The translations under genes and the position numbers were made by a program. Positions 1 to 64,000 of a stretch of 64,000 nt of DNA are shown here, one piece after another (positions within the stretch are counted from its first letter, which is position 1; every line of letters begins with the position of its first letter). The DNA is from Shimia sp. R9_2 (GTDB lineage: Bacteria > Pseudomonadota > Alphaproteobacteria > Rhodobacterales > Rhodobacteraceae). The stretch covers positions 1 through 64,000 of the forward strand of contig NZ_JAGHRO010000009.1 in assembly GCF_017743735.1 (NCBI RefSeq), written 5' to 3'. Below the pieces are notes generated by a model that worked only from the letters and a program-made list of their open reading frames with translations, was not told where the DNA came from and did not search any database.

Positions 1-100
1 TCAAAAACTTTCTTGCAAAAATAAACAATATCAATGACTTAACCACACGCAACCACGCCAGAAATCCCACAAACCATACCCAAATCCCAACAAATCAACC

Positions 101-109
101 TTATCCACA
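101..109 (+). promoter_or_regulatory. DnaA box, consensus TTATCCACA
   Basis: Exact match to the consensus DnaA box. A second site with two mismatches, TAACCCACA, follows at 113-121. Two further exact boxes occur in the origin region near 15.3 kb, so DnaA binding is plausible at both places. Confidence 0.5.
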
Positions 110-120
110 GAATAACCCAC

Positions 121-150
121 AGACTCGACGAAAGACTCGCTGAAGACTCG
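121..150 (+). repeat. Three phased AGACTCG direct repeats
   Basis: AGACTCG occurs at 121-127, 133-139 and 144-150, about one helical turn apart, the last two followed by a shared CT. Phased short repeats next to a DnaA box are typical of iterons or centromere sites. Function is inference. Confidence 0.45.
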
Positions 151-202
151 CTCCAAAATCAGAACGATCTCCCGAAACACACCGCGCAACACCAAACTCA
201 AA

Positions 203-235
203 CGTCGGTATCGCGTCGGTAACGCATACGTATCG
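203..235 (+). repeat. Three 11-bp tandem repeats
   Basis: CGTCGGTATCG, CGTCGGTAACG and CATACGTATCG lie head to tail. The first two differ at one base; the third keeps the TATCG end. The 11-bp period again matches one DNA turn. Could be a protein-binding array; nothing more can be said. Confidence 0.45.
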
Positions 236-298
236 CGGAGGTGGAATAATCGGACTGCAGGACCCAACGCACGCTGAGAGGCGAAAACCGCAACTGGG

Positions 299-1279
299 TT
301 ATTTGGAAGAAATGGGGATGTCCATTTTCAGGCTGGGCACACCGAGACCGGCTGGGGCCTTTGGCATACGGCCTGCCGCGCGCACGGCTTTGAGGGCGGC
401 TTGATCCAATCGGGTGTTACCGGAGCTCTTTAATAGAGAGATGCCGGAGACCTTGCCGTCTGCAGAAACGGTGATCCGCACAAAGGCTTTGCCTTTGCCC
501 ACACCACGGGGGGCGCGTTGGGCAATGCGGGCGCGCACTGACTGGGCCCATTTGCGGGCGAGGCTTTTGCGTTTGGCGTTGGACACCGAAGCGGTCTGTT
601 CATCGCCGTTTTTGCCTTTGGCGGTTTTGCCGCCTTCGCCCTGTGCACGCCGTGCGTTGATCTGAATGGAGTCTGTGGCCGATTGCGCGGCTTTCTTCTC
701 CGTCTTCTTCTTCTCAGGTGCCGGAGGCTTTGGCGGCGGGGGCGGAGAGGCCGGTGCCTTGGGCGCGGCTTCTAATACCGGTGCCTCCATGGGCTTGGGC
801 AATTCAGGGGGCGCAGCTCTGGGGGGGACCTGAGATGGGGCCGCCTGAGGAGGGGCCGGTTGCTCCGGGGGCAGCTGTGCCGGAGGGGTCGCCATATCTG
901 ATTGCAGGTTTGGCGCTTGGGCCGCAGGTGTGACGGGCAAAGGCGGGCCATCTGCAGAGGGCAGGTTCAACGCCTGCATTTCACTCATCTGGGGTGAGAC
1001 CTCTGCAGCGGTCACCGGCATTGGCGGCGGCGCGTCTTGCGGCGCGCTGTGTTGTGGCATGGAAAGGTCCATGGCCTCGGGTAGATCAGGCGGCGCATCC
1101 CAGGTTTCCACCAAAGCGGCAATGCTGGCATTGGAGGCCATCATCTGCAGAAGGTCGGCACCTGCATCCCCTGCGCTTTGCAGGCCGCTTTCCAATTGCG
1201 GAGCAAAGAAGGCGAGATGGCCAGCGGTGACGATGCCACCAAACACAAGGGCTTCGGAGGTGATGCGCGCCAATCTCAT
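299..1279 (-). CDS. tonB: TonB family energy transducer
   Basis: 326 residues with the classical TonB layout. A hydrophobic N-terminal anchor at about residues 10-30 is followed by a long proline-rich spacer (about 60-190), then a lysine-rich stretch. The C-terminal domain (about 240-326) carries the TonB-type pattern with ISLLKSSGNTRLDQAAL. It should couple the proton motive force, through ExbB/ExbD, to the heme receptor encoded divergently at 6769. Its start overlaps the end of the second exbD by 4 bp, so it is the last gene of the hmu-exb-tonB run. Family assignment is firm; a dedicated role in heme uptake is inferred from position. Confidence 0.88.
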   Translation of the reverse strand: MRLARITSEALVFGGIVTAGHLAFFAPQLESGLQSAGDAGADLLQMMASNASIAALVETWDAPPDLPEAMDLSMPQHSAPQDAPPPMPVTAAEVSPQMSEMQALNLPSADGPPLPVTPAAQAPNLQSDMATPPAQLPPEQPAPPQAAPSQVPPRAAPPELPKPMEAPVLEAAPKAPASPPPPPKPPAPEKKKTEKKAAQSATDSIQINARRAQGEGGKTAKGKNGDEQTASVSNAKRKSLARKWAQSVRARIAQRAPRGVGKGKAFVRITVSADGKVSGISLLKSSGNTRLDQAALKAVRAAGRMPKAPAGLGVPSLKMDIPISSK

Positions 1280-1659
1280 TGCAGGGCCGACACCAGTTTG
1301 AGATCCCGTACGCCTGCTGCCGCGAGTTTTGGCAGAAGTGCTGCGATCTCCTGTGCGGAGACGGCGCGATCTGCGCGCAGCATCAGGGGCTCATTTTCGG
1401 GATAATCGGTCAATGCGGCGAGAACATCCGCCTCGCCGCGTGCCTCCTGATACGCCAGCTCCCCTTCTGCGGAGACATGCAAGATGGCCTGACCGTCTGC
1501 GGGTGTGTCCAAATCGGCAGCGGGCGGGGAGACTTCGAAAGGTTCCGGCGGCGTGATCTGCGCGGTCATCAGAAAGAAGATCAGCAACAGGAAGACCACG
1601 TTGATCATCGGGATCACACTTTCGGCGGCGGCACGTTTGGGGGCTGTCGCAATGCGCAT
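1276..1659 (-). CDS. exbD: ExbD/TolR family protein (second copy)
   Basis: 127 residues. A single membrane segment (about 15-35, NVVFLLLIFFLMTAQI) is preceded by SVIPMINVVF, which carries the ExbD/TolR aspartate region with Asn at the usual Asp position (PMIN rather than PMID). The periplasmic domain follows. It is one of two adjacent exbD-type genes, the other starting at 2042. The Asn replacement of the proton-relay Asp is visible in the sequence and suggests the two copies are not equivalent; they may form a heteromeric ExbD pair. Start overlaps tonB and is 5 bp from the upstream exbD stop. Confidence 0.85.
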   Translation of the reverse strand: MRIATAPKRAAAESVIPMINVVFLLLIFFLMTAQITPPEPFEVSPPAADLDTPADGQAILHVSAEGELAYQEARGEADVLAALTDYPENEPLMLRADRAVSAQEIAALLPKLAAAGVRDLKLVSALQ

Positions 1660-1664
1660 GAGGG

Positions 1665-2042
1665 TTACTCCACCAGAACCAATGTTTCATATCCGGCATC
1701 AGACAGGCGCTGCATCACATCCACGACGCGCTGCAGATCGGCCTCGTCGCGCGCGCGCACCACAATGGCGTCGCTGTGTGAGAGCATCATGGTGCCCAGT
1801 TCCGCCAGCAGATCTTCGACCGGTGTGGCCACCCCGTTTAGGCTGACACTTTCGGGGCGCACTTCGACCAGTCGCGGCGGGCCTTCATAGGGGCGATCAG
1901 AGGCAGCACTGAGCGGCAGCGGGATTTCCATTTCCTGCCCAAAGCGCGAGGCCAGCATGAAAAACACCAGCAACAGAAAGACCACGTCGATCATCGGTGT
2001 CAGGCTGGGCCTGCGGCGCGTGGGGGCAGCGGCGAATTTCAT
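1665..2042 (-). CDS. exbD: ExbD/TolR family protein (first copy)
   Basis: 125 residues. The N-terminus reads SLTPMIDVVFLLLVFFML, giving the canonical ExbD transmembrane segment with the essential Asp retained, followed by a periplasmic domain ending in LVLVE. It lies one base from the exbB stop and 5 bp before the second exbD. With ExbB it forms the proton channel that energises TonB. Compared with its neighbour it is the copy that keeps the catalytic Asp. Confidence 0.9.
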   Translation of the reverse strand: MKFAAAPTRRRPSLTPMIDVVFLLLVFFMLASRFGQEMEIPLPLSAASDRPYEGPPRLVEVRPESVSLNGVATPVEDLLAELGTMMLSHSDAIVVRARDEADLQRVVDVMQRLSDAGYETLVLVE

Positions 2043-2043
2043 C

Positions 2044-2709
2044 TTATTCCGCCGCCATCAGCTGCGTGCTGTTGTCTTTGCCGCTGGTGAGAATGCGGGT
2101 GGCCGCATCTTCCATATCTTCTTGTGAGCGCGTGACCACGGATTCAAACCATGTGAGCGCGATGGAGGCCGGGATGGCCACAGCCATTCCGGCGGCGGTG
2201 GTCAAAAGCGCTTCCCAGATGCCCCCGGCCAAAGCGGCGGGATCGGCGCGCGAGCCTGCCTGTTGCAGGGTTTGGAAGGCGGCGATCATGCCAAGCACTG
2301 TGCCCAGAAGCCCAAGCAGCGGCGCGATGGTAGCAATCAGTTCAAGCGCGCGCAGGCCGCTGCGGCCATCCGCCAGCTTGCGGCGCGCAACCCGTTCGAT
2401 CTCTTCACGTTGCTCTTCGGGCGAGAGCCGCCCCTCAGCACAGACCTGCATGGCGGCATTGGCCACAACCGCGCGCAGGGAGCGCCGACCGTTGAGCACC
2501 GAAAGCGCGCCTTTGCGGTCTCCCTTGGTCCAGAGGGTCACAGCGTATTCGGTTTTCTCCCCCGCCCAGGCCCCGAGCAGCAGCAGACGCCAGATTTTCC
2601 AGAGGATCAGCGCGCCAGTGATGACCGACAGCGCCGAGATGGCCCAGATTGCCGGGCCACCCTGCTCCAGAAACGCCAGAGCTTCCAACCAACGAGACTC
2701 AAGATGCAT
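2044..2709 (-). CDS. exbB: ExbB/TolQ/MotA proton channel protein
   Basis: 221 residues with three expected membrane segments: about 20-45 (IWAISALSVITGALILW), about 125-150 (IATIAPLLGLLGTVLGMI) and about 165-190 (LLTTAAGMAVAIPASIAL). The APLLGLLGTVLGMI and GMAVAIP stretches are characteristic of the MotA/TolQ/ExbB family. It follows hmuV after 51 bp and precedes two exbD genes, making an energising module within a heme uptake locus. TolQ is an alternative name by family, but the heme genes and TonB favour ExbB. Confidence 0.9.
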   Translation of the reverse strand: MHLESRWLEALAFLEQGGPAIWAISALSVITGALILWKIWRLLLLGAWAGEKTEYAVTLWTKGDRKGALSVLNGRRSLRAVVANAAMQVCAEGRLSPEEQREEIERVARRKLADGRSGLRALELIATIAPLLGLLGTVLGMIAAFQTLQQAGSRADPAALAGGIWEALLTTAAGMAVAIPASIALTWFESVVTRSQEDMEDAATRILTSGKDNSTQLMAAE

Positions 2710-2760
2710 GGTATCTGTCCTTATTCATTGCGGCGCATTCCCTATAAGGCGCTTGCCGCC

Positions 2761-3537
2761 TCACGCCTGCGCCACATGGGGCAATAAGAAGGTGCCGGAG
2801 GGCGGCGTGGTGTTGACCTGAACCGCGCAGTGGTAGGCTTGGCTCAGCAAGGTGTTGGTGAAGACCGCTTCCGGCGTGCCTTGCGCGAGAATGCGGCCGT
2901 CGCTGATCAGGGCGACGTCATCGGCAAACATGGCGGTGAGATTGAGATCATGCATCACCGCCACAACGCCGCCGCCCGCATCGGCAAAATCGCGGGCGAT
3001 CTGCATCACCAGAAGCTGGTGGCCGATGTCGAGCGCGGAGACCGGCTCGTCCAGAAACAGCCAGCGCGGGGTGTTGTTGTGCATCGGCTCCCAGACCTGC
3101 GCCAGAACGCGGGCAAGCTGCACCCGCTGTTGCTCACCACCGGAGAGCTCCTGATAAAAGCGCGCGGCATAGCCGCTGAGGCCGACACGTTCCAAGGCGG
3201 CGGGCACCAGATGCGGGCTGCCGCCAGAGGTGCCGTTCATCAGCCCCAAACGGACCACTTCGGCCACGGTGAAGGGAAAGGCCAGCGGCGTGGCCTGAGG
3301 CAGCACGCCGCGCATGGCGGCAAGCTGCCAGGGTTTGGCTGTGTCGATGTCGGTGCCGTTGAGCAGCACTTTGCCGTCGTGGGGCACTTCGGCGGTCATG
3401 GCTTTCAAGAGCGTGGTTTTGCCGGAGCCGTTGGGGCCGACGATGGCGGTCAACGCGCCGGGGGCGGCATTGAAAGACACATCATGCAGCACGTCGCGGC
3501 GGCCAAAGGTGACGGTGATATTTGTGGCTGAGAGCAT
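2761..3537 (-). CDS. hmuV: Hemin ABC transporter ATP-binding protein HmuV
   Basis: 258 residues, the usual length. Walker A is GPNGSGKTT near residues 34-42, the ABC signature is LSGGEQQRVQ near 130, and Walker B is WLFLDEP near 160, followed by the H-loop MHDLN. It powers heme import across the inner membrane with HmuU (permease) and HmuT (periplasmic binding protein). It begins 3 bp after the hmuU stop. The permuted order S-T-U-V is that seen in other Rhodobacteraceae and Rhizobiales heme loci. Confidence 0.93.
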   Translation of the reverse strand: MLSATNITVTFGRRDVLHDVSFNAAPGALTAIVGPNGSGKTTLLKAMTAEVPHDGKVLLNGTDIDTAKPWQLAAMRGVLPQATPLAFPFTVAEVVRLGLMNGTSGGSPHLVPAALERVGLSGYAARFYQELSGGEQQRVQLARVLAQVWEPMHNNTPRWLFLDEPVSALDIGHQLLVMQIARDFADAGGGVVAVMHDLNLTAMFADDVALISDGRILAQGTPEAVFTNTLLSQAYHCAVQVNTTPPSGTFLLPHVAQA

Positions 3538-3540
3538 GGC

Positions 3541-4617
3541 TTACATATCCACGAGGCCGCGGCGGCGCAGCAGGATCCAGAGGAAGAAGGGGCCACCGAT
3601 GACGGCCATGATGATGCCGATGGGCAATTCGGCGGGCGCGATGATCATGCGGCTGATGATGTCGGCCACCAGCAGGAGCGTGGCCCCCAAGAGCGCGGAG
3701 TTGCGCAACAGATAAGTGTGGTCGGGCCCCACAGCGAGGCGCAGAAGATGTGGCACCACAATGCCGACAAAGCCGATGCCACCGCTGACCGCGACAGCTG
3801 CGCCCACGGCCGCGGCGACCGCAAGGATGGCGACGTTTTTGGTGCGCTGCACGTCGATGCCCATGTGGCTGGCGGCGGCTTCGCCAAGCGCCAGACCGTT
3901 GAGGCCTTTGGCAATGAAAGGCGTGGCAATCAGGGCGGCCAGCATCAGCGGCAGGGCGGCAAAGAGTTTGGACCATGTGGCCCCGGCAATGGAGCCCATG
4001 CCCCAGAAGGTGAGTGTGCGCAGTTGGGCGTCATCGGCGATATAGATCAATACGCCGCCAACAGCGCCGGTCAGCGCCCCAAGACCGATCCCCGCCAGCA
4101 GCATGGTGGCGACAGAGGTGCGCCCCTTGCGAGTGGAGACATGATAGAGGATCAGGGTCATGGCCCAGCTGCCCGCAAAGGCAGCAATCGGCACAATGTA
4201 ATAGCCAAGCGCGGCGCTGATCGCGACGGGCAACAGGCCGCCAAGCACGATGGCGACGATGGCCCCGAAGGCAGCACCGGCGCTGACGCCGATCAGGCCG
4301 GGGTCAGCCAATGGGTTGCGAAAGAGCCCCTGCATGGTTGCGCCGGACACCGCAAGGGCGGCGCCAACCGCCACGCCCATCAAGGTGCGCGGCAGGCGGA
4401 TGTCCCAGAGCACGACGCGCTCGCGCAGCTCAAGCTCTTCGCCGCGGGCCAGATCCCAGAGCGCCTGCCAGAGCGAGGTGCCCGATGCGCCGATGGCGAG
4501 AGAGGCCAGCATGGCAAGCAGCAGACCACCCACCAGCACCAAAGTGAGCCGATGGGCGCGCAGGCTGCGGTCGCCCTCAAGGGCAGTCGCAGCTGGGGAG
4601 TGCAGTGCGAAGGCCAT
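3541..4617 (-). CDS. hmuU: Hemin ABC transporter permease HmuU
   Basis: 358 residues of the FecCD/BtuC permease family, with about nine to ten hydrophobic segments from about 28 to 350. Recognisable family stretches include RLPRTLMGVAVGAALAVSG and RNPLADPGLIGVSAGAAFGA near residues 75-120, and GIGFVGIVVPHLLRL near 275. It forms the transmembrane path for heme. The start codon shares one base with the hmuT stop, showing translational coupling. Confidence 0.92.
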   Translation of the reverse strand: MAFALHSPAATALEGDRSLRAHRLTLVLVGGLLLAMLASLAIGASGTSLWQALWDLARGEELELRERVVLWDIRLPRTLMGVAVGAALAVSGATMQGLFRNPLADPGLIGVSAGAAFGAIVAIVLGGLLPVAISAALGYYIVPIAAFAGSWAMTLILYHVSTRKGRTSVATMLLAGIGLGALTGAVGGVLIYIADDAQLRTLTFWGMGSIAGATWSKLFAALPLMLAALIATPFIAKGLNGLALGEAAASHMGIDVQRTKNVAILAVAAAVGAAVAVSGGIGFVGIVVPHLLRLAVGPDHTYLLRNSALLGATLLLVADIISRMIIAPAELPIGIIMAVIGGPFFLWILLRRRGLVDM

Positions 4618-5486
4618 CAGCTTTCAAGGTCCGCCAAAGCGTCGGCCAGCTCGGAAATCGCCTGCGCGGTGCGGACGGAAAAGCCAAGCAGCAACATGCC
4701 ATCCATACGCACCACCGCCTCGTTGAGCGCGGCCGGCGTCTGGCCAATGGCAGGATGGGCGCGCAGGGTTTCATTGCTGGCGCTGTGATCGCCCTGACGG
4801 CCCATCATCAGAATGACCTCGGCCCCGCTGGTGGCGATGGCTTCGTCGGTCATGGGTTTGAAGCCTTCAAAACCGGTGGCGGCGTTCTGGCCACCAGCGA
4901 GCGAGATGATCGCATCCGCGCTGGTGTTGGTGCCAGCCGCCATCACGCGGCCCCCTGCGGCGGACAGGATAAAGAGCACTTTGGGGCGGTGGGTGGTATC
5001 AACTTTGGCAAGCGCCTCAGCGATGGCCGCGTCGGTTTGAGCCGCCAGCGCCTCGCCTTTCTCCTGAACACCGAGGATTCCGGCCACGGTGAGGATCTTT
5101 TCGCTGATCGCTTCGCGGGTGAAGCCGTCGTTGATTTCGGCCACGGGAATGGCGGCCTCGCGCAGAAGTTCCATGGTTTCCAGCGGACCAGCGCCCGCCT
5201 CACTGATGATCAGATCAGGATTGACCGACAAGAGGCCTTCCGGGGACAGGCGGCGGATGTAGCCCACATCGGGCAGATCGCGTGCCTCAGCCGGGAAGTT
5301 GGAGGTGGTGTCACGCGCAACAAGGCGGTCTTCTTCCTCAAGCGCGTAGACGATTTCGGTGACCGCGCCGCCAACCGCGACAATGCGGGAGGCTGGTTCA
5401 TCCGCCTGCAAGGTGGTGCCCAGCAGGATCGCCAGTGCGCCCGCCATCACAGACTGTGTGGCCGCTATTCCGCTCAACTTCATCAT
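4617..5486 (-). CDS. hmuT: Periplasmic hemin-binding protein HmuT
   Basis: 289 residues. The first 25 or so form a signal peptide ending near LQADEP. The rest is a class III periplasmic binding protein (TroA/FecB superfamily), with SRIVAVGGAVTEIVYALEEE at the start of the mature domain and the TSNFP and PDVGYIRRLSPEGLLS stretches common to heme-binding HmuT/PhuT. It passes heme to HmuUV. It overlaps hmuS by 4 bp upstream and hmuU by 1 bp downstream. Cyanocobalamin or siderophore binding is the general family alternative, but the locus argues for heme. Confidence 0.9.
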   Translation of the reverse strand: MMKLSGIAATQSVMAGALAILLGTTLQADEPASRIVAVGGAVTEIVYALEEEDRLVARDTTSNFPAEARDLPDVGYIRRLSPEGLLSVNPDLIISEAGAGPLETMELLREAAIPVAEINDGFTREAISEKILTVAGILGVQEKGEALAAQTDAAIAEALAKVDTTHRPKVLFILSAAGGRVMAAGTNTSADAIISLAGGQNAATGFEGFKPMTDEAIATSGAEVILMMGRQGDHSASNETLRAHPAIGQTPAALNEAVVRMDGMLLLGFSVRTAQAISELADALADLES

Positions 5487-6535
5487 GCCGGAACCTCCGC
5501 AAAGCTGTCTTCAAGATCGGCCATCAGGGCATTCCAGCCCGCCGCCGCATCGTCATCACGCAGCACACCGAAGAATTGCGCAATCAACGCGCCCTCGGCG
5601 TCAAAGGCCTCGACCGAGATAGCCGGCCCGCGACGGGTGCTTTTGGTGACCGCATAGACCTCGGCGATGTGGTCCTTGCGCAGATGCAGATCGTGGCCGG
5701 GATCAAGCACATTGATCCATGGGCCCATTTCCACAATGCGCGACACCGGGCCGGTGTGAATTTCGATGCAGCCCGCATTGCCGACGAAGATCATCACCGG
5801 CACTTCTTTCTCAGACGCGCGGTGCAGCAACGCTTCGACGGATTTGGGCGCAAGCGACCGGGCATAAGGCGCGCCCGCAATGCGGTAGGCCCCAAGACGG
5901 TTCATCTTCATTTTACGGGTGAGCTGCATGAACTGATGGGTGTCGGTAAGCTTGTCCCACTCCGCGCGCAGCTTATCAGCTTTCTCCGCATCGCCCTTCG
6001 CGCCCTCAACAGGCTTGCGCGGCTCGACGGTCAACGCATCGGATTGCTCAGACAGTTTCAGATCCGCAACAATCGCGTCCCAGTCTTGTGTGTTGGAGGC
6101 CTCGCGCAGGTGGACCTTGTGCACCGCATCACCAGCCGCATCAAACACCTGAATGGAGCGCTTCACGCCTTTGTCGGTGGACTTCTCCACGGCAAAGGCA
6201 TGTTTCCAGTGGCCGGGGAACATGCGCAGGTCGATCTCTTCATTGACCACCAACGCCGCGTGGTCGCCTGACCGGTAGTTGGCATATTCGCCCACCTTCT
6301 CGATCACGCAGGAGCGGTTGCGGGTCAGGGCCATCACCTCGCCCAGACGCTCAAAGGCGGCAAACAGCGGATCCAGCTCTGCGGTCACGCAGGTCACGCC
6401 CTCGCCAACATGGGCGGCCATCAGCTCCGCTTCGGAAATGCCAAGCTGGTCTGCGAGGTCACGCTCCCGAAGGGTGCTGTGTTCTGCGCGAGCGTCGCGG
6501 ATTGCTTGCGGAGTAAGGGCGGAAGTGGCGGCCAT
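5483..6535 (-). CDS. hmuS: Hemin-degrading / heme-trafficking factor HmuS
   Basis: 350 residues, as expected for the HmuS/ChuS/HemS family of two repeated halves. The N-terminal half has VMALTRNRSCVIEKVG and the C-terminal half the matching VPVMIFVGNAGCIEIHTGP and MGPWINVLDPGHDLHLR. Family members bind cytoplasmic heme and release iron or pass heme on. It is the first gene of the leftward heme operon and starts 233 bp from the divergent receptor gene, so both are probably controlled from that intergenic region. Confidence 0.93.
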   Translation of the reverse strand: MAATSALTPQAIRDARAEHSTLRERDLADQLGISEAELMAAHVGEGVTCVTAELDPLFAAFERLGEVMALTRNRSCVIEKVGEYANYRSGDHAALVVNEEIDLRMFPGHWKHAFAVEKSTDKGVKRSIQVFDAAGDAVHKVHLREASNTQDWDAIVADLKLSEQSDALTVEPRKPVEGAKGDAEKADKLRAEWDKLTDTHQFMQLTRKMKMNRLGAYRIAGAPYARSLAPKSVEALLHRASEKEVPVMIFVGNAGCIEIHTGPVSRIVEMGPWINVLDPGHDLHLRKDHIAEVYAVTKSTRRGPAISVEAFDAEGALIAQFFGVLRDDDAAAGWNALMADLEDSFAEVPA

Positions 6536-6631
6536 AGTGCGCGCTCCTGTCAGTCGTCAAGGCGTAAAGGTCTGGAGACAGGCTGGCGTGTGCAGAATAG
6601 TCACAGGGAGCTGGCGTCGGTGATCGAGTTG

Positions 6632-6661
6632 AATCACATTGTTGACAGAAATAGTGTGATT
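6632..6661. promoter_or_regulatory. Inverted repeat in hmuS-hmuR intergenic region
   Basis: AATCACA at 6632-6638 is matched by TGTGATT at 6655-6661, a perfect 7-bp inverted repeat. It encloses TTGACA at 6642-6647, which could be the -35 of hmuR with TAACGA 17 bp further. An iron- or heme-responsive repressor here would control both divergent units. No perfect classical Fur box was seen. Confidence 0.45.
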
Positions 6662-6768
6662 TATTAACGAGCGCAAGTCGTTCGCCGGAGAGCGAACAGA
6701 CTCACTCAACAAGTCGTCGCCAGCCTCCCCCGCCAGCATCTTGAAAAGACTATTGGAAGGGGATTTCC

Positions 6769-8796
6769 ATGTTTGCCTGCACCTCTCGCAGAGCAGCACT
6801 GCTCTGCAGTGCCGCGCTCATTTCAACCACATCCGTCATGGCGCAAGACAGCCTGGGCGACGGTGTTCTGGACGGCGTGACCGACGGTATCATTCTGCTT
6901 GATGAAATTGTGCTGAAACGCTCCAAGCGCGACATTCAAACGGACACGGCCAACTCCATCACTGTTATTGAACAGGAAGAGATTGATGACCGTCAGGCCA
7001 CCACCGTTGCCGAGCTGATCGACAGTGTGCCCGGTGTGACCCTGATCAACGGTGCAACGCCACAAGGCTCCGGCATCAATATCCGTGGCTTTGGCGCAAA
7101 CAGCACCTTTGGCAGCGACCAGAAAGTTCTGATCCAGGTGGACGGCGCCTCTGTTGGCTCCGAAGAGCTATACCGGATCAGCACCCAGCTGTTCACCGAC
7201 CCGGCGCTTTATAAAGAAGTCTCTGTTCTGCGCGGTCTGGGCGGCTCTTTTGAATATGGCTCCGGTGCCATCGGCGGTGTGGTTCTGTTGGAAACCAAAG
7301 ACGCTTCTGATTTCACCGGTGGTGAAGTTGGCTTCAAGTTCCGCCAAACCCTGCAAGGCAACTCCAACGGCAGCGGGTTCTCAAGCTCCTCCATTCTGGC
7401 CTGGCAGCCAACTGAGAATTTCGAGGTGCTCGGCAACTTTACCTACAGCGAGCAAAAAAACCAGAAAGATGGTGCTGGCGAAATCATCGGGAACTCTGCG
7501 TTTGAACTGCCGTCTTATGCGCTCAAAATGCGCGGCGTTTTTGGGGACGATCTCTCCCACCGTCTGGAGCTTAGCCTGAGCCACACCAACTCGTCTGAAA
7601 AAGACGTGCCATACGACAGCTTTGGCACCACCACTGATGCCTTTGGCAACGTGGACCGGGATCTGGAAAACACCATTGGCGTGCTGACCTATGGCTACAA
7701 TCCGGCGGACAATGACCTGATCGATCTGGAAGTGAAGCTGAGCTACTCCGATCAGACCATTGACCAGAGCTATGTGGCGGGGTCGTCCTCTCTGGAAGGC
7801 ACGCCAAGCTTCCCGTTCCTTGAGCCTCTTGTCGAAGCCGATCACCAGTATGAAACCACCAAGCTGCTGGTGAAGAACACCTCGCTGTTCAGCACCGGGC
7901 AGGCCACACACGATATGCGCTACGGTGTTGAACTCAGCCGTCGCGATCGTCTGGATGCGTCTTCTGCGCCGGGCGGCACCGATGACCGGATTGCTGTGTT
8001 CGTCGTGGATGACATCGACTTTGGCAACGGGCTGACCCTGACGCCGGGTGTGCGCTTTGAGGATCAGACCATTGAGGGCAACGGTTCTGCAGCTGGAAAA
8101 TATGACAACAGCGCCCTGATGGGCGGCGTGTCTGCGCAGTATAAATTCGCCAGCGGCTGGTCGGTTTTGGGCAGCGTGGGCTACACCGAGAGCATGCCGA
8201 TTATTGATGACCTCGGCACGCCGGTCTTCATGACCCAGAGCGAAAAAGCACGCAACTATGAGATTGGCACCTCCTATGCCAACACCGGTGTGTTCCGCGA
8301 ACAGGACAGCATCGCGTTTAAGGCAACCGTGTATCAGACCGACATCTGGGACATCACCTCTTACCGCAACGTGGACAGCGTGGAACTGACCGGTATCGAG
8401 CTTGAAGGCCGTTACGCGCTGGAGAGTGGTTTTTATGCGGATGTGAACGCCAACTTCCAGGATGGCGACGAGATCCGCACCAATGGCGATGTGCTGGACT
8501 GGCGCAACCTGCCTGCTGATCAGCTGCGCCTGACACTTGGTAAGCGCTTTGACCGCAAGTGGGATCTCAGCTGGGAAATGGTGGCCAATGCCGAAACCGA
8601 GGTCAACGGCAGCGAGGCCCCGGGCTATGTGGTGCACAATCTGCGTGCCACCTATCGCCCGCAGGAAGGCGCCTTTGAAGGGCTGGAAGTGCGCATGGGT
8701 CTGGAGAACGCCTTTGACAAACTCTACACCCCCTACCTTGCCACCCGCCCGGCGCCGGGCCGGACCCTTAAGGTCTCGCTGGCAAAAACCTTCTAA
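6769..8796 (+). CDS. hmuR: TonB-dependent heme receptor HmuR
   Basis: 675 residues. A signal peptide (about 1-25, ending VMAQDS) precedes a TonB-box-like DEIVLK near 43, a plug domain (about 55-170, with TVAELIDSVPGVTLINGA and NIRGFG) and an outer-membrane beta-barrel ending in SLAKTF, with terminal Phe as required for barrel assembly. It imports heme using TonB. Canonical FRAP and NPNL heme-receptor motifs are not visible, so heme specificity rests on the operon. A start at 6769 is supported by AAGGGG just upstream. It is transcribed away from hmuS. Confidence 0.9.
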   Translation: MFACTSRRAALLCSAALISTTSVMAQDSLGDGVLDGVTDGIILLDEIVLKRSKRDIQTDTANSITVIEQEEIDDRQATTVAELIDSVPGVTLINGATPQGSGINIRGFGANSTFGSDQKVLIQVDGASVGSEELYRISTQLFTDPALYKEVSVLRGLGGSFEYGSGAIGGVVLLETKDASDFTGGEVGFKFRQTLQGNSNGSGFSSSSILAWQPTENFEVLGNFTYSEQKNQKDGAGEIIGNSAFELPSYALKMRGVFGDDLSHRLELSLSHTNSSEKDVPYDSFGTTTDAFGNVDRDLENTIGVLTYGYNPADNDLIDLEVKLSYSDQTIDQSYVAGSSSLEGTPSFPFLEPLVEADHQYETTKLLVKNTSLFSTGQATHDMRYGVELSRRDRLDASSAPGGTDDRIAVFVVDDIDFGNGLTLTPGVRFEDQTIEGNGSAAGKYDNSALMGGVSAQYKFASGWSVLGSVGYTESMPIIDDLGTPVFMTQSEKARNYEIGTSYANTGVFREQDSIAFKATVYQTDIWDITSYRNVDSVELTGIELEGRYALESGFYADVNANFQDGDEIRTNGDVLDWRNLPADQLRLTLGKRFDRKWDLSWEMVANAETEVNGSEAPGYVVHNLRATYRPQEGAFEGLEVRMGLENAFDKLYTPYLATRPAPGRTLKVSLAKTF

Positions 8797-8813
8797 GGTT
8801 TGAGACATAAGAA

Positions 8814-8839
8814 TTTCCGGCGGCTGCGGTCGCCGGAAA
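8814..8839. terminator. Hairpin after hmuR
   Basis: TTTCCGGCG (8814-8822) pairs with CGCCGGAAA (8831-8839) across an 8-base loop, 18 bp after the hmuR stop. It lies between hmuR and the convergent WGR gene, so it could serve both strands. There is no long T tract. Confidence 0.5.
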
Positions 8840-8911
8840 ACGCGGATTACCCCATCCCGTAAACGGGTTCCCCAACACTATACTGTACCAGATCCGCGCC
8901 AAGTCTGCGCG

Positions 8912-9175
8912 TCAGAGGCTGTCGCCAAACAGGGTCAGCTGCACCGGGATTGAGGCATAGCCGTTGCGCATCTTGGCGGCCTTCAGATCAATACAGACAT
9001 CATGAGCCGCGGCCTCGGTTGCGAGATACTCGATGCGGCTTTTGCTGCCCTTGTGGCCAAGGCGGCCCCATTCGTGGATCACGCACCATTCGCCAAAGAG
9101 CGTCTGCGTGACATAGAGCACGTAGAAGCGGCGCTGGCGGCGGCCAGGATTGATTTTCTCTAGTCGGATCAGCAC
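8912..9175 (-). CDS. WGR domain protein
   Basis: About 87 residues, nearly all one WGR domain (named for its Trp-Gly-Arg motif, here EWGRLGHKG near the middle), ending in LTLFGDSL. WGR domains occur in PARP-type proteins and in small bacterial proteins of unclear, probably nucleic-acid-related, role. The GTG start at 9175 is chosen because GGAGGG lies 5 bases upstream and it follows the scpB stop by 1 bp; a longer frame reaches 9202. It is the third gene of a DUF1403-scpB-WGR operon, a set that recurs on Rhodobacteraceae plasmids. Confidence 0.8.
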   Translation of the reverse strand: MLIRLEKINPGRRQRRFYVLYVTQTLFGEWCVIHEWGRLGHKGSKSRIEYLATEAAAHDVCIDLKAAKMRNGYASIPVQLTLFGDSL

Positions 9176-9176
9176 C

Positions 9177-9770
9177 TCAACCCTCCGGATGCAGACCCGC
9201 ATCTGTCAGCATTTCACGATCGGGCAAATCTCTAAGGCTTTCCAGATCGAACGCCACCAAAAACTGATCGGTTGTCACAAAAGTGTAAGGCGCGCCGCGT
9301 CTTGGGCTGCGGGGGCCGGTGCTGATGAGGCCGCGATCATGCAGGCGGCCGATGAGATCGCGGCTGATGTCTTTGCCAAAGATGTCTTTGAGACCGTCGC
9401 GGGTGATCGGCTGGCGGTAGGCGATGGCGGCGAGCACGGCGATTTCAAACTCGCCAAGGTCCACCAGATGCGCGCCCAGATGCGCGGCGGCATGGATGGC
9501 GGGCGCATAGGCCGGGCGGGTGCGCAGGACCCAGCCGTCATTCACGGCGGCGATCTCAAAGGCGCGGCCTTCCAGATCAGCGGCAAGATCATCAATCAGC
9601 AGATCCACAGACGCCCCCTGCCCCACCACGCGGGCCAGATCCTCCTTGGGCACCGGGGATGCGGAGGCAAAGAGCACCGCCTCAATCCGGCGCATCCATT
9701 CGCGCCAGCGTAGGGCGGGCTCAATGCCCTGAAGTTCGCGATCCAAAACAGGCTCTGTGCGGTCTTTCAT
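9177..9770 (-). CDS. scpB: SMC-Scp complex subunit ScpB-like, plasmid-borne
   Basis: 197 residues with the ScpB double winged-helix pattern: RIEAVLFASASPVPKEDLARV near residues 28-48, and LGEFEIAVLAAIAYRQPITR followed by GLKDIFGKD near 105-130. Chromosomal ScpB works with ScpA and SMC in chromosome condensation. This copy has no scpA beside it; it sits between DUF1403 and WGR genes. It may be specialised for the replicon, which is inference. Confidence 0.85.
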   Translation of the reverse strand: MKDRTEPVLDRELQGIEPALRWREWMRRIEAVLFASASPVPKEDLARVVGQGASVDLLIDDLAADLEGRAFEIAAVNDGWVLRTRPAYAPAIHAAAHLGAHLVDLGEFEIAVLAAIAYRQPITRDGLKDIFGKDISRDLIGRLHDRGLISTGPRSPRRGAPYTFVTTDQFLVAFDLESLRDLPDREMLTDAGLHPEG

Positions 9771-9774
9771 CGGC

Positions 9775-10689
9775 TCAGATCCCGTAAAGCCGGAAGCTTT
9801 CGCGCCCGGTCAATTCGCGTGCGACGCCGAGGCTCACCAGCCGTTCACAAAACCGCCGCGCGGCACGATCTGACATGAGATGGGTCAGCGTCTGAGGGGC
9901 CACGGCATCATGAGACAGAAAGAGGTCGACCGCCTGCGCTGCTCCTTTGGCGCGCAGCTTTGGCGCAATAGCGCGCAGAGCCTCTGCCTTGCGGATCAGG
10001 CCAAGCGCCAGTCCGATGGCCTGCTCTGCACCAGAGGCTGCGGCCTGATGGCAGGCCATATGCAGCGCATCGCCGGTTTTGCGCAGATCGCGGGGCGTGA
10101 GGCTGAGCGCGAGCAGCGGGATCTGATAGGACCAGCGCATCTTTTTTGACAGGGTGGCATCCGCAAGCGCCAGCGCCAGGGGCTCGGCCTTTGGCTGATC
10201 GCGCAGAACCGCCTCCAGAGTCGCGGCGGCGCTGGACAGCGGGTTGCGCGAAGCCCCCGCGCCCGCAGCGGCCATCCAGGTTTCGATCTCCGCCGTGTCA
10301 TATTGCGGAAACGCCCTATGCAAGGCGACCGCGCTCAGCGGTCTTGCCGCCGCGCGCCGCCAGCTTTGGTAGGTATCTCCGGCCGGGCCGGGTTGATCCT
10401 CGGGGCGCAGAAACAGAACCGCATCCCGCAGCTCCGCCAGACGCTCCGGCCGACCGGTTGCAATCACACAGGCTTCGGCCGCGCGCAGGGCCAATCGCTC
10501 ACGCAGCAAGGGCTGTGGCAAAGCCGCCTGCGAAAGAACGATATTGAGCCGTGACAGCGCTGTGCCTGAAAGAAAAGCGGCATCTTCCAGCGATTGCGCC
10601 GCCAGCGAAGAGGCCGCGCGCCCCTGATCCAGCGGAGGCAGATCAAGACTCAAATCCTGCAAAGAGAGAGAAGACGGCGCGACTATCAT
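9775..10689 (-). CDS. DUF1403 family protein
   Basis: 304 residues, mostly helical and rich in Ala/Leu, matching the DUF1403 family that is found next to plasmid-borne scpB. No catalytic motif is visible. Stretches such as GTALSRLNIVLSQAALPQP and DALHMACHQAAASGAEQAI suggest a helical-repeat fold. It is the first gene of the DUF1403-scpB-WGR operon, with a 4-bp gap to scpB. Function unknown; replicon maintenance is suggested only by neighbours. Confidence 0.75.
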   Translation of the reverse strand: MIVAPSSLSLQDLSLDLPPLDQGRAASSLAAQSLEDAAFLSGTALSRLNIVLSQAALPQPLLRERLALRAAEACVIATGRPERLAELRDAVLFLRPEDQPGPAGDTYQSWRRAAARPLSAVALHRAFPQYDTAEIETWMAAAGAGASRNPLSSAAATLEAVLRDQPKAEPLALALADATLSKKMRWSYQIPLLALSLTPRDLRKTGDALHMACHQAAASGAEQAIGLALGLIRKAEALRAIAPKLRAKGAAQAVDLFLSHDAVAPQTLTHLMSDRAARRFCERLVSLGVARELTGRESFRLYGI

Positions 10690-10833
10690 ATTTGAGAGCC
10701 TAATCGCGCACGGCGCTTATGGCCAGATATTTCCACAAAAAGCGCCGCAACATGCAAGACCCAGTAATGTCCAATAATCTTGATTTATCGGTCACAGTAG
10801 GCGAATCTCACGCTTATGAGGCCTTTAAACCGC

Positions 10834-11127
10834 TCATATGCCATTTATCAGGATGTCCAACGCCCTCTTCAAGGGCTCTTTATGCGCCGCCAGAGAGCCC
10901 AGAGGGCCGCTCAGCGCGCCTTGTGGCACCGCTTGCACCTCCGGGACGCGCACAAGCCACAGAGCGCCCTCAAACGCGACCTCAGGGGTCAGACTTGGCA
11001 GTGCCGTGAACCGCGCGGCCTCCCGCAAGGGCGCGACGATGCGCGAGGCCTCAATGCCGATCAGATCGGTCTGCAGATCCACAACCAGTTGCCCGTCCGC
11101 AAGACGGTAGACATCAAACTGCGCCAT
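10834..11127 (-). CDS. ccdB: CcdB toxin of type II toxin-antitoxin pair
   Basis: 97 residues. The N-terminus QFDVYRLADGQLVVDLQTDL and the C-terminal GSLAAHKEPLKRALDILINGI match the CcdB family, including the final Gly-Ile segment important for gyrase poisoning in F-plasmid CcdB. CcdB traps DNA gyrase; it kills cells that lose the replicon. It starts 6 bp after the ccdA stop. Length fits F CcdB (101 residues). Confidence 0.9.
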   Translation of the reverse strand: MAQFDVYRLADGQLVVDLQTDLIGIEASRIVAPLREAARFTALPSLTPEVAFEGALWLVRVPEVQAVPQGALSGPLGSLAAHKEPLKRALDILINGI

Positions 11128-11133
11128 GGTCCC

Positions 11134-11385
11134 CTACCCTCGCTTTGGCCCCTGTTTTGGCCCCCGTGTTGGGACCGTTTCAGACGGTCTGACAGCCCCG
11201 CTGGCAACCTCCTGACCATAGGCCTCAATCGCGGCACGGTTTTCCTCGCGCCAGCGGCGGTTCTGCTCCGCTTTGCAGGCCTCGACGATGGCCGCCTCCG
11301 CAAGACGCGACATGTTCAAGCCCAGATCCCGCGCTTTGGCGACCACCTCTGCCTCCAGCGTCAGATTGACTTTGATACGGCTCAT
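11134..11385 (-). CDS. ccdA: CcdA antitoxin
   Basis: 83 residues from the ATG at 11385; the frame is open further upstream but those codons lie in the divergent promoter region. The N-terminal ribbon-helix-helix begins MSRIKVNLTLEAEVVAKARDL, and the C-terminal toxin-binding tail has RRWREENRAAIEAYGQ, both typical of CcdA. It neutralises CcdB and represses its own operon. The perfect palindrome at 11403-11412 just upstream is a good operator candidate. Confidence 0.9.
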   Translation of the reverse strand: MSRIKVNLTLEAEVVAKARDLGLNMSRLAEAAIVEACKAEQNRRWREENRAAIEAYGQEVASGAVRPSETVPTRGPKQGPKRG

Positions 11386-11402
11386 CACGGCCCTCAAAAA
11401 TT

Positions 11403-11412
11403 TATACGTATA
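11403..11412. promoter_or_regulatory. Palindrome between ccdAB and recombinase gene
   Basis: TATACGTATA is a perfect 10-bp palindrome in the 42-bp gap between the divergent ccdA and recombinase starts. Ribbon-helix-helix CcdA proteins bind short palindromes of this kind, so it could control both directions. Confidence 0.5.
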
Positions 11413-11427
11413 TTTTAAGAGTATATT

Positions 11428-12378
11428 GTGACCGAGACCTCCAAACAAGCCACGCCCTCTTCGGAAAACACCAACAAAGCCTATGCGGCGGATTGGCGGC
11501 ATTTTGCGCGGTGGTGCCGGATGAACGGGGCGGAGCCCCTGCCCCCGGCCCCGCTGATCGTGGCGCAGTATTTGACTGAATTGGCCAAGCCCTCAGGCGG
11601 CACCCCTGCCCTGCAAAGCGCGAGCATTCGGCGGCGGCTCTCCGGGTTGGTCTGGAACTTTGCGCAACGCGGGCTGGCCCTTGATCGCGCGGCGCCAGAG
11701 ATCGCAGCCGTGCTCGACACGCTACGCAGCACTGAGGCAACGCCGAAGCGCAAAGACCCGATCCGTCCGGATGAGATCCTGATGATGACCGCCACCCTGC
11801 CCTTTGATCTGCGCGGGTTGCGGGATCGTGCGCTGCTGTTGATTGGATACGTCGGCGGGTTGAGCCGCTCAGAGATTGTCGGGCTGGATCTAGGCGACGC
11901 GCCCGGCCCGGAGGCCACCGGCTGGATCACGATCCTTGAGGGTGGCGCGGTGCTGACCCACGCCACGCGCACTGGCTGGCGTGAGGTGGAAATCGGGCGC
12001 GGCTCTGGTGAGCAAAGCTGCCCTGTTCATGCGCTGGAGCAATGGCTGCATTTCGCAAAGATCCAATCCGGCCCGGTGTTTGTGCGCACCTCGCGCAATG
12101 GCAAACGCGCGCTGGAGACGCGGCTGAATGACAAACATGTGCCGCGGCTGATCAAACAAACAGCCCTCGCGGCGGGCCTGCGACCGGAGCTTTCGGAAAA
12201 GGACCGGATGGCCCTGTTTTCCGGGCATAGCCTCCGCAGCGGGTTGGCCCATGCGGCGAAGGTTGATCGAACTGTGGGGGTAAATGCGGCCGGCGTGGCA
12301 TCCGCCGAAATGACCCACCCCTCTGAGGACAACCGCGTCAGGTTTCAGGTGAACCTAACCAAAGCGGCGGGTCTGTAA
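11428..12378 (+). CDS. Tyrosine recombinase homologue with altered active site
   Basis: 316 residues from GTG. It has a SAM-like N-terminal core-binding domain (about 10-100) and a C-terminal catalytic-type domain (about 110-316). The second Arg pair is intact as GHSLR (His267, Arg270), and a second His (His297) is in place. The first catalytic Arg position, in GGLSRSEI, is Ser146, and the residue nine after His297, where the nucleophilic Tyr should be, is Phe306. The frame is otherwise intact, so it may be a DNA-binding non-catalytic homologue rather than a decayed gene. It sits between ccdAB and parB. Confidence 0.8.
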   Translation: MTETSKQATPSSENTNKAYAADWRHFARWCRMNGAEPLPPAPLIVAQYLTELAKPSGGTPALQSASIRRRLSGLVWNFAQRGLALDRAAPEIAAVLDTLRSTEATPKRKDPIRPDEILMMTATLPFDLRGLRDRALLLIGYVGGLSRSEIVGLDLGDAPGPEATGWITILEGGAVLTHATRTGWREVEIGRGSGEQSCPVHALEQWLHFAKIQSGPVFVRTSRNGKRALETRLNDKHVPRLIKQTALAAGLRPELSEKDRMALFSGHSLRSGLAHAAKVDRTVGVNAAGVASAEMTHPSEDNRVRFQVNLTKAAGL

Positions 12379-12404
12379 ATCTGGGTCCGCGAAACCCGCA
12401 CAAA

Positions 12405-12421
12405 GGTTTCGCGGCGAAACC
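12405..12421. repeat. parS-like palindrome 1
   Basis: GGTTTCGCGGCGAAACC, a 17-bp palindrome with a single central base, lies in the gap after the parB stop. The inner 15 bp recur identically at 13473-13487 and 15032-15046. It resembles the GTTTC/GAAAC arms of canonical parS. Confidence 0.75.
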
Positions 12422-12424
12422 CTC

Positions 12425-13549
12425 TTAGGGGCGTTCCAGGAAAACGCGGATCTCTTCGAGCAGGTTTTCCATCATTTCACCGTCAAGCTGACGGCCTTCA
12501 AAGCGCAGCGAATAGCCATCCGCATCGGCCTGACGACGGATCGTGATGCCGTTGGATGTGACCAGCGTTTCCGCGTCGCGCCAGCCAGACGCCGGTGTCG
12601 TGGTGCGCGGACGACCGCCACGTTTGGGATCCCGCTCTGGCGCGTCCAGCGTAGAAATCACCCCTTCGATCACCGCCCATTCCTCATCGGCTGTCGCCGA
12701 AGACGCCGCCGCGAGGCCGTTGCGAATGCGGGTCTCGCCGCCCTGACGCAGCGCCTGCGCCAGTTTCAGGCCGCGCTTTTCGCTGAGCGCATCGGGGAAT
12801 TCCAGCATGTCGCCAAGCTCTTCAAAGATCAGAGCAAAGCTGCGGACTTTGGAGCGCTTGGCCTTGGAGCCAGTTGCGAAGAGATTGTTGACCGCATCCT
12901 CGACATTGAGGAACGCGCCTTGCTGCGCAGAGATCACCGCAATGCGGCCGCGCTCAAAATGGCTCAGCTCGGAGCGCACTTCGTTTTCTTCGACCATAGC
13001 GACAAAGGCGGCATCGGTTTCCGCCGGTGGACGGATGATGGCGCGAATGGATTTAAACTGGGCTTCCTCTGTCAGCCCCAGCAATTCGCGCACCGCCATC
13101 AGACGACGGTAACCGGACAGCAATCCGTAGCGCGGCGCATCCACCCGATCGCTCGCGGGCAGCTCATAAACCTCGATGGGCAAACGCAAGCCGTTGGCGG
13201 AGATCGAAAGACGCAGCTCCAGCATATCGTCGGCATCCAGCGCCGCGCGGTCTCGCACCATGGCGTCGGCGTCAATCTCGCCCACGGGGATGTCGACCAG
13301 CAGGCGGCCATCTGTCTCTGCTTCCTGCAGCTTAGCCTCGCTGGCCTCAAGTTGCGCCTGACGCGCGCGATCTGCGGCACTGGCCGGTTGGGAGACCGCA
13401 GCAGCCTCCGCGGCAATCTTGGCAATGGGGGCCACGCCGCGCACCTGCGAGGCGGCGGGTTCGGGGACGGAGGTTTCGCGGCGAAACTCCTCTTCCAGTT
13501 TGCTCAGGTCGGCGCTGCTTGGCGCCACAAGTTTTCTGCGTTTAGCCAT
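12425..13549 (-). CDS. parB: ParB/RepB-type partition protein
   Basis: 374 residues. The ParB N-domain has GLRLPIEVYELP and LLSGYRRLMAVRELLGL (Box-I and II like, about residues 110-155), then a central helix-turn-helix region (about 175-260, LSHFERGRIAVISAQQGAFL) and a C-terminal dimerisation part. ParB binds parS and works with ParA to segregate the replicon. The start overlaps parA by 8 bp. A parS-like palindrome lies inside its own 5' coding part (13473-13487), where it encodes Arg-Arg-Glu-Thr. Confidence 0.88.
   Translation of the reverse strand: MAKRRKLVAPSSADLSKLEEEFRRETSVPEPAASQVRGVAPIAKIAAEAAAVSQPASAADRARQAQLEASEAKLQEAETDGRLLVDIPVGEIDADAMVRDRAALDADDMLELRLSISANGLRLPIEVYELPASDRVDAPRYGLLSGYRRLMAVRELLGLTEEAQFKSIRAIIRPPAETDAAFVAMVEENEVRSELSHFERGRIAVISAQQGAFLNVEDAVNNLFATGSKAKRSKVRSFALIFEELGDMLEFPDALSEKRGLKLAQALRQGGETRIRNGLAAASSATADEEWAVIEGVISTLDAPERDPKRGGRPRTTTPASGWRDAETLVTSNGITIRRQADADGYSLRFEGRQLDGEMMENLLEEIRVFLERP
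13473..13487. repeat. parS-like palindrome 2, inside parB
   Basis: GTTTCGCGGCGAAAC within the first 90 bp of parB, identical to the cores of the other two sites. Location in the coding region suggests ParB loading over parAB and possible autoregulation. Confidence 0.75.
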
Positions 13550-14945
13550 CGTTTGCCTCCGTGTTCATCTGCTCTGCTTTGAGGTCTTCGAGATCGCGCC
13601 ACCATGTGCCGACGATGATCTCTTTCACCTCGGCCCATGTGCGGTCGAAAGTTTCGCGCCCACGCACATAGGTGTCGCGGTTGAATTCGCGATAATCCGC
13701 CTCGTAGATGCCGTTCACCTGTTCGCCGGCCTGACCAACCATTGCGGTCATGTCCTGACGGTAGGTTGTCATGAAGTCGCCGAAATAGGCCTGAATGACA
13801 TTGGCGAGATCGGTCTGTTGCCCGGCATCAAAGCGGGTGATCAGCGCGCGCACCGCATCCCATTCAAACTTCACCTCCGGCAGGCCATCGCGGCGGCGGG
13901 CGGCGTTTTCGCCTTCTTCGACACTGGCGAAGGTGGAATAGAGCATGTCAAAGAACCGGCCCGTGGAGTCAAACTCAAGGAAAGACGCGCCGAGCGGGAC
14001 CAGCAGGATGTCGGCCGCGGCAAGCGCGTTGATCGTGAGGTAGCCGAGGGCAGGGGGGGTATCGAGGAAGATGATGTCATAGTCGTCCACGATGCTCTCG
14101 TTGGTGAGCGCGTTTGTGAGCGCATCCCACAGCGGCCAGCTGCGCAGCCCCATGCGCCAGACAGGGATCTGGAATTCCGCCCAGTAGAGATTGAGCTGCG
14201 CGCCGAGCAGGTCGATGTTCGGCCAGTGGGTTTCCTGAATGATGTCGCGCGCGGTGACATTGAGCGCTTCGGTCAGGGTTTCATCGAAGGGCAGGGGGGT
14301 GTCGCCGGAGGCTTCGCGCACGCTGTTCTCTGCCAGCACCGCCTGCGCGTAGTCTTTGGCCATGAGCGGGAAAGCGGTGGACCATTCGTCCTGCACATCG
14401 CCGCCCATGATGGAGGTCAGCGAGCCCTGGCTGTCGAGATCGATCACCAGCACCTTATAGCCGTCAAGCGCGGCGGACATGGCGAGGTGCGCCGTGGTCG
14501 TGGTTTTCGACGTGCCGCCCTTGAAGTTGGAGACAGCGACGATTTTCGCGGGGAGACCCTCAGGGCGCCAAGGCTGGTACTCACGGTCTTGCGCGCCTTC
14601 AGCGGCGAAATGTGCGCGAAGGGCCAGAACGTCCTCCAGAGAGAACCACTTGGAATTTCCTTCGCCCACGCCCTGGGGAAGTTCCGGATATTTCTTCAGC
14701 ACGCGCCGGAAGTGGGCCGGTGCCACCGGGATCAGAAACTTGCAGATCTCCCAAGTGGAGAATCGGCGGAGCCTTTTCTTGCCGTCAGGGGCGTAGCCGC
14801 GTCGAGCGAGATCTTGTCGCCCCTTCGTTGCGAAGGCCGCCGCTTTTGCGAATCGGGCGGTGTCGATAGGGTCAGATAGCTTGGCGGCGGCTTCGGCTGG
14901 GTTGATGTTGAAATATGGGGGCAGGTTATCTTTGCCTGATACCAT
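13542..14945 (-). CDS. parA: ParA/RepA-type partition ATPase
   Basis: About 467 residues from the ATG at 14945, preceded by AGAGGA at good spacing; an upstream frame reaches 15053. The N-terminal extension (about 1-140, with a MerR/HTH-like RRFSTWEICKFLIPVAPAHFR) is typical of plasmid ParA/RepA. The deviant Walker A, KGGTSKTTTTAHLA, is near 150-165, and FLDTPPALGY near 305 is Walker B. It drives plasmid segregation with ParB and probably represses the operon. The stop lies 8 bp inside parB. Confidence 0.9.
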   Translation of the reverse strand: MVSGKDNLPPYFNINPAEAAAKLSDPIDTARFAKAAAFATKGRQDLARRGYAPDGKKRLRRFSTWEICKFLIPVAPAHFRRVLKKYPELPQGVGEGNSKWFSLEDVLALRAHFAAEGAQDREYQPWRPEGLPAKIVAVSNFKGGTSKTTTTAHLAMSAALDGYKVLVIDLDSQGSLTSIMGGDVQDEWSTAFPLMAKDYAQAVLAENSVREASGDTPLPFDETLTEALNVTARDIIQETHWPNIDLLGAQLNLYWAEFQIPVWRMGLRSWPLWDALTNALTNESIVDDYDIIFLDTPPALGYLTINALAAADILLVPLGASFLEFDSTGRFFDMLYSTFASVEEGENAARRRDGLPEVKFEWDAVRALITRFDAGQQTDLANVIQAYFGDFMTTYRQDMTAMVGQAGEQVNGIYEADYREFNRDTYVRGRETFDRTWAEVKEIIVGTWWRDLEDLKAEQMNTEANDG

Positions 14946-15030
14946 CTCAGTTCCTCTGCGATGTACTGCTTCGATCGTGATTTTGCCGGAACTATCGCAC
15001 ATGAATTTGCCAATGTGAATCAAAGATGGC

Positions 15031-15047
15031 GGTTTCGCGGCGAAACC
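15031..15047. repeat. parS-like palindrome 3, upstream of parA
   Basis: Same 17 bp as the site at 12405-12421. It lies 86 bp upstream of the parA start, between parA and the origin repeats, where ParA or ParB could regulate parAB. Confidence 0.75.
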
Positions 15048-15292
15048 TTCCAAAAATCACAAAAAACAGCGACGTAAAGCTTGTAGTGTTTTTAGGATAT
15101 TTAGAATCTTTACGATCAGGATCAAAAATAAAATCAAAGGCTTAGATAAGTTTGGGGACCTGCCTACGGGATCAAAGGGACCCAACTACAGGATAAGAGG
15201 TGCCTGTTTGCAGGGGGTAGGGGCCCGATTCGCGGGAATAGGGGTACCAGAGTCCAGTTTTGGCTCTTTCAGCCCCAGATTTTGCAAAATCC

Positions 15293-15301
15293 TGTGGATA
15301 A
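15293..15301 (-). promoter_or_regulatory. DnaA box in oriV
   Basis: TGTGGATAA, the reverse complement of the perfect TTATCCACA box. It faces the second box at 15387-15395. Confidence 0.6.
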
Positions 15302-15386
15302 CTCAGTGGGGCATCCCGTATTTGGGTCCCTTAAGGGGGGTGCCGGTCCCGGTGGAAATCCTATAGGTACCCGCCTACGGGATCAG

Positions 15387-15395
15387 TTATCCACA
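15387..15395 (+). promoter_or_regulatory. DnaA box in oriV
   Basis: Exact TTATCCACA directly after the second GCCTACGGGATCA repeat, 74 bp before the rep start codon. Confidence 0.6.
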
Positions 15396-15468
15396 GATTT
15401 AAGCACCCATATTGAGTTTGCGTTAAGGTTCCTTTCAGCGCATAATGTGCGCAAAAAAGGGCAGAGCG

Positions 15469-16665
15469 ATGAACGATATTCCTCGCGACCAACTCACAGG
15501 CGCATTGCGGCGTGGAGCGGTGAAAAAACATGTGGCGGCGATTCACGTCTCCGGCAAACTGACGCTGTTGCAGCGGAAGTTGTCGAACGTGCTGTTGCTG
15601 AACGCCTATGACACACTCACCAGCCAGAGCAAACACTCAATTGATGCGCGCACCCTGTGTATGATGATTGGTTACAACTCCAATGACATGGAAACGCTCA
15701 AGGCCTCGCTGCGCGGATTGGCGGAAACGGTGGCCGAGTGGGACATGCTGGACGAGAAAGGCCAGCAGGAATGGGGTGTGTCGAGCCTTCTGAGCTATGC
15801 CAAGCTGAAAGGCGGCGTCTGCGAATACTCTTATTCCCACGCATTGGCTGAGAAATTGCATGACCCGAAGGTCTTTGCTCTCATCAATCTCAACATTCAG
15901 CGTAAATTCACCTCGGGCCACGCGCTGGCGCTTTATGAGAACTGTTACCGGTTTATCCGCACCGGCAGTACCGGCTGGTGGTCGATGGATCTGTTCCGGC
16001 GGCTGATGGGGCTGGATGGTTCGAGCTATTATGAGAGCTACAAGCATCTCAATGCGAAGGTCATCAAGCCTGCGGTCGCCGAGGTGAACAAGACCAGCAA
16101 TATTCTGATCGAACCTGAGACCCGCAAACAGGGCAGGGTGGTCACGGATATCCGTTTTCGTATCAAAGAGAACCCGCAGCTGGCGATTCTGGACATTGAT
16201 GACGGGGAAGGAATGCGCCACGGGCCGGTCTATGCGCGGCTGCGCGAGCTTGGGGTCAGTGACCGTCTGGCGCGGCAATGGCTGGGGGCCTATGGCGAAG
16301 AGCAGGTCATGGCCAAGCTGGATTACGTGCGCCAGCGCAAAGATGTAAAAAGCATGGTCGGATATCTGACCGCGGCGCTGAAAGAAGATTACAAAGAGGT
16401 CGAAGAGGTGGCCGCGCCTGCGGTGCCCCGATCTGAGCGGGCCGAACGGCTGCGGCGTGTTCAGGCGGCAATTGAGGCGCGCACCCCAACGCAGCGGGAT
16501 GCGGACAAACGCCTGTTTGCAAGCCAACTTGAAGATGATGTGGCGCGCGGAGACTTTGAGCGCTTTGGCTGGGTGTCACCGCTGAACATCCGCGCGATCT
16601 TTGCCTTCTGGGAAGACATGGATCCGGAGATTTTTGAGGGGTTGGAGGCCGAGCCGGTCTCCTGA
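15469..16665 (+). CDS. Rep_3-type replication initiator
   Basis: About 398 residues from the ATG at 15469, which has AAGGG at good distance; an in-frame ATG at 15445 has no ribosome site. The N-terminal winged-helix pair begins HVSGKLTLLQRKLSNVLLLNA near residue 25, and WWSMDLFRRLMGLDG and ALYENCYRFIRTG lie near 150-180, as in the initiator family of iteron plasmids (Rep_3). It should bind the repeats at 15.1-15.4 kb and open the origin. It faces away from parAB, the usual rep-parAB arrangement in Rhodobacteraceae plasmids of this class. The compatibility group cannot be assigned here. Confidence 0.85.
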   Translation: MNDIPRDQLTGALRRGAVKKHVAAIHVSGKLTLLQRKLSNVLLLNAYDTLTSQSKHSIDARTLCMMIGYNSNDMETLKASLRGLAETVAEWDMLDEKGQQEWGVSSLLSYAKLKGGVCEYSYSHALAEKLHDPKVFALINLNIQRKFTSGHALALYENCYRFIRTGSTGWWSMDLFRRLMGLDGSSYYESYKHLNAKVIKPAVAEVNKTSNILIEPETRKQGRVVTDIRFRIKENPQLAILDIDDGEGMRHGPVYARLRELGVSDRLARQWLGAYGEEQVMAKLDYVRQRKDVKSMVGYLTAALKEDYKEVEEVAAPAVPRSERAERLRRVQAAIEARTPTQRDADKRLFASQLEDDVARGDFERFGWVSPLNIRAIFAFWEDMDPEIFEGLEAEPVS

Positions 16666-16683
16666 CCCCGATTTCTGTGCGGA

Positions 16684-17625
16684 TTACCCGCGCGCCGCTT
16701 TCTGAGCGGCGACGTTTTCGGCCACCAGCTCTTTGTAAAGCGCGCGAATGCGGGCCATCACCGGACGCTCGCCGGTGCCAATGGGCTTGCCGTCGATCTC
16801 TGCCACCGGGGTTTGCGCGCCAAAAGTACCTGTGAGAAAGGCCTCATCGGCGCCGTAAGCCTCGTATAGCGAATAGTTTTTCTCGCGCACGGGGATGTCG
16901 TTGGCGCGGCAGAGGTCGATCACCTTCTGACGGGTCACGCCGTTCATGCAGTAATCCCCGGTGGAGGTCCAAACCTCGCCCCGGCGCACAATGAAGAAGT
17001 TGCAGGCGTTGGTGGTGTTCACAAAGCCATGCGGATCGAGCATCAGACCTTCGTCTGCGCCCGCCTGTTCGGCCTGAAGGCAGGCAATCACACAGTTGAG
17101 CTTGGAATGGCTGTTGTATTTTGCGTCCTGGCTCATCGGCAGGCCGCGCACCTGCGGCACGGTGGCCAGACGGATGCCCGCGTTTTGCAGGCTGTCGACC
17201 GGCTTGGAATGTTCGATGATGGCGACGATGGTGGGCCCCCATTTGGAGAGGGCAGGGTGCTGGAACGGTTTGGCCTTGCGGCCACGGGTGATCATCAGGC
17301 GGCAATGGGCATCGCCGGTCATGCCGTTGGCGGCCGCGGTGTCGTCGAGGATTTTGCGGATATCCTCCGGCCCCATGTTGAGATCAATCGACACCGACTT
17401 CAGCGAGTTGAAGAGCCGGTCCATGTGTTCGTCAAAGAAGGCCCACTGCCCGTCATAAAGGCGCATCCCTTCCCACATGCCGTCACCCAGCATGAAGCCG
17501 CTGTCATAGACGGAGACCTTTGCCTCGTCTTTGGGGACGATTTCCCCATCCACATAGATCTTGATGTGATCGTTGCGGTCGTCTGATTTGGCGTCATGGG
17601 TGGAGTGGCGATCTGTGTCGGTCAT
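16684..17625 (-). CDS. Class IV aminotransferase (D-amino acid or branched-chain type)
   Basis: 313 residues of fold-type IV PLP enzymes. The catalytic Lys is in NSHSKLNC near residue 178, and PLP/phosphate contacts appear in GFVNTTNACNFFIV near 210 and NGVTRQKVIDLC near 233. The N-terminal VSVYDSGFMLGDGMWEGMRLYDGQ is typical of the family. Substrate cannot be decided between D-amino acids, branched-chain amino acids and related amines; it stands alone, facing away from the TRAP genes. The first 20 residues are hydrophilic and may be a slightly overlong start. Confidence 0.85.
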   Translation of the reverse strand: MTDTDRHSTHDAKSDDRNDHIKIYVDGEIVPKDEAKVSVYDSGFMLGDGMWEGMRLYDGQWAFFDEHMDRLFNSLKSVSIDLNMGPEDIRKILDDTAAANGMTGDAHCRLMITRGRKAKPFQHPALSKWGPTIVAIIEHSKPVDSLQNAGIRLATVPQVRGLPMSQDAKYNSHSKLNCVIACLQAEQAGADEGLMLDPHGFVNTTNACNFFIVRRGEVWTSTGDYCMNGVTRQKVIDLCRANDIPVREKNYSLYEAYGADEAFLTGTFGAQTPVAEIDGKPIGTGERPVMARIRALYKELVAENVAAQKAARG

Positions 17626-17955
17626 GGGCGGCTCAAAGCTGATTGATGGGCAATCTGCGCCTGATGGGCACAGCTATGAGCGAGACCTTAGAGCGTTGAA
17701 ATTGCTTTGGAAAGAGCGATGTTGGCGGGTCGGCTCCCGGTTTGGGGTACAGGTTGGGGCCAGTGGGCGTCACCGGTTCCCAATGCGCTTTTGAGCCCGG
17801 CTAGCAACGGTTTTTGGCTGTCGTGACGCAGCGGATCGCGTGAGGGGGCGCGCGCACAAAACACTTGCGTGGTCTCTGACGCGGCACTAGCGTTAACTTA
17901 TCTTCGCGAAATTAAATTTCGCATAGCGGAAAAGGCATGTCAAGGGAGGAGTGAT
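17626..17955. promoter_or_regulatory. Divergent promoter region with palindromes
   Basis: 330 bp between the aminotransferase and dctP starts. It holds a perfect 17-bp palindrome, GCGAAATT-A-AATTTCGC (17906-17922). An overlapping near-palindrome, TTTCGC-ATA-GCGGAAA, spans 17917-17932 and resembles IclR-type operators. A strong ribosome site (GGGAGGAG) precedes dctP. No regulator gene is adjacent. Confidence 0.55.
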
Positions 17956-19011
17956 ATGTTGAAGATCAAACAATTTTTGGGAGCCGCCGTTCTGGCGGGA
18001 TGCGCCGCTACAGCCGGGGCGGAAACAGTTTTGATCCACGGGGAAGCCGGGCCGAACCGCGGGGCGCGGGCGGCGGCGTTGTCGTGGTATGCCGAACAGG
18101 TCGCGGCGCGCTCGGAAGGCGACATGCGTATCGACGTGCAGTGGGGCGGGGCCTTGTTCAAAGCCAACGCAGCCCTTGCAGGCGTGAAAGACGGCATTGC
18201 GGATCTGGGCACGGTGATTGCAGTTTACTACCCGCAGGAGCTGGTGGGTTATGGCATTGCGGATCTGCCGCTGAACAACCCGGACGCCTGGGTTGGCATG
18301 CGCGCAACCGATGAGTTCATGCGCACGAACGCGGCGATCCAGGCGGATCTGGACGCAAAGAACCTTGTCTATATCGGCACCTGGACAACCAGTCAGGTGA
18401 ACATTGGCTGCAAAGACGCCGCCATCCGCACCGCAGAAGACGTCGAAAACCTGAAAGTGCGCGGTGTGGGCGCTTATGGCAAGGTCTTTGGCGAGATGGG
18501 CGCAAATATGGTGCGCATGTCAATTTATGATGCTTATCAAGGGCTTGATACCGGTCTGATTGATTGCTCGCAGGGCTATTCCTATGCGGTGGCCGCGCTG
18601 AAGCAATATGAGGTCATGGATAGCTACACGATGCTGAACTGGGGTCAGGTTGGCGGCGTTGGCATGTTCATGAACAAGGACAGCTATCAGTCGCTGAGCG
18701 CGGATCAACAGGTGCTGTTGCAAGACGTTGGCTCTGATATGGCGGATGAGTTTGGCCGCATCATCACCGCAGCCAATGAAAAAGCCATCACCCAGATGAA
18801 AGACAACGGTGTTGAGGTGATCGAGCTGGCGCAGGAAGAACGCGCCGCGCTGGTGGAAAAAGGCCAGCAGTTTGTTGCGGCCTGGTCTGAAAATGCCGCC
18901 AAGGCGGGCATGCCGGGTGAAGAGATGCTTGCGGAATATCAAGCGCTGATCGCCAAGTGGACCGAAACACGGGACAGCGAGGGCTATCCCTGGGATCGTC
19001 AGACGAACTGA
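17956..19011 (+). CDS. dctP: TRAP transporter substrate-binding protein DctP
   Basis: 351 residues from the ATG at 17956 after GGGAGGAG. A signal peptide (about 1-23, LAGCAATAGAETV) precedes a DctP-type binding protein, with ADLGTVIAVYYPQE near 80 and the family stretch NLKVRGVGAYGKVFGEMGAN near 160. The usual ligand-carboxylate Arg is present in VRG. It captures a small organic acid in the periplasm for the DctQM permease. The ligand cannot be read; the neighbouring aminotransferase hints at an amino or keto acid only by position. Confidence 0.9.
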   Translation: MLKIKQFLGAAVLAGCAATAGAETVLIHGEAGPNRGARAAALSWYAEQVAARSEGDMRIDVQWGGALFKANAALAGVKDGIADLGTVIAVYYPQELVGYGIADLPLNNPDAWVGMRATDEFMRTNAAIQADLDAKNLVYIGTWTTSQVNIGCKDAAIRTAEDVENLKVRGVGAYGKVFGEMGANMVRMSIYDAYQGLDTGLIDCSQGYSYAVAALKQYEVMDSYTMLNWGQVGGVGMFMNKDSYQSLSADQQVLLQDVGSDMADEFGRIITAANEKAITQMKDNGVEVIELAQEERAALVEKGQQFVAAWSENAAKAGMPGEEMLAEYQALIAKWTETRDSEGYPWDRQTN

Positions 19012-19018
19012 GCTGAAG

Positions 19019-19516
19019 ATGATCAAACGATGCGAGCGGGCGCTGCTGGCTTGCGCGGCATTGGCGGTGATCGGGATGGGTGTCCTGATCACAGCCAATG
19101 TGATTGCGCGGAGCTTTGGCGGCAATATCCCTGACAGCAATATCATTGTCGAAGAACTGATGGTGGCGGCGGTGCTGCTGCCGCTGGCCATCGCAACCGC
19201 GCAGCGCGCCCATGTGGTGGTGGAGTTTGTCTCCAACCGCTTTCCGGCGCGGCTGAGATCATGGCTGATCGTGTTTGGCTCCCTCGTCGGGCTGCTGGCG
19301 CTGGCGCCGATGATCTATGCCGGAGGGCGGGCGTTCTTGGCGGAATGGAGCTCGGGGAGCTTCTATTTTGGTGATCTTGGTCTGCCAAAATGGCCGGGGC
19401 GGCTGTTGTTTGTGCTGGGGCTGTCGGCCTGTTGGCTGAGGCTTCTGATGCTGGCCATCTCCGATATCAGAACGATCCTGAACGGCGAGGCCGTCAGTGA
19501 CCAAGGAGGCCATTGA
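19019..19516 (+). CDS. dctQ: TRAP transporter small permease DctQ
   Basis: 165 residues with four membrane helices: about 10-32 (LLACAALAVIGMGVLI), 45-68, 85-108 (LIVFGSLVGLLALAPMIYAG) and 125-148. The layout matches DctQ. It starts 7 bp after dctP, and its stop overlaps the dctM start codon. Confidence 0.9.
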   Translation: MIKRCERALLACAALAVIGMGVLITANVIARSFGGNIPDSNIIVEELMVAAVLLPLAIATAQRAHVVVEFVSNRFPARLRSWLIVFGSLVGLLALAPMIYAGGRAFLAEWSSGSFYFGDLGLPKWPGRLLFVLGLSACWLRLLMLAISDIRTILNGEAVSDQGGH

Positions 19517-20856
19517 TGGATCCGGCAACGATTGGGCTGATCGCCTTTGCAACCGTGTTGGTTTTGCTGGCGCTGCGGGTGCCGATTGCCTTTGCGCTTG
19601 GCGCGGTGGCGGTTGTGGCGACCTTTGTCATCTTTGCGTTTCGCACCGGCACCTTCATGCCGGAACGCGCGATCCGCGCCACCACGTCGATGGTGTTTAA
19701 CAACGCCTTTGACCTCATACACTCTTATTCTCTGTCGATGATCCCGCTGTTCGTGGCGCTGGGGCATATCGCCTATCACGCTGAAATCACGACAAAAATC
19801 TACTTTGCCGCCAAGGTCTGGATGACCCGCATTCCGGGTGGGGTGGCTATGGCCAGCGTGATTGGCTGTGGCGGGTTTTCGGCGATCACCGGATCCTCGA
19901 TTGCCTGCGCCTCGACCATGGGGCGGATCTGTACGCCGGAAATGCTGCGGATGGGGTATGATCCGCGACTGGCCACCGCCAGTGTGGCGGCCGGGGGCAC
20001 GCTGGGATCGCTGATCCCGCCATCGGTGTTGTTCATCATCTTCGGGATTTTCACCGAAACCTCGATTTCAAAGCTGTTTCTCGCAGGCATTCTGCCGGGA
20101 TTGCTGACGCTGCTGGGTTTTGTTGCGGTGATCTGGATCTGGGTGCTGCGCGCGCCGCATATCGCGCCGGATGTTGGCGAAACCTACACCACCGAAGAGC
20201 GCAAGGCCGCCGCAATTGCCGCTTGGCCCGCGCTGTTTCTGTTTGTGGTCATTGTGGGCGGCATCTATGGCGGGATTTTCACCGCGACCGAGGCGGCGGC
20301 GGTCTGTGTGTCCGCAGCCACTGTGATCGGGTTTGCCCAAGGCACGCTGACCTTGCAGGGGCTTTGGGACAGTGTGAAGGAGACCTGCGTTCAAACGGCG
20401 GCGATCTTCTTTATCGCGGCGGGGGCCAAGGTCTTTGTGTCCTTCATCGCGCTGACCGGCATTGCGCCAGCGATTGTGGAATTTGTGTCGGCGGCGGATA
20501 TGTCCGTTGTGGTGCTGTTGTTCTGTATTGCGCTGATCTATCTGGTGCTGGGCATGTTCCTTGATCCGATTGGCATCATGGTGCTGACATTGCCGCTGTT
20601 GGTGCCGCTGGTGGAGAGCTACGGGTTGAACCTGATCTGGTTTGGCGTGGTGGTGATTAAGCTGCTGGAGATCGGGCTGATCACGCCGCCGGTGGGGCTC
20701 AATGTCTTTGTGATTGCCAATGTGGTGGGGAAAGAGGCGCCGATTGACCGGATTTTTGCCGGGATCGCGCGGTTCCTGTCTGTGGATATCATCGTGCTGG
20801 GGCTGATTATGGCCTTCCCGATCCTGTCGCTGTGGATTCCCACCGGTGCGGGGTAA
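19516..20856 (+). CDS. dctM: TRAP transporter large permease DctM
   Basis: 446 residues from the ATG at 19516, behind AAGGAGG. It is an integral membrane protein with about twelve helices. Family stretches include SVIGCGGFSAITGSSIACASTMG near 120-140, the GGTLGSLIPPSVLFIIFG substrate-channel motif near 160-178 and FLDPIGIMVLTLPLLVPL near 355-370. It is the Na+-coupled channel of the DctPQM system. Confidence 0.92.
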   Translation: MDPATIGLIAFATVLVLLALRVPIAFALGAVAVVATFVIFAFRTGTFMPERAIRATTSMVFNNAFDLIHSYSLSMIPLFVALGHIAYHAEITTKIYFAAKVWMTRIPGGVAMASVIGCGGFSAITGSSIACASTMGRICTPEMLRMGYDPRLATASVAAGGTLGSLIPPSVLFIIFGIFTETSISKLFLAGILPGLLTLLGFVAVIWIWVLRAPHIAPDVGETYTTEERKAAAIAAWPALFLFVVIVGGIYGGIFTATEAAAVCVSAATVIGFAQGTLTLQGLWDSVKETCVQTAAIFFIAAGAKVFVSFIALTGIAPAIVEFVSAADMSVVVLLFCIALIYLVLGMFLDPIGIMVLTLPLLVPLVESYGLNLIWFGVVVIKLLEIGLITPPVGLNVFVIANVVGKEAPIDRIFAGIARFLSVDIIVLGLIMAFPILSLWIPTGAG

Positions 20857-20881
20857 GGCGCGGAGTAGGGCGTGAACTGGC

Positions 20882-20911
20882 GGCCCTTGATCTGAGAGAG
20901 GATCGGGGGCC
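20882..20911. terminator. Hairpin between dctM and convergent kinase gene
   Basis: GGCCCTTGATC (20882-20892) and GATCGGGGGCC (20901-20911) can pair in RNA with two G-U pairs and an 8-base loop. It sits in the 61-bp gap between convergent genes and could terminate dctPQM. Confidence 0.45.
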
Positions 20912-20917
20912 GGGTGC

Positions 20918-23239
20918 CTAAGAGGCGGCTTTCAGGCAGCTGTCGATCTTGCCAAAAAGCACGTCGCGGCGGACCGGTTTGGCCACATGGCCGTCACAGC
21001 CCGCGTCCAAAGCGTCGCGCACATTGTGGGCCATGGCGTTGGCCGAGAGCATCAGAATGGGGGTGCGCTGTTTGTTGGTCTGGGCCTCAAAGGCGCGCAT
21101 CCGGCGCACCGATTGTTCGCCATCCATGACCGGCATCCGCATGTCCATCAACACAAGATCAATCGGCTTTTTGGGGGATTGAAAGATCTCCAAAGCTTCC
21201 AAACCGTTGGAGGCAAAGGTGATTTCGCATTCGGCAGATTGAAGCACGAGGCTAATGACCTTCTGATTGACCATGCTGTCCTCGGCAATCAGCACATGGC
21301 ATCCGCGCAGGTTCATGTCATCGGCGATCCCCACTGGCGCTGCGACCGTGGATGCGGCGGGCTGTGCCGCCTGAAGCGGGAGCTGCAGCGTGAAGGTGGC
21401 GCCTTCGCCCGGGGCAGAGGTCACACTGAGCGCGCCGCCCATATTCTGCGCCAGAGCGGAGCTTATTGCGAGGCCAAGGCCTGTGCCGCCAAATTTGCGA
21501 CTGTCGCTTTTGCGTTGCTGCTGGAAGCGTTCAAAGACGTTGCCTTCCGTTTTGGCGGGGAAGCCGATGCCGCTGTCGGCGATGATAAACACGAGGGTGG
21601 GTTTGCCGGCGGTTTTCTTGAGGGACAGCGAGCAGGTGATATGGCCCTGATCGGTGAATTTGACGGCGTTTGAAGCGAGGTTTGAAATGATCTGCCGCAG
21701 GCGGAGCGGGTCGCCGCCCGCAAGGTCGCTTTCGTCTAGGTCACTGGCCAAAGTGAACGTCACACCTTTGGCATCGGCCTGTTCCCGATGCAGCTTGAGC
21801 GCGGCGGACACCTCTTTGAGCGGGGCGAAAGGAATGGTTTCAAACTGCAGCTTGCCTGCTTCGACTTTGGAGAGATCCAGAATGTCAGACAGCAGCCCTT
21901 CGAGCATGTCGCCGGATTCGTAGATTGTCTGCACGAGATCCCTTTGCCGCGCGCTGAGGCCTTCGTCGCGGTGGAGGCTGTCGGCAATGCCGATGATTGC
22001 GTTAAGCGGCGTGCGGATTTCATGGCTCATATTGGCAAGGAACGCGGTCTTGGACTGGTTCGCCTCTTCTGCGGCCTTGCGGGCCTGTGCCAGAGACTTT
22101 TGCCGCTGCCATTGCTCTGTGATGTCGTTGGCGGAGCCGAAGATTTGCCCCTCAAACCGGGTGAAACGCAGATCTAGAATGCGTTTGCTGCCGTGGCGAT
22201 CCTGCAGCGCGGTTTGCAGGGCATTGGCCTTCTGCCCAAGCCGCGCTTTGCGCAGGGCCTTGGTGACCTTGTCGTGGTCATGGGGCGCGATGAAATCGCT
22301 GATGTGGTGATGCAGCAGGTGGTTTTTGGAATGGCCGGACGCGGCGCAGAAGGCCGGATTGACCCGCTGAATGCAGCCGTTGTCATCTAAAATGACATTT
22401 GGGGCGTGCGACACATCAAAGAAGGCTGAGATCAGCCGACTGGTGCGCACCTTCTCCGTGATGTCAAAACGTAGGGCAATAAACCGGATCGGGCGGCCAT
22501 TTGGCCCCATTACGGGATAGATAATTGTGTCAAACCAGATGGTTTCGCCTTGCTTGCTGCGGTTGCAAATCTCTCCGCGCCAGATTTTTCCGCGTGAGAT
22601 GGTCTGCCACATATGGTGAAAGAACGCCTTGCTGTGATGGCCGGAGTTCATCAGGTTGTGGTTTTTGCCGATCAGCTCGTCTTTGGTGTATCCGGACACG
22701 CGCAAGAGGTTCTTGTTGACGTGAAGAATTCTCCCGGCGGCATCGGAGACTGACAGGATCGCGGTTTCGTCAACAACGGCGTGCAGCTCCCTCAGGTCGT
22801 CCAGCGTGAGTTGGTCAGAAGGGCGATGGGTCTTGGCCGCAATGTGCTGGCCGGTTTCCAGAGGTTCGAAATGGCCAATGAGCTGTGTGGTTTTCCCATC
22901 TTGGCAAACGGGGTGGCCTGCGCTTGCGAGCTTGATTTCCTGACCATCGGGGCGTTTTGCGACAAATTCAAACCGCCAGGGCGTTGCTTCCTGAATGCTG
23001 CGGTGCAAGGCGTTTTGGATGACCTCACGGTATTGGGGCAGGCAAAATTCAAAAGCGTTTTCAAACCGTGGCTGATAGCTGGGGTCGACGCCGTGAAGCG
23101 CTTGTGCAGCGGGGCTCCACCAGACGGTTTTCTCTATCAGATCCACTTGCCAGAGCGCGGAGATCGGGGTGGAGGCTGGGTCAAAATCATCTGCCACGTC
23201 CGGCGCAGGCGCGCCAAAAAAGTCATAGGCAGTGGTCAT
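20918..23239 (-). CDS. Hybrid sensor histidine kinase (PAS repeats-HisKA-HATPase-REC)
   Basis: About 773 residues, with the ATG at 23239 preferred because GAGAGGTGA lies just upstream; a GTG at 23248 is in frame. Three PAS-type segments fill about 35-390, including [25 protein letters not shown]. The phosphoacceptor His is in [17 protein letters not shown] (about 415), and the ATPase domain (about 530-640) has the [15 protein letters not shown]-box. A receiver ends the protein (about 660-770, [15 protein letters not shown]). No membrane segment is seen, so it senses a cytoplasmic signal. No response regulator adjoins it. Confidence 0.9.
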
Positions 23240-23497
23240 CCAGGTCACCTCTCAGAACTTCGACCAAGTAAGGAACTCTCGGCCCAAATGAGAGCCAACC
23301 TCACGTGTCACCTTCTGGAGACCCGCAGTACGTGTGTAACAAGTTATCTATAGGGGGAAGAGATGCTCAAATCCATGATGAATACTCGCGAAAACGTAAT
23401 TACTTCAATGAGTTAAATCTGTATTTGGGGCACATGTTTTATCCGCATTTTGCTCGAAAACTGAGCGGTGCGAGACCCGCGTTTGACCCTGCGGGCG
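23240..23497. other. Intergenic, no gene seen
   Basis: 258 bp between the kinase start and the cyclase stop. Only weak AT-rich stretches (about 23330-23410) that could hold the kinase promoter on the minus strand. Confidence 0.4.
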
Positions 23498-24553
23498 CTA
23501 TGATCCCGCAAGCTTTTTCTCGATGCCGACATCCAGCAGCCTCCAGACCTCCTGACGGTCAAAGCCACGGATGTCTTTTGCGCCCAAGGCTTGCAGGTCA
23601 AACTGATCTTTTAGGGTTGCGGCGACCTCGTCCTGTACAGAAATCTGCATCGGTTCGGCAAATTCCTGTAGCCGCGTGGCGAGGTTCACCGCCGGTCCAA
23701 AGATGTCATAGACGTATTTCTGGATGCCCACGACAGAGCCAACCACGGCGCCGGAGGCAATGCCGATGCGGCAGCGCCATTGGTTGGGGTGGCTGGTGTT
23801 GCGCCGCTCCAGATAGCGCACAAACCGGATGGCGGCATTTGCCACGGCGCGGGCGTGATCCGGTGTGGGATCGGGAAGCCCTGCGACGGTGATATAGGCG
23901 TCGCCGATGGTTTTGATGCGCTCGCAGCCAAATTGCTCGCCGATCCGGTCAAAGGCGCTGTAGATGTCGTTGAGTTCGGTCACCGTGACGCTGGGATCTG
24001 CGGAGGCCACCATGTCGGTGAAGCCGACAAAATCCAGCATCAGGACAGAGACCGGATCATAGAGCTGGGGCGTGACCACGCCGAAGGCCTTATATTCCTC
24101 ATAGACGGAGCGGGGCATGATGTTGAGGAGCAGCTTTTCCACCTGCTCTTTTTCGCGTTTGATTTCGCGCGTGTTGCGCTCAACCATCATGGAATAGGAA
24201 TCGATCATCGACTCCAGCTCGCGGATGCGGGTGATGTTCTGGCAGACCAGCACGATCAGCTCTTGATCGCCATCGGTGGCGGAGGTGAAATCCGCTGCGA
24301 TCACCAGCTGGCGACGCTTTTTGCGGTGGCGGATTTCGGCGGTGTATTGGCCCGCGTCATCAAGGGCGGCGTGAAGCTCCTCGGTGTTCAGATCCTCAAA
24401 CACTTTGAGCAGCTCATCAGTTTCCAGCCGGTCCTCAAACCACTCCTCAAAAGTGTTGTTGTAAAACAGGAACTTGAGGTCGCTGCGGCCCACAAGGGCG
24501 ACGCCGACACCAATCGCGCGCAGGAGCTGTTCGTTGATGGCTTCGATGGTCAT
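23498..24553 (-). CDS. Class III adenylate cyclase with PAS-like domain and coiled coil
   Basis: 351 residues. A PAS-like domain (about 8-118) is joined by a signalling-helix coiled coil (about 119-155, IDSYSMMVERNTREIKREK) to a class III cyclase domain (about 165-345). The metal Asp residues are in LMLDFVGFT and IGDAY. The base-selecting residues are Lys (ERIKTIGD) and Asp (YDIFGPAVN), the adenylate rather than guanylate pair, and the transition-state Asn and Arg follow (VNLATR). It should make cAMP. It is cotranscribed with the globin gene just upstream (1-bp gap). Confidence 0.88.
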   Translation of the reverse strand: MTIEAINEQLLRAIGVGVALVGRSDLKFLFYNNTFEEWFEDRLETDELLKVFEDLNTEELHAALDDAGQYTAEIRHRKKRRQLVIAADFTSATDGDQELIVLVCQNITRIRELESMIDSYSMMVERNTREIKREKEQVEKLLLNIMPRSVYEEYKAFGVVTPQLYDPVSVLMLDFVGFTDMVASADPSVTVTELNDIYSAFDRIGEQFGCERIKTIGDAYITVAGLPDPTPDHARAVANAAIRFVRYLERRNTSHPNQWRCRIGIASGAVVGSVVGIQKYVYDIFGPAVNLATRLQEFAEPMQISVQDEVAATLKDQFDLQALGAKDIRGFDRQEVWRLLDVGIEKKLAGS

Positions 24554-24554
24554 C

Positions 24555-24917
24555 TCAGGGGCTCACAATCAGGGGGCGGCGGGATTCAAATTCTTGCAAG
24601 ACGGCAGATATATCTCCTTCGTCAAAGCCGTGATCGCGCAGGGTGCCAGAGAGCACGACTTTGAGCTCGTCAAAATGCGGGTCCTGAATGTCGAGATGGG
24701 AATGCAGCTGGCGCAGCTGGTGGTCGGTGTAGGAGGCCGGGCCGCCGAGCAGGGTGGCGACGAATTTGGTCTGGTGGTCGACCATCTTGGACATGTCGAT
24801 GTCGTCAAAGAAGGGGCCGATATCGTCGCTGTCCAAAAGCGTGTCGTAAAAGGCCATGACCACGCGGCTGACGTTGGAAAAGCCGCCGTATTTCTCGAAA
24901 AGTGATTGGCTTGACAT
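24555..24917 (-). CDS. Truncated hemoglobin (group I-like)
   Basis: 120 residues from the ATG at 24917. It has FEKYGG near the N-terminus, the B9-B10 Phe-Tyr pair in VVMAFYDTLL, and TLLGGPASYTDHQLRQLHSHL, where the His of LHSHL is the likely heme-binding proximal His. It binds O2, NO or CO. Its stop is one base from the cyclase start, so gas binding and cAMP synthesis are probably linked, though this is inferred from position alone. The frame is open to 25049 but those codons are upstream of a G-rich ribosome-site region. Confidence 0.85.
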   Translation of the reverse strand: MSSQSLFEKYGGFSNVSRVVMAFYDTLLDSDDIGPFFDDIDMSKMVDHQTKFVATLLGGPASYTDHQLRQLHSHLDIQDPHFDELKVVLSGTLRDHGFDEGDISAVLQEFESRRPLIVSP

Positions 24918-25067
24918 AGTCCCCCCCTTTTCAAAGCCCGAATGCTCGGTGTCTTGCATCATACAAAAAATGGTTAATTTAGGAACCCTGCGGATATCGG
25001 GGGCATTGCCTTGGGGCAGGACCGCGCGATGTCCGCAGGGGGGAGGCATGTCGTCAGACGGGTAGCG

Positions 25068-25880
25068 TTACCGCTTGGTGATGACGATTTCCGCGTACTC
25101 GGATGGCACGATCATGGAGCCGTCCGTGGCGACGTTGAACTGCGCGATGGTGGCGCGCATGTCTGTTTCAAGCGCCTCTGCCGCGTCGCCAACCGCGAGG
25201 AAGGCTTTGTGCACGGGGCCATAGTAGGTGCGGAAGAAATCGATGAAATGATCCGGTGAAGCGTAGCGGAAATTGAAGTTTTTCAGTTCAAACGCAATGG
25301 TTTCGGCGGTTGCGCCAAATTGCGCCTCGATCCAGTCGCGATTGCCCCAGCGTGCGGGGGACTGCACCCCGGCAGGGGGCGGCACATGGCGGCCAAGCGT
25401 TTTGAAGAGATGGCCGATGAAGCTGTCTGGGGTCCAGTTGGCCATGGCGATTTTGCCGCCGGGGCGCACCACGCGGGACATTTCGCGTGCGGACTGTTCC
25501 TGATTGGGGGTGAACATCACCCCGAAGGTGGAGGTCGAGATGTCAAACTGCCCATCCTCAAAGGGAAGGTCTTCGGCGTCTGCCACCTGAAAGGTGACCT
25601 CAAGCTTATCAGCCTCAGCGCGGATGCGGCCTGCCTCCAAAAGCGCGGCAACGTAATCGGTGGAAGTCACGGCGCACCAGCGGCGGGCAAAGGCCAGAGT
25701 TGCGTTGCCGTTGCCGCCGGCGACATCGAGCACGGTTGCGCCATGGGCGGGGGCGGTGGCCTCAGCCAGCATCTCGCCGGTGATCTGCAGGGTGCTGCCG
25801 ATTTTGGCGTAGTCACCGGAGGACCAAGCGGCGTTCTGCTTGGTTTTGATGGCTTTGTAATCAGGGGCTTGGGTGGTCAT
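25068..25880 (-). CDS. SAM-dependent methyltransferase (class I)
   Basis: 270 residues from the ATG at 25880 (AAGGAC upstream); an in-frame ATG at 25940 with AAGGAG would add 20 residues and cannot be excluded. The SAM-binding motif I is VLDVAGGNGNATLAFA near 50-65, with acidic ADAEDLPFEDGQFDI near 100 and VVRPGGKIAMANW near 140, in the UbiE/COQ5-like pattern. Substrate is unknown. It follows the alpha/beta hydrolase on the same strand. Confidence 0.82.
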   Translation of the reverse strand: MTTQAPDYKAIKTKQNAAWSSGDYAKIGSTLQITGEMLAEATAPAHGATVLDVAGGNGNATLAFARRWCAVTSTDYVAALLEAGRIRAEADKLEVTFQVADAEDLPFEDGQFDISTSTFGVMFTPNQEQSAREMSRVVRPGGKIAMANWTPDSFIGHLFKTLGRHVPPPAGVQSPARWGNRDWIEAQFGATAETIAFELKNFNFRYASPDHFIDFFRTYYGPVHKAFLAVGDAAEALETDMRATIAQFNVATDGSMIVPSEYAEIVITKR

Positions 25881-25973
25881 GGTGCTGTCCTTTCGGGGGG
25901 AGGTTTTGGTCAGGTTGAAGAGAGGGTTTGCGAGGGGCATGATGGTCTCCTTTGATGAGAGGGCGGGGCGGGA

Positions 25974-26801
25974 TCAGGCCGCGACACGCGCAGGCCAGGT
26001 GACGGGGCGCGCGGCTTTCTGAACACGCGCGATGTGCTGCAGGATGCGGGGATTGACCCAATCGGGATCAAAGATCGGCGCCATGTGGCCCATGGCGGGG
26101 AGCAGGGCGAGCTCGGCGTTGTCGACCTCCTGCGCAATCATCTGTGCGGTGGCCTGCGCAAGGGCCGGAGATTCCATCCCGACCATGATCAGCGTGGGGA
26201 TACGCAGGCTCTGCAGATCGCTGAGGTGCCATTGCTCGCTTTCCAGATCCCGAAAATCCTCCAGCAGCTTGGGGGCCAGTTCGACCAGCTTGTCCTGACG
26301 CTCCGGGGGCAGGGAGGCCCAGCTTTGCGGAACGGTCCAGTAATCGACGAAACCTTGAAGATCTGAGGCGGACTTGGGCTGAGACAGCTGTGTTTCCAAG
26401 GCGCTGAACCCCTCAAGCAGAGAACGGCCCTCGGCGTCGGCGGCTTTCAGAACATGAAAGGCTGCGGGTTCATAAAGCGTGAGGCTTTTCACCAGTTCGG
26501 GGCGCAGCAGGGCGATTTTGAGCGCCACGCCGCCGCCAAAACAATGGCCGATCAGATGCACGGGCTGCTTGAGTGCCTCGATTTTGCGGATGATCGGAAG
26601 GGCGGCGCGGGACACGCCTTGGCCTTCATCGGCGCGGTCGTCTGCGCTGCCATAGCCGGGCAGATCCCAGGCGTGCAGCTCAAAGCGATCGGAAAACTGG
26701 GTGCGCAGGTCGTCCCACTGATGGGCGCCGGAGGCTGAAGAATGCAAAGCGACCACCGGAGCCGTTTCGCGGGTGAGGCTGTTGGGGAGGGGGTGCATCA
26801 T
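25974..26801 (-). CDS. Alpha/beta hydrolase
   Basis: About 275 residues; three ATG codons at 26804, 26801 and 26798 follow GGAG, and the middle one is chosen. The fold's marks are VVALHSSASGAHQWDDL near 18 (oxyanion-hole region), the nucleophile elbow LIGHCFGGGVA, where the nucleophile position is Cys (GHCFGG) rather than Ser, and the late His in AMGHMAPIFDP. Cys at the elbow is seen in some dienelactone-hydrolase-like enzymes. It is paired with the downstream methyltransferase gene. Reaction unknown. Confidence 0.82.
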   Translation of the reverse strand: MMHPLPNSLTRETAPVVALHSSASGAHQWDDLRTQFSDRFELHAWDLPGYGSADDRADEGQGVSRAALPIIRKIEALKQPVHLIGHCFGGGVALKIALLRPELVKSLTLYEPAAFHVLKAADAEGRSLLEGFSALETQLSQPKSASDLQGFVDYWTVPQSWASLPPERQDKLVELAPKLLEDFRDLESEQWHLSDLQSLRIPTLIMVGMESPALAQATAQMIAQEVDNAELALLPAMGHMAPIFDPDWVNPRILQHIARVQKAARPVTWPARVAA

Positions 26802-26804
26802 CAT

Positions 26805-27047
26805 TACTCCAAACACTGGTTACGGACCCAGATTTGGCTTGTGGCTGTTTCACTGTGATGTCTGTGCAGGTGGGGTGATGTTTCAGTTGTTTCGCAGGCC
26901 AAATGCGGGGAGATGCGGGGTAGGGCGCAGGGATTTTTGGCGTTTTTGCCTGTGGCGTGCCAAACTGCGCCCAATTACTGAAACAATTGAAACACGCGAA
27001 TTTGCTTCTGAAAACCAACTGAAACCTGGGCCGGATAGGGATAAGCC
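26805..27047. promoter_or_regulatory. Divergent region with GAAACAAYTGAAAC repeats
   Basis: GAAACAACTGAAAC occurs on the minus strand at 26880-26893, and GAAACAATTGAAAC on the plus strand at 26980-26993. CCAACTGAAACC lies at 27015-27026. Each holds TGAAAC units at 9-11 bp spacing, as OmpR-type regulators prefer. The response regulator at 29287 is the obvious candidate. Confidence 0.5.
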
Positions 27048-29294
27048 ATGGCCTCTGAGACAGACATGGACACAGACGTTGATACGGGTTCGGATCGTTT
27101 TCACGAGCTGCTGAGCGATGCGATTGAAAGTCTGTCAGAGGGGTTTGCGCTCTATGACGACAACCGCAAGCTGGTGGTCTGTAATCAGAGATACATCGAG
27201 ATGAATGCGGGGGTTGCCGATCTGCTGCATCCCGGGCTGGATTGGGAAATCCTGATGCGCGAAAGCGCGCGGCGCGGGATTTATCGCGATGCGATTGGGC
27301 GCGAGGATGCCTGGGTCTCTGACCGGTTGCAGACCACCCATGACTATGTGACCGACTTTGAGTTGGTGCAGACCGATGGCACCCATTACCTCGTGTCGAC
27401 CCATCCCACCAAGATGGGCGGGTTTGTGGTGACCCGCACGGATATTTCCGACCGCAAGAAGGCGGAGGCCGCGACGCGGGACGGGGATCTGCTGATCCGG
27501 ACGGTGCTGGATGCGAGTTCGGCGATTGTGACCATGGCGCGTGTGGGCGATGGCAGCCTGATTTACCGCTCTCCGGCGGCGCGGGAGCTGTTTGGAGACA
27601 CCAAGTCTGCGCGCGACCATTATGTGAACCCCGATGACCGGGCTGATTTTGTCACCGAGTTGCTCGCGATGGGGCAGATCGACAATTATTACCTGCGGGT
27701 GCAGGCGAAAGGCCGCGAGTTTCCGGCCTCGATTTCCGCGCGGATCGTGGAGTATCGCGGCGAAGATGTGATTGTCTCTAGTGTTGTGGACCTGACCAAG
27801 GAGGTCGAGGCACAGCAGTTGATCCAGCAGGTGCTGGAAGCCTGTCCGATCCCTTTGCAGATGACCAAGGCGGCCACGGGAGAGACCTTGTTTTCAAGCC
27901 CTGAGACATTGGCGCTTTTTGGGAACGGAGACAGTGCGCAGAGCTATTATGTGGAGGCGCAGGAACGGGCGCGCTATCTCAGAGAGCTGCGGGCGGCGGG
28001 TGTCGTGCGCAACCGGAAGGCGGAATATATCAAAGGCGATGGCACCCGGTTCTGGGGAGCGGTTTCGGCGCAGCTGATCGATTTCAAGGGCGAGGAGGTC
28101 ATTGTGTCGAGCACGCGGGACATGACCGATGAGCTTGCCTTGCAGGAGGAATTGGCCGCGCAGCGGGAGCTGCTGTATCAGAATGAGAAGATGTCTGCCC
28201 TTGGGGAGCTTTTGGCGGGGGTGGCGCATGAGCTGAACAACCCGCTGTCGATTGTGGTGGGCCATGCGCTGATGTTGCAGGAAGATGTGACCGATCCGGA
28301 AACCCAGCGGCGGGTGGCGAAGATCGGCGCGGCGGCGGAGCGCTGTGCGCGGATTGTGAAGACCTTTCTGGCGATGGCGCGGCAGCGGCCGACCTCCATG
28401 GAGCGGGTCAATCTGGACAGTGTGATCGGTTCTGCGCTGGATGTGGCGGGGTACGGGCAACAGCAGGATGGCATTCAGATTGCCTATGCGCCGGAGGCGG
28501 ATCTGCCGGAAATCCTCGCGGATGCGGATCAGATCACGCAGGTGGTGATCAATCTGGTGATGAATGCCGGGCAGGCGATCAAGACCTCGGGCCTGGGAGA
28601 TCAGATCCGCATCACGGCGCGGCCGGTCAAAGCGCGCAGCCAGATCGAAATCGCGATCAGTGACAATGGCCCCGGCGTGCCGGACCATATCCGTGCGCGG
28701 ATTTTTGAGCCGTTTTTCACCACCAAGGAGATTGGCAGTGGGACCGGCATCGGCCTCGCGTTTTGTCATCGCATTATCCACTCCCACAACGGCCAGATCT
28801 GGCTGGATGGGCAGGCTGCCTCTGGCAGCCGGTTTGTGATCCGTCTGCCGGCCGCTCCGCAGAATGGCACGGCGCAAGGCGACAGCACCCGCGCGTCTGA
28901 GGCGCAGGCGGTGGGCCGTGTGCTGGTGGTGGATGATGAAGAAGACATTGGCGCGCTGATCGCGGAGGTTCTGAAGCGTGAGGGCTATCTTGTGGATCAG
29001 GTCGGCTCCGGCGCGCAGGCTTTGGAGCGGCTGGCGGGGCAGGGCTATGACGTGGTGCTGAGCGATCTGAACATGCCGGATGTGGACGGCAAGACGCTGT
29101 TTGCCACGCTCAAGCGCGAGCATCCGGAGATGGTGTCGCGGATCGCCTTCATCACTGGCGATACGATGGGGCCAACCTCGCAGAGGACCTTGCAGGAGGC
29201 GGGCCGCCCGTATCTGGAAAAGCCGGTTGCACCGGAAGAGCTGCGGCAGCTGGTGCAGGACATCATGGCGGAAGGTGGGGGGCGCGATGCGTGA
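27048..29294 (+). CDS. Hybrid sensor histidine kinase, NtrB-type core with REC
   Basis: 748 residues, soluble. A PAS_7-like domain (about 20-135, [20 protein letters not shown]) and two more PAS-like domains (about 145-255 and 265-375) precede the HisKA His in [16 protein letters not shown] (about 393). An HATPase (about 440-610) has [14 protein letters not shown], and a receiver (about 625-745) has the phosphoacceptor in [12 protein letters not shown]. It overlaps the OmpR-family regulator by 8 bp and is its likely partner. Direct repeats upstream of the gene may be that regulator's site. Confidence 0.9.
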
Positions 29295-30003
29295 TCATGC
29301 AACCAAGATTCTGGTCTGTGACGATGAGATCGATGTGCGCGAGATGCTGGCGGAGTATTTGACCAAGCGCGGCTATGATGTGCTGAGCGCGGCCAACGCG
29401 GAGGAATTGCGCGCGACGCTTGGCAAGGGGCGGGTCGATCTGATTGTGCTGGATATCAACATGCCCGGTGAGGACGGGCTTTCGGTTCTGAGATCATTGC
29501 GCCCGGACAATCCGGTGCCGGTGATCATGCTCACCGCTGCGGGCGATGTGGTGGACCGGATCATTGGTCTTGAGATGGGCGCGGATGATTATCTGGGCAA
29601 GCCTGTGGATTTGCGCGAACTGGAGGCCCGGCTGAAGGCGGTTTTGCGGCGGCAGGGCGCGCCGCAGGCGCAGGGGCAGAGCAGTGATGGGGCCGCCACC
29701 GCGCGGTTTGGCGCGTTTACCCTTGATCTGGAGGCGGCAAAAATGGTCTCGGACGGAGGCGAAGAGCTGGCGCTGACAGCGATGGAGTTCAATCTCTTGA
29801 AGGTGTTTGCGCGCAACAAGGGGCGGGTGTTGAACAGGGATCAGATTCTGGAGCAGGCCCATGACCGCTCCTGGGATCCGTTTGACCGCAGCATCGATAT
29901 CCGGATCTCACGGCTGCGCCGCAAGATTGAGCGCAATCCCGAAAAGCCGACCATCATCCGCACGGTGCGCGGCATAGGGTATGTCTATGACCCTGAGGAC
30001 TGA
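29287..30003 (+). CDS. OmpR-family response regulator
   Basis: 238 residues from the ATG at 29287. The receiver (about 6-120) has the acidic pair in VCDDEID, the phosphoacceptor in LIVLDINMPGEDG and Lys in YLGKPVDLRE. A winged helix follows (about 140-235, LTAMEFNLLKVFARNKGRVLNRDQ; then a conserved SIDIRISRLRRKIE). It is translationally coupled to the hybrid kinase. Targets probably include the repeats at 26.9-27.0 kb. Confidence 0.93.
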   Translation: MRDHATKILVCDDEIDVREMLAEYLTKRGYDVLSAANAEELRATLGKGRVDLIVLDINMPGEDGLSVLRSLRPDNPVPVIMLTAAGDVVDRIIGLEMGADDYLGKPVDLRELEARLKAVLRRQGAPQAQGQSSDGAATARFGAFTLDLEAAKMVSDGGEELALTAMEFNLLKVFARNKGRVLNRDQILEQAHDRSWDPFDRSIDIRISRLRRKIERNPEKPTIIRTVRGIGYVYDPED

Positions 30004-30374
30004 CGGGGCTTGAGGGGAACGTCGGGTCAGCTCTGATGTAGATAAACAATCTTAGGTAGAAATTTCATTTGCATAACGTATTCGGCGAAGACTTGCCGTT
30101 TTATTCTTTTGATCTTTTTTGTGCGCATGCCCATTTAAATCTCTGTTTTGTATATGCAATCATGCGAAATGGGCGTGATATTCACACTGCTGCAGGTGTG
30201 GAATCTCCTACTGGTCCCGGCACGCTCAGTTGCCCTAAGATACCAAAACTGTTAGAGTTTATTGAAGAATTTGAACGGCGTGCGCGCCTGAATTCTATTG
30301 CTGTAAGCCATTTGTGCGCGGCAAAGCGCATTCGCTAAATTGGACCGAACTTCTTTTGAGATGGGAGCGCAACT
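30004..30374. other. AT-richer intergenic upstream of membrane protein gene
   Basis: 371 bp with lower GC than its surroundings. An 89-codon frame at 30069-30338 has no recognisable product or ribosome site and is not called. The region includes an inverted repeat CACAC-N8-GTGTG (about 30183-30200) and a GGCACG..TTGC string (30218-30233) with one base too many to be a proper -24/-12 promoter. The promoter of the membrane protein-activator unit must lie here. Confidence 0.4.
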
Positions 30375-31310
30375 GTGTTTGGATCAGTTGTATTGGAGCT
30401 GTTTATTGGCGTTGCCTTTTTGTTTTTGGCATTGAGCATCGTGATCACCGCTGCGCAGGAGATGCTGACGGGGCTGCTTGGCATGCGGTCTGCCAATCTG
30501 GTAGTGGCGCTCAGGAACCTGCTAGAAGATCCGGACGGAAGCTTTGTGCGTGAGGTCATGGAGCATCCGGCGATGCGCCATCTCTATCGCGGCAAACCGC
30601 GCAGCGGGGTGTTTGGCCTGATGGGGAATGGGCCGTCATATGTGCCAAGCAGCGCTTTCGCGACGGCGCTGTTGGATGCGTTGCGCAGCAAGAACGGCAA
30701 TGGTGCCACCTTACCGGTTGCGGTGGATGAGCTGTTTGGCATGGCACCCGAGATCGTGCGGGACATGCCGGAGGGTGTGCTCAAACGCTCGCTGACCTTG
30801 ATGATCGGGCAGGCAAGTGATCTTGACCGGCCTTTGCAGCGGCGCGCCGAAATGGCGGAGCGGCGTTTGGCGCAGTGGTTTGATGAGTCCATGGATCGGG
30901 CAAGTGGCTGGTACAAACGCAAAAGCCAGTTTGTCAGCGTGCTGTTGTCGATCGGGCTGGTGGTGGCGATCAATGCCAATGCGCTGACCTATATGGAGCT
31001 GCTTTGGAAGGACTCAAACCTGCGCGAGGGGATTGTGGCGGCGGCGGAGGCGACGGCGGCTGAGGGCCAGCCGCTGCCAGATGATACGCAGGCGCGGCTG
31101 GACGAATTGGCCATATTGCCGCTTGGCTGGCAGGGGCAGAGCTTTTCCGATGCTTTCTGCACCGCGCAGGAGAGCCTCAAGACACTGGCGGGGTGGGCCA
31201 TCACGGTGCTTGCCATCAGCCTTGGGGCGGCGTTCTGGTTTGACGTGATGAAGAAAGCGCTCGCAATTCGTGCGAGCGGGCCGAAACCCGCAAACCCCGC
31301 AGCAGGGTGA
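30375..31310 (+). CDS. Membrane protein cotranscribed with sigma-54 activator
   Basis: 311 residues from GTG after GGAG. Three hydrophobic segments are visible: about 4-27 (ELFIGVAFLFLALSIVITAA), about 188-208 (VLLSIGLVVAINANAL) and about 272-292 (LAGWAITVLAISLGAAFWF). A soluble loop of about 150 residues lies between the first two. No enzyme motif. It precedes the activator gene by 13 bp and both converge on the CIS operon, so a role in signal input to the activator or in anchoring or release of the CIS is possible; both are inference. Confidence 0.7.
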   Translation: MFGSVVLELFIGVAFLFLALSIVITAAQEMLTGLLGMRSANLVVALRNLLEDPDGSFVREVMEHPAMRHLYRGKPRSGVFGLMGNGPSYVPSSAFATALLDALRSKNGNGATLPVAVDELFGMAPEIVRDMPEGVLKRSLTLMIGQASDLDRPLQRRAEMAERRLAQWFDESMDRASGWYKRKSQFVSVLLSIGLVVAINANALTYMELLWKDSNLREGIVAAAEATAAEGQPLPDDTQARLDELAILPLGWQGQSFSDAFCTAQESLKTLAGWAITVLAISLGAAFWFDVMKKALAIRASGPKPANPAAG

Positions 31311-31323
31311 GGTGGGAGCCACC

Positions 31324-32691
31324 ATGTCACTGGATGATACAGACCGCAGGCTGACGCTGGTTTCTCAGGAAAAATCAGACCGTTTTGAGGCGTTTCTTGG
31401 GGCGCTTGGCGCGCTGGATTACCGCGTGCAGCTGACCGGGCCTGAGGCATTGGCAAAGACCGCGAAAGGCAACAGTCTGGTCTATCTCGGCATGCGCGGC
31501 TGGGACGGGCGCACCATGCGGCGGCTGAAAGCCCTAGCGGCGCATCCGCATTGTATGCTGGCGATTGAAAAGAGCGCCTTCCGCTGGGCGGAGCCGACCA
31601 TTCGCGATTGCCGTGAGTTTCTTACCTGGCCCTGTGCGCCTTCTGAGCTGAAGATGCGGCTGGAAAGATGTGGGCGCAGTGGCCCGTTGGGACGCCCGGC
31701 AGATGAGCGGGCCGCTGAGGTGAGCGCGCTGGGGCTGGTGGGGCAATCACGCTGTTTTGTGGACAGTCTGGTGACCCTGCGCCGTTTTGCTGAATGTGAC
31801 GCGGCGGTGCTGATCAAGGGTGAAACCGGCACCGGCAAAGAGCTGGCCGCGCGGGCGATCCATCAGCTTTCGGCGCGCAGCGAAGGCCCGTTTGTGCCGG
31901 TTTGTTGCGGCGCCTTGCCGGACACTTTGATTGAGGCGGAGCTGTTTGGCCATGCGCGCGGGGCGTTTACTGATGCGCATGAGGCCCGTGCGGGGCTGGT
32001 GGAGCAGGCGCGTGGCGGCACGTTGTTTCTGGATGAGGTCGAGGCGCTGAGCGCCAAGGCGCAGGTGGCGTTGCTGCGGTTTCTGGAATCACTGGAGTTT
32101 CGCCGTGTGGGCGGCAGCCGGACACAGCGTGCGGATGTGCGGGTGATTGCGGCGGGCAATGAAGATCTGCGGCAACTGGCGCGGGACGGGCGGTTCCGTC
32201 TGGATCTGCTGTACCGGCTGGATGTGTTGTCGCTCGCGCTGCCACCGTTGCGCCAGCGTGGCGGGGATGTGGCCCTGCTGACACGGCATTTTCTGTCGCT
32301 GTTTGAGCAGCAATATCAGACCGGAGCGCTGGCGCTGGACATAAGGTCCAGCCATTGGATTGAAGAGTACACCTGGCCCGGCAATGTGCGGGAGCTGGAA
32401 AATCTGGTGCATCGCGGCGTGGTCACGGCGCAGGATGGCTTGGTTTCAGTATGCCCGACGGAGCCGCGCACGCGCGACAGTGTGGATGAGGCTTTTGGCG
32501 TGGCCAAGGCACGCGCGGTGAACGCCTTTGAGCGGCGCTATCTGGAAAGCGTGATGGCCCAGACGCAGGGCAATGTCACCAAGGCGGCAGAACAGGCGGG
32601 CAAAGAGCGCCGCGCCTTGGGCAAGCTCCTCAAAAAGCACGGCATTGATCCGGCCGGATTTGCCCAGCCCTCTCCCACAAACGGATTTTGA
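31324..32691 (+). CDS. Sigma-54 activator, AAA+ with GAFTDA loop
   Basis: 455 residues from the ATG at 31324. The N-terminal 120 residues look like a receiver-type fold without a clear phosphoacceptor Asp. The AAA+ domain (about 140-370) has Walker A GETGTGKE (about 166-173) and Walker B TLFLDEVE (about 232-239). The sigma-54 contact loop at residues 213-218 reads GAFTDA, with Asp for the second Gly. The Arg-finger region FRLDLLYRLDV is intact, and a Fis-type HTH ends the protein (about 405-450). It ends 10 bp from the CIS operon end and is its probable activator, with the accessory RpoN. Confidence 0.9.
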   Translation: MSLDDTDRRLTLVSQEKSDRFEAFLGALGALDYRVQLTGPEALAKTAKGNSLVYLGMRGWDGRTMRRLKALAAHPHCMLAIEKSAFRWAEPTIRDCREFLTWPCAPSELKMRLERCGRSGPLGRPADERAAEVSALGLVGQSRCFVDSLVTLRRFAECDAAVLIKGETGTGKELAARAIHQLSARSEGPFVPVCCGALPDTLIEAELFGHARGAFTDAHEARAGLVEQARGGTLFLDEVEALSAKAQVALLRFLESLEFRRVGGSRTQRADVRVIAAGNEDLRQLARDGRFRLDLLYRLDVLSLALPPLRQRGGDVALLTRHFLSLFEQQYQTGALALDIRSSHWIEEYTWPGNVRELENLVHRGVVTAQDGLVSVCPTEPRTRDSVDEAFGVAKARAVNAFERRYLESVMAQTQGNVTKAAEQAGKERRALGKLLKKHGIDPAGFAQPSPTNGF

Positions 32692-32701
32692 GCACCCGCT
32701 T

Positions 32702-35700
32702 TCAGCGCCGTCTGTTTGAGCCGCCCGCGGTCATTTCGCGCGCCTGAGACAGGATGTCCTCGGCAAACTCCGCAGACACATCAAGGATTTGTGCAAGCTC
32801 GGTTGCGCTGCGGCGGGCCACGGCGCGCACCGAGGTGATGCCTGCGGTTTCCAGAACCGCCGCGCGCCCTTCGCCAATGCCGTGAAGCTCGCGCGTGGGG
32901 CGGTCGGGCAAAGTGGCGGCATTGAGGGTCGGATTTGTGGCTGGCGTCAAAACCCGCGCGTGGTCCGGAAGGCTGAGAAACGCGGTGCTGCTGGCATGGG
33001 TGCGCAGGCGCGCGGTGGCGCTTTCGCGGGGCAGGCGGGCCACGCTGTCAAGGCGGGGCTGCGCGATGGTGCCGACGGGCAGCTCGGTTGGCAGACGGGT
33101 GATGAGCGTGGCGCGCGCGGGCGTGGTTTCGCCTTTGTCTTTGCAGGGCGCGCATTCGCAGATGTCCTCCGGTGCGGTATCGGCGGGGGTGGGCACACAT
33201 GGGCTCTCTGGTGGCGGCAGCTGTGTGGCCACGGCGCGCGGTCGGAAGGCGACGGTGAAATCGCGCACGGTCATGCGGCCCGGCGCCTCCGAGAGGAAGG
33301 ACACCGGAATGTTTTGCGGCGCTTCAAGCTCTGCGGAGGCGGCCACCAAGGTGAGGATGGCGCTTGGCCCGAGCTCTATCTCGATTTCCGCCGTTGCCGC
33401 GCCTGCCGGAACTGTGCCGCGCAGGCGGGTGATCTCGGCCCCCTCAGATTGGATTGATGCGGCAAGGGGCGTGTCGATCTGCGCGCCTGTGCTGTCCAGC
33501 CAGCGGGCGGCAAAAACCGCCTCTCCTTGCGAAAGCTGCGCTTCGAGAGCGGCGGCAAAAGGCGCGTCAGCGATCACCTCAGCGGATTGGGACAGGATCA
33601 CAGAAGATCGGTCCGCCGTGATATTGGTGAAGGTGAGGCCCTCCGTGGCCGGAGCGATGGTCAGGGGCGGGTTCTCGAGGGTCAGCTCAGGAGAAAAGCG
33701 CCAGCCGCTCAGAAACTCAGTGGGGTCCACATCAAAGGCGAGCTCACTGAAATCGCCATTGCGCAGGCCGGTTGGCCCGCCCTCAAGGGAGATGGTATCC
33801 ACAAACAGGCGCTGGTTTGCGGGAGTGCGCAGGCGGACCTCCAGTTGGTCGGCATCCTCAGGGGCCATGACATCCAGTGAGGCAGACAGGATGGTGCGCA
33901 ACTGTGGGCCAGCCACGGCGGCCAGCTCCAGGCCGCTGTCAAAGGTGCCAAGAAACGGGGGCGGGGTCAGCACATCGGTGCGCGACAGGCCACAGCCGGT
34001 CTGACGCCAGATCAGCTCGATCACCGCACCGCGTTCAGGCGCGAAGCCGCGGAACACCGCGCGATAGGGGCAGCCGGGGGAGACTTTGACAATTTGCGAG
34101 AGTGCGCGGGGGGCGCTTTCCGCGTGACCAAGGCGCAGGAGCGTGACCGAAAGCGGCCCCGTGTCGCTGGGCACAGAGAAAGATTGCAGTGCAACCGCGC
34201 CGCCGCTGACGCTCCAGCCTTGTGGTTCATAAAGGTCATTTCCGGAGGCGCGATCCTCAAAGCCGCCATTGGTCAGTTGCTCACCGCGAGGGCAGGTTCC
34301 GGCGCTGCGCGCCGACAGAATACCATTGGCGGCCTCAGCAACAGAGCGGGACTCCAGCGCAAATTCCACCCGACCAAGGGGCTGGAACCGCTCAAGAGAC
34401 AGGAGGCTGCTTTCGGCGTCACGTCCAATTTCGGCTGAGACCGGGACGCGAAACACCGGCGAGGCGCGGCGGAAGCGGTGTGCGGCCATGAGCGCATCGG
34501 GCAGGCTGGCCGCGCGGGCCGGTCGCCATGACAGGCCGCCGGTGTCGCTGGTCTGCAGCTCTGCGGCTGCTTCGGTTTCCGGATGGACGTGCCAAGCGAT
34601 CGGCGCAGAGGTCGGCTCGACCACAAGCCAGATACGCTCTGCGCCGGCAGGCACGGTGATGGTCTGGCCCAGAGCGGTGCTGAGCCATCGCGGCCCGCCA
34701 TGGGCGGAGACGCCAAAGGTACCGGTGGCGGGTTGCGCAAGAAGCGAGCTTTCGCTGGGTTTGCCGTCAAAATCTTCGCGCAGGTCGACTTTGACGTCCG
34801 CCTGTCGCGCTTGTGTGGAGAGCAGAACATCCACCGCGTCGAGAATGGTCTCACCTGTGATTGTCACCGGCTGGGCGGCGGCGGTGCCGACCGCGAGCGG
34901 CACAGACTCCGGTGGGGTGCGATCCATGGTGGGGCCAAGGCTGATTTCGCTGCCCTCGAAGGTGCCATCAATCGCGATGTGTGTGCCGGTTGGGTCGATC
35001 TCCATATTGGGCGGCACGGTGATTTGCAGCAGGTCATCGCCTGCCTCAGACACGCCGTCATAGGTGTATTCCAACGTGCTTTCGCGCAGCCCATCGGGCA
35101 GACCGCTGCGGCGCTCCTGAATTTCGTAGAGCACTTCGACAGCCACCTGAGCGGTGGTGTCTGACTTGATGTGCAGGGGCAAAACCGCAAAGCCGCCTTC
35201 GGTTTCCGCCGCATCCAATGCGGCCTGCGCGAGCGTGGTAAGATCCGTGGTTTCGGTGACGGCGGAGAGCTCGCCGGGCAGGGCCCAGGCGGCGGGCTGT
35301 TGCCCCATGGCAAGCGTGACATTGCTGGCCACTGCGCGCAGCCACAGGGTGTTTATGATCGGTTGCGCGCCTGCTGATGTGCGGGCAATGCGCAGGCGCT
35401 GCACCGTCAGCCCCGGCAGGGGTTGTTCCCCGTCACTCAATGTGAATGTGCCGTTTTGCGACGGCACCGTGCCATTGGCTGCAACATCGACAAACAGGCC
35501 GCCCAGATCCACCTGCAGCGTTGCCCCCGCCAAGCCTGCCCCGCTGAGGCGGGAAAGCGTGCGAAAGCCGCCCAGATGGATCTCCGCCCAAGGCAGGCTG
35601 CCACCGCCGCGCACCTGTGACACGGCGGTTTCGCGACTGTCATCAGACGGGTCGCGGCCCGCGATGCTGCCATCGACCGGCGGGGCGGTAAAACTGATCT

Positions 35701-35854
35701 GCTCCTCGGCAGGGCCGATCCGGTTGGAGGCGGCAATCGGGGTCAGGCGCAGGCGGAAGGACGACAGCTGCGCGCCTTCGGGAAGGCTGCGCAGATAAAG
35801 GGTCTTGGTGCCACGGAAAAACCCTCTCGCCGGAAAGCGCTCGACCTGTTGCAT
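32702..35854 (-). CDS. Large fibre-like CIS protein with C-terminal helix-hairpin-helix
   Basis: 1050 residues, last gene of the CIS operon. Mostly beta-rich with Asp/Thr-rich segments. Two modules starting NGGFED (about 530) and NGDFSE (about 698), each followed by GW, resemble carbohydrate-binding beta-sandwich domains. A Cys cluster, CVPTPADTAPEDICECAPC, lies near 885-905. The C-terminal 60 residues (ELHGIGEGRAAVLETAGITS...) form a helix-hairpin-helix of the kind found in DUF4332-like proteins. It could be a tail fibre or surface adhesin of the particle; the helix-hairpin-helix may mediate packing or protein contacts rather than DNA binding. No close family recognised. Confidence 0.6.
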   Translation of the reverse strand: MQQVERFPARGFFRGTKTLYLRSLPEGAQLSSFRLRLTPIAASNRIGPAEEQISFTAPPVDGSIAGRDPSDDSRETAVSQVRGGGSLPWAEIHLGGFRTLSRLSGAGLAGATLQVDLGGLFVDVAANGTVPSQNGTFTLSDGEQPLPGLTVQRLRIARTSAGAQPIINTLWLRAVASNVTLAMGQQPAAWALPGELSAVTETTDLTTLAQAALDAAETEGGFAVLPLHIKSDTTAQVAVEVLYEIQERRSGLPDGLRESTLEYTYDGVSEAGDDLLQITVPPNMEIDPTGTHIAIDGTFEGSEISLGPTMDRTPPESVPLAVGTAAAQPVTITGETILDAVDVLLSTQARQADVKVDLREDFDGKPSESSLLAQPATGTFGVSAHGGPRWLSTALGQTITVPAGAERIWLVVEPTSAPIAWHVHPETEAAAELQTSDTGGLSWRPARAASLPDALMAAHRFRRASPVFRVPVSAEIGRDAESSLLSLERFQPLGRVEFALESRSVAEAANGILSARSAGTCPRGEQLTNGGFEDRASGNDLYEPQGWSVSGGAVALQSFSVPSDTGPLSVTLLRLGHAESAPRALSQIVKVSPGCPYRAVFRGFAPERGAVIELIWRQTGCGLSRTDVLTPPPFLGTFDSGLELAAVAGPQLRTILSASLDVMAPEDADQLEVRLRTPANQRLFVDTISLEGGPTGLRNGDFSELAFDVDPTEFLSGWRFSPELTLENPPLTIAPATEGLTFTNITADRSSVILSQSAEVIADAPFAAALEAQLSQGEAVFAARWLDSTGAQIDTPLAASIQSEGAEITRLRGTVPAGAATAEIEIELGPSAILTLVAASAELEAPQNIPVSFLSEAPGRMTVRDFTVAFRPRAVATQLPPPESPCVPTPADTAPEDICECAPCKDKGETTPARATLITRLPTELPVGTIAQPRLDSVARLPRESATARLRTHASSTAFLSLPDHARVLTPATNPTLNAATLPDRPTRELHGIGEGRAAVLETAGITSVRAVARRSATELAQILDVSAEFAEDILSQAREMTAGGSNRRR

Positions 35855-35892
35855 GCGTTCATTCTCCTCGCGGTGCCAAAGGCGCGTCGCTG

Positions 35893-36798
35893 TCAGACCT
35901 TGAGCAGGACCATCAGGCAGACATTTGCAAGATCATCGCCGTTGCCGATTGGGATGCGCTCGCGCAGCTTCAATGACAGTCGGTCAAAATCATGGTGTTC
36001 GACCAAGATTTCGGGCGGGTGGCGGTTGGTTGAGGTTGTATCGCGCTCTAGCGAGGGCGTGTTCACCGTCTTTACGGGCTGCATTTTGAGTTTCAGATCG
36101 TCCCAGTCTCCTTTGGCCTTGAGGCTGCCCACGGTACGTTCTTCGCGGCAGCAGCGCTCATACCAGGGCGAGTGGCAATAATCGCTGGGATCAAATGGGT
36201 CGTTGGGCGGCGCAAACATCGCCTTCCAAAGCTCGGTTTCCAGATCGCCAAGGCTGGTCTCATCGATGTATTCGACGCCGAGGTAGTCCAGCATTTCGCT
36301 CACCGGAATGCTGAAGGGCGTTTCGCCACGCTTTTCAATCTCGACGGTCTCAGTGCCGTTTGGCCCTTCCATCGAAATTTTCTTTTCGCTGGTGTGATAG
36401 AGAAAGAAGCGCGCCTCAACCTTACGCTTGTCATCATCATCGGCGCATATCACATCGAAGCTCTGCAGCTCATAAAGATCCACCAGCGGGCAGAGTTTGA
36501 GTTCGTGTTCGATGAGATTGGGCTCGTTAAACTCCAGCACTTTGAAGAGTTTCCGATAGCCTGTGTGTCCGGGGAATTTTTGCATGGCTTGCTCCAAAAA
36601 TTTGCTGAGAAGATCCTGGGCGGAATGGCCTTCGAGCGCGTTGCTGTCTTTGGACAGGTCAACTTCGGTCAGGGCGGCGAGGGCCTCGGCGATCTGTTTG
36701 TGGATTTCGGCGCGCATCTTGGATTGCATGGCATTCATGGCTGCGGCGCTGATGATCTGACCGGGTTCAAAGGTGGTGAAAGGGTCGTTGTCCAACAT
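35893..36798 (-). CDS. CIS structural protein of unknown family
   Basis: 301 residues from the ATG at 36798, after AAGGAG. The N-terminus (FEPGQIISAAAMNAMQSKMR) is helical, then a mixed domain with acidic runs (ADDDDKRKVEARFFLYH) and a Cys-rich stretch, YCHSPWYERCCREE. Its N-terminal pattern, placing a GQ-I-AA-MN element at the start, is like phage tail-fibre heads that join the baseplate. It sits between the gpI-type giant and the fibre-like protein. Function is inferred only from position. Confidence 0.5.
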   Translation of the reverse strand: MLDNDPFTTFEPGQIISAAAMNAMQSKMRAEIHKQIAEALAALTEVDLSKDSNALEGHSAQDLLSKFLEQAMQKFPGHTGYRKLFKVLEFNEPNLIEHELKLCPLVDLYELQSFDVICADDDDKRKVEARFFLYHTSEKKISMEGPNGTETVEIEKRGETPFSIPVSEMLDYLGVEYIDETSLGDLETELWKAMFAPPNDPFDPSDYCHSPWYERCCREERTVGSLKAKGDWDDLKLKMQPVKTVNTPSLERDTTSTNRHPPEILVEHHDFDRLSLKLRERIPIGNGDDLANVCLMVLLKV

Positions 36799-36812
36799 CA
36801 AAATCTCCTTTT

Positions 36813-39800
36813 CTAACAATCAATGTCTTCGGGCGGGGTGCCGTCGCGGGTGACGGTGAGGTCGATGCCCGCCGCCTTGAGGTGCTGTACGCCGCGCGGG
36901 CCGGGGCGATTGAAATCCTCAACTGTGCCGGTGAGTTCTGGACCGTTCACCCGCGCGCGGGCGTTTTCAAAGCGCGCGCCGTCAAAGGTGACGATCAGGT
37001 CGTAAATCCCCGGTGCGGTGTCACAGACCGCGATGGAAATGCGGTTGCCAAAGAGACCCGGCGCGATGGCGGACATCTCGATGAAACCGGGCAGGCCCGG
37101 ATCATTGAGGAAGGTGCGGGCGGCCTGCGTTTCGGTGCCGCCGGACAGCGCAACGGGGCGGGCGAAGGGGATGTCCGTGGCTTCAAAGCCGATGGGGATC
37201 ACATCGGCAGCGCGCGCCGTCACAAGCGTTGATGCGGAGCCTTCGGGGGCGAGCTGTGTGGTAAAGAGCTGCGGGTCAGTGGCTGGCTCGGTGACGAGGC
37301 CGGAGATGATCTCCGGTGCGTCATCTGCCAGGGCAAAGCGGTCCTGATCAAAGCGTGCGCCAAACCGTGCGGGCATGTCGAGCGGCAGGTTGATCTGCGC
37401 CCGTCCGGGCGTGTGCTGTGCCCAGCTGAGGGTGACATCGGTGGCCGTGCCGCCGTCTGCAGGGGCAAAGACCGGAGTGGATTTTGCCCGTGGGTTTTCG
37501 GCGAAACGGCAGGCGTCAAAGACGCCAACCTCAAGGCAGTCTCCGCCGGCGAAATGGCTTTCGTCAAAATCGGTGGCGTCGTAGCGGGCGGTCAGGCATT
37601 CCACAAAGACGCGCCGGTTTGTGCCCGGGGTGAGCGAGAGCGCAGCCGCTTGATCGACGGCGCGGGCAAAGACAATGGGTGTGTCCTGCGCCGTTTCATT
37701 GATACGCCGCAGCAGGGACAGTGCGCCAAACTCCGGCCCCTGATCCAGCACCACGCCGTTGAAGACTTGCGGCGTGGCCGGGGGGATCGCGGTGATCTGC
37801 AGATCATAAAGGAGGCGGATCCGGCGCGGCAGCAGGCTGTCACCTAGGCGTTTGGCCAGAATGGCCACGGGGCAGCCGAGGAATTGCGTGGCATTTCCTT
37901 CGATCTGCACCTCCAGCTCTTTATCACCGTTGGTGAGCAACAGGCTGGTGCCGGAACACTGCAACTTCCCGACAAACACCTCTTCGGGGAGCTGATCCGG
38001 CAAAGAGTGCGCGTCAGTGATCTGCACCGCTGGAGCGACATCGCGGCGGGTGATTTCGGTGAGTTCGATGACGTCAGAGCCAAAGCTGTCAGAGATCAGG
38101 ATGCCGCGCCGCCCGCTGAGGCCGGGGGCCATGAAGCGTGCAGAATCCAGCGGGACTTCCAGATGGGGCAGCAGGGGCAGGCCGTAGACGCGCGGGGTTG
38201 GGCTCAGCTTGGTGGAGACATTGAGGCCGTCTGCGCCTTCTGTGATTTCGGCGGTGTCACCGGGCAGAATGGCGCCGCGAATGCGCAAGGTGCGGCCCGT
38301 ATCTATGTCGACCAAGCCGGGGGAGTCTGTGCCTTGCGGTGCAGTGAAACGGACTGAGCCCGGGGCATCAGATGGCCCGGTGTTTTCGGCAAAGAGCGCA
38401 TCGCCGTGGTGCAGCGCGGTACCGGTTTGGGTGACCGGCTGTTGCGGGTAGTCGATCAGTTCGAAGTGGCGCAGGGGCTGCACACAAAGCGTGCTGTCTG
38501 CGGGCGCGGTCAGCAGGAGCTGGCCATCCGCGTTGAGGCTGGCGGTTTCCGGGAGCACCGCATTGATCGCTTCGGTGATTTCCTCAGGCGCGGTGGCGGC
38601 GGGGGCCTCTCCGGCAAGGTCTATGTCCAGCGGCAGGGCGTCATTCAGCGCGAGGCGCAGCACAGAGCGGTCGCTGAGGTCAACACCCTGGCGCAGGTCA
38701 ACGCTGCCGGTGATTTGACCGGCCTGCGCTGGTGTGCCGGTGGCGCTGCGCGTGGCCTCGCCAAAAAGCGCCTGAGTGGCGTCGCCGCCGGTGGCGGTCT
38801 CCACAACCAACCGGCTTGACGCGCCAAGGGAGGGGGAGGTCAGGAGCAGGTGGTCCGCGCTGATCTGCGCAATGGGTGCGCCAAGGGCTGCGTTGATGGC
38901 GGCAGCGATCTCCGCTCCGGTGGCTTGCGTTGCATCGGCGGCGGCACTGGCGCAGTCGATGTCTTGTGGCGGTGTGGCGTCAAAGCCAAGGCGCAGGAAA
39001 CGCGCGGTGCTCAGATCGATAGGGGCGGAGAGTTCGGCCAGCCCTGCGATTTGGGCGGGCTGTGCCGCCTGACCGGTATAGCTACGCTCTGGGGAGACGC
39101 CGAGAATGGCGGCGGTGGCGTCAGGCTCGGACGGGAGCAGAATGTCGAGGCGGCTGTCCGCGCCTTTGGTTGGGGCGGTGAGGAGCAGGTGGCGCCCGTC
39201 ATGGCTAGCGATGCCCGCGCCGAGCTTGAGATTGATGGCGACGACGATCTGGCCAAGGGTTGTGGCCGCGGGATCAAAACCGCGGCAGTCAATCTCCTGC
39301 GGCGTATTCCCGTCAATTGCCAGCTTCAGGTGGGCGGCAGCCGTCAGATCAATGCCGCCGGAGAGATCGTTGGTGCCGACAAAGGCCACTTGCCGCGCGG
39401 CAGATCCGGTGGCGGTTTGCGGGCCGGTGGCGAGCAACGCGGGTTGGGCATCGGTGGCCTGTGGGGGCAGAAGCGTGATCTGACTTGCGGCGCCGAGGGT
39501 GGGCGAGACCAGCTCAAGGCTGGTGCCGGAGCTGCGCGCGGTGTCTGCGCCAAGCGCTGAATTTATGGCCTCAAGGACCTCATCAAGCGTGGTGTGGCGC
39601 GGGCGCGGGCCGGCGCAGTTGATGTCAACCGCAGGGGCGCCATCCAGTTGCACACGCAGGAAGCCCCCTGCGCGCAGGTCGACGCCGCGGGAGAGATTGG
39701 CGGTGCCCTGCAAGGTGGCTGCGGCAGCGGGGGCGGATTGGGACACCGCGCTGAGGGTGCCGAGCACCGCCATGGCGGCGTCCTCTGCGATGGGCACGCG

Positions 39801-41558
39801 GGAGACAAAATTGCGCTTGAGCGTAGTGCTGATTGGGATCAACTCCAGCTGTCCGGCGCTGCCTTCAAGATGGCTGGTCAGCATGAGCCTGTTGTCGGTG
39901 ACGCTGGCCTGTGGCGCCTGCGGCTGGCTGTTGATTGCCTGCGCGAGACCTTGGGCATCCAGAGGGTCCGCTGCGGCCTCGGACAAATCAAAGGTTTGCG
40001 GCGCACGGCCATCCTGGGCGAGTTGCAACAACGGCTGCGCGGTGATGTCGATGCCTGCTGACAGGTCGAGAGCGCCCTGCAAGGTGGCGCGGGTGGCGGC
40101 CGATCCGGTGGCGATACGGTCCTCAAGACCCAAGAGGATCTTGGCGGCGTCGCCTTCTGGCAGATGGCCAATGCGCAGGCTGCCGGTGGGACCTGCCTCA
40201 TTGCTTTTGAGGATCAGGTTGCGCCCGTTGGTGGTGGCGACATCGGCGCGCAGCGCGCTGTTGATGGCTCCGATGATTTCAGGAAGCTGCGTGTTGGCCG
40301 GGTCTGATCCGGTGCATTCGATTTCTACGTCTTCTTTGGTTTCGATGCTGAGCAGGAGGCGGCTGTTTGTGCTGAGATCGACGCCTGCGGAGAGATCCGG
40401 CGTTCCGGTGATCTGCGCCGGTTGGGCGTCGCGGCCGGAGCCGACGGTGGCGATGGGGCCAAACAGCGCCAGCCGCGCGTCCTGCGCAGCGGCGGTTTGG
40501 AAGGTGATGCCGGAGGTTGCCCCGAGCGTAGGTGAGATGAGCGAGAGATATGTGCCGTCATGGCTTGCAAGGGAGAGGCCAAGACCTGAGTTGATCGCGG
40601 CGGCAATCTCCTCAAGCGAAGTGGCCTCTGCCGAAGCGCCTGCGCAGTCTATTTCAGCAAGTTGGGTGCCATCCACCAAGAGGCGGATGTAGCGGTCTGT
40701 GGACAGGTCGGCCCCGGCGGAGAGGTCGATGAGGCCGGTGAGCGCTGCGCCTGTGGCGTCGCGGCCCTCGTAGGCGCGGGGGGCCAGGCCCAAAAGCTCT
40801 GGTGCGGCATCGTCGGTGGCATCATTTAATGCAATGCGGCTTGCCGGACCTGTGCTGGGGGAGGACAGTTTCAGCCGACCCTGTGTCAGTGTGGCGATCT
40901 CTTGGCCCATGGCTGTATTGATGGCGGTAATGAGCTCTTCGGGTGTGGTGACACCAGCAAGCGCGATGGCGGCAGGCGCACCGTCGTCAATCGCGAGGTG
41001 CAGCGTGCTGGCCATCAGGGTCAGCGGATCGGAGAGGGGCGTCTGGCCGGTGATCTGCGCCGAAGTGGCGTCGCTGCCTTGAGCAAAGGCGCGGTCAAAG
41101 CCGAAGATGGCGGGGCCTGCGTCGCGGCGGCTGGCGACTTTGGTGGTGAGCAGGCCGCCGTCAGCGCGCGTCCACCACGTATCAAAGGCCGCGTCGCTGT
41201 CATCAATCTCTAGCCCGGTGAGAATGGAAGTGGCGCGCAGCAGCCCGCGCACGGTGGCGGGGCCTTCCAGAATGAGGCTGACCCAGAGTTTCAGACGTCT
41301 GCGGAACTCTTCCACATCATCGCCTTCCTGCGGGGCCAGCCCGTAGAGCGCGGCGATCCGTGGCAGATCATCAAACAGATCGCGGCCAAGGTCGGCCTGT
41401 GTGCACCAATGCGCGCGCAGGATGGCGGCGAGGGTGTTCTCCGCGCCCTGCAGCTCGGCCCCATAGGTTTCGATCAGCTTTTGCAGCGGCGAATGGGCGG
41501 GCTGAGCCGCGAAGGTGCCCGGAAGCAAATCCAAAATGCGCTGCGTTTTGGTGACCAT
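36813..41558 (-). CDS. Giant gpI-type tail protein with eight tandem repeats
   Basis: 1581 residues. Residues 1-120 resemble P2 tail protein I / Afp12-like baseplate proteins (LLPGTFAAQP start, DLPRIAALYGL and DDVEEFRRRLKLW). From about 168 to 1050 there are eight repeats of about 111 residues. Each runs through a GxxDLSxGxDLS start, an IDC/INCAG strand pair, an EIxxAIN helix, and an HDGxxLLLxSPTLGASS end. The pattern is close to the hook IN motif of flagellar FliD/FlgK. The C-terminal 530 residues are beta-rich and end DGTPPEDIDC, echoing the repeat. The start overlaps the baseplate J gene stop. Likely forms baseplate plus an extended stalk. Confidence 0.75.
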   Translation of the reverse strand: MVTKTQRILDLLPGTFAAQPAHSPLQKLIETYGAELQGAENTLAAILRAHWCTQADLGRDLFDDLPRIAALYGLAPQEGDDVEEFRRRLKLWVSLILEGPATVRGLLRATSILTGLEIDDSDAAFDTWWTRADGGLLTTKVASRRDAGPAIFGFDRAFAQGSDATSAQITGQTPLSDPLTLMASTLHLAIDDGAPAAIALAGVTTPEELITAINTAMGQEIATLTQGRLKLSSPSTGPASRIALNDATDDAAPELLGLAPRAYEGRDATGAALTGLIDLSAGADLSTDRYIRLLVDGTQLAEIDCAGASAEATSLEEIAAAINSGLGLSLASHDGTYLSLISPTLGATSGITFQTAAAQDARLALFGPIATVGSGRDAQPAQITGTPDLSAGVDLSTNSRLLLSIETKEDVEIECTGSDPANTQLPEIIGAINSALRADVATTNGRNLILKSNEAGPTGSLRIGHLPEGDAAKILLGLEDRIATGSAATRATLQGALDLSAGIDITAQPLLQLAQDGRAPQTFDLSEAAADPLDAQGLAQAINSQPQAPQASVTDNRLMLTSHLEGSAGQLELIPISTTLKRNFVSRVPIAEDAAMAVLGTLSAVSQSAPAAAATLQGTANLSRGVDLRAGGFLRVQLDGAPAVDINCAGPRPRHTTLDEVLEAINSALGADTARSSGTSLELVSPTLGAASQITLLPPQATDAQPALLATGPQTATGSAARQVAFVGTNDLSGGIDLTAAAHLKLAIDGNTPQEIDCRGFDPAATTLGQIVVAINLKLGAGIASHDGRHLLLTAPTKGADSRLDILLPSEPDATAAILGVSPERSYTGQAAQPAQIAGLAELSAPIDLSTARFLRLGFDATPPQDIDCASAAADATQATGAEIAAAINAALGAPIAQISADHLLLTSPSLGASSRLVVETATGGDATQALFGEATRSATGTPAQAGQITGSVDLRQGVDLSDRSVLRLALNDALPLDIDLAGEAPAATAPEEITEAINAVLPETASLNADGQLLLTAPADSTLCVQPLRHFELIDYPQQPVTQTGTALHHGDALFAENTGPSDAPGSVRFTAPQGTDSPGLVDIDTGRTLRIRGAILPGDTAEITEGADGLNVSTKLSPTPRVYGLPLLPHLEVPLDSARFMAPGLSGRRGILISDSFGSDVIELTEITRRDVAPAVQITDAHSLPDQLPEEVFVGKLQCSGTSLLLTNGDKELEVQIEGNATQFLGCPVAILAKRLGDSLLPRRIRLLYDLQITAIPPATPQVFNGVVLDQGPEFGALSLLRRINETAQDTPIVFARAVDQAAALSLTPGTNRRVFVECLTARYDATDFDESHFAGGDCLEVGVFDACRFAENPRAKSTPVFAPADGGTATDVTLSWAQHTPGRAQINLPLDMPARFGARFDQDRFALADDAPEIISGLVTEPATDPQLFTTQLAPEGSASTLVTARAADVIPIGFEATDIPFARPVALSGGTETQAARTFLNDPGLPGFIEMSAIAPGLFGNRISIAVCDTAPGIYDLIVTFDGARFENARARVNGPELTGTVEDFNRPGPRGVQHLKAAGIDLTVTRDGTPPEDIDC
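38410..41055 (-). repeat. Eight ~333-bp protein-coding repeats
   Basis: Eight tandem copies, about 111 codons each, within the gpI-type gene. Best-preserved words are AIN in the helix and SPTLGA near the end. They differ strongly in DNA sequence, so the expansion is old or under diversifying pressure. Confidence 0.75.
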
Positions 41559-43153
41559 CAGGACCCGGCCTCCTGCAAGGCGATGTCGGCCGCATTCATG
41601 TCGATCACGATCCAGCCCGGTTCGCCCTCGACCTCGGCCTTCACAAGGAAAGTGGCGTCTTCGATGTCTTGATCTGTGGCCGGTGCGCTGCCTTCAGCAT
41701 TCATCAGCAGGCTGCGGTCGGGTATGCGGCGTCCGGTGGGCGCGCCGGTGTCCACCTCAAAGAGCAGGGTGTTGAGTTCGGCGCGCAGGGCGGTCTCTTC
41801 TTTGGGGGCGCCGCCCGCGATGAATGCGGTGAGCGCGTCGACCACGGTTTCGCTTTGCGTTGGGGTGGCGTCGGCGCGGGCGACCTGCACGTCGACAATC
41901 TGTGCGTCCTCGAGATCCTCAACCGCTTTGATCGCTTCCAGCAGCGCGCCACCCTCAAGCGCATCGCCCGTGGTCAGCGGCTCTGCAAAGGCCTGCACGG
42001 CGGCGATGATCTCTTCGGCCACTTTGGCCTTGCCGTCAGAGGTGAGACCGCCCGCGATTTTTGCAACAATGCGCGGGGTGACAAAAACGTAGCGCGCCAC
42101 AATGGTGGCGGCGATGCCCGCGGCGCGCTGGTTGTTGACCTGTGCAGACAAGCTGGCAAAGCGCTCAGGTTCGCTTTCCACAAGCAGCGCCACGCGGCCC
42201 GGGGCGGTGCGGCGCGCGATAGGCGCGTTGGGATCCCAGTATTCTGTGAGCCTGGCAAAGCTGTCGCGCACGCTGGCGTCGAGCGCAGGCAGGGTGGCGT
42301 TGCCCAGTTTGTAGAGTTCGGCCCGCGCGCGGGCGCGCAGCTCCGCATCTGTTTCCGGAGGCGCGCCAAAGACCGTTGGCTCGGTGTTTGAGACCCGGGC
42401 GATGCCCGCAAGCGGCCGCAGCTGGGTGTCGATGTCACCGGCTGCAACCTGCCCGGTCTCGCCGGGGTGATCAACGCTGGCGCGCACCGGCACATCCATG
42501 CGCGCCTGACCGCGTTGCAGGGTGCGCTGTTGGGTGGTTTCAAAGATGACCGCGCCGTTTTGGGCTGTCAGTCTGGTGCCTGAGGCGATGGTGACATCGC
42601 CCACCACCAGCGGGTCACGAAAGAAGGCCACAAGACCGGAAGCAAAATCGCCGGTTTTGCGTTTCAGACCCAGAATGGCGACCACCTGATCCAGCGCGGC
42701 GCCTTCGGCAGAATTCACAAAGCCCGAGCGGTAAGTCTGATTGAGCTGTTCATAGAGCGTGGCGATTTCGCGCGCGACGGCCTCTGACAAAGTGCGGGCG
42801 ACGCTGCCGACATTGATGTCGGTGATCGGGGAGGAGGCGCCAATAGGGCGGTAATCCACATAAAATACGCTGCCATCCACGGGGCGCGCGCCGCCCGGAA
42901 GCCACTGCACCGCGCCCAGATCGGGCTCATAGGCAAAATCAATCCCGGCCTCAAAGGTGTGATTGGCAGTCTGATCGTCAATCTGCCCGGTCAGCATGCG
43001 GATGCCTTCGGCAGCCTGCGCCAAAGGGTAGAGATCGGATTTCACGTCAAAGATAATCGGTTCGTTGACGATGCCGCCGATGAGGCTGGTGAGGATGTCG
43101 TTGGACACCTCGCCGAAATTTCGCTGAATCAGATGGATGGTGTCAGGCGTCAT
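41558..43153 (-). CDS. Baseplate J-like protein (gp47/gpJ family)
   Basis: 531 residues with the baseplate J layout: ALDQVVAILGLKRKTGDFASGLVAF near 150-180, then SGTRLTAQNGAVIFETTQ and DVPVRASVDHPGETGQVAAGDI, and NTEPTVFGAPPETDAELRARARAEL near 250-290. It forms the baseplate wedge together with gp25- and gpI-type proteins, which are its neighbours on both sides. Start overlaps the gp25-type stop by 1 bp and stop overlaps the gpI-type start by 1 bp. Confidence 0.88.
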   Translation of the reverse strand: MTPDTIHLIQRNFGEVSNDILTSLIGGIVNEPIIFDVKSDLYPLAQAAEGIRMLTGQIDDQTANHTFEAGIDFAYEPDLGAVQWLPGGARPVDGSVFYVDYRPIGASSPITDINVGSVARTLSEAVAREIATLYEQLNQTYRSGFVNSAEGAALDQVVAILGLKRKTGDFASGLVAFFRDPLVVGDVTIASGTRLTAQNGAVIFETTQQRTLQRGQARMDVPVRASVDHPGETGQVAAGDIDTQLRPLAGIARVSNTEPTVFGAPPETDAELRARARAELYKLGNATLPALDASVRDSFARLTEYWDPNAPIARRTAPGRVALLVESEPERFASLSAQVNNQRAAGIAATIVARYVFVTPRIVAKIAGGLTSDGKAKVAEEIIAAVQAFAEPLTTGDALEGGALLEAIKAVEDLEDAQIVDVQVARADATPTQSETVVDALTAFIAGGAPKEETALRAELNTLLFEVDTGAPTGRRIPDRSLLMNAEGSAPATDQDIEDATFLVKAEVEGEPGWIVIDMNAADIALQEAGS

Positions 43154-43620
43154 CAGGTTTGCTCCGTGGAAAAGAAGAACGGCACAACAAGATTGAGCGG
43201 CGTTGCGGTTTCAACGATTTTGAGCTGCATGTCGATGTCGACGCCGCCACGGTCATCGCGGCGCTGGCGCACATCGGCGCGCAGGATTTTCTCGACCCGC
43301 GGCTCCTGATTGATGGCGCGCAGGGCGTAGAGTTTGGCGAGGTTGCGGTTGGCCTCGGTGTTGGGCTCGCCGATCAGCTTGTGCAGGCGGGAGCCATAGG
43401 TGGGATGGCCCAGCTGGCGCAGCTCGCCCTCTGAGGTGAGCATCCGCAGCAAGAGCGCCTGCGCCATGTTTTCCGGGCCAAAGACGGTTTCCAGATCGCG
43501 CTGATTGGTTTCCGGACGCACCCGTGTGGAGAGGTCGCGCCCGCGATCGCGTGTCGTCTGATCCCGCCGGTTGCGCAGCAGTAGGAGGTCTTGCCCCAAG
43601 AGAGCATTGTCCCGTGTCAT
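43153..43620 (-). CDS. GPW/gp25 family baseplate wedge protein
   Basis: 155 residues from the ATG at 43620, behind GGGAGG. Family stretches are NMAQALLLRMLTSEGELRQLGHPTYGSRLHKLIGEPN and a C-terminal strand pair IDMQLKIVETATPLNLVVPF. In T4, phages and T6SS this protein nucleates the sheath on the baseplate. The open frame extends to 43785 over the PAAR gene, but that part is not expected to be used. Confidence 0.88.
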   Translation of the reverse strand: MTRDNALLGQDLLLLRNRRDQTTRDRGRDLSTRVRPETNQRDLETVFGPENMAQALLLRMLTSEGELRQLGHPTYGSRLHKLIGEPNTEANRNLAKLYALRAINQEPRVEKILRADVRQRRDDRGGVDIDMQLKIVETATPLNLVVPFFFSTEQT

Positions 43621-43636
43621 ATCAAGCCTCCCTGTT

Positions 43637-43969
43637 TCATGGCGGCCACGTGTCGGAGATGTAAGGCGCAGCCGGTGGGCCAAGGATGGTGAGCACGCCC
43701 GGCGGAGAAGGGATGAGATCGAGCATCCGCACCAGCGCTTTGCCCGCGATGCGCACGCCGGAGCTGGCGATGGGGCCGATGACAAGCGGATAGGGCACGC
43801 CGGTCAGCGAGTTGATCATGGTGCAGAGCGACCCTGAGGTTGCGAGCGGAAGCCCTCCGGCGGTGATCAGCGGCGGGAAGATGCCGACGATCGTGCCGGT
43901 GTCCGGTGGCCCCGCAGCGCCGGGGGTCACGATGACCGCACATCCAATTGTGACCGGTGGTCCCGGCAT
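43637..43969 (-). CDS. PAAR-like spike tip protein
   Basis: 110 residues, Gly/Pro-rich, with repeated short strands (TIGCAVIVTPGAAGPPDTG, LPLATSGSLCTMINSLTGVPYP) as in PAAR-repeat proteins that sharpen the spike. Behind GGAGGAAACC. It follows the gpV-type spike gene by 9 bp, the usual order. Confidence 0.8.
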   Translation of the reverse strand: MPGPPVTIGCAVIVTPGAAGPPDTGTIVGIFPPLITAGGLPLATSGSLCTMINSLTGVPYPLVIGPIASSGVRIAGKALVRMLDLIPSPPGVLTILGPPAAPYISDTWPP

Positions 43970-43978
43970 GGTTTCCTC

Positions 43979-44779
43979 CTATGGGCTGAAGTTGGTGATG
44001 CCCTGAATGTTGACAATCCCGCCTTTCAGCGTGGTCGGGCCGCTGCCTTCGACCTGTGTGATCGTGCCTTTGAGAGAGGCCTGCACACCGGCCTCCACCT
44101 CGGTGTTGATCTGGCCTTTGATTTTCACATTGAGGCCTTCGATGGTGACGTCCTGCTGCGCCTTCAGATTCAATGCGCCAATGGCCTCCACGGTGGCGTC
44201 TCCGTCCTGATTGAGCGTGATCTTGGTGCCGCCGGTGACCACGGTGACGGTGCCGCCGGATGCGCCGGTCTGATCTATGAACAGCTCTGACGGTCCGGCA
44301 GTGGCGCGCACGGTGCCGTCGGTCACGCGGATGGTGATTTTCGGATCCATCTCGATGATCAGCTCACGCGGCGGGTTGTCCGTTTGATGATTACGGATCG
44401 CGGCCTTGATGGTCTGATCGTCGGCTTCCGCCAGCGGCAGGCGGAAGATCACCTCATCTGAGGTGTTGATCGGCGGGCGGTCCTCATCGTTGTAAAGACG
44501 GCCGGTGATGATCGGCTGGTTGATGTCGCCGCGATCAAAGGCGAGCAACACCAGATCGCCGACATTGGGGATCGCGACGGTGCCGATATGGCCGGTGGCG
44601 ACCGGCACGCGGGGCAGCTCCAACCCGGTGTTTTTGAGGCGCACATCACAGCTGTAGTTGTCGCTGTCCCCGCCATCCGCATGGGGGTGCACCGCCGTCA
44701 CAATGCCAAGCTCGGCAATGCGCAGGGTTTCCAACTCGCGGCGGATGATGGCCTGCAATGTGGAGACAGTGTCGTTCAT
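43979..44779 (-). CDS. Baseplate assembly protein V / spike (gpV-like)
   Basis: 266 residues. An OB-fold (about 25-100, GIVTAVHPHADGGDSDNYSC and GHIGTVAIPNVGDLVLLAFD) is followed by a beta-helix of repeated DGTVRATAGP, TKITLNQDGDATVE and VTIEGLNVKIKGQ strands (about 145-260). This is the architecture of phage gpV, T4 gp5 C-part and VgrG C-part. It overlaps the gpD-type gene by 4 bp. Confidence 0.88.
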   Translation of the reverse strand: MNDTVSTLQAIIRRELETLRIAELGIVTAVHPHADGGDSDNYSCDVRLKNTGLELPRVPVATGHIGTVAIPNVGDLVLLAFDRGDINQPIITGRLYNDEDRPPINTSDEVIFRLPLAEADDQTIKAAIRNHQTDNPPRELIIEMDPKITIRVTDGTVRATAGPSELFIDQTGASGGTVTVVTGGTKITLNQDGDATVEAIGALNLKAQQDVTIEGLNVKIKGQINTEVEAGVQASLKGTITQVEGSGPTTLKGGIVNIQGITNFSP

Positions 44780-45789
44780 AGGCTCAGCTCCAGCGCCTGA
44801 AAGGTAAGGTGGGTCAGAAAGCCTGTGGCCTTGGTGATCCGGTGGCGGACGCCGCGGATCTGGAAAGTGGCGTTGAGGTCAGGCTCGGGCATGGACTGCA
44901 GGCGGATCGTGTCGCCAAGGGTGATGGCCGGATTGCCAAGCACGGTGAGCTGCCCCCGGATGCGGCGGTTCTCAATGCGGCGCAGCAGAGCACTTGCTGC
45001 GCGCTGGGCGGTTTCACCCGTGCGCAGCGCGGCGTGTTCCAGAACACGTAAACTCCCGCTGGTGCCGGCGCTGCCTTTGCGCGGTTCAAAATCCTTGGTG
45101 AGCCATGCCCAGCTGTCTGCGCCCTGTGCCGCGCCGGGGCTTTCGCCCCAGGCCTCAACGCGCTCAGCAGAGGCCAGAGTGCTTTCGATCTGATAGGCGA
45201 TCACGTCTTCGCCGTAGTCCAGCGGGAAGAGTGTTTTGCCATTGCCGAAGCCTTTGAAGATCAGTGCATTTTCGGTGTCGCAATAGAGATCAAAGCCGGT
45301 CAGTTCGGAGAGGGTAACCATGTGTTGAAAGGCGCTGAGGCGGGCGTCTGCGATGTAGGTGGGGAAAATCTCGCTGGTCTCGGTGTCTGCCACTTTGACG
45401 CCTGAAGCGTTGGCTAGATCGCTGACGATATCGGCGGCGGTTTTGTCCCGGAAGCTGTGGTTTTCATTGCTGCGCGAAAGGAGGGCACCGGCGCCAAAGC
45501 CGACGATGCGGGTGTGCTCCGGGCCTGCGTCGACCTCTTCGATCTCGCCTGTCATGACACGTTCAAGGCCGGTGTCAGACCCGGCAAAGCCCAGCTCGAT
45601 CTCCGCTTTGTCGCCGCGTTTGGGAAGGCGCGTGCCAAGCTTGACGAGGGTCAGCTCAAACCGATCCACCAGCGGCGCCATAGCGCGCTGTACATCAATC
45701 TGGGTGACGGTGCTGGCGCGCGGTTCGCTGCCCATGTCGATGCGTTGATCACCTAGGGTGAGCCGGTATGTGGGGGACAAGAGGCTCAT
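44776..45789 (-). CDS. Phage late control D / VgrG-hub (gp27-like) protein
   Basis: 337 residues of the gpD/gp27 hub type. VQRAMAPLVDRFELTLVKLG near 40-60, DKTAADIVSDLANASGVKV near 115-135, and FQHMVTLSELTGFDLYCDTENALIFK near 155-180 are the family hallmark (an all-beta hub with a protease-like flap). It joins the tube to the gpV spike. With gpV separate, this is the split form of a VgrG. Confidence 0.87.
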   Translation of the reverse strand: MSLLSPTYRLTLGDQRIDMGSEPRASTVTQIDVQRAMAPLVDRFELTLVKLGTRLPKRGDKAEIELGFAGSDTGLERVMTGEIEEVDAGPEHTRIVGFGAGALLSRSNENHSFRDKTAADIVSDLANASGVKVADTETSEIFPTYIADARLSAFQHMVTLSELTGFDLYCDTENALIFKGFGNGKTLFPLDYGEDVIAYQIESTLASAERVEAWGESPGAAQGADSWAWLTKDFEPRKGSAGTSGSLRVLEHAALRTGETAQRAASALLRRIENRRIRGQLTVLGNPAITLGDTIRLQSMPEPDLNATFQIRGVRHRITKATGFLTHLTFQALELSL

Positions 45790-46205
45790 GGGGCATCCTC
45801 CAGAAGCGGGCGCAGGCGGTTGCGCATCCGGTCAAGGCGCTGATGCATGGCCAGCACATCATCAGGCAGCAGCGCCTCAAGCTGGGTTTTGTCGCTGGCG
45901 CTGTCGTAAATCACCAGCAGGCCATCAAGATGGGTGAGCAGTTTTGTTGCGGTTGCGCCGGTGGTTTCCGGATCGCTTTCCGCCAGCAGCTCAAGCGCGG
46001 CACCGGGGCGCAGTCTGGAGAGCATGCGCGCGTCAAAGTCGCCGCCGAGATAGGTCTGGATCAGCGCGTTGAGGTAGCGTTTGGGCTCGGCCTTGGCGCG
46101 GGCCGCGACCGCCTCATAGGCGGCGGGGCCAATGCCGTCAGGCGTGAAGCCACCGCCGACGATCAGCGCCAAATCTTCGCGAATTTTTGCAATGGGCGTG
46201 GTCAT
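45786..46205 (-). CDS. Small helical CIS protein
   Basis: 139 residues, mainly alpha-helical (YEAVAARAKAEPKRYLNALIQTYL; LLTHLDGLLVIYDSASDKTQLEALL). No known motif. Behind AAGGAC, and overlapping the hub gene by 4 bp. It lies directly downstream of the metallopeptidase fusion gene, a place where a chaperone, adaptor or immunity protein for it could be encoded; this is inference from position. Confidence 0.5.
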   Translation of the reverse strand: MTTPIAKIREDLALIVGGGFTPDGIGPAAYEAVAARAKAEPKRYLNALIQTYLGGDFDARMLSRLRPGAALELLAESDPETTGATATKLLTHLDGLLVIYDSASDKTQLEALLPDDVLAMHQRLDRMRNRLRPLLEDAP

Positions 46206-46214
46206 GTCGGGTCC

Positions 46215-49200
46215 TTAAAACGGTCCAACCAGCGTGTTGCCGGTGGTGGCGTCAGGGGCTGGTCCGGGACCGGCCTGAGCGGGTTGGCGGGCGGTGCGGG
46301 TGCGGCGCACCCAGTTCAGGATGTTGTCATTGTTGGGGTCGTTGTCGGGGTCGGCGCTGTGCTGGTTCTGGATGCGGCGATAGATGCGGGCATCCGGCAG
46401 AGCGATGCCGCGCGCCGCCCCTACAGCGGTGCCGGGATTGGTGTTGAACGCAAAGAAAGCGTCGTTCACGGCCCCGTCAAAGCGGTTGAAGAAGATGTGG
46501 TGCATCTCGTGGCCCAAGGTGACGTCCTGCACGTCCAGAGTGTTGTCAATGAAGACAAAGAAGCGCGCATCCAGCGTCAGGTTTGCGCCGGGAGGATTGG
46601 GGATGGGCGCGCGGTTGGCCACGGTGGCGTAGGCGTTTGATCCGGCGACGCTGGTGAAGACCACGGTGAGCGTGTTGTCAGGGGTGATCGGGATCAAATC
46701 GCGCAGCGCGGCCTGCTCAAAGGCGTTGTTGGCCTGCCCGCCGTAGTCGCCACCCCCATCCAGCGCGGCGGCGGGGATGGCGCGATCCACGGTGGCCTGC
46801 GCGTCGATTTGCACACCCACGGCGTTCCAGCGCCGGTTGGCCTCGGCAAACTGATCGGCGATGCGTTGATCAGTCACCGGCGCATAGGTGGCGGAGGTGT
46901 AGCGGATCACGCGCACCGAGATGCGGCGGCGTTCATCGGGGTTGCGCGGGAAGACCGGCAGGGTGATGCCAAGGCGGGTGCCCGGCTGCGCGGCTGGGCT
47001 GTATTCGGTGCGCACAAAGCCGTCGATGCGCGCGCGGCGCAGGCGGTGATCGCTCTGTCCTCTGGCACGTGGCTCCGCCAGTCCGGGCTGCGCGGGCAGG
47101 CCGCTGGGAACCGCGACAGCGGCGTCGGTGTCATCGGTCACAAGCATGACGCCGTTGGAGATGAAGTGTCCGCTGCCCGCTGCGGTTTCCGGCAGGGTGA
47201 GCACTTGTGAGGCGGGGGCGTCGTCATCGGTGGCCTGATCCGCCAGCAGGCTGCGCCAGGTGACGGTGATCGGGCCAGCGCCTGCTCCGGCGTCGCGGAC
47301 GCGGTAATGCAGGCGCCGCTCATCTGCGGCGATGATATCAGCGACAAATTCTCCTGCGCCATTATAGGCCTGATCCCAGACCCCGAAGCGCGTCGCGGTG
47401 ACGGCGGCGGTGGCGGGCAGATCGTCGGGGGCGGCGTCAATGCGCACCATGGTCATCGGAGCGCGGTCGCCATCGGGCTCGCCACCTGACAGGCCGAGCA
47501 TGAAGCCACTATCGCGCACAGCGGCGCTGTGATCCAGCCCTTCTGCAAAGAGCGCAAGACTGGTGGCAGGGATGCTTGCCACGGGGATCACATGCGGATT
47601 GGCCAGCGCGGCTTGGCCGGTTGCGGGTTGTTCGCTAGCAAAGAGCGCGGCGCGCGGGCCGATGGGGGCCAGCGCCAGATCGCCGGTGAAATCCGCTGGT
47701 TCTGGTGGCTGGACACGCAAAAGCGTGCGTTCGTGGCTGAAGGTCGGATCGGCAACCTGTGTGAAGCGACCGATGGCGATCCGGTCTGCCGCGCTCATTT
47801 CCGGGGCGTCGCCGCCGCCGACGGGGCGGGAAAGGGCCACATCCAGGGTGAGGCGCACCACCGTCATCTGGTGGGAGACCGACAGGCCGGGGGTGCCGCC
47901 CACGGTGAGCTGCAGAGTGGCCGCAACATCCCCAGCCGTTGCGCTGGGGTTGGGGCCGCCTTCGCAAAATAGGGTGACCCCGGCGGTGAGCTGGTCTGAT
48001 GTGAAGACATTGTCAGTGCCATCAAAGGTGAGCTCGGTGCCGCCCGCGGCCGCATCAAAGACGCGCAGACGATCTGTGCCGTTGGTCAGCGTCAGCGTGC
48101 CTGTGCCCGCAAACGCCTGATTTGCGCCCAGCGTCAGGGGCGCGCGCGCGGGTGTGGTGTGGGCGCGGGTGACTACCACAGCGTCCGGTCCGGTGAGCGT
48201 GGGGCGGGTGTCAGCCACGCTGCGGTCGGTGATGACCACATCAAACCGGTCTTGCGGCCCGGCAAGCCGCTTGCAAACCACGGGGCCTTTGGCCTCTGTG
48301 ATCGGCGCACCGGAGGGGCGGGCAATCACGTCGGCCTCCAGCTCCAGAATGAAAATGCCGGGTGTCTTCAGCGGGGTGTCATAAGAGAAGCTGCCATCGG
48401 GCGCGGGTGTTTTGGTCTTGGGGGTTCCGGCGCGGGCGCTGCCTGAGGTTTCTTTGCGCTCGCCAGCCATGTACTCGCCATCCGGGGCGGTGATGAAATA
48501 GGTGCCGGTGTAGGGCGTGCCGTCTTCGAAGCGTATGGAGCCTTGCACCTTGAATTGGGGCGTCGGCTCAATCGGTTCGCGGGTAAAGGCGGGGCCGCGC
48601 GGCAAGGTGCCGGGGCAGGTTTCGTGGCGTTTGCTTTTCACATTGGGGGCGACAAAGCAGCTGCGGGCGGAGCCGCTGCTTTCATTCAGGCACCAGTCGC
48701 TGCCAACCGCGCCGGGCGCGGGGAGCTCAAATGTGACCGGCGTGTCGATGTCGGCGGGGAGCTCGGTGGCGCGGGTGAACAGCACCTCGGTCCGCCGGTT
48801 GGGGCGCCATGCGAAGGTGACATTGCGCAGCGGGTCAAGCTCTCCGCAGCCAAGCCACTTCAGCCCTTCACCGGGGCAGTTGGGCAGGAGGCGGTCGTCC
48901 GGCACAGACAGGGCTTCGGCGGCAAGATAGGCGTCGATCAGGAGGGGCCATGTCGCGCCGTTCATGGTGCCGGTTTCAGGCAGGCCGTTGGCCGCTTGGA
49001 ACTGGCGCACGGCAGCATCTGTCATCGGGCCGTGGTCGCCGTCGATCTGGCCATTGTAAAAATCCCGATCCTGCAACATCTGCTGGTATTCGCGCACGCC
49101 CCAATTGTCGTGCAGATTGGTGGTGCGGGCCTGTCGCAGCTCATCCCACTCGGCAACGGCGCCTACTGGATCATTGCCATAGCGCAGGGCGGCAAAGACG

Positions 49201-50117
49201 CTGCGGGCGCGCCGTTCTGAGAGCGCCTGATTATACTCTTTTGTGCCGACCAGATCGGTGTGGCCCACCACCAGCATTTTCTCGTCCGGGTGGGCGCTGG
49301 CGTGATCGGCGACCTGTTTGAGGACCTGCTTGAGGCAAGGCTCCACAAAGGCGCTGTCAAACCGGAAATGCACGAGGAACCGTTTGGCGATGGCGGCGGC
49401 ATCGGGCAGGACAATGGTGACCTCGGTGGTGGCGCCTGCGCGCACGGTGGCTGTTGCCGATCCGCTGAGATCGCCGCCATCCGCCGCCGCGCCCGTCGCC
49501 GTGGCGCGCAGAGTAAATTCTCCGGCGGGGAAGGGATCTTCGGTCCACCGGGTGTCTGTTTGGCCGGAGAGGGCGGTTTCAGGGAAATCGCTGCCGTCCT
49601 GCAAGGTGCCTGCGGCCAGCACGGTGGTGTTTTTAGCGGCAAAGGCGGGATCGCCATCTTTGATGACATTCACCACCAGAACGCCTTCATCTTCTGTGAC
49701 CTCAGGCGGCTCGGGCGGTTCCGGTGGCTCTTGCGGATCGGGGGCTGGCGCCGGGGTGCATTCGCGCAGCAGCAGGCGGTATTCAAAGGCGTCGGGCAGG
49801 CCCGCGTGTTCGCTGATCTCAAAATGCTCGATCAGCACATCATCCAGCGTGGTTGCGGTCACAATATCGGCGGCAAAGGTCAGCGGCGCGGCGGCGCGAT
49901 AGGCGTCGCGCAGTTTGGTGAGTCCTTCGCGGGCGTCCGGGCCGCTTTGCACGCCGGTGAGCTCAATCGCGGTGCCAGCGCGCCCAAGCCTTTGAAAGAA
50001 ATCGCCTTCCAGTGCGGGGATGTCGTGCCGTGTCAAAATCTGATCTTCGTCCACCTGCACAAGCTGAACCTGTGCAAGTTCAATCTCGCCAAGCATGGGA
50101 CGGATTGGACGGTTCAC
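46215..50117 (-). CDS. Baseplate-type N-domain fused to OmpA-like, PG-binding and metallopeptidase domains
   Basis: 1300 residues. Residues 1-125 are a paralogue of the 185-residue protein encoded at 50570 (shared RPML, GV.SG.DA, and VLI..F). A Pro/Glu linker and a Bon/Ig-like beta segment follow, then an OmpA_C-like domain (about 245-315, with VVGHTDLVG and QALSERRARSVFAAL) and a peptidoglycan_binding_1 domain (about 337-395, DGDHGPMTDAAVRQFQAANGL). A long beta-rich middle has Ig-like and Cys-containing parts. Near the C-terminus, HEMHH (about 1203) is an HExxH zinc site followed by FFNRFDGAVN. It looks like a CIS-borne cell-wall-targeted zinc protease, or a structural protein with a protease tail. 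Confidence 0.72.
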   Translation of the reverse strand: MNRPIRPMLGEIELAQVQLVQVDEDQILTRHDIPALEGDFFQRLGRAGTAIELTGVQSGPDAREGLTKLRDAYRAAAPLTFAADIVTATTLDDVLIEHFEISEHAGLPDAFEYRLLLRECTPAPAPDPQEPPEPPEPPEVTEDEGVLVVNVIKDGDPAFAAKNTTVLAAGTLQDGSDFPETALSGQTDTRWTEDPFPAGEFTLRATATGAAADGGDLSGSATATVRAGATTEVTIVLPDAAAIAKRFLVHFRFDSAFVEPCLKQVLKQVADHASAHPDEKMLVVGHTDLVGTKEYNQALSERRARSVFAALRYGNDPVGAVAEWDELRQARTTNLHDNWGVREYQQMLQDRDFYNGQIDGDHGPMTDAAVRQFQAANGLPETGTMNGATWPLLIDAYLAAEALSVPDDRLLPNCPGEGLKWLGCGELDPLRNVTFAWRPNRRTEVLFTRATELPADIDTPVTFELPAPGAVGSDWCLNESSGSARSCFVAPNVKSKRHETCPGTLPRGPAFTREPIEPTPQFKVQGSIRFEDGTPYTGTYFITAPDGEYMAGERKETSGSARAGTPKTKTPAPDGSFSYDTPLKTPGIFILELEADVIARPSGAPITEAKGPVVCKRLAGPQDRFDVVITDRSVADTRPTLTGPDAVVVTRAHTTPARAPLTLGANQAFAGTGTLTLTNGTDRLRVFDAAAGGTELTFDGTDNVFTSDQLTAGVTLFCEGGPNPSATAGDVAATLQLTVGGTPGLSVSHQMTVVRLTLDVALSRPVGGGDAPEMSAADRIAIGRFTQVADPTFSHERTLLRVQPPEPADFTGDLALAPIGPRAALFASEQPATGQAALANPHVIPVASIPATSLALFAEGLDHSAAVRDSGFMLGLSGGEPDGDRAPMTMVRIDAAPDDLPATAAVTATRFGVWDQAYNGAGEFVADIIAADERRLHYRVRDAGAGAGPITVTWRSLLADQATDDDAPASQVLTLPETAAGSGHFISNGVMLVTDDTDAAVAVPSGLPAQPGLAEPRARGQSDHRLRRARIDGFVRTEYSPAAQPGTRLGITLPVFPRNPDERRRISVRVIRYTSATYAPVTDQRIADQFAEANRRWNAVGVQIDAQATVDRAIPAAALDGGGDYGGQANNAFEQAALRDLIPITPDNTLTVVFTSVAGSNAYATVANRAPIPNPPGANLTLDARFFVFIDNTLDVQDVTLGHEMHHIFFNRFDGAVNDAFFAFNTNPGTAVGAARGIALPDARIYRRIQNQHSADPDNDPNNDNILNWVRRTRTARQPAQAGPGPAPDATTGNTLVGPF

Positions 50118-50132
50118 GACAGCCTCCCCGGA

Positions 50133-50552
50133 TTATGCGTTTTTCAGCGCGTTGAGATGGCCGACGATGGCGTCGATCAGGGACAGGATTTCGCCTTTCA
50201 CCTCGTCAATGGAGGGCAGGCCACCGACCACATCGGCCACATCGGTGATGGCGTCAAAGTCATCGGCGTTGTCGGGCAACAGGGCTTTGGCGGAGTTGAC
50301 AAAACCTTTGACCTGATCGGTGAATTCCGCCGCTTCGGCGAGACCGGGGATGGCGGAAACGTCGAGTTTCTCAACCTCGGATTTGAGCAGGTTCATCAGC
50401 TCGATCAGCTTGTTGAGCAGATTGTCGATCTGATCAGGAATAATGGCGCGCAGGGCGGCCACGGCGGGCTGGATCACGCCCACCTTGTCATCGAGAAAAT
50501 CCTTGAAATCTTGCAGGACCTCTTTGAGGTCTTCGAAGAGATTGTCGGCCAT
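50133..50552 (-). CDS. Small coiled-coil CIS protein
   Basis: 139 residues, almost wholly helical with Leu heptads (IDNLLNKLIELMNLLKSEVEKL; FVNSAKALLPDNADDFDAI). At 1.5 A per residue it would span about 21 nm as one helix, but it is short for a tape measure. It lies between the paralogous N-domain gene and the fusion gene. No family recognised. Confidence 0.5.
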   Translation of the reverse strand: MADNLFEDLKEVLQDFKDFLDDKVGVIQPAVAALRAIIPDQIDNLLNKLIELMNLLKSEVEKLDVSAIPGLAEAAEFTDQVKGFVNSAKALLPDNADDFDAITDVADVVGGLPSIDEVKGEILSLIDAIVGHLNALKNA

Positions 50553-50569
50553 GGCATCGATCTCCTTTG

Positions 50570-51127
50570 TTAGGCGTTGGAGGTGTTGTTGAGGGCTTGC
50601 AGGCGGGTCAGCAGACCGGTGAGCGGCTCCACAAAGCGCTCAAGCCCGGTGTCAAATTCCGGCAGCAGATCGAGACCGTCGATCAGGTCATCGGTGAGGC
50701 TTTGCGCTTCGCTGAGGATGTCATTGTCCAGAAGGCCCACGGCCTCCGGTTCCACCGGCTCCTGATACTCGCGCAGCACCAGCGCGTAGGCGTAGCGGTC
50801 GGGTTTTCCCGCCACTTCGCGCAGGCGGAAATCGTCGATGAGGACGTTTTCAATCTCCGCATCCGCAACGATGTCGGAGATGAAGCTCACAGGTGCGCCA
50901 GCGTCGAAGGTTGCGGTGAGTTTTTCGAGGGTGTCTTTCGCATCGCGCCCGCTGGCCACACCGGCCACAAGGATCGAGGTCGCGTGGCGGCCCATGTTCT
51001 GGCAATAGCTGCCGTCCATTCCCGGGGCGCGGTGTTCGGCAAGGGCGCGGATGTCGCGCAATTTCAGGGTCTGAACCTGTGGGAGCGGGATATCATCAAG
51101 CATCGGGCGCATGGGCAGGCTCCTCAC
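50570..51127 (-). CDS. Baseplate-type protein, DNA-circulation-like N-domain (tube-baseplate adaptor)
   Basis: 185 residues. The core (about 20-140: CQNMGRHATSILVAGVASGRDAKDTLEKL, DIVADAEIENVLIDDFRL and YALVLREY) resembles the N-domain of Mu-type circularisation proteins and related eCIS baseplate proteins such as Afp7/Pvc7. It is a paralogue of the first 125 residues of the fusion protein at 50117. The last 45 residues are helical. Start overlaps the upstream gene by 4 bp. Confidence 0.6.
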   Translation of the reverse strand: MRSLPMRPMLDDIPLPQVQTLKLRDIRALAEHRAPGMDGSYCQNMGRHATSILVAGVASGRDAKDTLEKLTATFDAGAPVSFISDIVADAEIENVLIDDFRLREVAGKPDRYAYALVLREYQEPVEPEAVGLLDNDILSEAQSLTDDLIDGLDLLPEFDTGLERFVEPLTGLLTRLQALNNTSNA

Positions 51128-52344
51128 ACATCAATGCCGTGGCGGCGGGCTTCGTCCCGAAGGATGAGCGCCAGCGCGTCGGTCAGTGCCTCGCGGTCAA
51201 AGCCCGCGGTGGCGCGTGGCTTGGAGCGGTCTGGCAGTTCGGTTTGCGGCTCATCGGTGACGGCCTCCTGAAAGCGGGAGAGATGGGCGCGGTCGGACGG
51301 CGGCAGGATTTCGGCAAATGGCGGATCAAGATCGGGCTGCGCGGGCAGGGGCACAGGGGTGGCATGTGGCGGGCGGGACAGGGTTTCGCGCTCCAGCGGG
51401 TCCGCGCCGTGGATCGGTTCGCGATGAAGCTGCACCGGATCGGGGCTGTTTGAAGCGCGTGGGGGCGGAGAGAGCGGCGCGGCATTTGCAGGCTTGGGCT
51501 GCTTTGGGGATTGGGCAAAGGCGGATGGGGTATGTTTTCCTGCGTGCTTTGGGGCTTGCGCGCTTTGGGGATCTTTTGGGGCGCGCTGCGGAGGCGTCGC
51601 GGTGTCGTTTTGCGCGGCCTTTGACGGCTGTGCGTCGCGCGATGTGAGCGCGCTGAGGGTGGTGTGTGACGCCTGCGGGCCAGCGAGCAGGGATTGCCAA
51701 GGTGTTTTGGACGGCTGGTTAGATGAGGCCGGGAGGGCGCGCGGATGTTTTGGCGCCGCAGTGTGGGTGAGGGGAGCAAGCTTTTGCGCCGTTGTCTTTG
51801 CCCAAGGGTAGCTCAGCGCGGTGGGCAGGGGGCTGGCAGGCCTTGCTGTAAGAGGCTGCGCGGAAGGTTTGGAACGCGGTGTGGTTGGGCCTTTGCCAAG
51901 ATCTTCGGGATCGGTACCTGCATGCAGTCTGAGCGGGCCGCCGGAGAGGCGTGTTGGCAGTGTCTTGGCGGTTTCACAGCGGTGCGCCTCCGGTCTGGGG
52001 CGGGTGTCCGCTGGCGGGTGATGCCATGCTGGGGGCTGGCGTTTCTGCTTCGCCGCTAACTTCTGCGCCGGGGTTTGCTTGTAAGATGGCGTTTCCTTGG
52101 GGGCAGGTTTGCGCTCCGGTTCTGAGGTTTCCCAACGGGTCAAGCTGCGTTCCATGGCCTTGCGATCAGACAGCTCGGCGCAGGTTGAGAGCCATGTGAG
52201 ATCCGCGCCCGACGCCGACACGCGGCGCGCAGTGGCCTGCATCTTTTGCACGCGCTGGGGCGCAAGCTTGGGCACCGATCCAGCGGCGGCCAGAGCGGTT
52301 TGGCGCAGGCGTTGAGGGGCAGCGGAGGCGAAGGCGCGGGTCAT
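51124..52344 (-). CDS. Proline-rich, disordered protein in tape-measure position
   Basis: 406 residues with a short helical N-terminus (AQRVQKMQATARRVSA-like), about 300 residues very rich in Pro, Ala, Lys and Gln (for example KPAPKETPSYKQTPAQKLAA), and a helical C-terminus (FDREALTDALALILRDEARR). It sits between the chaperone-like gene and the baseplate adaptor, where contractile tails usually encode the tape measure. The composition is unlike a coiled-coil tape measure; a disordered filler of the tube or a cargo-linker is possible. Confidence 0.55.
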   Translation of the reverse strand: MTRAFASAAPQRLRQTALAAAGSVPKLAPQRVQKMQATARRVSASGADLTWLSTCAELSDRKAMERSLTRWETSEPERKPAPKETPSYKQTPAQKLAAKQKRQPPAWHHPPADTRPRPEAHRCETAKTLPTRLSGGPLRLHAGTDPEDLGKGPTTPRSKPSAQPLTARPASPLPTALSYPWAKTTAQKLAPLTHTAAPKHPRALPASSNQPSKTPWQSLLAGPQASHTTLSALTSRDAQPSKAAQNDTATPPQRAPKDPQSAQAPKHAGKHTPSAFAQSPKQPKPANAAPLSPPPRASNSPDPVQLHREPIHGADPLERETLSRPPHATPVPLPAQPDLDPPFAEILPPSDRAHLSRFQEAVTDEPQTELPDRSKPRATAGFDREALTDALALILRDEARRHGIDV

Positions 52345-52802
52345 GCTTCTGCCGCCTCCCGCCGTCCCATTTCAAGATAGAGCAGGATTTGCCCGATGGT
52401 GAGGCCACTGACCTCTTCGGGTGTCCAGCCAAATTCGCGGGCCAGAACAAAGCAGGCTTTGGCCAAGGGCGCCTGCACTATCTCCTCCAGCGCGTCGCGC
52501 GGCAGATCAATGCCGCTGATGCGGTTGACCTCCTCCACCAGATGGCGGGCCAGCCCCGCCGGAAGCTGACGCACCTCATCCAGAGACAAAGCGGGTGCCA
52601 CCAGCGCCTGCTGGATCATCAGCGCGGCGGAGAGGTTTTCATCCTCCTTGGCGGCGCGGGCGATGAGTTGCAGGTCTTTCACCGACAGGGGGCGCAGCTC
52701 CACCTGCTGCTCCCCGTCCTCGCCTTTGATCAGGTCGGCAGGGAGATCATGCAGATGCGTGGCCGAAGCCCCGGCCAGAAGCGCTTCGCTGGTGAGCGTC
52801 AT
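52341..52802 (-). CDS. Tail-assembly-chaperone-like protein
   Basis: 153 residues, helical, starting TSEALLAGASATHLHDLPA and ending with the Phe/Trp-Gly-Trp segment FGWTPEEVSGLTIGQILLYLEMGRREA, a pattern common in gpE/gp24-type tail assembly chaperones. It follows the tube gene by 6 bp, the expected place. Homology is suggested rather than clear. Confidence 0.6.
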   Translation of the reverse strand: MTLTSEALLAGASATHLHDLPADLIKGEDGEQQVELRPLSVKDLQLIARAAKEDENLSAALMIQQALVAPALSLDEVRQLPAGLARHLVEEVNRISGIDLPRDALEEIVQAPLAKACFVLAREFGWTPEEVSGLTIGQILLYLEMGRREAAEA

Positions 52803-52808
52803 GGCAGA

Positions 52809-53348
52809 TTACTCCTGATCTACGAAGGCCGGGCCAGCCGAGACGCCGCTGTCATCGTCAAAGTCTGCGATGTCGATGCTCTTGGCGCGGAAGCTGACTT
52901 TCTCCATGACGATGTCGTCTTCGGGCAGGGCAAAGGACCAGGTCTGAAATTTCACGCCATTCAGGGTGAGCCGCGCTTGGCCTTCGACCGCAGGGTCATT
53001 GAGCTGCAGCGTCATGTTGAATTCGGGCTGAAAGGTGCGGGCATTGTTGTCCAGAAAGGATTTGCGCCCCATCAGCAGGCCAAGCAGCGCACCGTTGATA
53101 TAGGCGCGGTCGCATTCGCCGCAGATGTTGATGTTGCCCTCATGCAGCGAGGTCACATGGCGAAAGCCGATTTCGTGAAAGGAACGCAGGTCGGTGTCGA
53201 CGGTGAATTTGACGCCGGTGACCCGGCCCACAGCGGTGGCGATTTCATAGCGCGCGATGATCGACTCGGCGTCGACGCCCGGCGGGGTGTCCAGCGGCGC
53301 AAGGGTGAGCGTGGCATCCGCCCCCGTAAAAACATTGGTGTTGGCCAT
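52809..53348 (-). CDS. Contractile tail tube protein
   Basis: 179 residues; all-beta with a FTGADATLTLAPLD start, GRVTGVKFTVDTDLRSFHEIGFRHVTSLHEG and FQPEFNMTLQLND in the middle, consistent with a gp19-like inner tube monomer. It directly follows the sheath gene. Only one tube gene and one sheath gene are present, unlike Afp or PVC, which have several. Confidence 0.78.
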   Translation of the reverse strand: MANTNVFTGADATLTLAPLDTPPGVDAESIIARYEIATAVGRVTGVKFTVDTDLRSFHEIGFRHVTSLHEGNINICGECDRAYINGALLGLLMGRKSFLDNNARTFQPEFNMTLQLNDPAVEGQARLTLNGVKFQTWSFALPEDDIVMEKVSFRAKSIDIADFDDDSGVSAGPAFVDQE

Positions 53349-53360
53349 TTATCTGGTCTC

Positions 53361-55043
53361 CTATTCGAGGAACATCGTGACTTTGATGAAGTCGATGCTG
53401 AACGTGGGGCGCAGGACGATGGTGACCCGGGCGATGCCGCGGATTTCGTCGTCGCGGGTGGCGGACACGTCGAGCTCGTAGCTCACCAGCTCTTCGTCCA
53501 GCACCATCTCTGCGAGGAAGGAATTGATCGTGGAGCGCATGGCTTCGCGGACGCGCTCGTTGTTGAGCAGACCGATGTAGGGGTTGGCCGCCGAGCGCAC
53601 GCCGATTTTGGCTTTGTCCACGATGCGCCGGGTGGTGATCTGATGCCAGGCGGTGTTGGTGGAGGTCGTGATGCCTTTCACCGTGCGGAAGCCGAGGCGG
53701 CTTTCCAGCGCAAGCACGCGGTTTTGCACCATCTGGCGCAGCTCGGCTTGGGTGAAGACATCTTCCAGACCTGCGACATTGAGCACCTTATTGGTGAGGC
53801 TGCGGTTGACCGGCGCGCCGGAGATCATCCCTGCAACGCAGGCCGCCGCATAGCCGCCGGAAAGGGTCACCGCGTCTCCGGTCACCACATCAGAGACGGT
53901 GACACCGGGCGCGACAAAGACGATGCGATCGGAGTTCAGCGTGTGATCAAGGATGTCATTGAGGGAGGCCCCCGGCGCGGAGCCGATCACCCCGATACGC
54001 TCGCGTTTGTTGGCATCAGAGCTGGCTGCGGCCACATGGGCGGAGAGGTCCGCGCCGATGGTGCTGGAGTTGTCCTGTCCGGCGGCGACAATGATGAAGG
54101 CGGGTTCGTTGGCCAGTTGTTCAAAGCCGTCGGTGTAGTTGCCACCTGTGGCCCCGTCGGTGCCGGTGGTGTTGGTGCCAGCGCCGAAGGTTTCAAAGGT
54201 GAAGGCATCGGCAAAGGTGGTGGGCGACTCCGCTGCGTTTGCGAGCGCGGTGCCGTCCACCAGATCCGAGCCGCCAGTGGCCTGATTGACCAGATCGACG
54301 AGATGCGCGCCGCTTGCCGCGGTAAAGACCTCTTCCAAGGCTTCGGTGCGCAGGGTGATCTTGGCGCTGTTGGCCGCTGGCACCACATAGGTGACCGTCA
54401 CCGTGTCGCCGACGGCGGGGGCTTCGCCTGCGGCAAATACCAGAGCGCCGCTTGCGGGGTCAATTTCCACTTGGCCTGCTGCCGGGGTGCCGGTAGCTCC
54501 GTGGACAACGGCGGGCGTGGTGGGGGTTGAGGCACCTGCCGCGAGGACAGACACGCTGTTGCGTACGCTTTCGGCAATGGTGGTGTGGGCGAGTTGCAAA
54601 CCAACCGCGCCGGTACCTGCGATTTCTTCCCCACTCACAACCGCGCTTTCCTCTGCGGCGGTGATGTTGATCTCCATGGTGTTGGCCCAGGAGCCGGGGG
54701 TTGCGGCGGTCAGGCGGCAGCAGTCTCCGCCCGCTGAGGCGATGAGAAAATCTGCGGCTGCGGTCGCGCCTGCAATGCGCACGGCCCAGACGTCACGTGC
54801 GCCGTGGTCATAGGCGAGATCAATCGCGCGGATCAGCGTGAGCTCCTGCCCGGGCGTCACGATTTCATCGGCGTCGCCGAACACCTCGCGGGCGGCTGCG
54901 GGGGAGCCAATGAGCACCGGCGTGTTGACCGGCCCTTTGTTGGCTGTCCCGACCATTCCGATGGCGCTGATGGATACAACGCCCGGAGTGATCAGGCCTT
55001 CTGGGCGGACGGCAATCGACACGCCGGGTAAGATCTGTTCCAT
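53361..55043 (-). CDS. Contractile tail sheath protein
   Basis: 560 residues. The N-terminus EQILPGVSIAVRPEGL and the region IGMVGTANKGPVNTPVLIGS are characteristic of the sheath N-domain. The C-domain has LESRLGFRTVKGITTSTNTAWHQI and REAMRSTINSFLAEMVL, ending in a strand that swaps between subunits (DFIKVTMFLE). A variable insertion domain occupies about 130-330. It is behind AGGAG and is the second gene after the promoter. Confidence 0.93.
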   Translation of the reverse strand: MEQILPGVSIAVRPEGLITPGVVSISAIGMVGTANKGPVNTPVLIGSPAAAREVFGDADEIVTPGQELTLIRAIDLAYDHGARDVWAVRIAGATAAADFLIASAGGDCCRLTAATPGSWANTMEINITAAEESAVVSGEEIAGTGAVGLQLAHTTIAESVRNSVSVLAAGASTPTTPAVVHGATGTPAAGQVEIDPASGALVFAAGEAPAVGDTVTVTYVVPAANSAKITLRTEALEEVFTAASGAHLVDLVNQATGGSDLVDGTALANAAESPTTFADAFTFETFGAGTNTTGTDGATGGNYTDGFEQLANEPAFIIVAAGQDNSSTIGADLSAHVAAASSDANKRERIGVIGSAPGASLNDILDHTLNSDRIVFVAPGVTVSDVVTGDAVTLSGGYAAACVAGMISGAPVNRSLTNKVLNVAGLEDVFTQAELRQMVQNRVLALESRLGFRTVKGITTSTNTAWHQITTRRIVDKAKIGVRSAANPYIGLLNNERVREAMRSTINSFLAEMVLDEELVSYELDVSATRDDEIRGIARVTIVLRPTFSIDFIKVTMFLE

Positions 55044-55068
55044 GGCTTACTCCTGATTTGACCGGTTC

Positions 55069-56082
55069 CTAACGACCGGCTCGAAGGTGATCCGCCTGAA
55101 GGCGGAGGTAGAGTACGGCCGGGGCTGCGAAGGCCGGCGCGTCATGACGGATGGCAAGAAAATCGCGGCCCGAGCGCAGGGTGACGGGCGTGTCAAAGCT
55201 GCGGGAATGGGGCACATAGAGATCGCGGATGAGGTTGGTGTCCCAGTCGCCAAGCTCAAAGGGCGCACCGGCAGGCCCCAGTGCGGCGAGAAACGCGGCT
55301 GTGCTGGGCAAGGTGACAATGGCCTGCAATTGCGGGTTGGGACCGTCAGCGATGGCGTTGAGAAAACTGTCGAGCGTGGCATGCAGAACCGGCGCGCCCG
55401 TGGCGCCGGACACCCCGCGTTCGAGCGTGACGGCGCCGCCTGGAATGCCGTTGAGAAAGGCCATGGCGTCCAGACCATTGAGGCGCAGGGCGCGTGGCCC
55501 GCCGTTTGGCCGCAGGATCAGAGAGGGCGCGCGCTCATTGTCCCAGCGCTGCATTGCGCCGGAAAGGATCTCAAGGCTGCTGTTGGTCCCGTCGCGTTCC
55601 TCCAGATCGGTGCGGTTGGGAATGCGCACGATGAAGCTGTCTGCGTCATCAGAATCCCGCGCGCGGTATTCATAGAGGAAAGGAAGCTCCGCCGTGCGCC
55701 GCCATGCATTGAGTGCAGAGACATGTTCCGCCGGGGCGCTGTCTCCGAGCGCGAGGCGCAGAAACCCCATGCTGCGCAGGCTTGCGGCGGCCCCCAGAAC
55801 ATTGGCCTGCACCGCATCAATGGAGGTGTTCACGGCATCGGGGGTGGTGTCCCAGAGTTCAAATCGCGCCACCCCGTCCAGCTGTATCCCGCGCAGGGCA
55901 GAGACGGTGACACCAAAGCGCGTGTCTGAACCACGGCGATCACCAAGGCCGACCCCGCGCCGCTTGGCTTCAAAAATCTGGACGGTGTTGTTGGGAAGAC
56001 CACCCGGTGCGACGGGCAGAAACGGGCTCAAATGGACGTTGAGCACTTCGTTGATGGCGTCATCAAGTGGCAGCGGCGGCAT
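55069..56082 (-). CDS. First CIS operon gene, DUF4255/Pvc16-like
   Basis: 337 residues from the ATG at 56082, with GAGGAG upstream. The open frame reaches 56154 but that would put the start within the -12 element. The N-terminal domain (MPPLPLDDAINEVLNVHLSPFL) plus its place ahead of the sheath gene suggest the tail-terminator class of eCIS proteins (Afp16/Pvc16, DUF4255). The sequence itself gives only a weak match, so the name is tentative. It may cap the sheath and tube at the distal end. Confidence 0.55.
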   Translation of the reverse strand: MPPLPLDDAINEVLNVHLSPFLPVAPGGLPNNTVQIFEAKRRGVGLGDRRGSDTRFGVTVSALRGIQLDGVARFELWDTTPDAVNTSIDAVQANVLGAAASLRSMGFLRLALGDSAPAEHVSALNAWRRTAELPFLYEYRARDSDDADSFIVRIPNRTDLEERDGTNSSLEILSGAMQRWDNERAPSLILRPNGGPRALRLNGLDAMAFLNGIPGGAVTLERGVSGATGAPVLHATLDSFLNAIADGPNPQLQAIVTLPSTAAFLAALGPAGAPFELGDWDTNLIRDLYVPHSRSFDTPVTLRSGRDFLAIRHDAPAFAAPAVLYLRLQADHLRAGR

Positions 56083-56129
56083 ATGCCCGCGCTCCTCTGT
56101 TGAAAATTGGTTTCTTAAAATCCATGCGC

Positions 56130-56145
56130 GGTAAGCGCGCTTACC
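56130..56145. promoter_or_regulatory. 16-bp perfect palindrome at CIS transcription start
   Basis: GGTAAGCGCGCTTACC. Its promoter-proximal edge is 9 bp downstream of the -12 element, where transcription should begin. A repressor site here would block the start directly, or it may form a hairpin in the leader RNA. Confidence 0.55.
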
Positions 56146-56153
56146 TGACATCA

Positions 56154-56169
56154 TGCAACTTTCGTGCCA
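56154..56169 (-). promoter_or_regulatory. Sigma-54 promoter of the CIS operon
   Basis: On the minus strand: TGGCACG-AAAG-TTGCA, matching the -24/-12 consensus completely. It lies 72 bp upstream of the first CIS start codon and 126 bp downstream of the rpoN stop. Confidence 0.85.
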
Positions 56170-56232
56170 GCGCGCATTTTGGCGTCAGTGGTCTGAAATC
56201 GCTGGGAAAGGTTGAGGCAGATGGGGCTGGTC

Positions 56233-56248
56233 GGGTCAAAAGTGACCC
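56233..56248. promoter_or_regulatory. Inverted repeat, candidate activator site
   Basis: GGGTCA-AAAG-TGACCC. Its near edge is about 64 bp upstream of the -24 element, within the normal range of an upstream activator site for an AAA+ activator. Confidence 0.5.
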
Positions 56249-56295
56249 ACGGGCTGCCCATCGGGTGTCGCTGTTCATGCGGCGATGCGATGATT

Positions 56296-57489
56296 TTAAT
56301 GAGAGCGGTGTTGCCTGCGTGCGTGCGCCGCCGGGATGTTTGCCTGTGCACGGTATTTCGCGATGGTGCGGCGCGGGATCGCAATGCCTGTGGACGCCAG
56401 AGCCTCGGCAAGCTGGGCGTCGCTCAGCGGATGGGTGCTGTCTTCATCAGACACCAGTTGTGTGATGCGGTGCATCAAATGCTCCGGTGACAGGGCATGG
56501 CCGCGCAGTTTCGGGCCAAGCAGGTGGCGGAGGGGAAGGACCTCTGCGTCGATCTCCACCGTGGCCCACTGAAAGACCCGGCTGAGCGTGCTTTTGTGGC
56601 GGGCCACATCGGTTGCGAGGGCGCACATGGTGATCGGGGTCAGAGGCGTTTTGGAGGTGAGATGGGTCTGTTGCAGGGCGACCAGCCGCTTGGCGATGGC
56701 CAGCAGGGTGGCATTGCGGGCGGAGAGCGCGTTTTCAAAACGGTCTGCTTCTTGCTGCGCCTTTGGGTCAATCGACGGCAGACGATTGAGGTGCGTGGCA
56801 GAGTCTGGATGGAGGCTGACAGACCAGTGCCCCTGCTTGCATTGGAGCAGCAGGTCGGGACCGCGGGTGGGCGGCGGCGGGGCGATGGCAAATTGCAGGC
56901 CGGGTTTGGGATCGAAGCTGCGCAGTTTCTTGAGACCGTTCAGGATGTCCTCGACGCTGCAGCCACAGAGGGCGGCCAGCTGTTTGGTGGTCTTGTGCTG
57001 CACTTCCGGCAGATGGTGCAGAAGTTGTGCGACAATCGGGTCGGTGTCTCCTGCGGCTTTGACCTGAAGGGCGAGGCACTCGGTCAGGGAGCGGGCAAAC
57101 AGACCTGCAGGTTCGATGGCTTGCAGTCGTTCAAGCACGGCAGAGCCGGTGGTGATGCTCACGCCTGCGGTGGCGCAGATGCGCTCAAGGCTTTCACCGA
57201 GCCAGCCCCAAAGTTCCAGCGCATCCAAAAACTGCAGCGCAATGGCGCGTTCGTCTGCTGTAAAATGCGCGTTGATCCACAAGGCGGCGTGTTCATAAAG
57301 GCCGCTGGTCTGCGCGATCTGTTCTGCTTGGGCTGCTGGCGCGACGCTTGGGTTTGTCAGCCCGAACTGGCGAATTTTGCGCGCGGTGGAGGTGCCGTCC
57401 ATCGACAGACACTCAACGATCTGCCGCATTTGCGGCGTCATGGTGAGTTTCTGCTGTGTCTGTGTGGTCTGGTCGAGCGATAGGGGCAT
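56296..57489 (-). CDS. rpoN: Accessory RNA polymerase sigma-54 factor
   Basis: About 397 residues from the ATG at 57489, with AGGGA upstream; the frame extends to 57582. Region I starts LDQTTQTQQKLTMTPQMRQIVECL. The core-binding part is about 70-240. The C-terminal RpoN box reads PRRTIAKYR, close to the consensus ARRTVAKYR. It is about 90 residues shorter than a usual RpoN; an acidic region II is lacking. It reads into the CIS operon and is separated from it only by the sigma-54 promoter. Confidence 0.9.
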   Translation of the reverse strand: MPLSLDQTTQTQQKLTMTPQMRQIVECLSMDGTSTARKIRQFGLTNPSVAPAAQAEQIAQTSGLYEHAALWINAHFTADERAIALQFLDALELWGWLGESLERICATAGVSITTGSAVLERLQAIEPAGLFARSLTECLALQVKAAGDTDPIVAQLLHHLPEVQHKTTKQLAALCGCSVEDILNGLKKLRSFDPKPGLQFAIAPPPPTRGPDLLLQCKQGHWSVSLHPDSATHLNRLPSIDPKAQQEADRFENALSARNATLLAIAKRLVALQQTHLTSKTPLTPITMCALATDVARHKSTLSRVFQWATVEIDAEVLPLRHLLGPKLRGHALSPEHLMHRITQLVSDEDSTHPLSDAQLAEALASTGIAIPRRTIAKYRAQANIPAAHARRQHRSH

Positions 57490-57890
57490 TGGGGTGTCCC
57501 TCATGTCAGACTCTGAGTGTGACATGGCTGCGCGCGGCGCGAAAGTGCGGTGATCCTGAGTCGTGTCAAAGGCCGGGATCAATCACGGCAACAGCCTTGT
57601 CCTATCCGCGATTTTGGGACCGGTTTTCTGATCACCTTGGCTGACCTTTTTGTGAATTGGCACCAATGAACAGTTTCCCAATTTGCACTTCGAGCATCTA
57701 AGCCCTTGAAAAATATGATGACGCCTTTGCGGGACTCTCACGGGATGCGTGAGTATTTCTCTGGGTTATGGCCACCATTCGGACGAAGAATTTCAAAGTC
57801 TAACTGTCTTGGGCGCTTGCTGTTGTCAGCGGGGAGGCCACGTCAGGGCTTTGATCTCCGCACTCAACATAGTCAACGCGGAGTTCTTTT
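57490..57890. promoter_or_regulatory. Divergent region rpoN / RTX gene
   Basis: 401 bp, AT-richer than its flanks. CTCACG-GGATG-CGTGAG (57737-57753) is a perfect inverted repeat about 140 bp before the RTX start. TATGAT at 57714-57719 is a possible -10 for the RTX operon. TTGGCACC at 57656-57663 has no -12 partner. Confidence 0.4.
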
Positions 57891-60800
57891 ATGCTTTCCG
57901 AGATTCTTGCCAGCTTGCGCGCCAGATTGATGACGTCTTCGTCACTGGCCCAAGAAACCGTCCGTGACGGACAGACTCTGACCAACGGCTTTTTCCAAAA
58001 CACTGTGGTCGACAACACCCCTGCCTTCGTTCTGAACAACGACCTTGCACGGTTGCTGAACTTTGGTGAAATCGAAACCAATGACGCGCCATCCGCCGTG
58101 TCTGTAGACGCCGAAGACGTGCAGGTCTTCAACTTCCGCACCGGCAGCATTGAAGCCAATGGTGATGTGGCAACCGGCGTCGAAGTGACCGACGGTTCCA
58201 GCGCGGACATTCGCAACTTCGGCAGCATCGCAGGTGAGCTGAACGGCGTGGAATTCTCCGGCGCAAACAGCTCCGGCTCGCTCGACAACTTCAGCGGCGG
58301 CGTCATCTCCTCTGACAGCCGTGCGGTCGAAATCGAAGGCCAGGGCATCAGCGTGCGCAACTTTGGTGACATCGTTGGTACCGGCGATCAGCGCAACGGC
58401 ACCATCTACACCAATGCCACCGCCGAAGACGTCAGCATTTCCAACTTCACCGGCGCAACCATTGACGCAGGCGCAGAGAACAGCGGTGCCGGTATCTCCT
58501 TCCAGGTTGGCGATGAAGCCGGTGACACGGTTTCCAACACTGTCTTCAACGGCTTTGGCGCAACCATCCAAGGGCGCGGTCAGGCGGCCTCTGATACAGG
58601 TGGCGCAGGCGACGGTATCCGTCTGAACAATGGGGCCGAAGGCGCGGTGTCTGACACCGACATCACCAACAGCGGCCTGATTTCCTCTGAAAGCAACCAA
58701 GGCACTGCTGCGGGTATCCGCGTGGCGGATGGTCTGGCTGCTGAGGGGCGCATTCTGAACACCTCCACAGGTGTGATCGAAGGCGTGCGCAATGGTCTCT
58801 ATATCGGTGAAGCCGAGCATGATCTGGATGTGCTGAACTTTGGCACCATCCAATCTGACAGCCGCGCGGTGAACATCGACGGCACCGGCGTCGACCTGCT
58901 GAACGCAGGCACCATTCAGGGCACCGGCGATCAGCGCAACGGCACGGTTTATGCCGATGGCACAGCCGATGACTTCTCCGTTTCCAACCTCGTGAACGGC
59001 ACGATTGATGCGGGCGAAGGCAATCAGGGCTCTGGCTTTGGCGCAGAGATCGGCGGCGCAGAAGACGGTGCAAACACCTTCACACTCAACAACGCCGGAA
59101 CCATCCAAGGCCGTGGCAATGCCAGTGCCGGAACAGGTCTGGCAGGTGATGGTGTGCGGGTTGGCAACCCTGGCAACCAAGGCACCACGGATGCCACGAT
59201 CACCAACAGCGGCTCGATCCTGTCTGAAGGCGCAAATGGCACGGTTGCCGGTGTGCGCTTTGTCAACGGTGTGAACTTCCAAGGCACGTTCACCAACTCC
59301 GGCACCGTCGCAGGTGTGCAGAACGGTGTGTACTTTGGCACCGGCGATCACTCTGGCGGCTCGTTTGTGAACTCCGGCGTGGTCTCCTCTGACAGCCGTG
59401 CATTGAACATCGATGGCGAAGGTCTGGAAGTGACCAACTCCGGCGCAATTCTCGGCACCGGCGATCAGCGCAACGGGACTGTCTATGCTGATGGCACCGC
59501 AGACAACTACACCTTCACCAACACCGGTCTTGTAGACGCAGGTGTGGGCAACAACGGCTCTGCCGTGTCGCTTCAGACAGGTGATGAAGCGGGCGATGTG
59601 GTTTCTGCAGCGGTTGTGAACGAAGGCATCCTGCAAGGTCGCGGCGATGCAACCGAAGGCAACACCGTTGGTGACGGTCTGCGTCTGTTCAGCAATCAGG
59701 AAGACGCAAGCTTTGCCGGCCTGGTGCAGAACTCCGGCGTGATCGCAGGCTCTGAGGACAGTGACGCAGCGGCGGGTATCCGTGTGGACGGCGGCCTGAA
59801 CATCCTTGGCGCGATTGTCAACGAAGGTCAGATCACCGGTTCTGTAAACGCGATTGATGCGCGTGATGCGGGCTCTGTGACCTTTGTGAACGATGATGAC
59901 GGCGTGGTAGATGGCAACGTGCTGCTGGGTGCAGGCGAAGACATCGTGGTCAACCTTGGCCAGATCGACGGCGTGATTGACGGCGGTGCCGGCAACGACG
60001 TTCTGATTGCTGGTGACGGCGACAATGTGATTGTTGGCGGTCTGGGCAATGACTTCATCGAAGGTGGTGCAGGCAGCGATACCGTTGACTTCTCCGATCA
60101 AGATGTGGCGGTGAAAGTGGATCTTGGCTCCAGCGGCACTGGCACAGCCACCCGTGAGACAGGCTTCTCCGTTTCGGTACAGAATGTGACCGTGGGGGCT
60201 TCGCTGCAGCCGACGCCAAACATCAACGACGGTGCTGGCTTTGTGTCTGAGGCGCTGGCAGGAAATCTCTACTACAACATTCACACCTCCGATTTCCCGG
60301 CGGGCGAAATTCGCGGGCAGTTTGAAGTGGTTAGTGATGTGATGGACAGCCACAACGCACGGGTCATCACCCTGCGTGCCGAGCTGGATGCATCCCAGGA
60401 ACCTGGTCCGACATCTGACAGTGAAGCGACGGGTACAGCGACGCTGACCATCGTGCAGAACCCGGAAACCGGTGAGGTGGTTTACTCCTCCGAGCTGACT
60501 GTGACCGGCCTGAACGAAGCAGATCTGCAGACACCGGTGCCAGGCGTTGTTTCTGCCATCCACCTGCACAATGCGCCTGCCGGACAAAACGGCCCAATCG
60601 CGCAGGACACGCTGGTGGACGCAGGCGCCACGATCGACGCCAACTCGCCCACAGGTGTGTCCGGTGCGGATGTCATCAACGAAATCTCTGAAACCGACAC
60701 GCTCAGTTCCATTGAGAATGTGATCGGCTCCAACGACGGTGACACCATCAACGGGTCTGATCTGGCCAACACCCTGTCGGGTGAGGACGGCGACGACCTG

Positions 60801-61070
60801 ATCAACGGTGAGGGTGGCGACGACATCCTGATCGGTGGTGACGGCGCGGACACCTTCCTCTTTGAAGGTGACTTCGGCAACGACACCATCCGTGACTTTG
60901 AGACTGGCGTGGACCGGTTGGATTTCTCCGACTTCGGCCCGGACTTTGCCACTCAGCTCACCGTGTCTCAGGACGGCGACGACACCCTGCTGACCTTCTC
61001 CTCGGATGCCTCTGTGCGCCTTGAAGGGGTCCTCAGCACGGATCTGACCGACGACGACTTCATCGCCTGA
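57891..61070 (+). CDS. RTX protein with beta-helix repeats and CHRD-like segments
   Basis: 1059 residues, acidic, no classical signal peptide, GGAG upstream. Three long repeats of about 180 residues (about 137-650) each hold DSRA(V/L), the TGDQRNGT(I/V)Y box and an N-rich beta-helix. A short RTX run follows (about 695-735, GGAGNDVLIAGDGDNVIVGG), then CHRD-like parts: YYNIHTSDFPAGEIRGQ (about 790) and AELDASQEPG...AIHLHNAPAGQNGP (about 828-900). A second RTX run (about 960-1010) and a hydrophobic/acidic C-terminus fit a type I secretion signal. Exported by the next two genes. Confidence 0.85.
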   Translation: MLSEILASLRARLMTSSSLAQETVRDGQTLTNGFFQNTVVDNTPAFVLNNDLARLLNFGEIETNDAPSAVSVDAEDVQVFNFRTGSIEANGDVATGVEVTDGSSADIRNFGSIAGELNGVEFSGANSSGSLDNFSGGVISSDSRAVEIEGQGISVRNFGDIVGTGDQRNGTIYTNATAEDVSISNFTGATIDAGAENSGAGISFQVGDEAGDTVSNTVFNGFGATIQGRGQAASDTGGAGDGIRLNNGAEGAVSDTDITNSGLISSESNQGTAAGIRVADGLAAEGRILNTSTGVIEGVRNGLYIGEAEHDLDVLNFGTIQSDSRAVNIDGTGVDLLNAGTIQGTGDQRNGTVYADGTADDFSVSNLVNGTIDAGEGNQGSGFGAEIGGAEDGANTFTLNNAGTIQGRGNASAGTGLAGDGVRVGNPGNQGTTDATITNSGSILSEGANGTVAGVRFVNGVNFQGTFTNSGTVAGVQNGVYFGTGDHSGGSFVNSGVVSSDSRALNIDGEGLEVTNSGAILGTGDQRNGTVYADGTADNYTFTNTGLVDAGVGNNGSAVSLQTGDEAGDVVSAAVVNEGILQGRGDATEGNTVGDGLRLFSNQEDASFAGLVQNSGVIAGSEDSDAAAGIRVDGGLNILGAIVNEGQITGSVNAIDARDAGSVTFVNDDDGVVDGNVLLGAGEDIVVNLGQIDGVIDGGAGNDVLIAGDGDNVIVGGLGNDFIEGGAGSDTVDFSDQDVAVKVDLGSSGTGTATRETGFSVSVQNVTVGASLQPTPNINDGAGFVSEALAGNLYYNIHTSDFPAGEIRGQFEVVSDVMDSHNARVITLRAELDASQEPGPTSDSEATGTATLTIVQNPETGEVVYSSELTVTGLNEADLQTPVPGVVSAIHLHNAPAGQNGPIAQDTLVDAGATIDANSPTGVSGADVINEISETDTLSSIENVIGSNDGDTINGSDLANTLSGEDGDDLINGEGGDDILIGGDGADTFLFEGDFGNDTIRDFETGVDRLDFSDFGPDFATQLTVSQDGDDTLLTFSSDASVRLEGVLSTDLTDDDFIA
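58300..59840 (+). repeat. Three ~180-codon repeats in RTX gene
   Basis: The DNA word ACCGGCGATCAGCGCAACGG recurs identically at 58380, 58923 and 59457, spaced 543 and 534 bp (181 and 178 codons). Near-identity at DNA level suggests recent duplication or gene conversion. Confidence 0.8.
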
Positions 61071-61084
61071 TCGCACGCAACAGT

Positions 61085-61110
61085 GGGATGGCAGCCAAGG
61101 CTGCCATCCC
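61085..61110 (+). terminator. Hairpin between RTX gene and secretion genes
   Basis: GGGATGGCAGCC and GGCTGCCATCCC form a perfect 12-bp stem with a 2-base spacer, 14 bp after the RTX stop. No T tract. Likely an attenuator that keeps RTX expression above that of the exporter, as in other type I operons. Confidence 0.6.
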
Positions 61111-61136
61111 CTTCACCCTGAAAAGAGATCACCAAA

Positions 61137-62882
61137 ATGTTTCAGAAAAAATCCTTCGTTAAATCCGCATGGCGCTCCCTGCGCGGCGGTTTCATGGCTG
61201 TCGCCTTCTTCAGCATGATCCTGAATTTGCTCGTTTTGGCCGCGCCTCTCTATATGTTGCAGGTCTATGACCGGGTGCTGACCAGCCAGAACATGGACAC
61301 GCTGATTGCGCTCAGCATCCTTCTGGGTGGCGTCTTTATTGTCAGCGGCATGCTTGATCTGGTGCGCATGCGCATCCTGAGCCGCCTTGGTGCGCGGTTT
61401 GAGCTGAAAGTGGGCGCTCCGATCCTTCAGTCTGCCATGCGCAAGCGGGTGCAGGGCAAAGGTGCGGGCGACAATCCGGCGGCCGATATGACCGGGCTGA
61501 GAGATTTCATCTCCGGCCCCACACTGACCGCTTTCTTTGATGCCCCCTGGATTCCGCTGCACATCGGCGTGCTCTTTCTGCTGCATCCCTACCTTGGCGC
61601 TCTTGGTCTTGGCGGTGCGATTTTCCTTACAATTATGGCCCTTGTGAACAACGCGCGCGCATCTGATGTGATGCAGGATGCCGCCCGCGCCCGCGCAAGG
61701 TCCGACGCTTTGTTCACCACAAGTGAGCAAAATGCAGAGCTCGTCCAGGCAATGGGTATGACTGGTGATCTCGCTCGTCGCTGGACGGCTCTGCAACATC
61801 AGGCCCATGAGCTCAAGGCGCGTGTGTCTGACCGGATTGCGAGCTTTTCGGTGATTTCCAAGACCACACGTATGGCGCTGCAATCCGGCATGCTGGGTCT
61901 TGGGGCGGCGCTGGCGATCACCGGTCAGGCCACTGCAGGTGTGATGATTGCAGGCACCATCGTGCTGGCCCGTGCGCTGGCACCGATTGACCAGCTGATC
62001 GGGCAGTGGCGCACGTTTCTGGCGGCGCGTGGCTCCTACAAAACCCTGCGCGCCCTGTCTGAAGCCTACCCGGAGCCTGCCAAACGTCTGGCGATGCCAC
62101 GCCCGCAGATCTCGCTGAACGCCACCATCGCGCAGGCAGGTCCGCCGCTGGCACAGAATGCCACCATTGGCGGGATCGACTTTGTCCTTTCTGCCGGAGA
62201 TGTGGTTGCGGTGATCGGGCACAGCGGGTCGGGCAAATCCACCTTGGCGAAAATGCTGGCCGGGATCTGGGTACCGCAGCGCGGGGCGATCCGTCTGGAT
62301 GGCACGCCGATGGCGAAATGGGACACAGAAGAGCTTGGCCAGCTGATTGGTTATCTGCCACAGGATGTGCAGCTGTTTGACGGCACCATTCGGGACAATA
62401 TTGCGCGGTTTTCCACCACGATTGATGACAGCAAAGTGCTGGAAGCGGCAATTGCGGCGGATGTGCATGGTTTGATCAGCAGCCTGCCCGATGGCTACGC
62501 CACCGAGATCGGCAACGGCTATCATCTGTCCGGCGGCCAGCGTCAGCGCATCGCGCTTGCGCGCGCGCTTTACAATGATCCCTTTGTGCTGGTGCTCGAT
62601 GAGCCCAATTCCGATCTGGATGCCCAGGGGGAGCTGGCGCTGCGCAATGCCATTCGCGGCGCAAGTGCGCGGGGCGCGATCACCTTTGTCATGACTCACC
62701 GCCCGAGCACGCTTGAGGCGGTCAACAAAGTGCTGACGCTGAACAAAGGCGCGCAAACCGGCTTTGGCGACAAAGAAGACATTCTGCGCCCCCGCCAGCA
62801 GACATCTGTGGCGCGTGCGGCAAACCTGCGGCTGGCGGAAGGCCAGGCGGCACCAGCGAGCAAGAAAGGAGCGAACCAATGA
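61137..62882 (+). CDS. Type I secretion ABC transporter (PrtD family)
   Basis: 581 residues. Six membrane helices in the first 320 residues (ALIALSILLGGVFIVSGML; MLGLGAALAITGQATAGVM), then an ATPase: Walker A GHSGSGKST near 362, signature LSGGQRQRIALARAL near 461, Walker B FVLVLDEP near 482 (followed by NSDLD). It lacks the N-terminal C39-like domain of HlyB, so it is of the PrtD/LapB-less type. Probably exports the preceding RTX protein. Confidence 0.92.
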   Translation: MFQKKSFVKSAWRSLRGGFMAVAFFSMILNLLVLAAPLYMLQVYDRVLTSQNMDTLIALSILLGGVFIVSGMLDLVRMRILSRLGARFELKVGAPILQSAMRKRVQGKGAGDNPAADMTGLRDFISGPTLTAFFDAPWIPLHIGVLFLLHPYLGALGLGGAIFLTIMALVNNARASDVMQDAARARARSDALFTTSEQNAELVQAMGMTGDLARRWTALQHQAHELKARVSDRIASFSVISKTTRMALQSGMLGLGAALAITGQATAGVMIAGTIVLARALAPIDQLIGQWRTFLAARGSYKTLRALSEAYPEPAKRLAMPRPQISLNATIAQAGPPLAQNATIGGIDFVLSAGDVVAVIGHSGSGKSTLAKMLAGIWVPQRGAIRLDGTPMAKWDTEELGQLIGYLPQDVQLFDGTIRDNIARFSTTIDDSKVLEAAIAADVHGLISSLPDGYATEIGNGYHLSGGQRQRIALARALYNDPFVLVLDEPNSDLDAQGELALRNAIRGASARGAITFVMTHRPSTLEAVNKVLTLNKGAQTGFGDKEDILRPRQQTSVARAANLRLAEGQAAPASKKGANQ

Positions 62883-64000
62883 CCCCTGCTTTGAGAAAAC
62901 AATCCAACGGCTGCGTTCTGCGCCTTGAGGACTACAACCGCGTGCAAACAAAGGCAGCGGGCATCGGGATCGGAGGCTTTGTCTTCTTTGGCATCCTGAC
63001 CGTGGCGGGTTTCCTTGGTGGCGCGGCCTATTGGGCGAGCACCTCGCAGCTTGACGGTGCGGTGGTGGCCCCGGCTTCCTTTGTTGTGGAAGGCAACCGC
63101 AAGACGGTTGAGCATTTCGAGGGCGGCGTGGTGCGCAATATCTTTGTCAGCGACGGGGATCTGGTGGAGGCGGGGGACACGCTTGTGGAACTCGACAACA
63201 CCGATCTGGGGGTGGATCTGGATGTGTTGAGCAGCCAGATTGGCGACCTTTCTGCGCGGCGCGCGCGGCTGGAAACACAGCTCGACAGCGCGCCTGTTTT
63301 TGCGGAAGAGCGTGTGGCAAATGCGCTGCCTGTGGCACTTGAGCCGGAAGTCTGGCAGGCGTCATTTGTGCGGCAAAAGGCCTTGTTTGATGCGGAGCAG
63401 CGCTCTCGTGATGCCGAAGCAGCACTGATTGAGCAGCGGTTGGTGAGCCTTCAGGATCAGGTGGAAGGGCTGCAGGCGCAACAGGTGTCAAACCGCCGTC
63501 AGGTGGAGATCACACAGCAGGAGCTGGTCAATCTCGAAAGCCTGTTGGATCGCGGTCTGGTGGCTGTCACCCGTGTGAATTCCCGCCGTGTCGAGATTGA
63601 GCGCCTCAATGGTGTTGAAGCGGCCCTGCGCACTGATGAGGCGCGGGCGCGCAATGAAATTAGCGAGTTGCGCCTGTCCCAGATTGGCACAGAGCGCCTG
63701 CGTCAGGAGACGGCCTCCACTGAAATCGCGCAGATTGAGGCCCAGCTAGAAACGCTTGAAGCGCAGTATCTTGGGGCCAGTGAGCGCTTCAATCGTGTGG
63801 CGATCACCGCGCCGGTCAGCGGGCGGGTCGTGGAAATGACGGTGTTCACCAAAGGCGGCGTGGTGCGTCCGGGTGCGCCGATCCTCGATATTGTGCCGCT
63901 GGATCAACCGCTTGTGGTTGAGGCGCGTGTGGAGACCGGGGACATTGAAAAACTGCATGTTGGCCAATCCTCGCGCGTGCGTCTGTCGGCCTTTGATCAG
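62879..64000 (+). CDS. HlyD/PrtE-family membrane fusion protein, runs off window
   Basis: Partial; 374 codons are present and the frame is open at the edge. Start ATG overlaps the ABC stop (ATGA). One N-terminal membrane helix (about 30-52, GIGGFVFFGILTVAGFLGGAA), a lipoyl-like half (EHFEGGVVRNIFVSDGDLVEAGD), a long coiled coil (about 130-290) and the second lipoyl/barrel half, VAITAPVSGRVVEM. It bridges the ABC protein to an outer-membrane TolC. Confidence 0.9.
   Translation, partial: MTPALRKQSNGCVLRLEDYNRVQTKAAGIGIGGFVFFGILTVAGFLGGAAYWASTSQLDGAVVAPASFVVEGNRKTVEHFEGGVVRNIFVSDGDLVEAGDTLVELDNTDLGVDLDVLSSQIGDLSARRARLETQLDSAPVFAEERVANALPVALEPEVWQASFVRQKALFDAEQRSRDAEAALIEQRLVSLQDQVEGLQAQQVSNRRQVEITQQELVNLESLLDRGLVAVTRVNSRRVEIERLNGVEAALRTDEARARNEISELRLSQIGTERLRQETASTEIAQIEAQLETLEAQYLGASERFNRVAITAPVSGRVVEMTVFTKGGVVRPGAPILDIVPLDQPLVVEARVETGDIEKLHVGQSSRVRLSAFDQ

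What the first reader, a model, noticed from the sequence alone, without database searches (positions are those of the whole stretch)
32702..57489. Contractile injection system locus with its own sigma-54 factor and activator
A single-direction run of 16 genes encodes sheath, tube, gpD-, gpV-, PAAR-, gp25-, J- and I-type proteins but no capsid, terminase, lysis or integrase genes. It is preceded on the same strand by an rpoN paralogue and faced by a membrane protein plus sigma-54 activator gene. Contractile injection systems of the eCIS type are known, but a dedicated RpoN and activator bracketing one is, to my knowledge, not a described arrangement. One sheath and one tube, rather than several, and the giant fusion proteins also set it apart from Afp and PVC.
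Basis: partly seen in the sequence, partly recalled or inferred. Interest (0 to 1): 0.93.

Follow-up and report, generated by a model that had tools for sequence, protein, structure and literature searches.

The report
Injection machine carrying its own sigma-54
A plasmid-type DNA element carries genes for a predicted syringe-like injection machine together with the only sigma-54 gene found in its host's genome and one facing activator gene, which are predicted to work as a private on-switch for that machine in a genus whose 24 other genomes searched showed no sigma-54.

Summary
A 17-ORF, tail-only contractile injection system (CIS; 32702-56082, minus strand) follows rpoN (56296-57582) and is faced by a sigma-54 activator with a membrane-protein gene (30375-32691). 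The same block occurs in Yoonia sediminilitoris and Roseobacter insulae. This RpoN is no paralogue: it is the only sigma-54 found in the 4.47 Mb genome, and 0 of 24 congeners have one. The activator is the only one of 8 activator-type proteins examined with a GAFTGA-type contact loop (here GAFTDA). The genome's only perfect -24/-12 site (56154-56169) heads the CIS operon; R. insulae has it perfect, Yoonia with 2 mismatches. The contig bears Rep3/ParA/ParB-like genes. Best reading: a portable, closed sigma-54 circuit dedicated to one injection machine. Related GA[FY]TDA activators also sit beside some other CIS and T6SS loci. Sigma-54 control of T6SS is known; a CIS bringing its own sigma-54 was not found in my paper searches. 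Regulation is inferred, not measured. Two eCIS core domains were not found in the operon, so I do not file it as a canonical eCIS.

The parts
56296..57582 (-). rpoN, only sigma-54 match of the genome (the TTG start is probably too far upstream; database copy P0123 is 402 aa)
   Evidence: Pfam AID 26.6, CBD 109.9, DBD 111.9 bits; only Sigma54_DBD in G000; RpoN box PRRTIAKYR; P0123
56233..56248 (.). palindrome GGGTCAAAAGTGACCC, candidate activator binding site (hypothesis)
   Evidence: similar palindromes near the rpoN end in L034 8687 and L035 8677; pattern not enriched genome-wide
56154..56169 (-). -24/-12 promoter TGGCACGAAAGTTGCA
   Evidence: only 0-mismatch site in the window and the genome; conserved block in the three aligned intergenic regions
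55069..56082 (-). tail terminator-like first gene (true start probably residue M25 of the 56154 ORF)
53361..55043 (-). contractile sheath
   Evidence: PF04984 43.4 bits; PHROG 279 tail sheath 1.4e-46
52809..53348 (-). tail tube (predicted)
   Evidence: Foldseek best hit R-type bacteriocin tube 6gkx, prob 1.00, E 7.3e-4, model pLDDT 61.6; no Pfam or PHROG match
52341..52802 (-). tail assembly chaperone-like
   Evidence: PF10109 E 1.1e-4, below cut-off
51124..52344 (-). variable Pro/Ala-rich protein
   Evidence: 28-32% identity in the two relatives
50570..51127 (-). baseplate/hub accessory (DNA_circ_N-like)
   Evidence: PF07157 26.1 bits; PHROG 184 baseplate hub 9.9e-6
50133..50552 (-). conserved small CIS protein
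   Evidence: 84-85% in the two relatives
46215..50117 (-). 1300-aa protein with OmpA and PG_binding_1 domains
   Evidence: endolysin PHROGs match only the PG-binding stretch
45786..46205 (-). small protein, not matched in the two relatives
44776..45789 (-). gpD/gp27-type hub
   Evidence: PF05954 28.9 bits, just below cut-off; profile hits 9gtr, 7b5h, 7aef
43979..44779 (-). gpV/gp5-type spike
   Evidence: PF04717 29.8 bits; 7b5h E 1.2e-9
43637..43969 (-). tip protein at the PAAR position (unconfirmed)
   Evidence: 87-88% in the two relatives; no profile match
43153..43785 (-). gp25-type baseplate wedge (real start probably downstream; relatives' ORFs are 156 aa)
   Evidence: PHROG 975 1.1e-21
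41558..43153 (-). baseplate J
   Evidence: PF04865 52.6 bits
36813..41558 (-). 1581-aa baseplate/fibre-type protein
   Evidence: PHROG 1160 baseplate 7.5e-5
35893..36819 (-). conserved CIS protein of unknown role
   Evidence: 63-71% in the two relatives
32702..35854 (-). 1050-aa last protein of the operon
   Evidence: 45-47% in the two relatives; only an HHH match below cut-off
31270..32691 (+). sigma-54 activator (bEBP), GAFTDA loop, Fis-type HTH
   Evidence: PF00158 204.4 bits
30375..31310 (+). membrane protein with three hydrophobic segments, upstream of and overlapping the activator ORF
   Evidence: 52-53% in the two relatives
12425..16665 (.). plasmid maintenance: ParB-like, ParA, Rep3 initiator
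   Evidence: ParB_N below its cut-off; Rep3 about 80% to Paracoccus plasmid initiators

Best explanation
A plasmid-type replicon carries genes for a predicted tail-only contractile injection system together with a sigma-54 gene and a facing activator gene, and these two regulators with the -24/-12 site at the head of the operon are predicted to form a closed private switch for this one machine. Shown by sequence: one sigma-54 match in the genome; one of eight examined activator-type proteins with a sigma-54-contact loop; one perfect -24/-12 site in the genome, at the CIS operon; conserved order rpoN, promoter, CIS, activator, membrane protein in three genera. Inferred: RpoN-polymerase sits closed at the promoter and gives almost no leak; the activator, perhaps bound to a GGGTC-N6-GACCC-type palindrome upstream, opens it by ATP hydrolysis; the membrane protein encoded with the activator likely passes an envelope signal to it. 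Because the other genomes of this genus show no sigma-54, the element would have to bring both parts to be regulated after transfer.
For: Only Sigma54_DBD match in G000; 1 of 25 genomes of the genus has one, this one; 42 of 120 family genomes match, 38 over the cut-off. Full order in Yoonia sediminilitoris and Roseobacter insulae, each with a single over-cut-off sigma-54. GAFTxA loop in 1 of 8 own, 1 of 6 R. insulae and 1 of 5 Yoonia activator-type proteins, each time the CIS one. Perfect promoter: 1 in the window, 1 in the genome; single-base shuffles of the intergenic stretch as good: 0 of 5000 for window and R. insulae, 63 of 5000 for Yoonia. CIS-linked RpoNs and one metagenomic row form a clade, support 100/100. 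Rep3, ParA and ParB-like proteins of the window have no match on the two other contigs, so the block is conserved across different backbones. Activators of this clade lie by other CIS or T6SS loci.
Against: No expression data. At up to 1 mismatch the genome holds 71 sites against 29 for the reversed pattern, so further targets are possible. Yoonia's CIS promoter has 2 mismatches while 6 perfect sites lie elsewhere in that genome. The palindrome is not enriched genome-wide (11 against 17 for the reversed pattern) and lies at different distances in the three species. Most loci of CIS relatives show no rpoN within the stretch held (2 of 80 do). The NorR change equivalent to GAFTDA (G266D) is constitutive (PMC2941729, passages), so the activator might not be switched through its N-terminal domain. 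Three weak AAA matches were not examined for a loop. Three clusters are a small sample.
Confidence: 0.79

Rival explanations
1. The RpoN is a general accessory sigma-54 picked up by the plasmid; it serves several operons and its place next to the CIS is incidental.
For: 71 near-consensus sites at up to 1 mismatch versus 29 for the reversed control; 227 plasmid records hold a relative of this RpoN.
Against: Order conserved in three genera on different backbones; none of the 7 other activator-type proteins examined has a contact loop; the only perfect site is the CIS promoter.
Confidence: 0.11
2. The block is a domesticated prophage tail module (R-type tailocin) whose rpoN is a hitchhiker, with DNA-damage control and lytic release rather than sigma-54 control.
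For: Tube and terminator folds are closest to phage and R-type bacteriocin parts; the 1300-aa protein has weak endolysin PHROG matches on its peptidoglycan-binding stretch.
Against: No separate lysis gene, integrase or repressor family among the CIS ORFs scanned; the sheath has only under-60% matches in 24 phage records, none covering 80% of it; hub and spike match eCIS/tCIS structures.
Confidence: 0.06
3. The activator with a GAFTDA loop is constitutively active, so the system is set by the amount of RpoN or activator rather than by a signal.
For: G266D in NorR, the same change, is fully constitutive (PMC2941729, passages); Paraglaciecola's CIS-linked activator lacks the N-terminal domain.
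Against: The membrane protein is conserved upstream of the activator in the three roseobacter-type clusters, which suggests signal input. This rival modifies rather than replaces the private circuit.
Confidence: 0.3

Closest known systems
T6SS clusters controlled by RpoN and a cluster-encoded activator (VasH/Sfa2 type)
   Same: A contractile machine transcribed by sigma-54 with an activator encoded in the cluster (PMC10482370, passages); two T6SS loci carry activators of the same GAFTDA clade
   Different: There, as I understand it (general knowledge), the sigma-54 is the host's own RpoN; here the cluster carries the genome's only sigma-54 match, and no VipA/B or TssF family was found in it
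eCIS (Afp, PVC, AlgoCIS) and the Anabaena thylakoid CIS
   Same: Sheath, hub, spike, gp25, J, terminator-like protein, no capsid found; hub and spike match 7b5h, 9gtr, 7aef
   Different: One sheath and one tube, hub and spike as separate proteins, no AAA ATPase and no eCIS_core domain found in the operon; the conserved eCIS regulator named in PMC8213781 (passages) is GerE/LuxR-type
Plasmid sigma-54 sets of Rhodobacterales (Paracoccus pantotrophus pPAN2, Gemmobacter fulvus p2)
   Same: rpoN close to an annotated sigma-54 activator and metabolic operons on a plasmid; pPAN2 has a TGGCACG-N4-TTGC site between rpoN and its acetoin dehydrogenase operon
   Different: Metabolic cargo; their RpoNs are 34-35% identical to this one
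Specialised rpoN copies of Rhodobacter sphaeroides (recalled, no call)
   Same: A sigma-54 copy dedicated to one function
   Different: There several rpoN copies coexist; here only one is found

Membership tests
canonical eCIS | Phage_sheath_1 sheath | tested here: met
   43.4 bits, cut-off 31.4
canonical eCIS | tail tube (Phage_T4_gp19) | tested here: inconclusive
   no Pfam hit; fold match to R-type bacteriocin tube from a low-confidence model
canonical eCIS | hub and spike (Phage_GPD, gpV) | tested here: met
   spike over, hub just below its Pfam cut-off; both match eCIS/tCIS chains
canonical eCIS | GPW_gp25 and Baseplate_J | tested here: met
   J 52.6 bits; gp25 below its Pfam cut-off but PHROG 975 1.1e-21
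canonical eCIS | PAAR tip | tested here: inconclusive
   right position, no profile match
canonical eCIS | DUF4255 tail terminator | tested here: inconclusive
canonical eCIS | AAA+ ATPase in the operon (Afp15) | tested here: not met
   no AAA family and no Walker A motif in the 17 ORFs; rest of the genome not searched. A tblastn with two eCIS AAA proteins found nothing in the window, but also nothing in the other loci of that file, so its power is unknown
canonical eCIS | eCIS_core / DUF4157 in the operon | tested here: not met
   no PF13699 hit in the 17 ORFs; that PF13699 is the former DUF4157 is recalled
canonical eCIS | particle released outside the cell | not testable with these tools
   needs microscopy
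T6SS | VipA/VipB sheath, TssF, membrane complex | tested here: not met
   none among the Pfam hits of the cluster; VipB and TssF do ring in G172 and G377
complete prophage | capsid, terminase, integrase, lysis genes | tested here: not met
   no capsid, terminase or integrase family in the CIS ORFs; weak endolysin PHROGs only on the PG-binding stretch of the 1300-aa protein
sigma-54 factor | AID, CBD, DBD domains and RpoN box | tested here: met
   the NCBIfam rpoN_sigma score 233.6 is below its 277.35 cut-off
sigma-54 enhancer-binding protein | AAA+ with GAFTGA loop and HTH | tested here: met
   PF00158, HTH_8, loop variant GAFTDA; PMC4641369 (passages) lists GAFTDA and GAYTDA among variants that would keep activity
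private sigma-54 circuit | transcription depends on this RpoN and activator | not tested
   needs mutants

The most novel reading that the evidence does not exclude
The locus is a self-contained, transferable sigma-54 circuit: one sigma factor, one activator, one promoter and one target machine, closed upon itself on a plasmid and free to diverge because the host has no other sigma-54. It shows how an injection machine can enter sigma-54-free bacteria with its own tight, leak-free switch, and it belongs to a wider, undescribed family of GA[FY]TDA activators tied to contractile machines (eCIS, CIS and T6SS) in several phyla.
Probability: 0.64. Interest if true: 0.83.

Novelty: new variant of a known kind. 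Interest (0 to 1): 0.76.

Why it matters
Sigma-54 is normally a chromosomal factor shared by many operons. Here a plasmid-type element in a genus otherwise without sigma-54 appears to carry the complete sigma-54 apparatus for one injection machine. That gives a natural case of an orthogonal transcription circuit, predicts how this CIS is switched, offers a two-gene handle to turn it on in the laboratory, and suggests that some scattered rpoN genes of Rhodobacterales are passengers of the operons they serve. It also points to a second regulator class, besides the GerE type, for the eCIS field.

Tried and rejected
Tried without result or rejected: (1) HK/RR pair 27048-30003 as part of the circuit: not conserved in the block. 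(2) GGGTC-N6-SACCC as a regulon-wide site: 11 hits against 17 for the reversed pattern; kept as hypothesis only. (3) Sigma-54 promoters before rpoN or before the membrane protein: best sites have 4-5 mismatches in the three species, so no sigma-54 autoregulation is claimed. (4) Paraglaciecola and Nitrospirales CIS promoters: best sites have 3 mismatches, 667 and 766 of 5000 shuffles as good, so not claimed. (5) GAFTDA as a CIS-only mark: rejected. D. vulgaris has GAFTDA and GAYTDA activators for other functions (PMC4641369, passages), G322 and SKS4.bin47 carry it with no CIS recognised nearby, one of the six best rows (G146) has GAFTGA, and two GAFTGA controls fall inside the wider clade. (6) Common plasmid backbone: window Rep3, ParA and ParB-like proteins had no match at 1e-6 on the two other contigs; a ParA-motif scan of them found nothing, so whether they are plasmids is open. 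(7) PDB sequence profiles for tube, first gene and last protein gave nothing useful, and for the hub accessory only E 0.11 and worse. (8) Foldseek on the first gene also lists many low-scoring virus-capsid jelly rolls; only the N-terminal terminator match is used. (9) Viral contigs: 4 loci, not followed beyond a profile scan for activator and membrane protein. (10) No AAA tblastn hit anywhere. (11) A first loop-counting script returned nothing because of a pattern error and was corrected. (12) The TGA reported for Yoonia's activator lies at the upstream edge of the match; the frame is open over the part aligned.
Full report

The sigma-54 is alone. Pfam Sigma54_DBD matches once in the 4.47 Mb genome (25 contigs, completeness 100, contamination 0.12), at 56311-56763. 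Of 25 genomes of the genus only this one has a match; of 120 family genomes 42 match, 38 over the cut-off, and the window's is among the weaker ones.

The block is conserved. A scan of one genome per species (GTDB r220; 94 loci confirmed, 80 kept) found sheath relatives in many phyla. Of the 80 loci, which reach at most 10 kb to each side and are often shorter, only those of Yoonia sediminilitoris (sheath 90%) and Roseobacter insulae (69%) show rpoN beside it; two others, Paraglaciecola and a Nitrospirales MAG, show an activator. In the first two the order is rpoN, CIS genes, then convergent activator and membrane protein, over about 28 kb; one window ORF, 45786-46205, has no counterpart. Each of those two genomes has one over-cut-off sigma-54; Yoonia has a further match at 21.1 bits, below the cut-off. 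Three other family genomes hold partial sheath matches (30-41%), are not among the sigma-54 genomes, and were not studied. Against the window, RpoN is 40-42% identical in the two relatives; only the variable protein 51124-52344 is lower (28-32%), while the tube is 87-94%, the sheath 69-90% and the activator 60-63%. The three CIS-linked RpoNs with one metagenomic protein form a clade at 100/100.

The activator is the only one seen with a contact loop. The own genome has 13 Sigma54_activat matches. I examined the 8 proteins L002-L009; three weak matches (E 7e-6 to 3e-4) were left out. Only the CIS activator has a GAFTxA loop, here GAFTDA. Among proteins found by similarity to it, the same holds for 1 of 6 in R. 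insulae and 1 of 5 in Yoonia, where one further protein has a degenerate AAFRGA. From general knowledge (recalled), Rhodobacterales NtrC-type proteins that work without sigma-54 lack this loop.

The promoter. TGGCACGAAAGTTGCA at 56154-56169(-) is the only perfect match to TGGCACGNNNNTTGCW in the window (17 matches at up to 2 mismatches, no more than shuffles give) and in the genome. By my own arithmetic with equal base use about one perfect match per genome is expected, so its place matters: within the 213-base stretch between rpoN and the first CIS start, 0 of 5000 single-base shuffles did as well. R. insulae has a perfect copy at the same place (0 of 5000) and Yoonia one with 2 mismatches (63 of 5000). 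The -24/-12 element stands out as a shared block in the alignment of the three intergenic regions. R. insulae has 3 perfect sites genome-wide, one of them at the CIS; Yoonia has 6, none at the CIS. At up to one mismatch the own genome has 71 sites against 29 for the reversed pattern, so other targets are not excluded. The ORF start at 56154 overlaps the -12 element, so the real start is probably residue 25 (56082), which has an AGGAG-type site before it and fits the relatives' starts.

Replicon. Elsewhere in the window lie ParB-like (below its Pfam cut-off), ParA and Rep3 initiator genes (12425-16665); the Rep3 protein is about 80% identical to Paracoccus plasmid initiators, and 818 plasmid records match. 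The contig is 146,531 bases. These proteins have no match on the Yoonia or R. insulae contigs, which I hold whole in pieces.

Wider family of activators. With five CIS-linked activators as query, 26 of 50 CIS-bearing genomes had a match at E <= 1e-70; the list was cut. Loops were read only for fetched loci: of 20 distinct ones, 10 GAFTGA, 5 GAFTDA, 3 GAYTDA, 1 GSFTGA, 1 GAYTGA. Of the six best rows five have GA[FY]TDA and one (G146) GAFTGA. Beside a CIS lie those of Paraglaciecola and the Nitrospirales MAG, Desulfopila sp. IMCC35006 (sheath and AAA proteins) and Neoroseomonas lacus (sheath, AAA and eCIS_core); SKS4.bin47's does not within the 20 kb read. A blinder test, 398 genomes of the phylum with an 8-row profile at E <= 1e-112, gave 4 genomes besides the own (at most 4 candidates per genome appear scored in the rows shown, so a lower bound). 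All four have GAFTDA; one lies by an eCIS (eCIS_core, Tail_P2_I), two by T6SS loci (VipB, TssF), one (G322) by nothing recognised among the ORFs scanned. On a tree of 34 activators, 11 of 12 GA[FY]TDA rows form a clade at 95/93; Nitrospirales falls just outside, next to a GAFTGA control, and a second GAFTGA control is the next neighbour. Eight of the twelve were found through CIS genomes, so only the four count as blind.

Mechanism. I commit to a closed sigma-54 circuit. Established knowledge of sigma-54 says that the holoenzyme is inert without an activator, which suits a costly machine. The activator, the only examined protein with a sigma-54-contact loop, would bind upstream, perhaps at GGGTCACTTTTGACCC, and open the promoter. 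The membrane protein, encoded just upstream and overlapping the activator ORF, is the likely signal input. The D in GAFTDA equals NorR G266D, which escapes repression by its regulatory domain (PMC2941729, passages), so control may lie in activator supply or in the membrane protein rather than in the activator's N-terminal domain.

What it is and is not. It works like an eCIS and its hub and spike match solved eCIS/tCIS chains, but no AAA ATPase and no eCIS_core domain were found in the operon, two domains that PMC8213781 (passages) lists as core; I therefore call it an eCIS-like CIS. Sigma-54 control of T6SS through a cluster-encoded activator is known (PMC10482370, passages). For a CIS with its own sigma-54 my searches found nothing: 'extracellular contractile injection system' with 'sigma-54' gave one paper, on Geobacter biofilms (listing only); 'contractile injection system' with Rhodobacteraceae and rpoN none; with roseobacter three (listing only); 'contractile injection' with RpoN six (listing only, mostly T6SS reviews); with sigma factor, plasmid and Alphaproteobacteria one, on gene transfer agents (listing only). 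PMC8213781 names GerE as the first conserved eCIS regulator, and its main text has no hit for sigma or rpoN (passages). Supplements and subscription papers were not seen.

Context. Two Rhodobacterales plasmids carry rpoN near an annotated sigma-54 activator and metabolic operons. Of 20 rpoN neighbourhoods fetched, chosen among the matches mostly on long contigs, 5 had a GAFTGA activator in the stretch held, and one (L254) is an rpoN, promoter-like site, oligopeptide transporter, activator set. Portable sigma-54 sets may thus be a recurring device in a family that often lacks sigma-54; the CIS is the most elaborate case seen here.

Noticed in passing
L239 (Paracoccus pantotrophus pPAN2), 5122-14715: Plasmid rpoN, annotated sigma-54 activator and acetoin dehydrogenase operon, with a TGGCACG-N4-TTGC site at 13471(-) between rpoN and the operon: another likely self-contained sigma-54 set.
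   Followed up: partly
L240 (Gemmobacter fulvus p2), 11818-14984: Plasmid rpoN directly followed by an annotated sigma-54 activator, near monooxygenase genes.
   Followed up: no
L254 9477-18606: rpoN, -24/-12-like site at 10929, oligopeptide ABC transporter genes and a GAFTGA activator in one run.
   Followed up: partly
window 12425-16665: ParB-like, ParA and Rep3 plasmid maintenance genes; Rep3 is close to those of Paracoccus plasmids.
   Followed up: partly
window 57891-62882: RTX/CHRD-domain protein and ABC transporter on the plus strand next to rpoN, a type I secretion-like pair.
   Followed up: no
L221 and L205 (Neoroseomonas lacus): eCIS with sheath, AAA ATPase and two eCIS_core proteins, ended by a convergent GAYTDA activator, besides another CIS in the same genome (L094).
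   Followed up: partly
L215 and L219/L220: T6SS loci (VipB, TssF) with adjacent GAFTDA activators.
   Followed up: partly
L011, L012, L013: Partial sheath matches (30-41%) in three other family genomes with longer sheath-type frames (783-850 aa) and no sigma-54 match.
   Followed up: no
window 46215-50117: 1300-aa CIS protein joining a hub-accessory-like N-terminus, an OmpA domain and a peptidoglycan-binding domain; possible cell-wall anchor.
   Followed up: no
window 51124-52344 and 45786-46205: The least conserved proteins of the operon (28-32%, and unmatched in the two relatives); candidates for variable cargo or length-setting parts.
   Followed up: no
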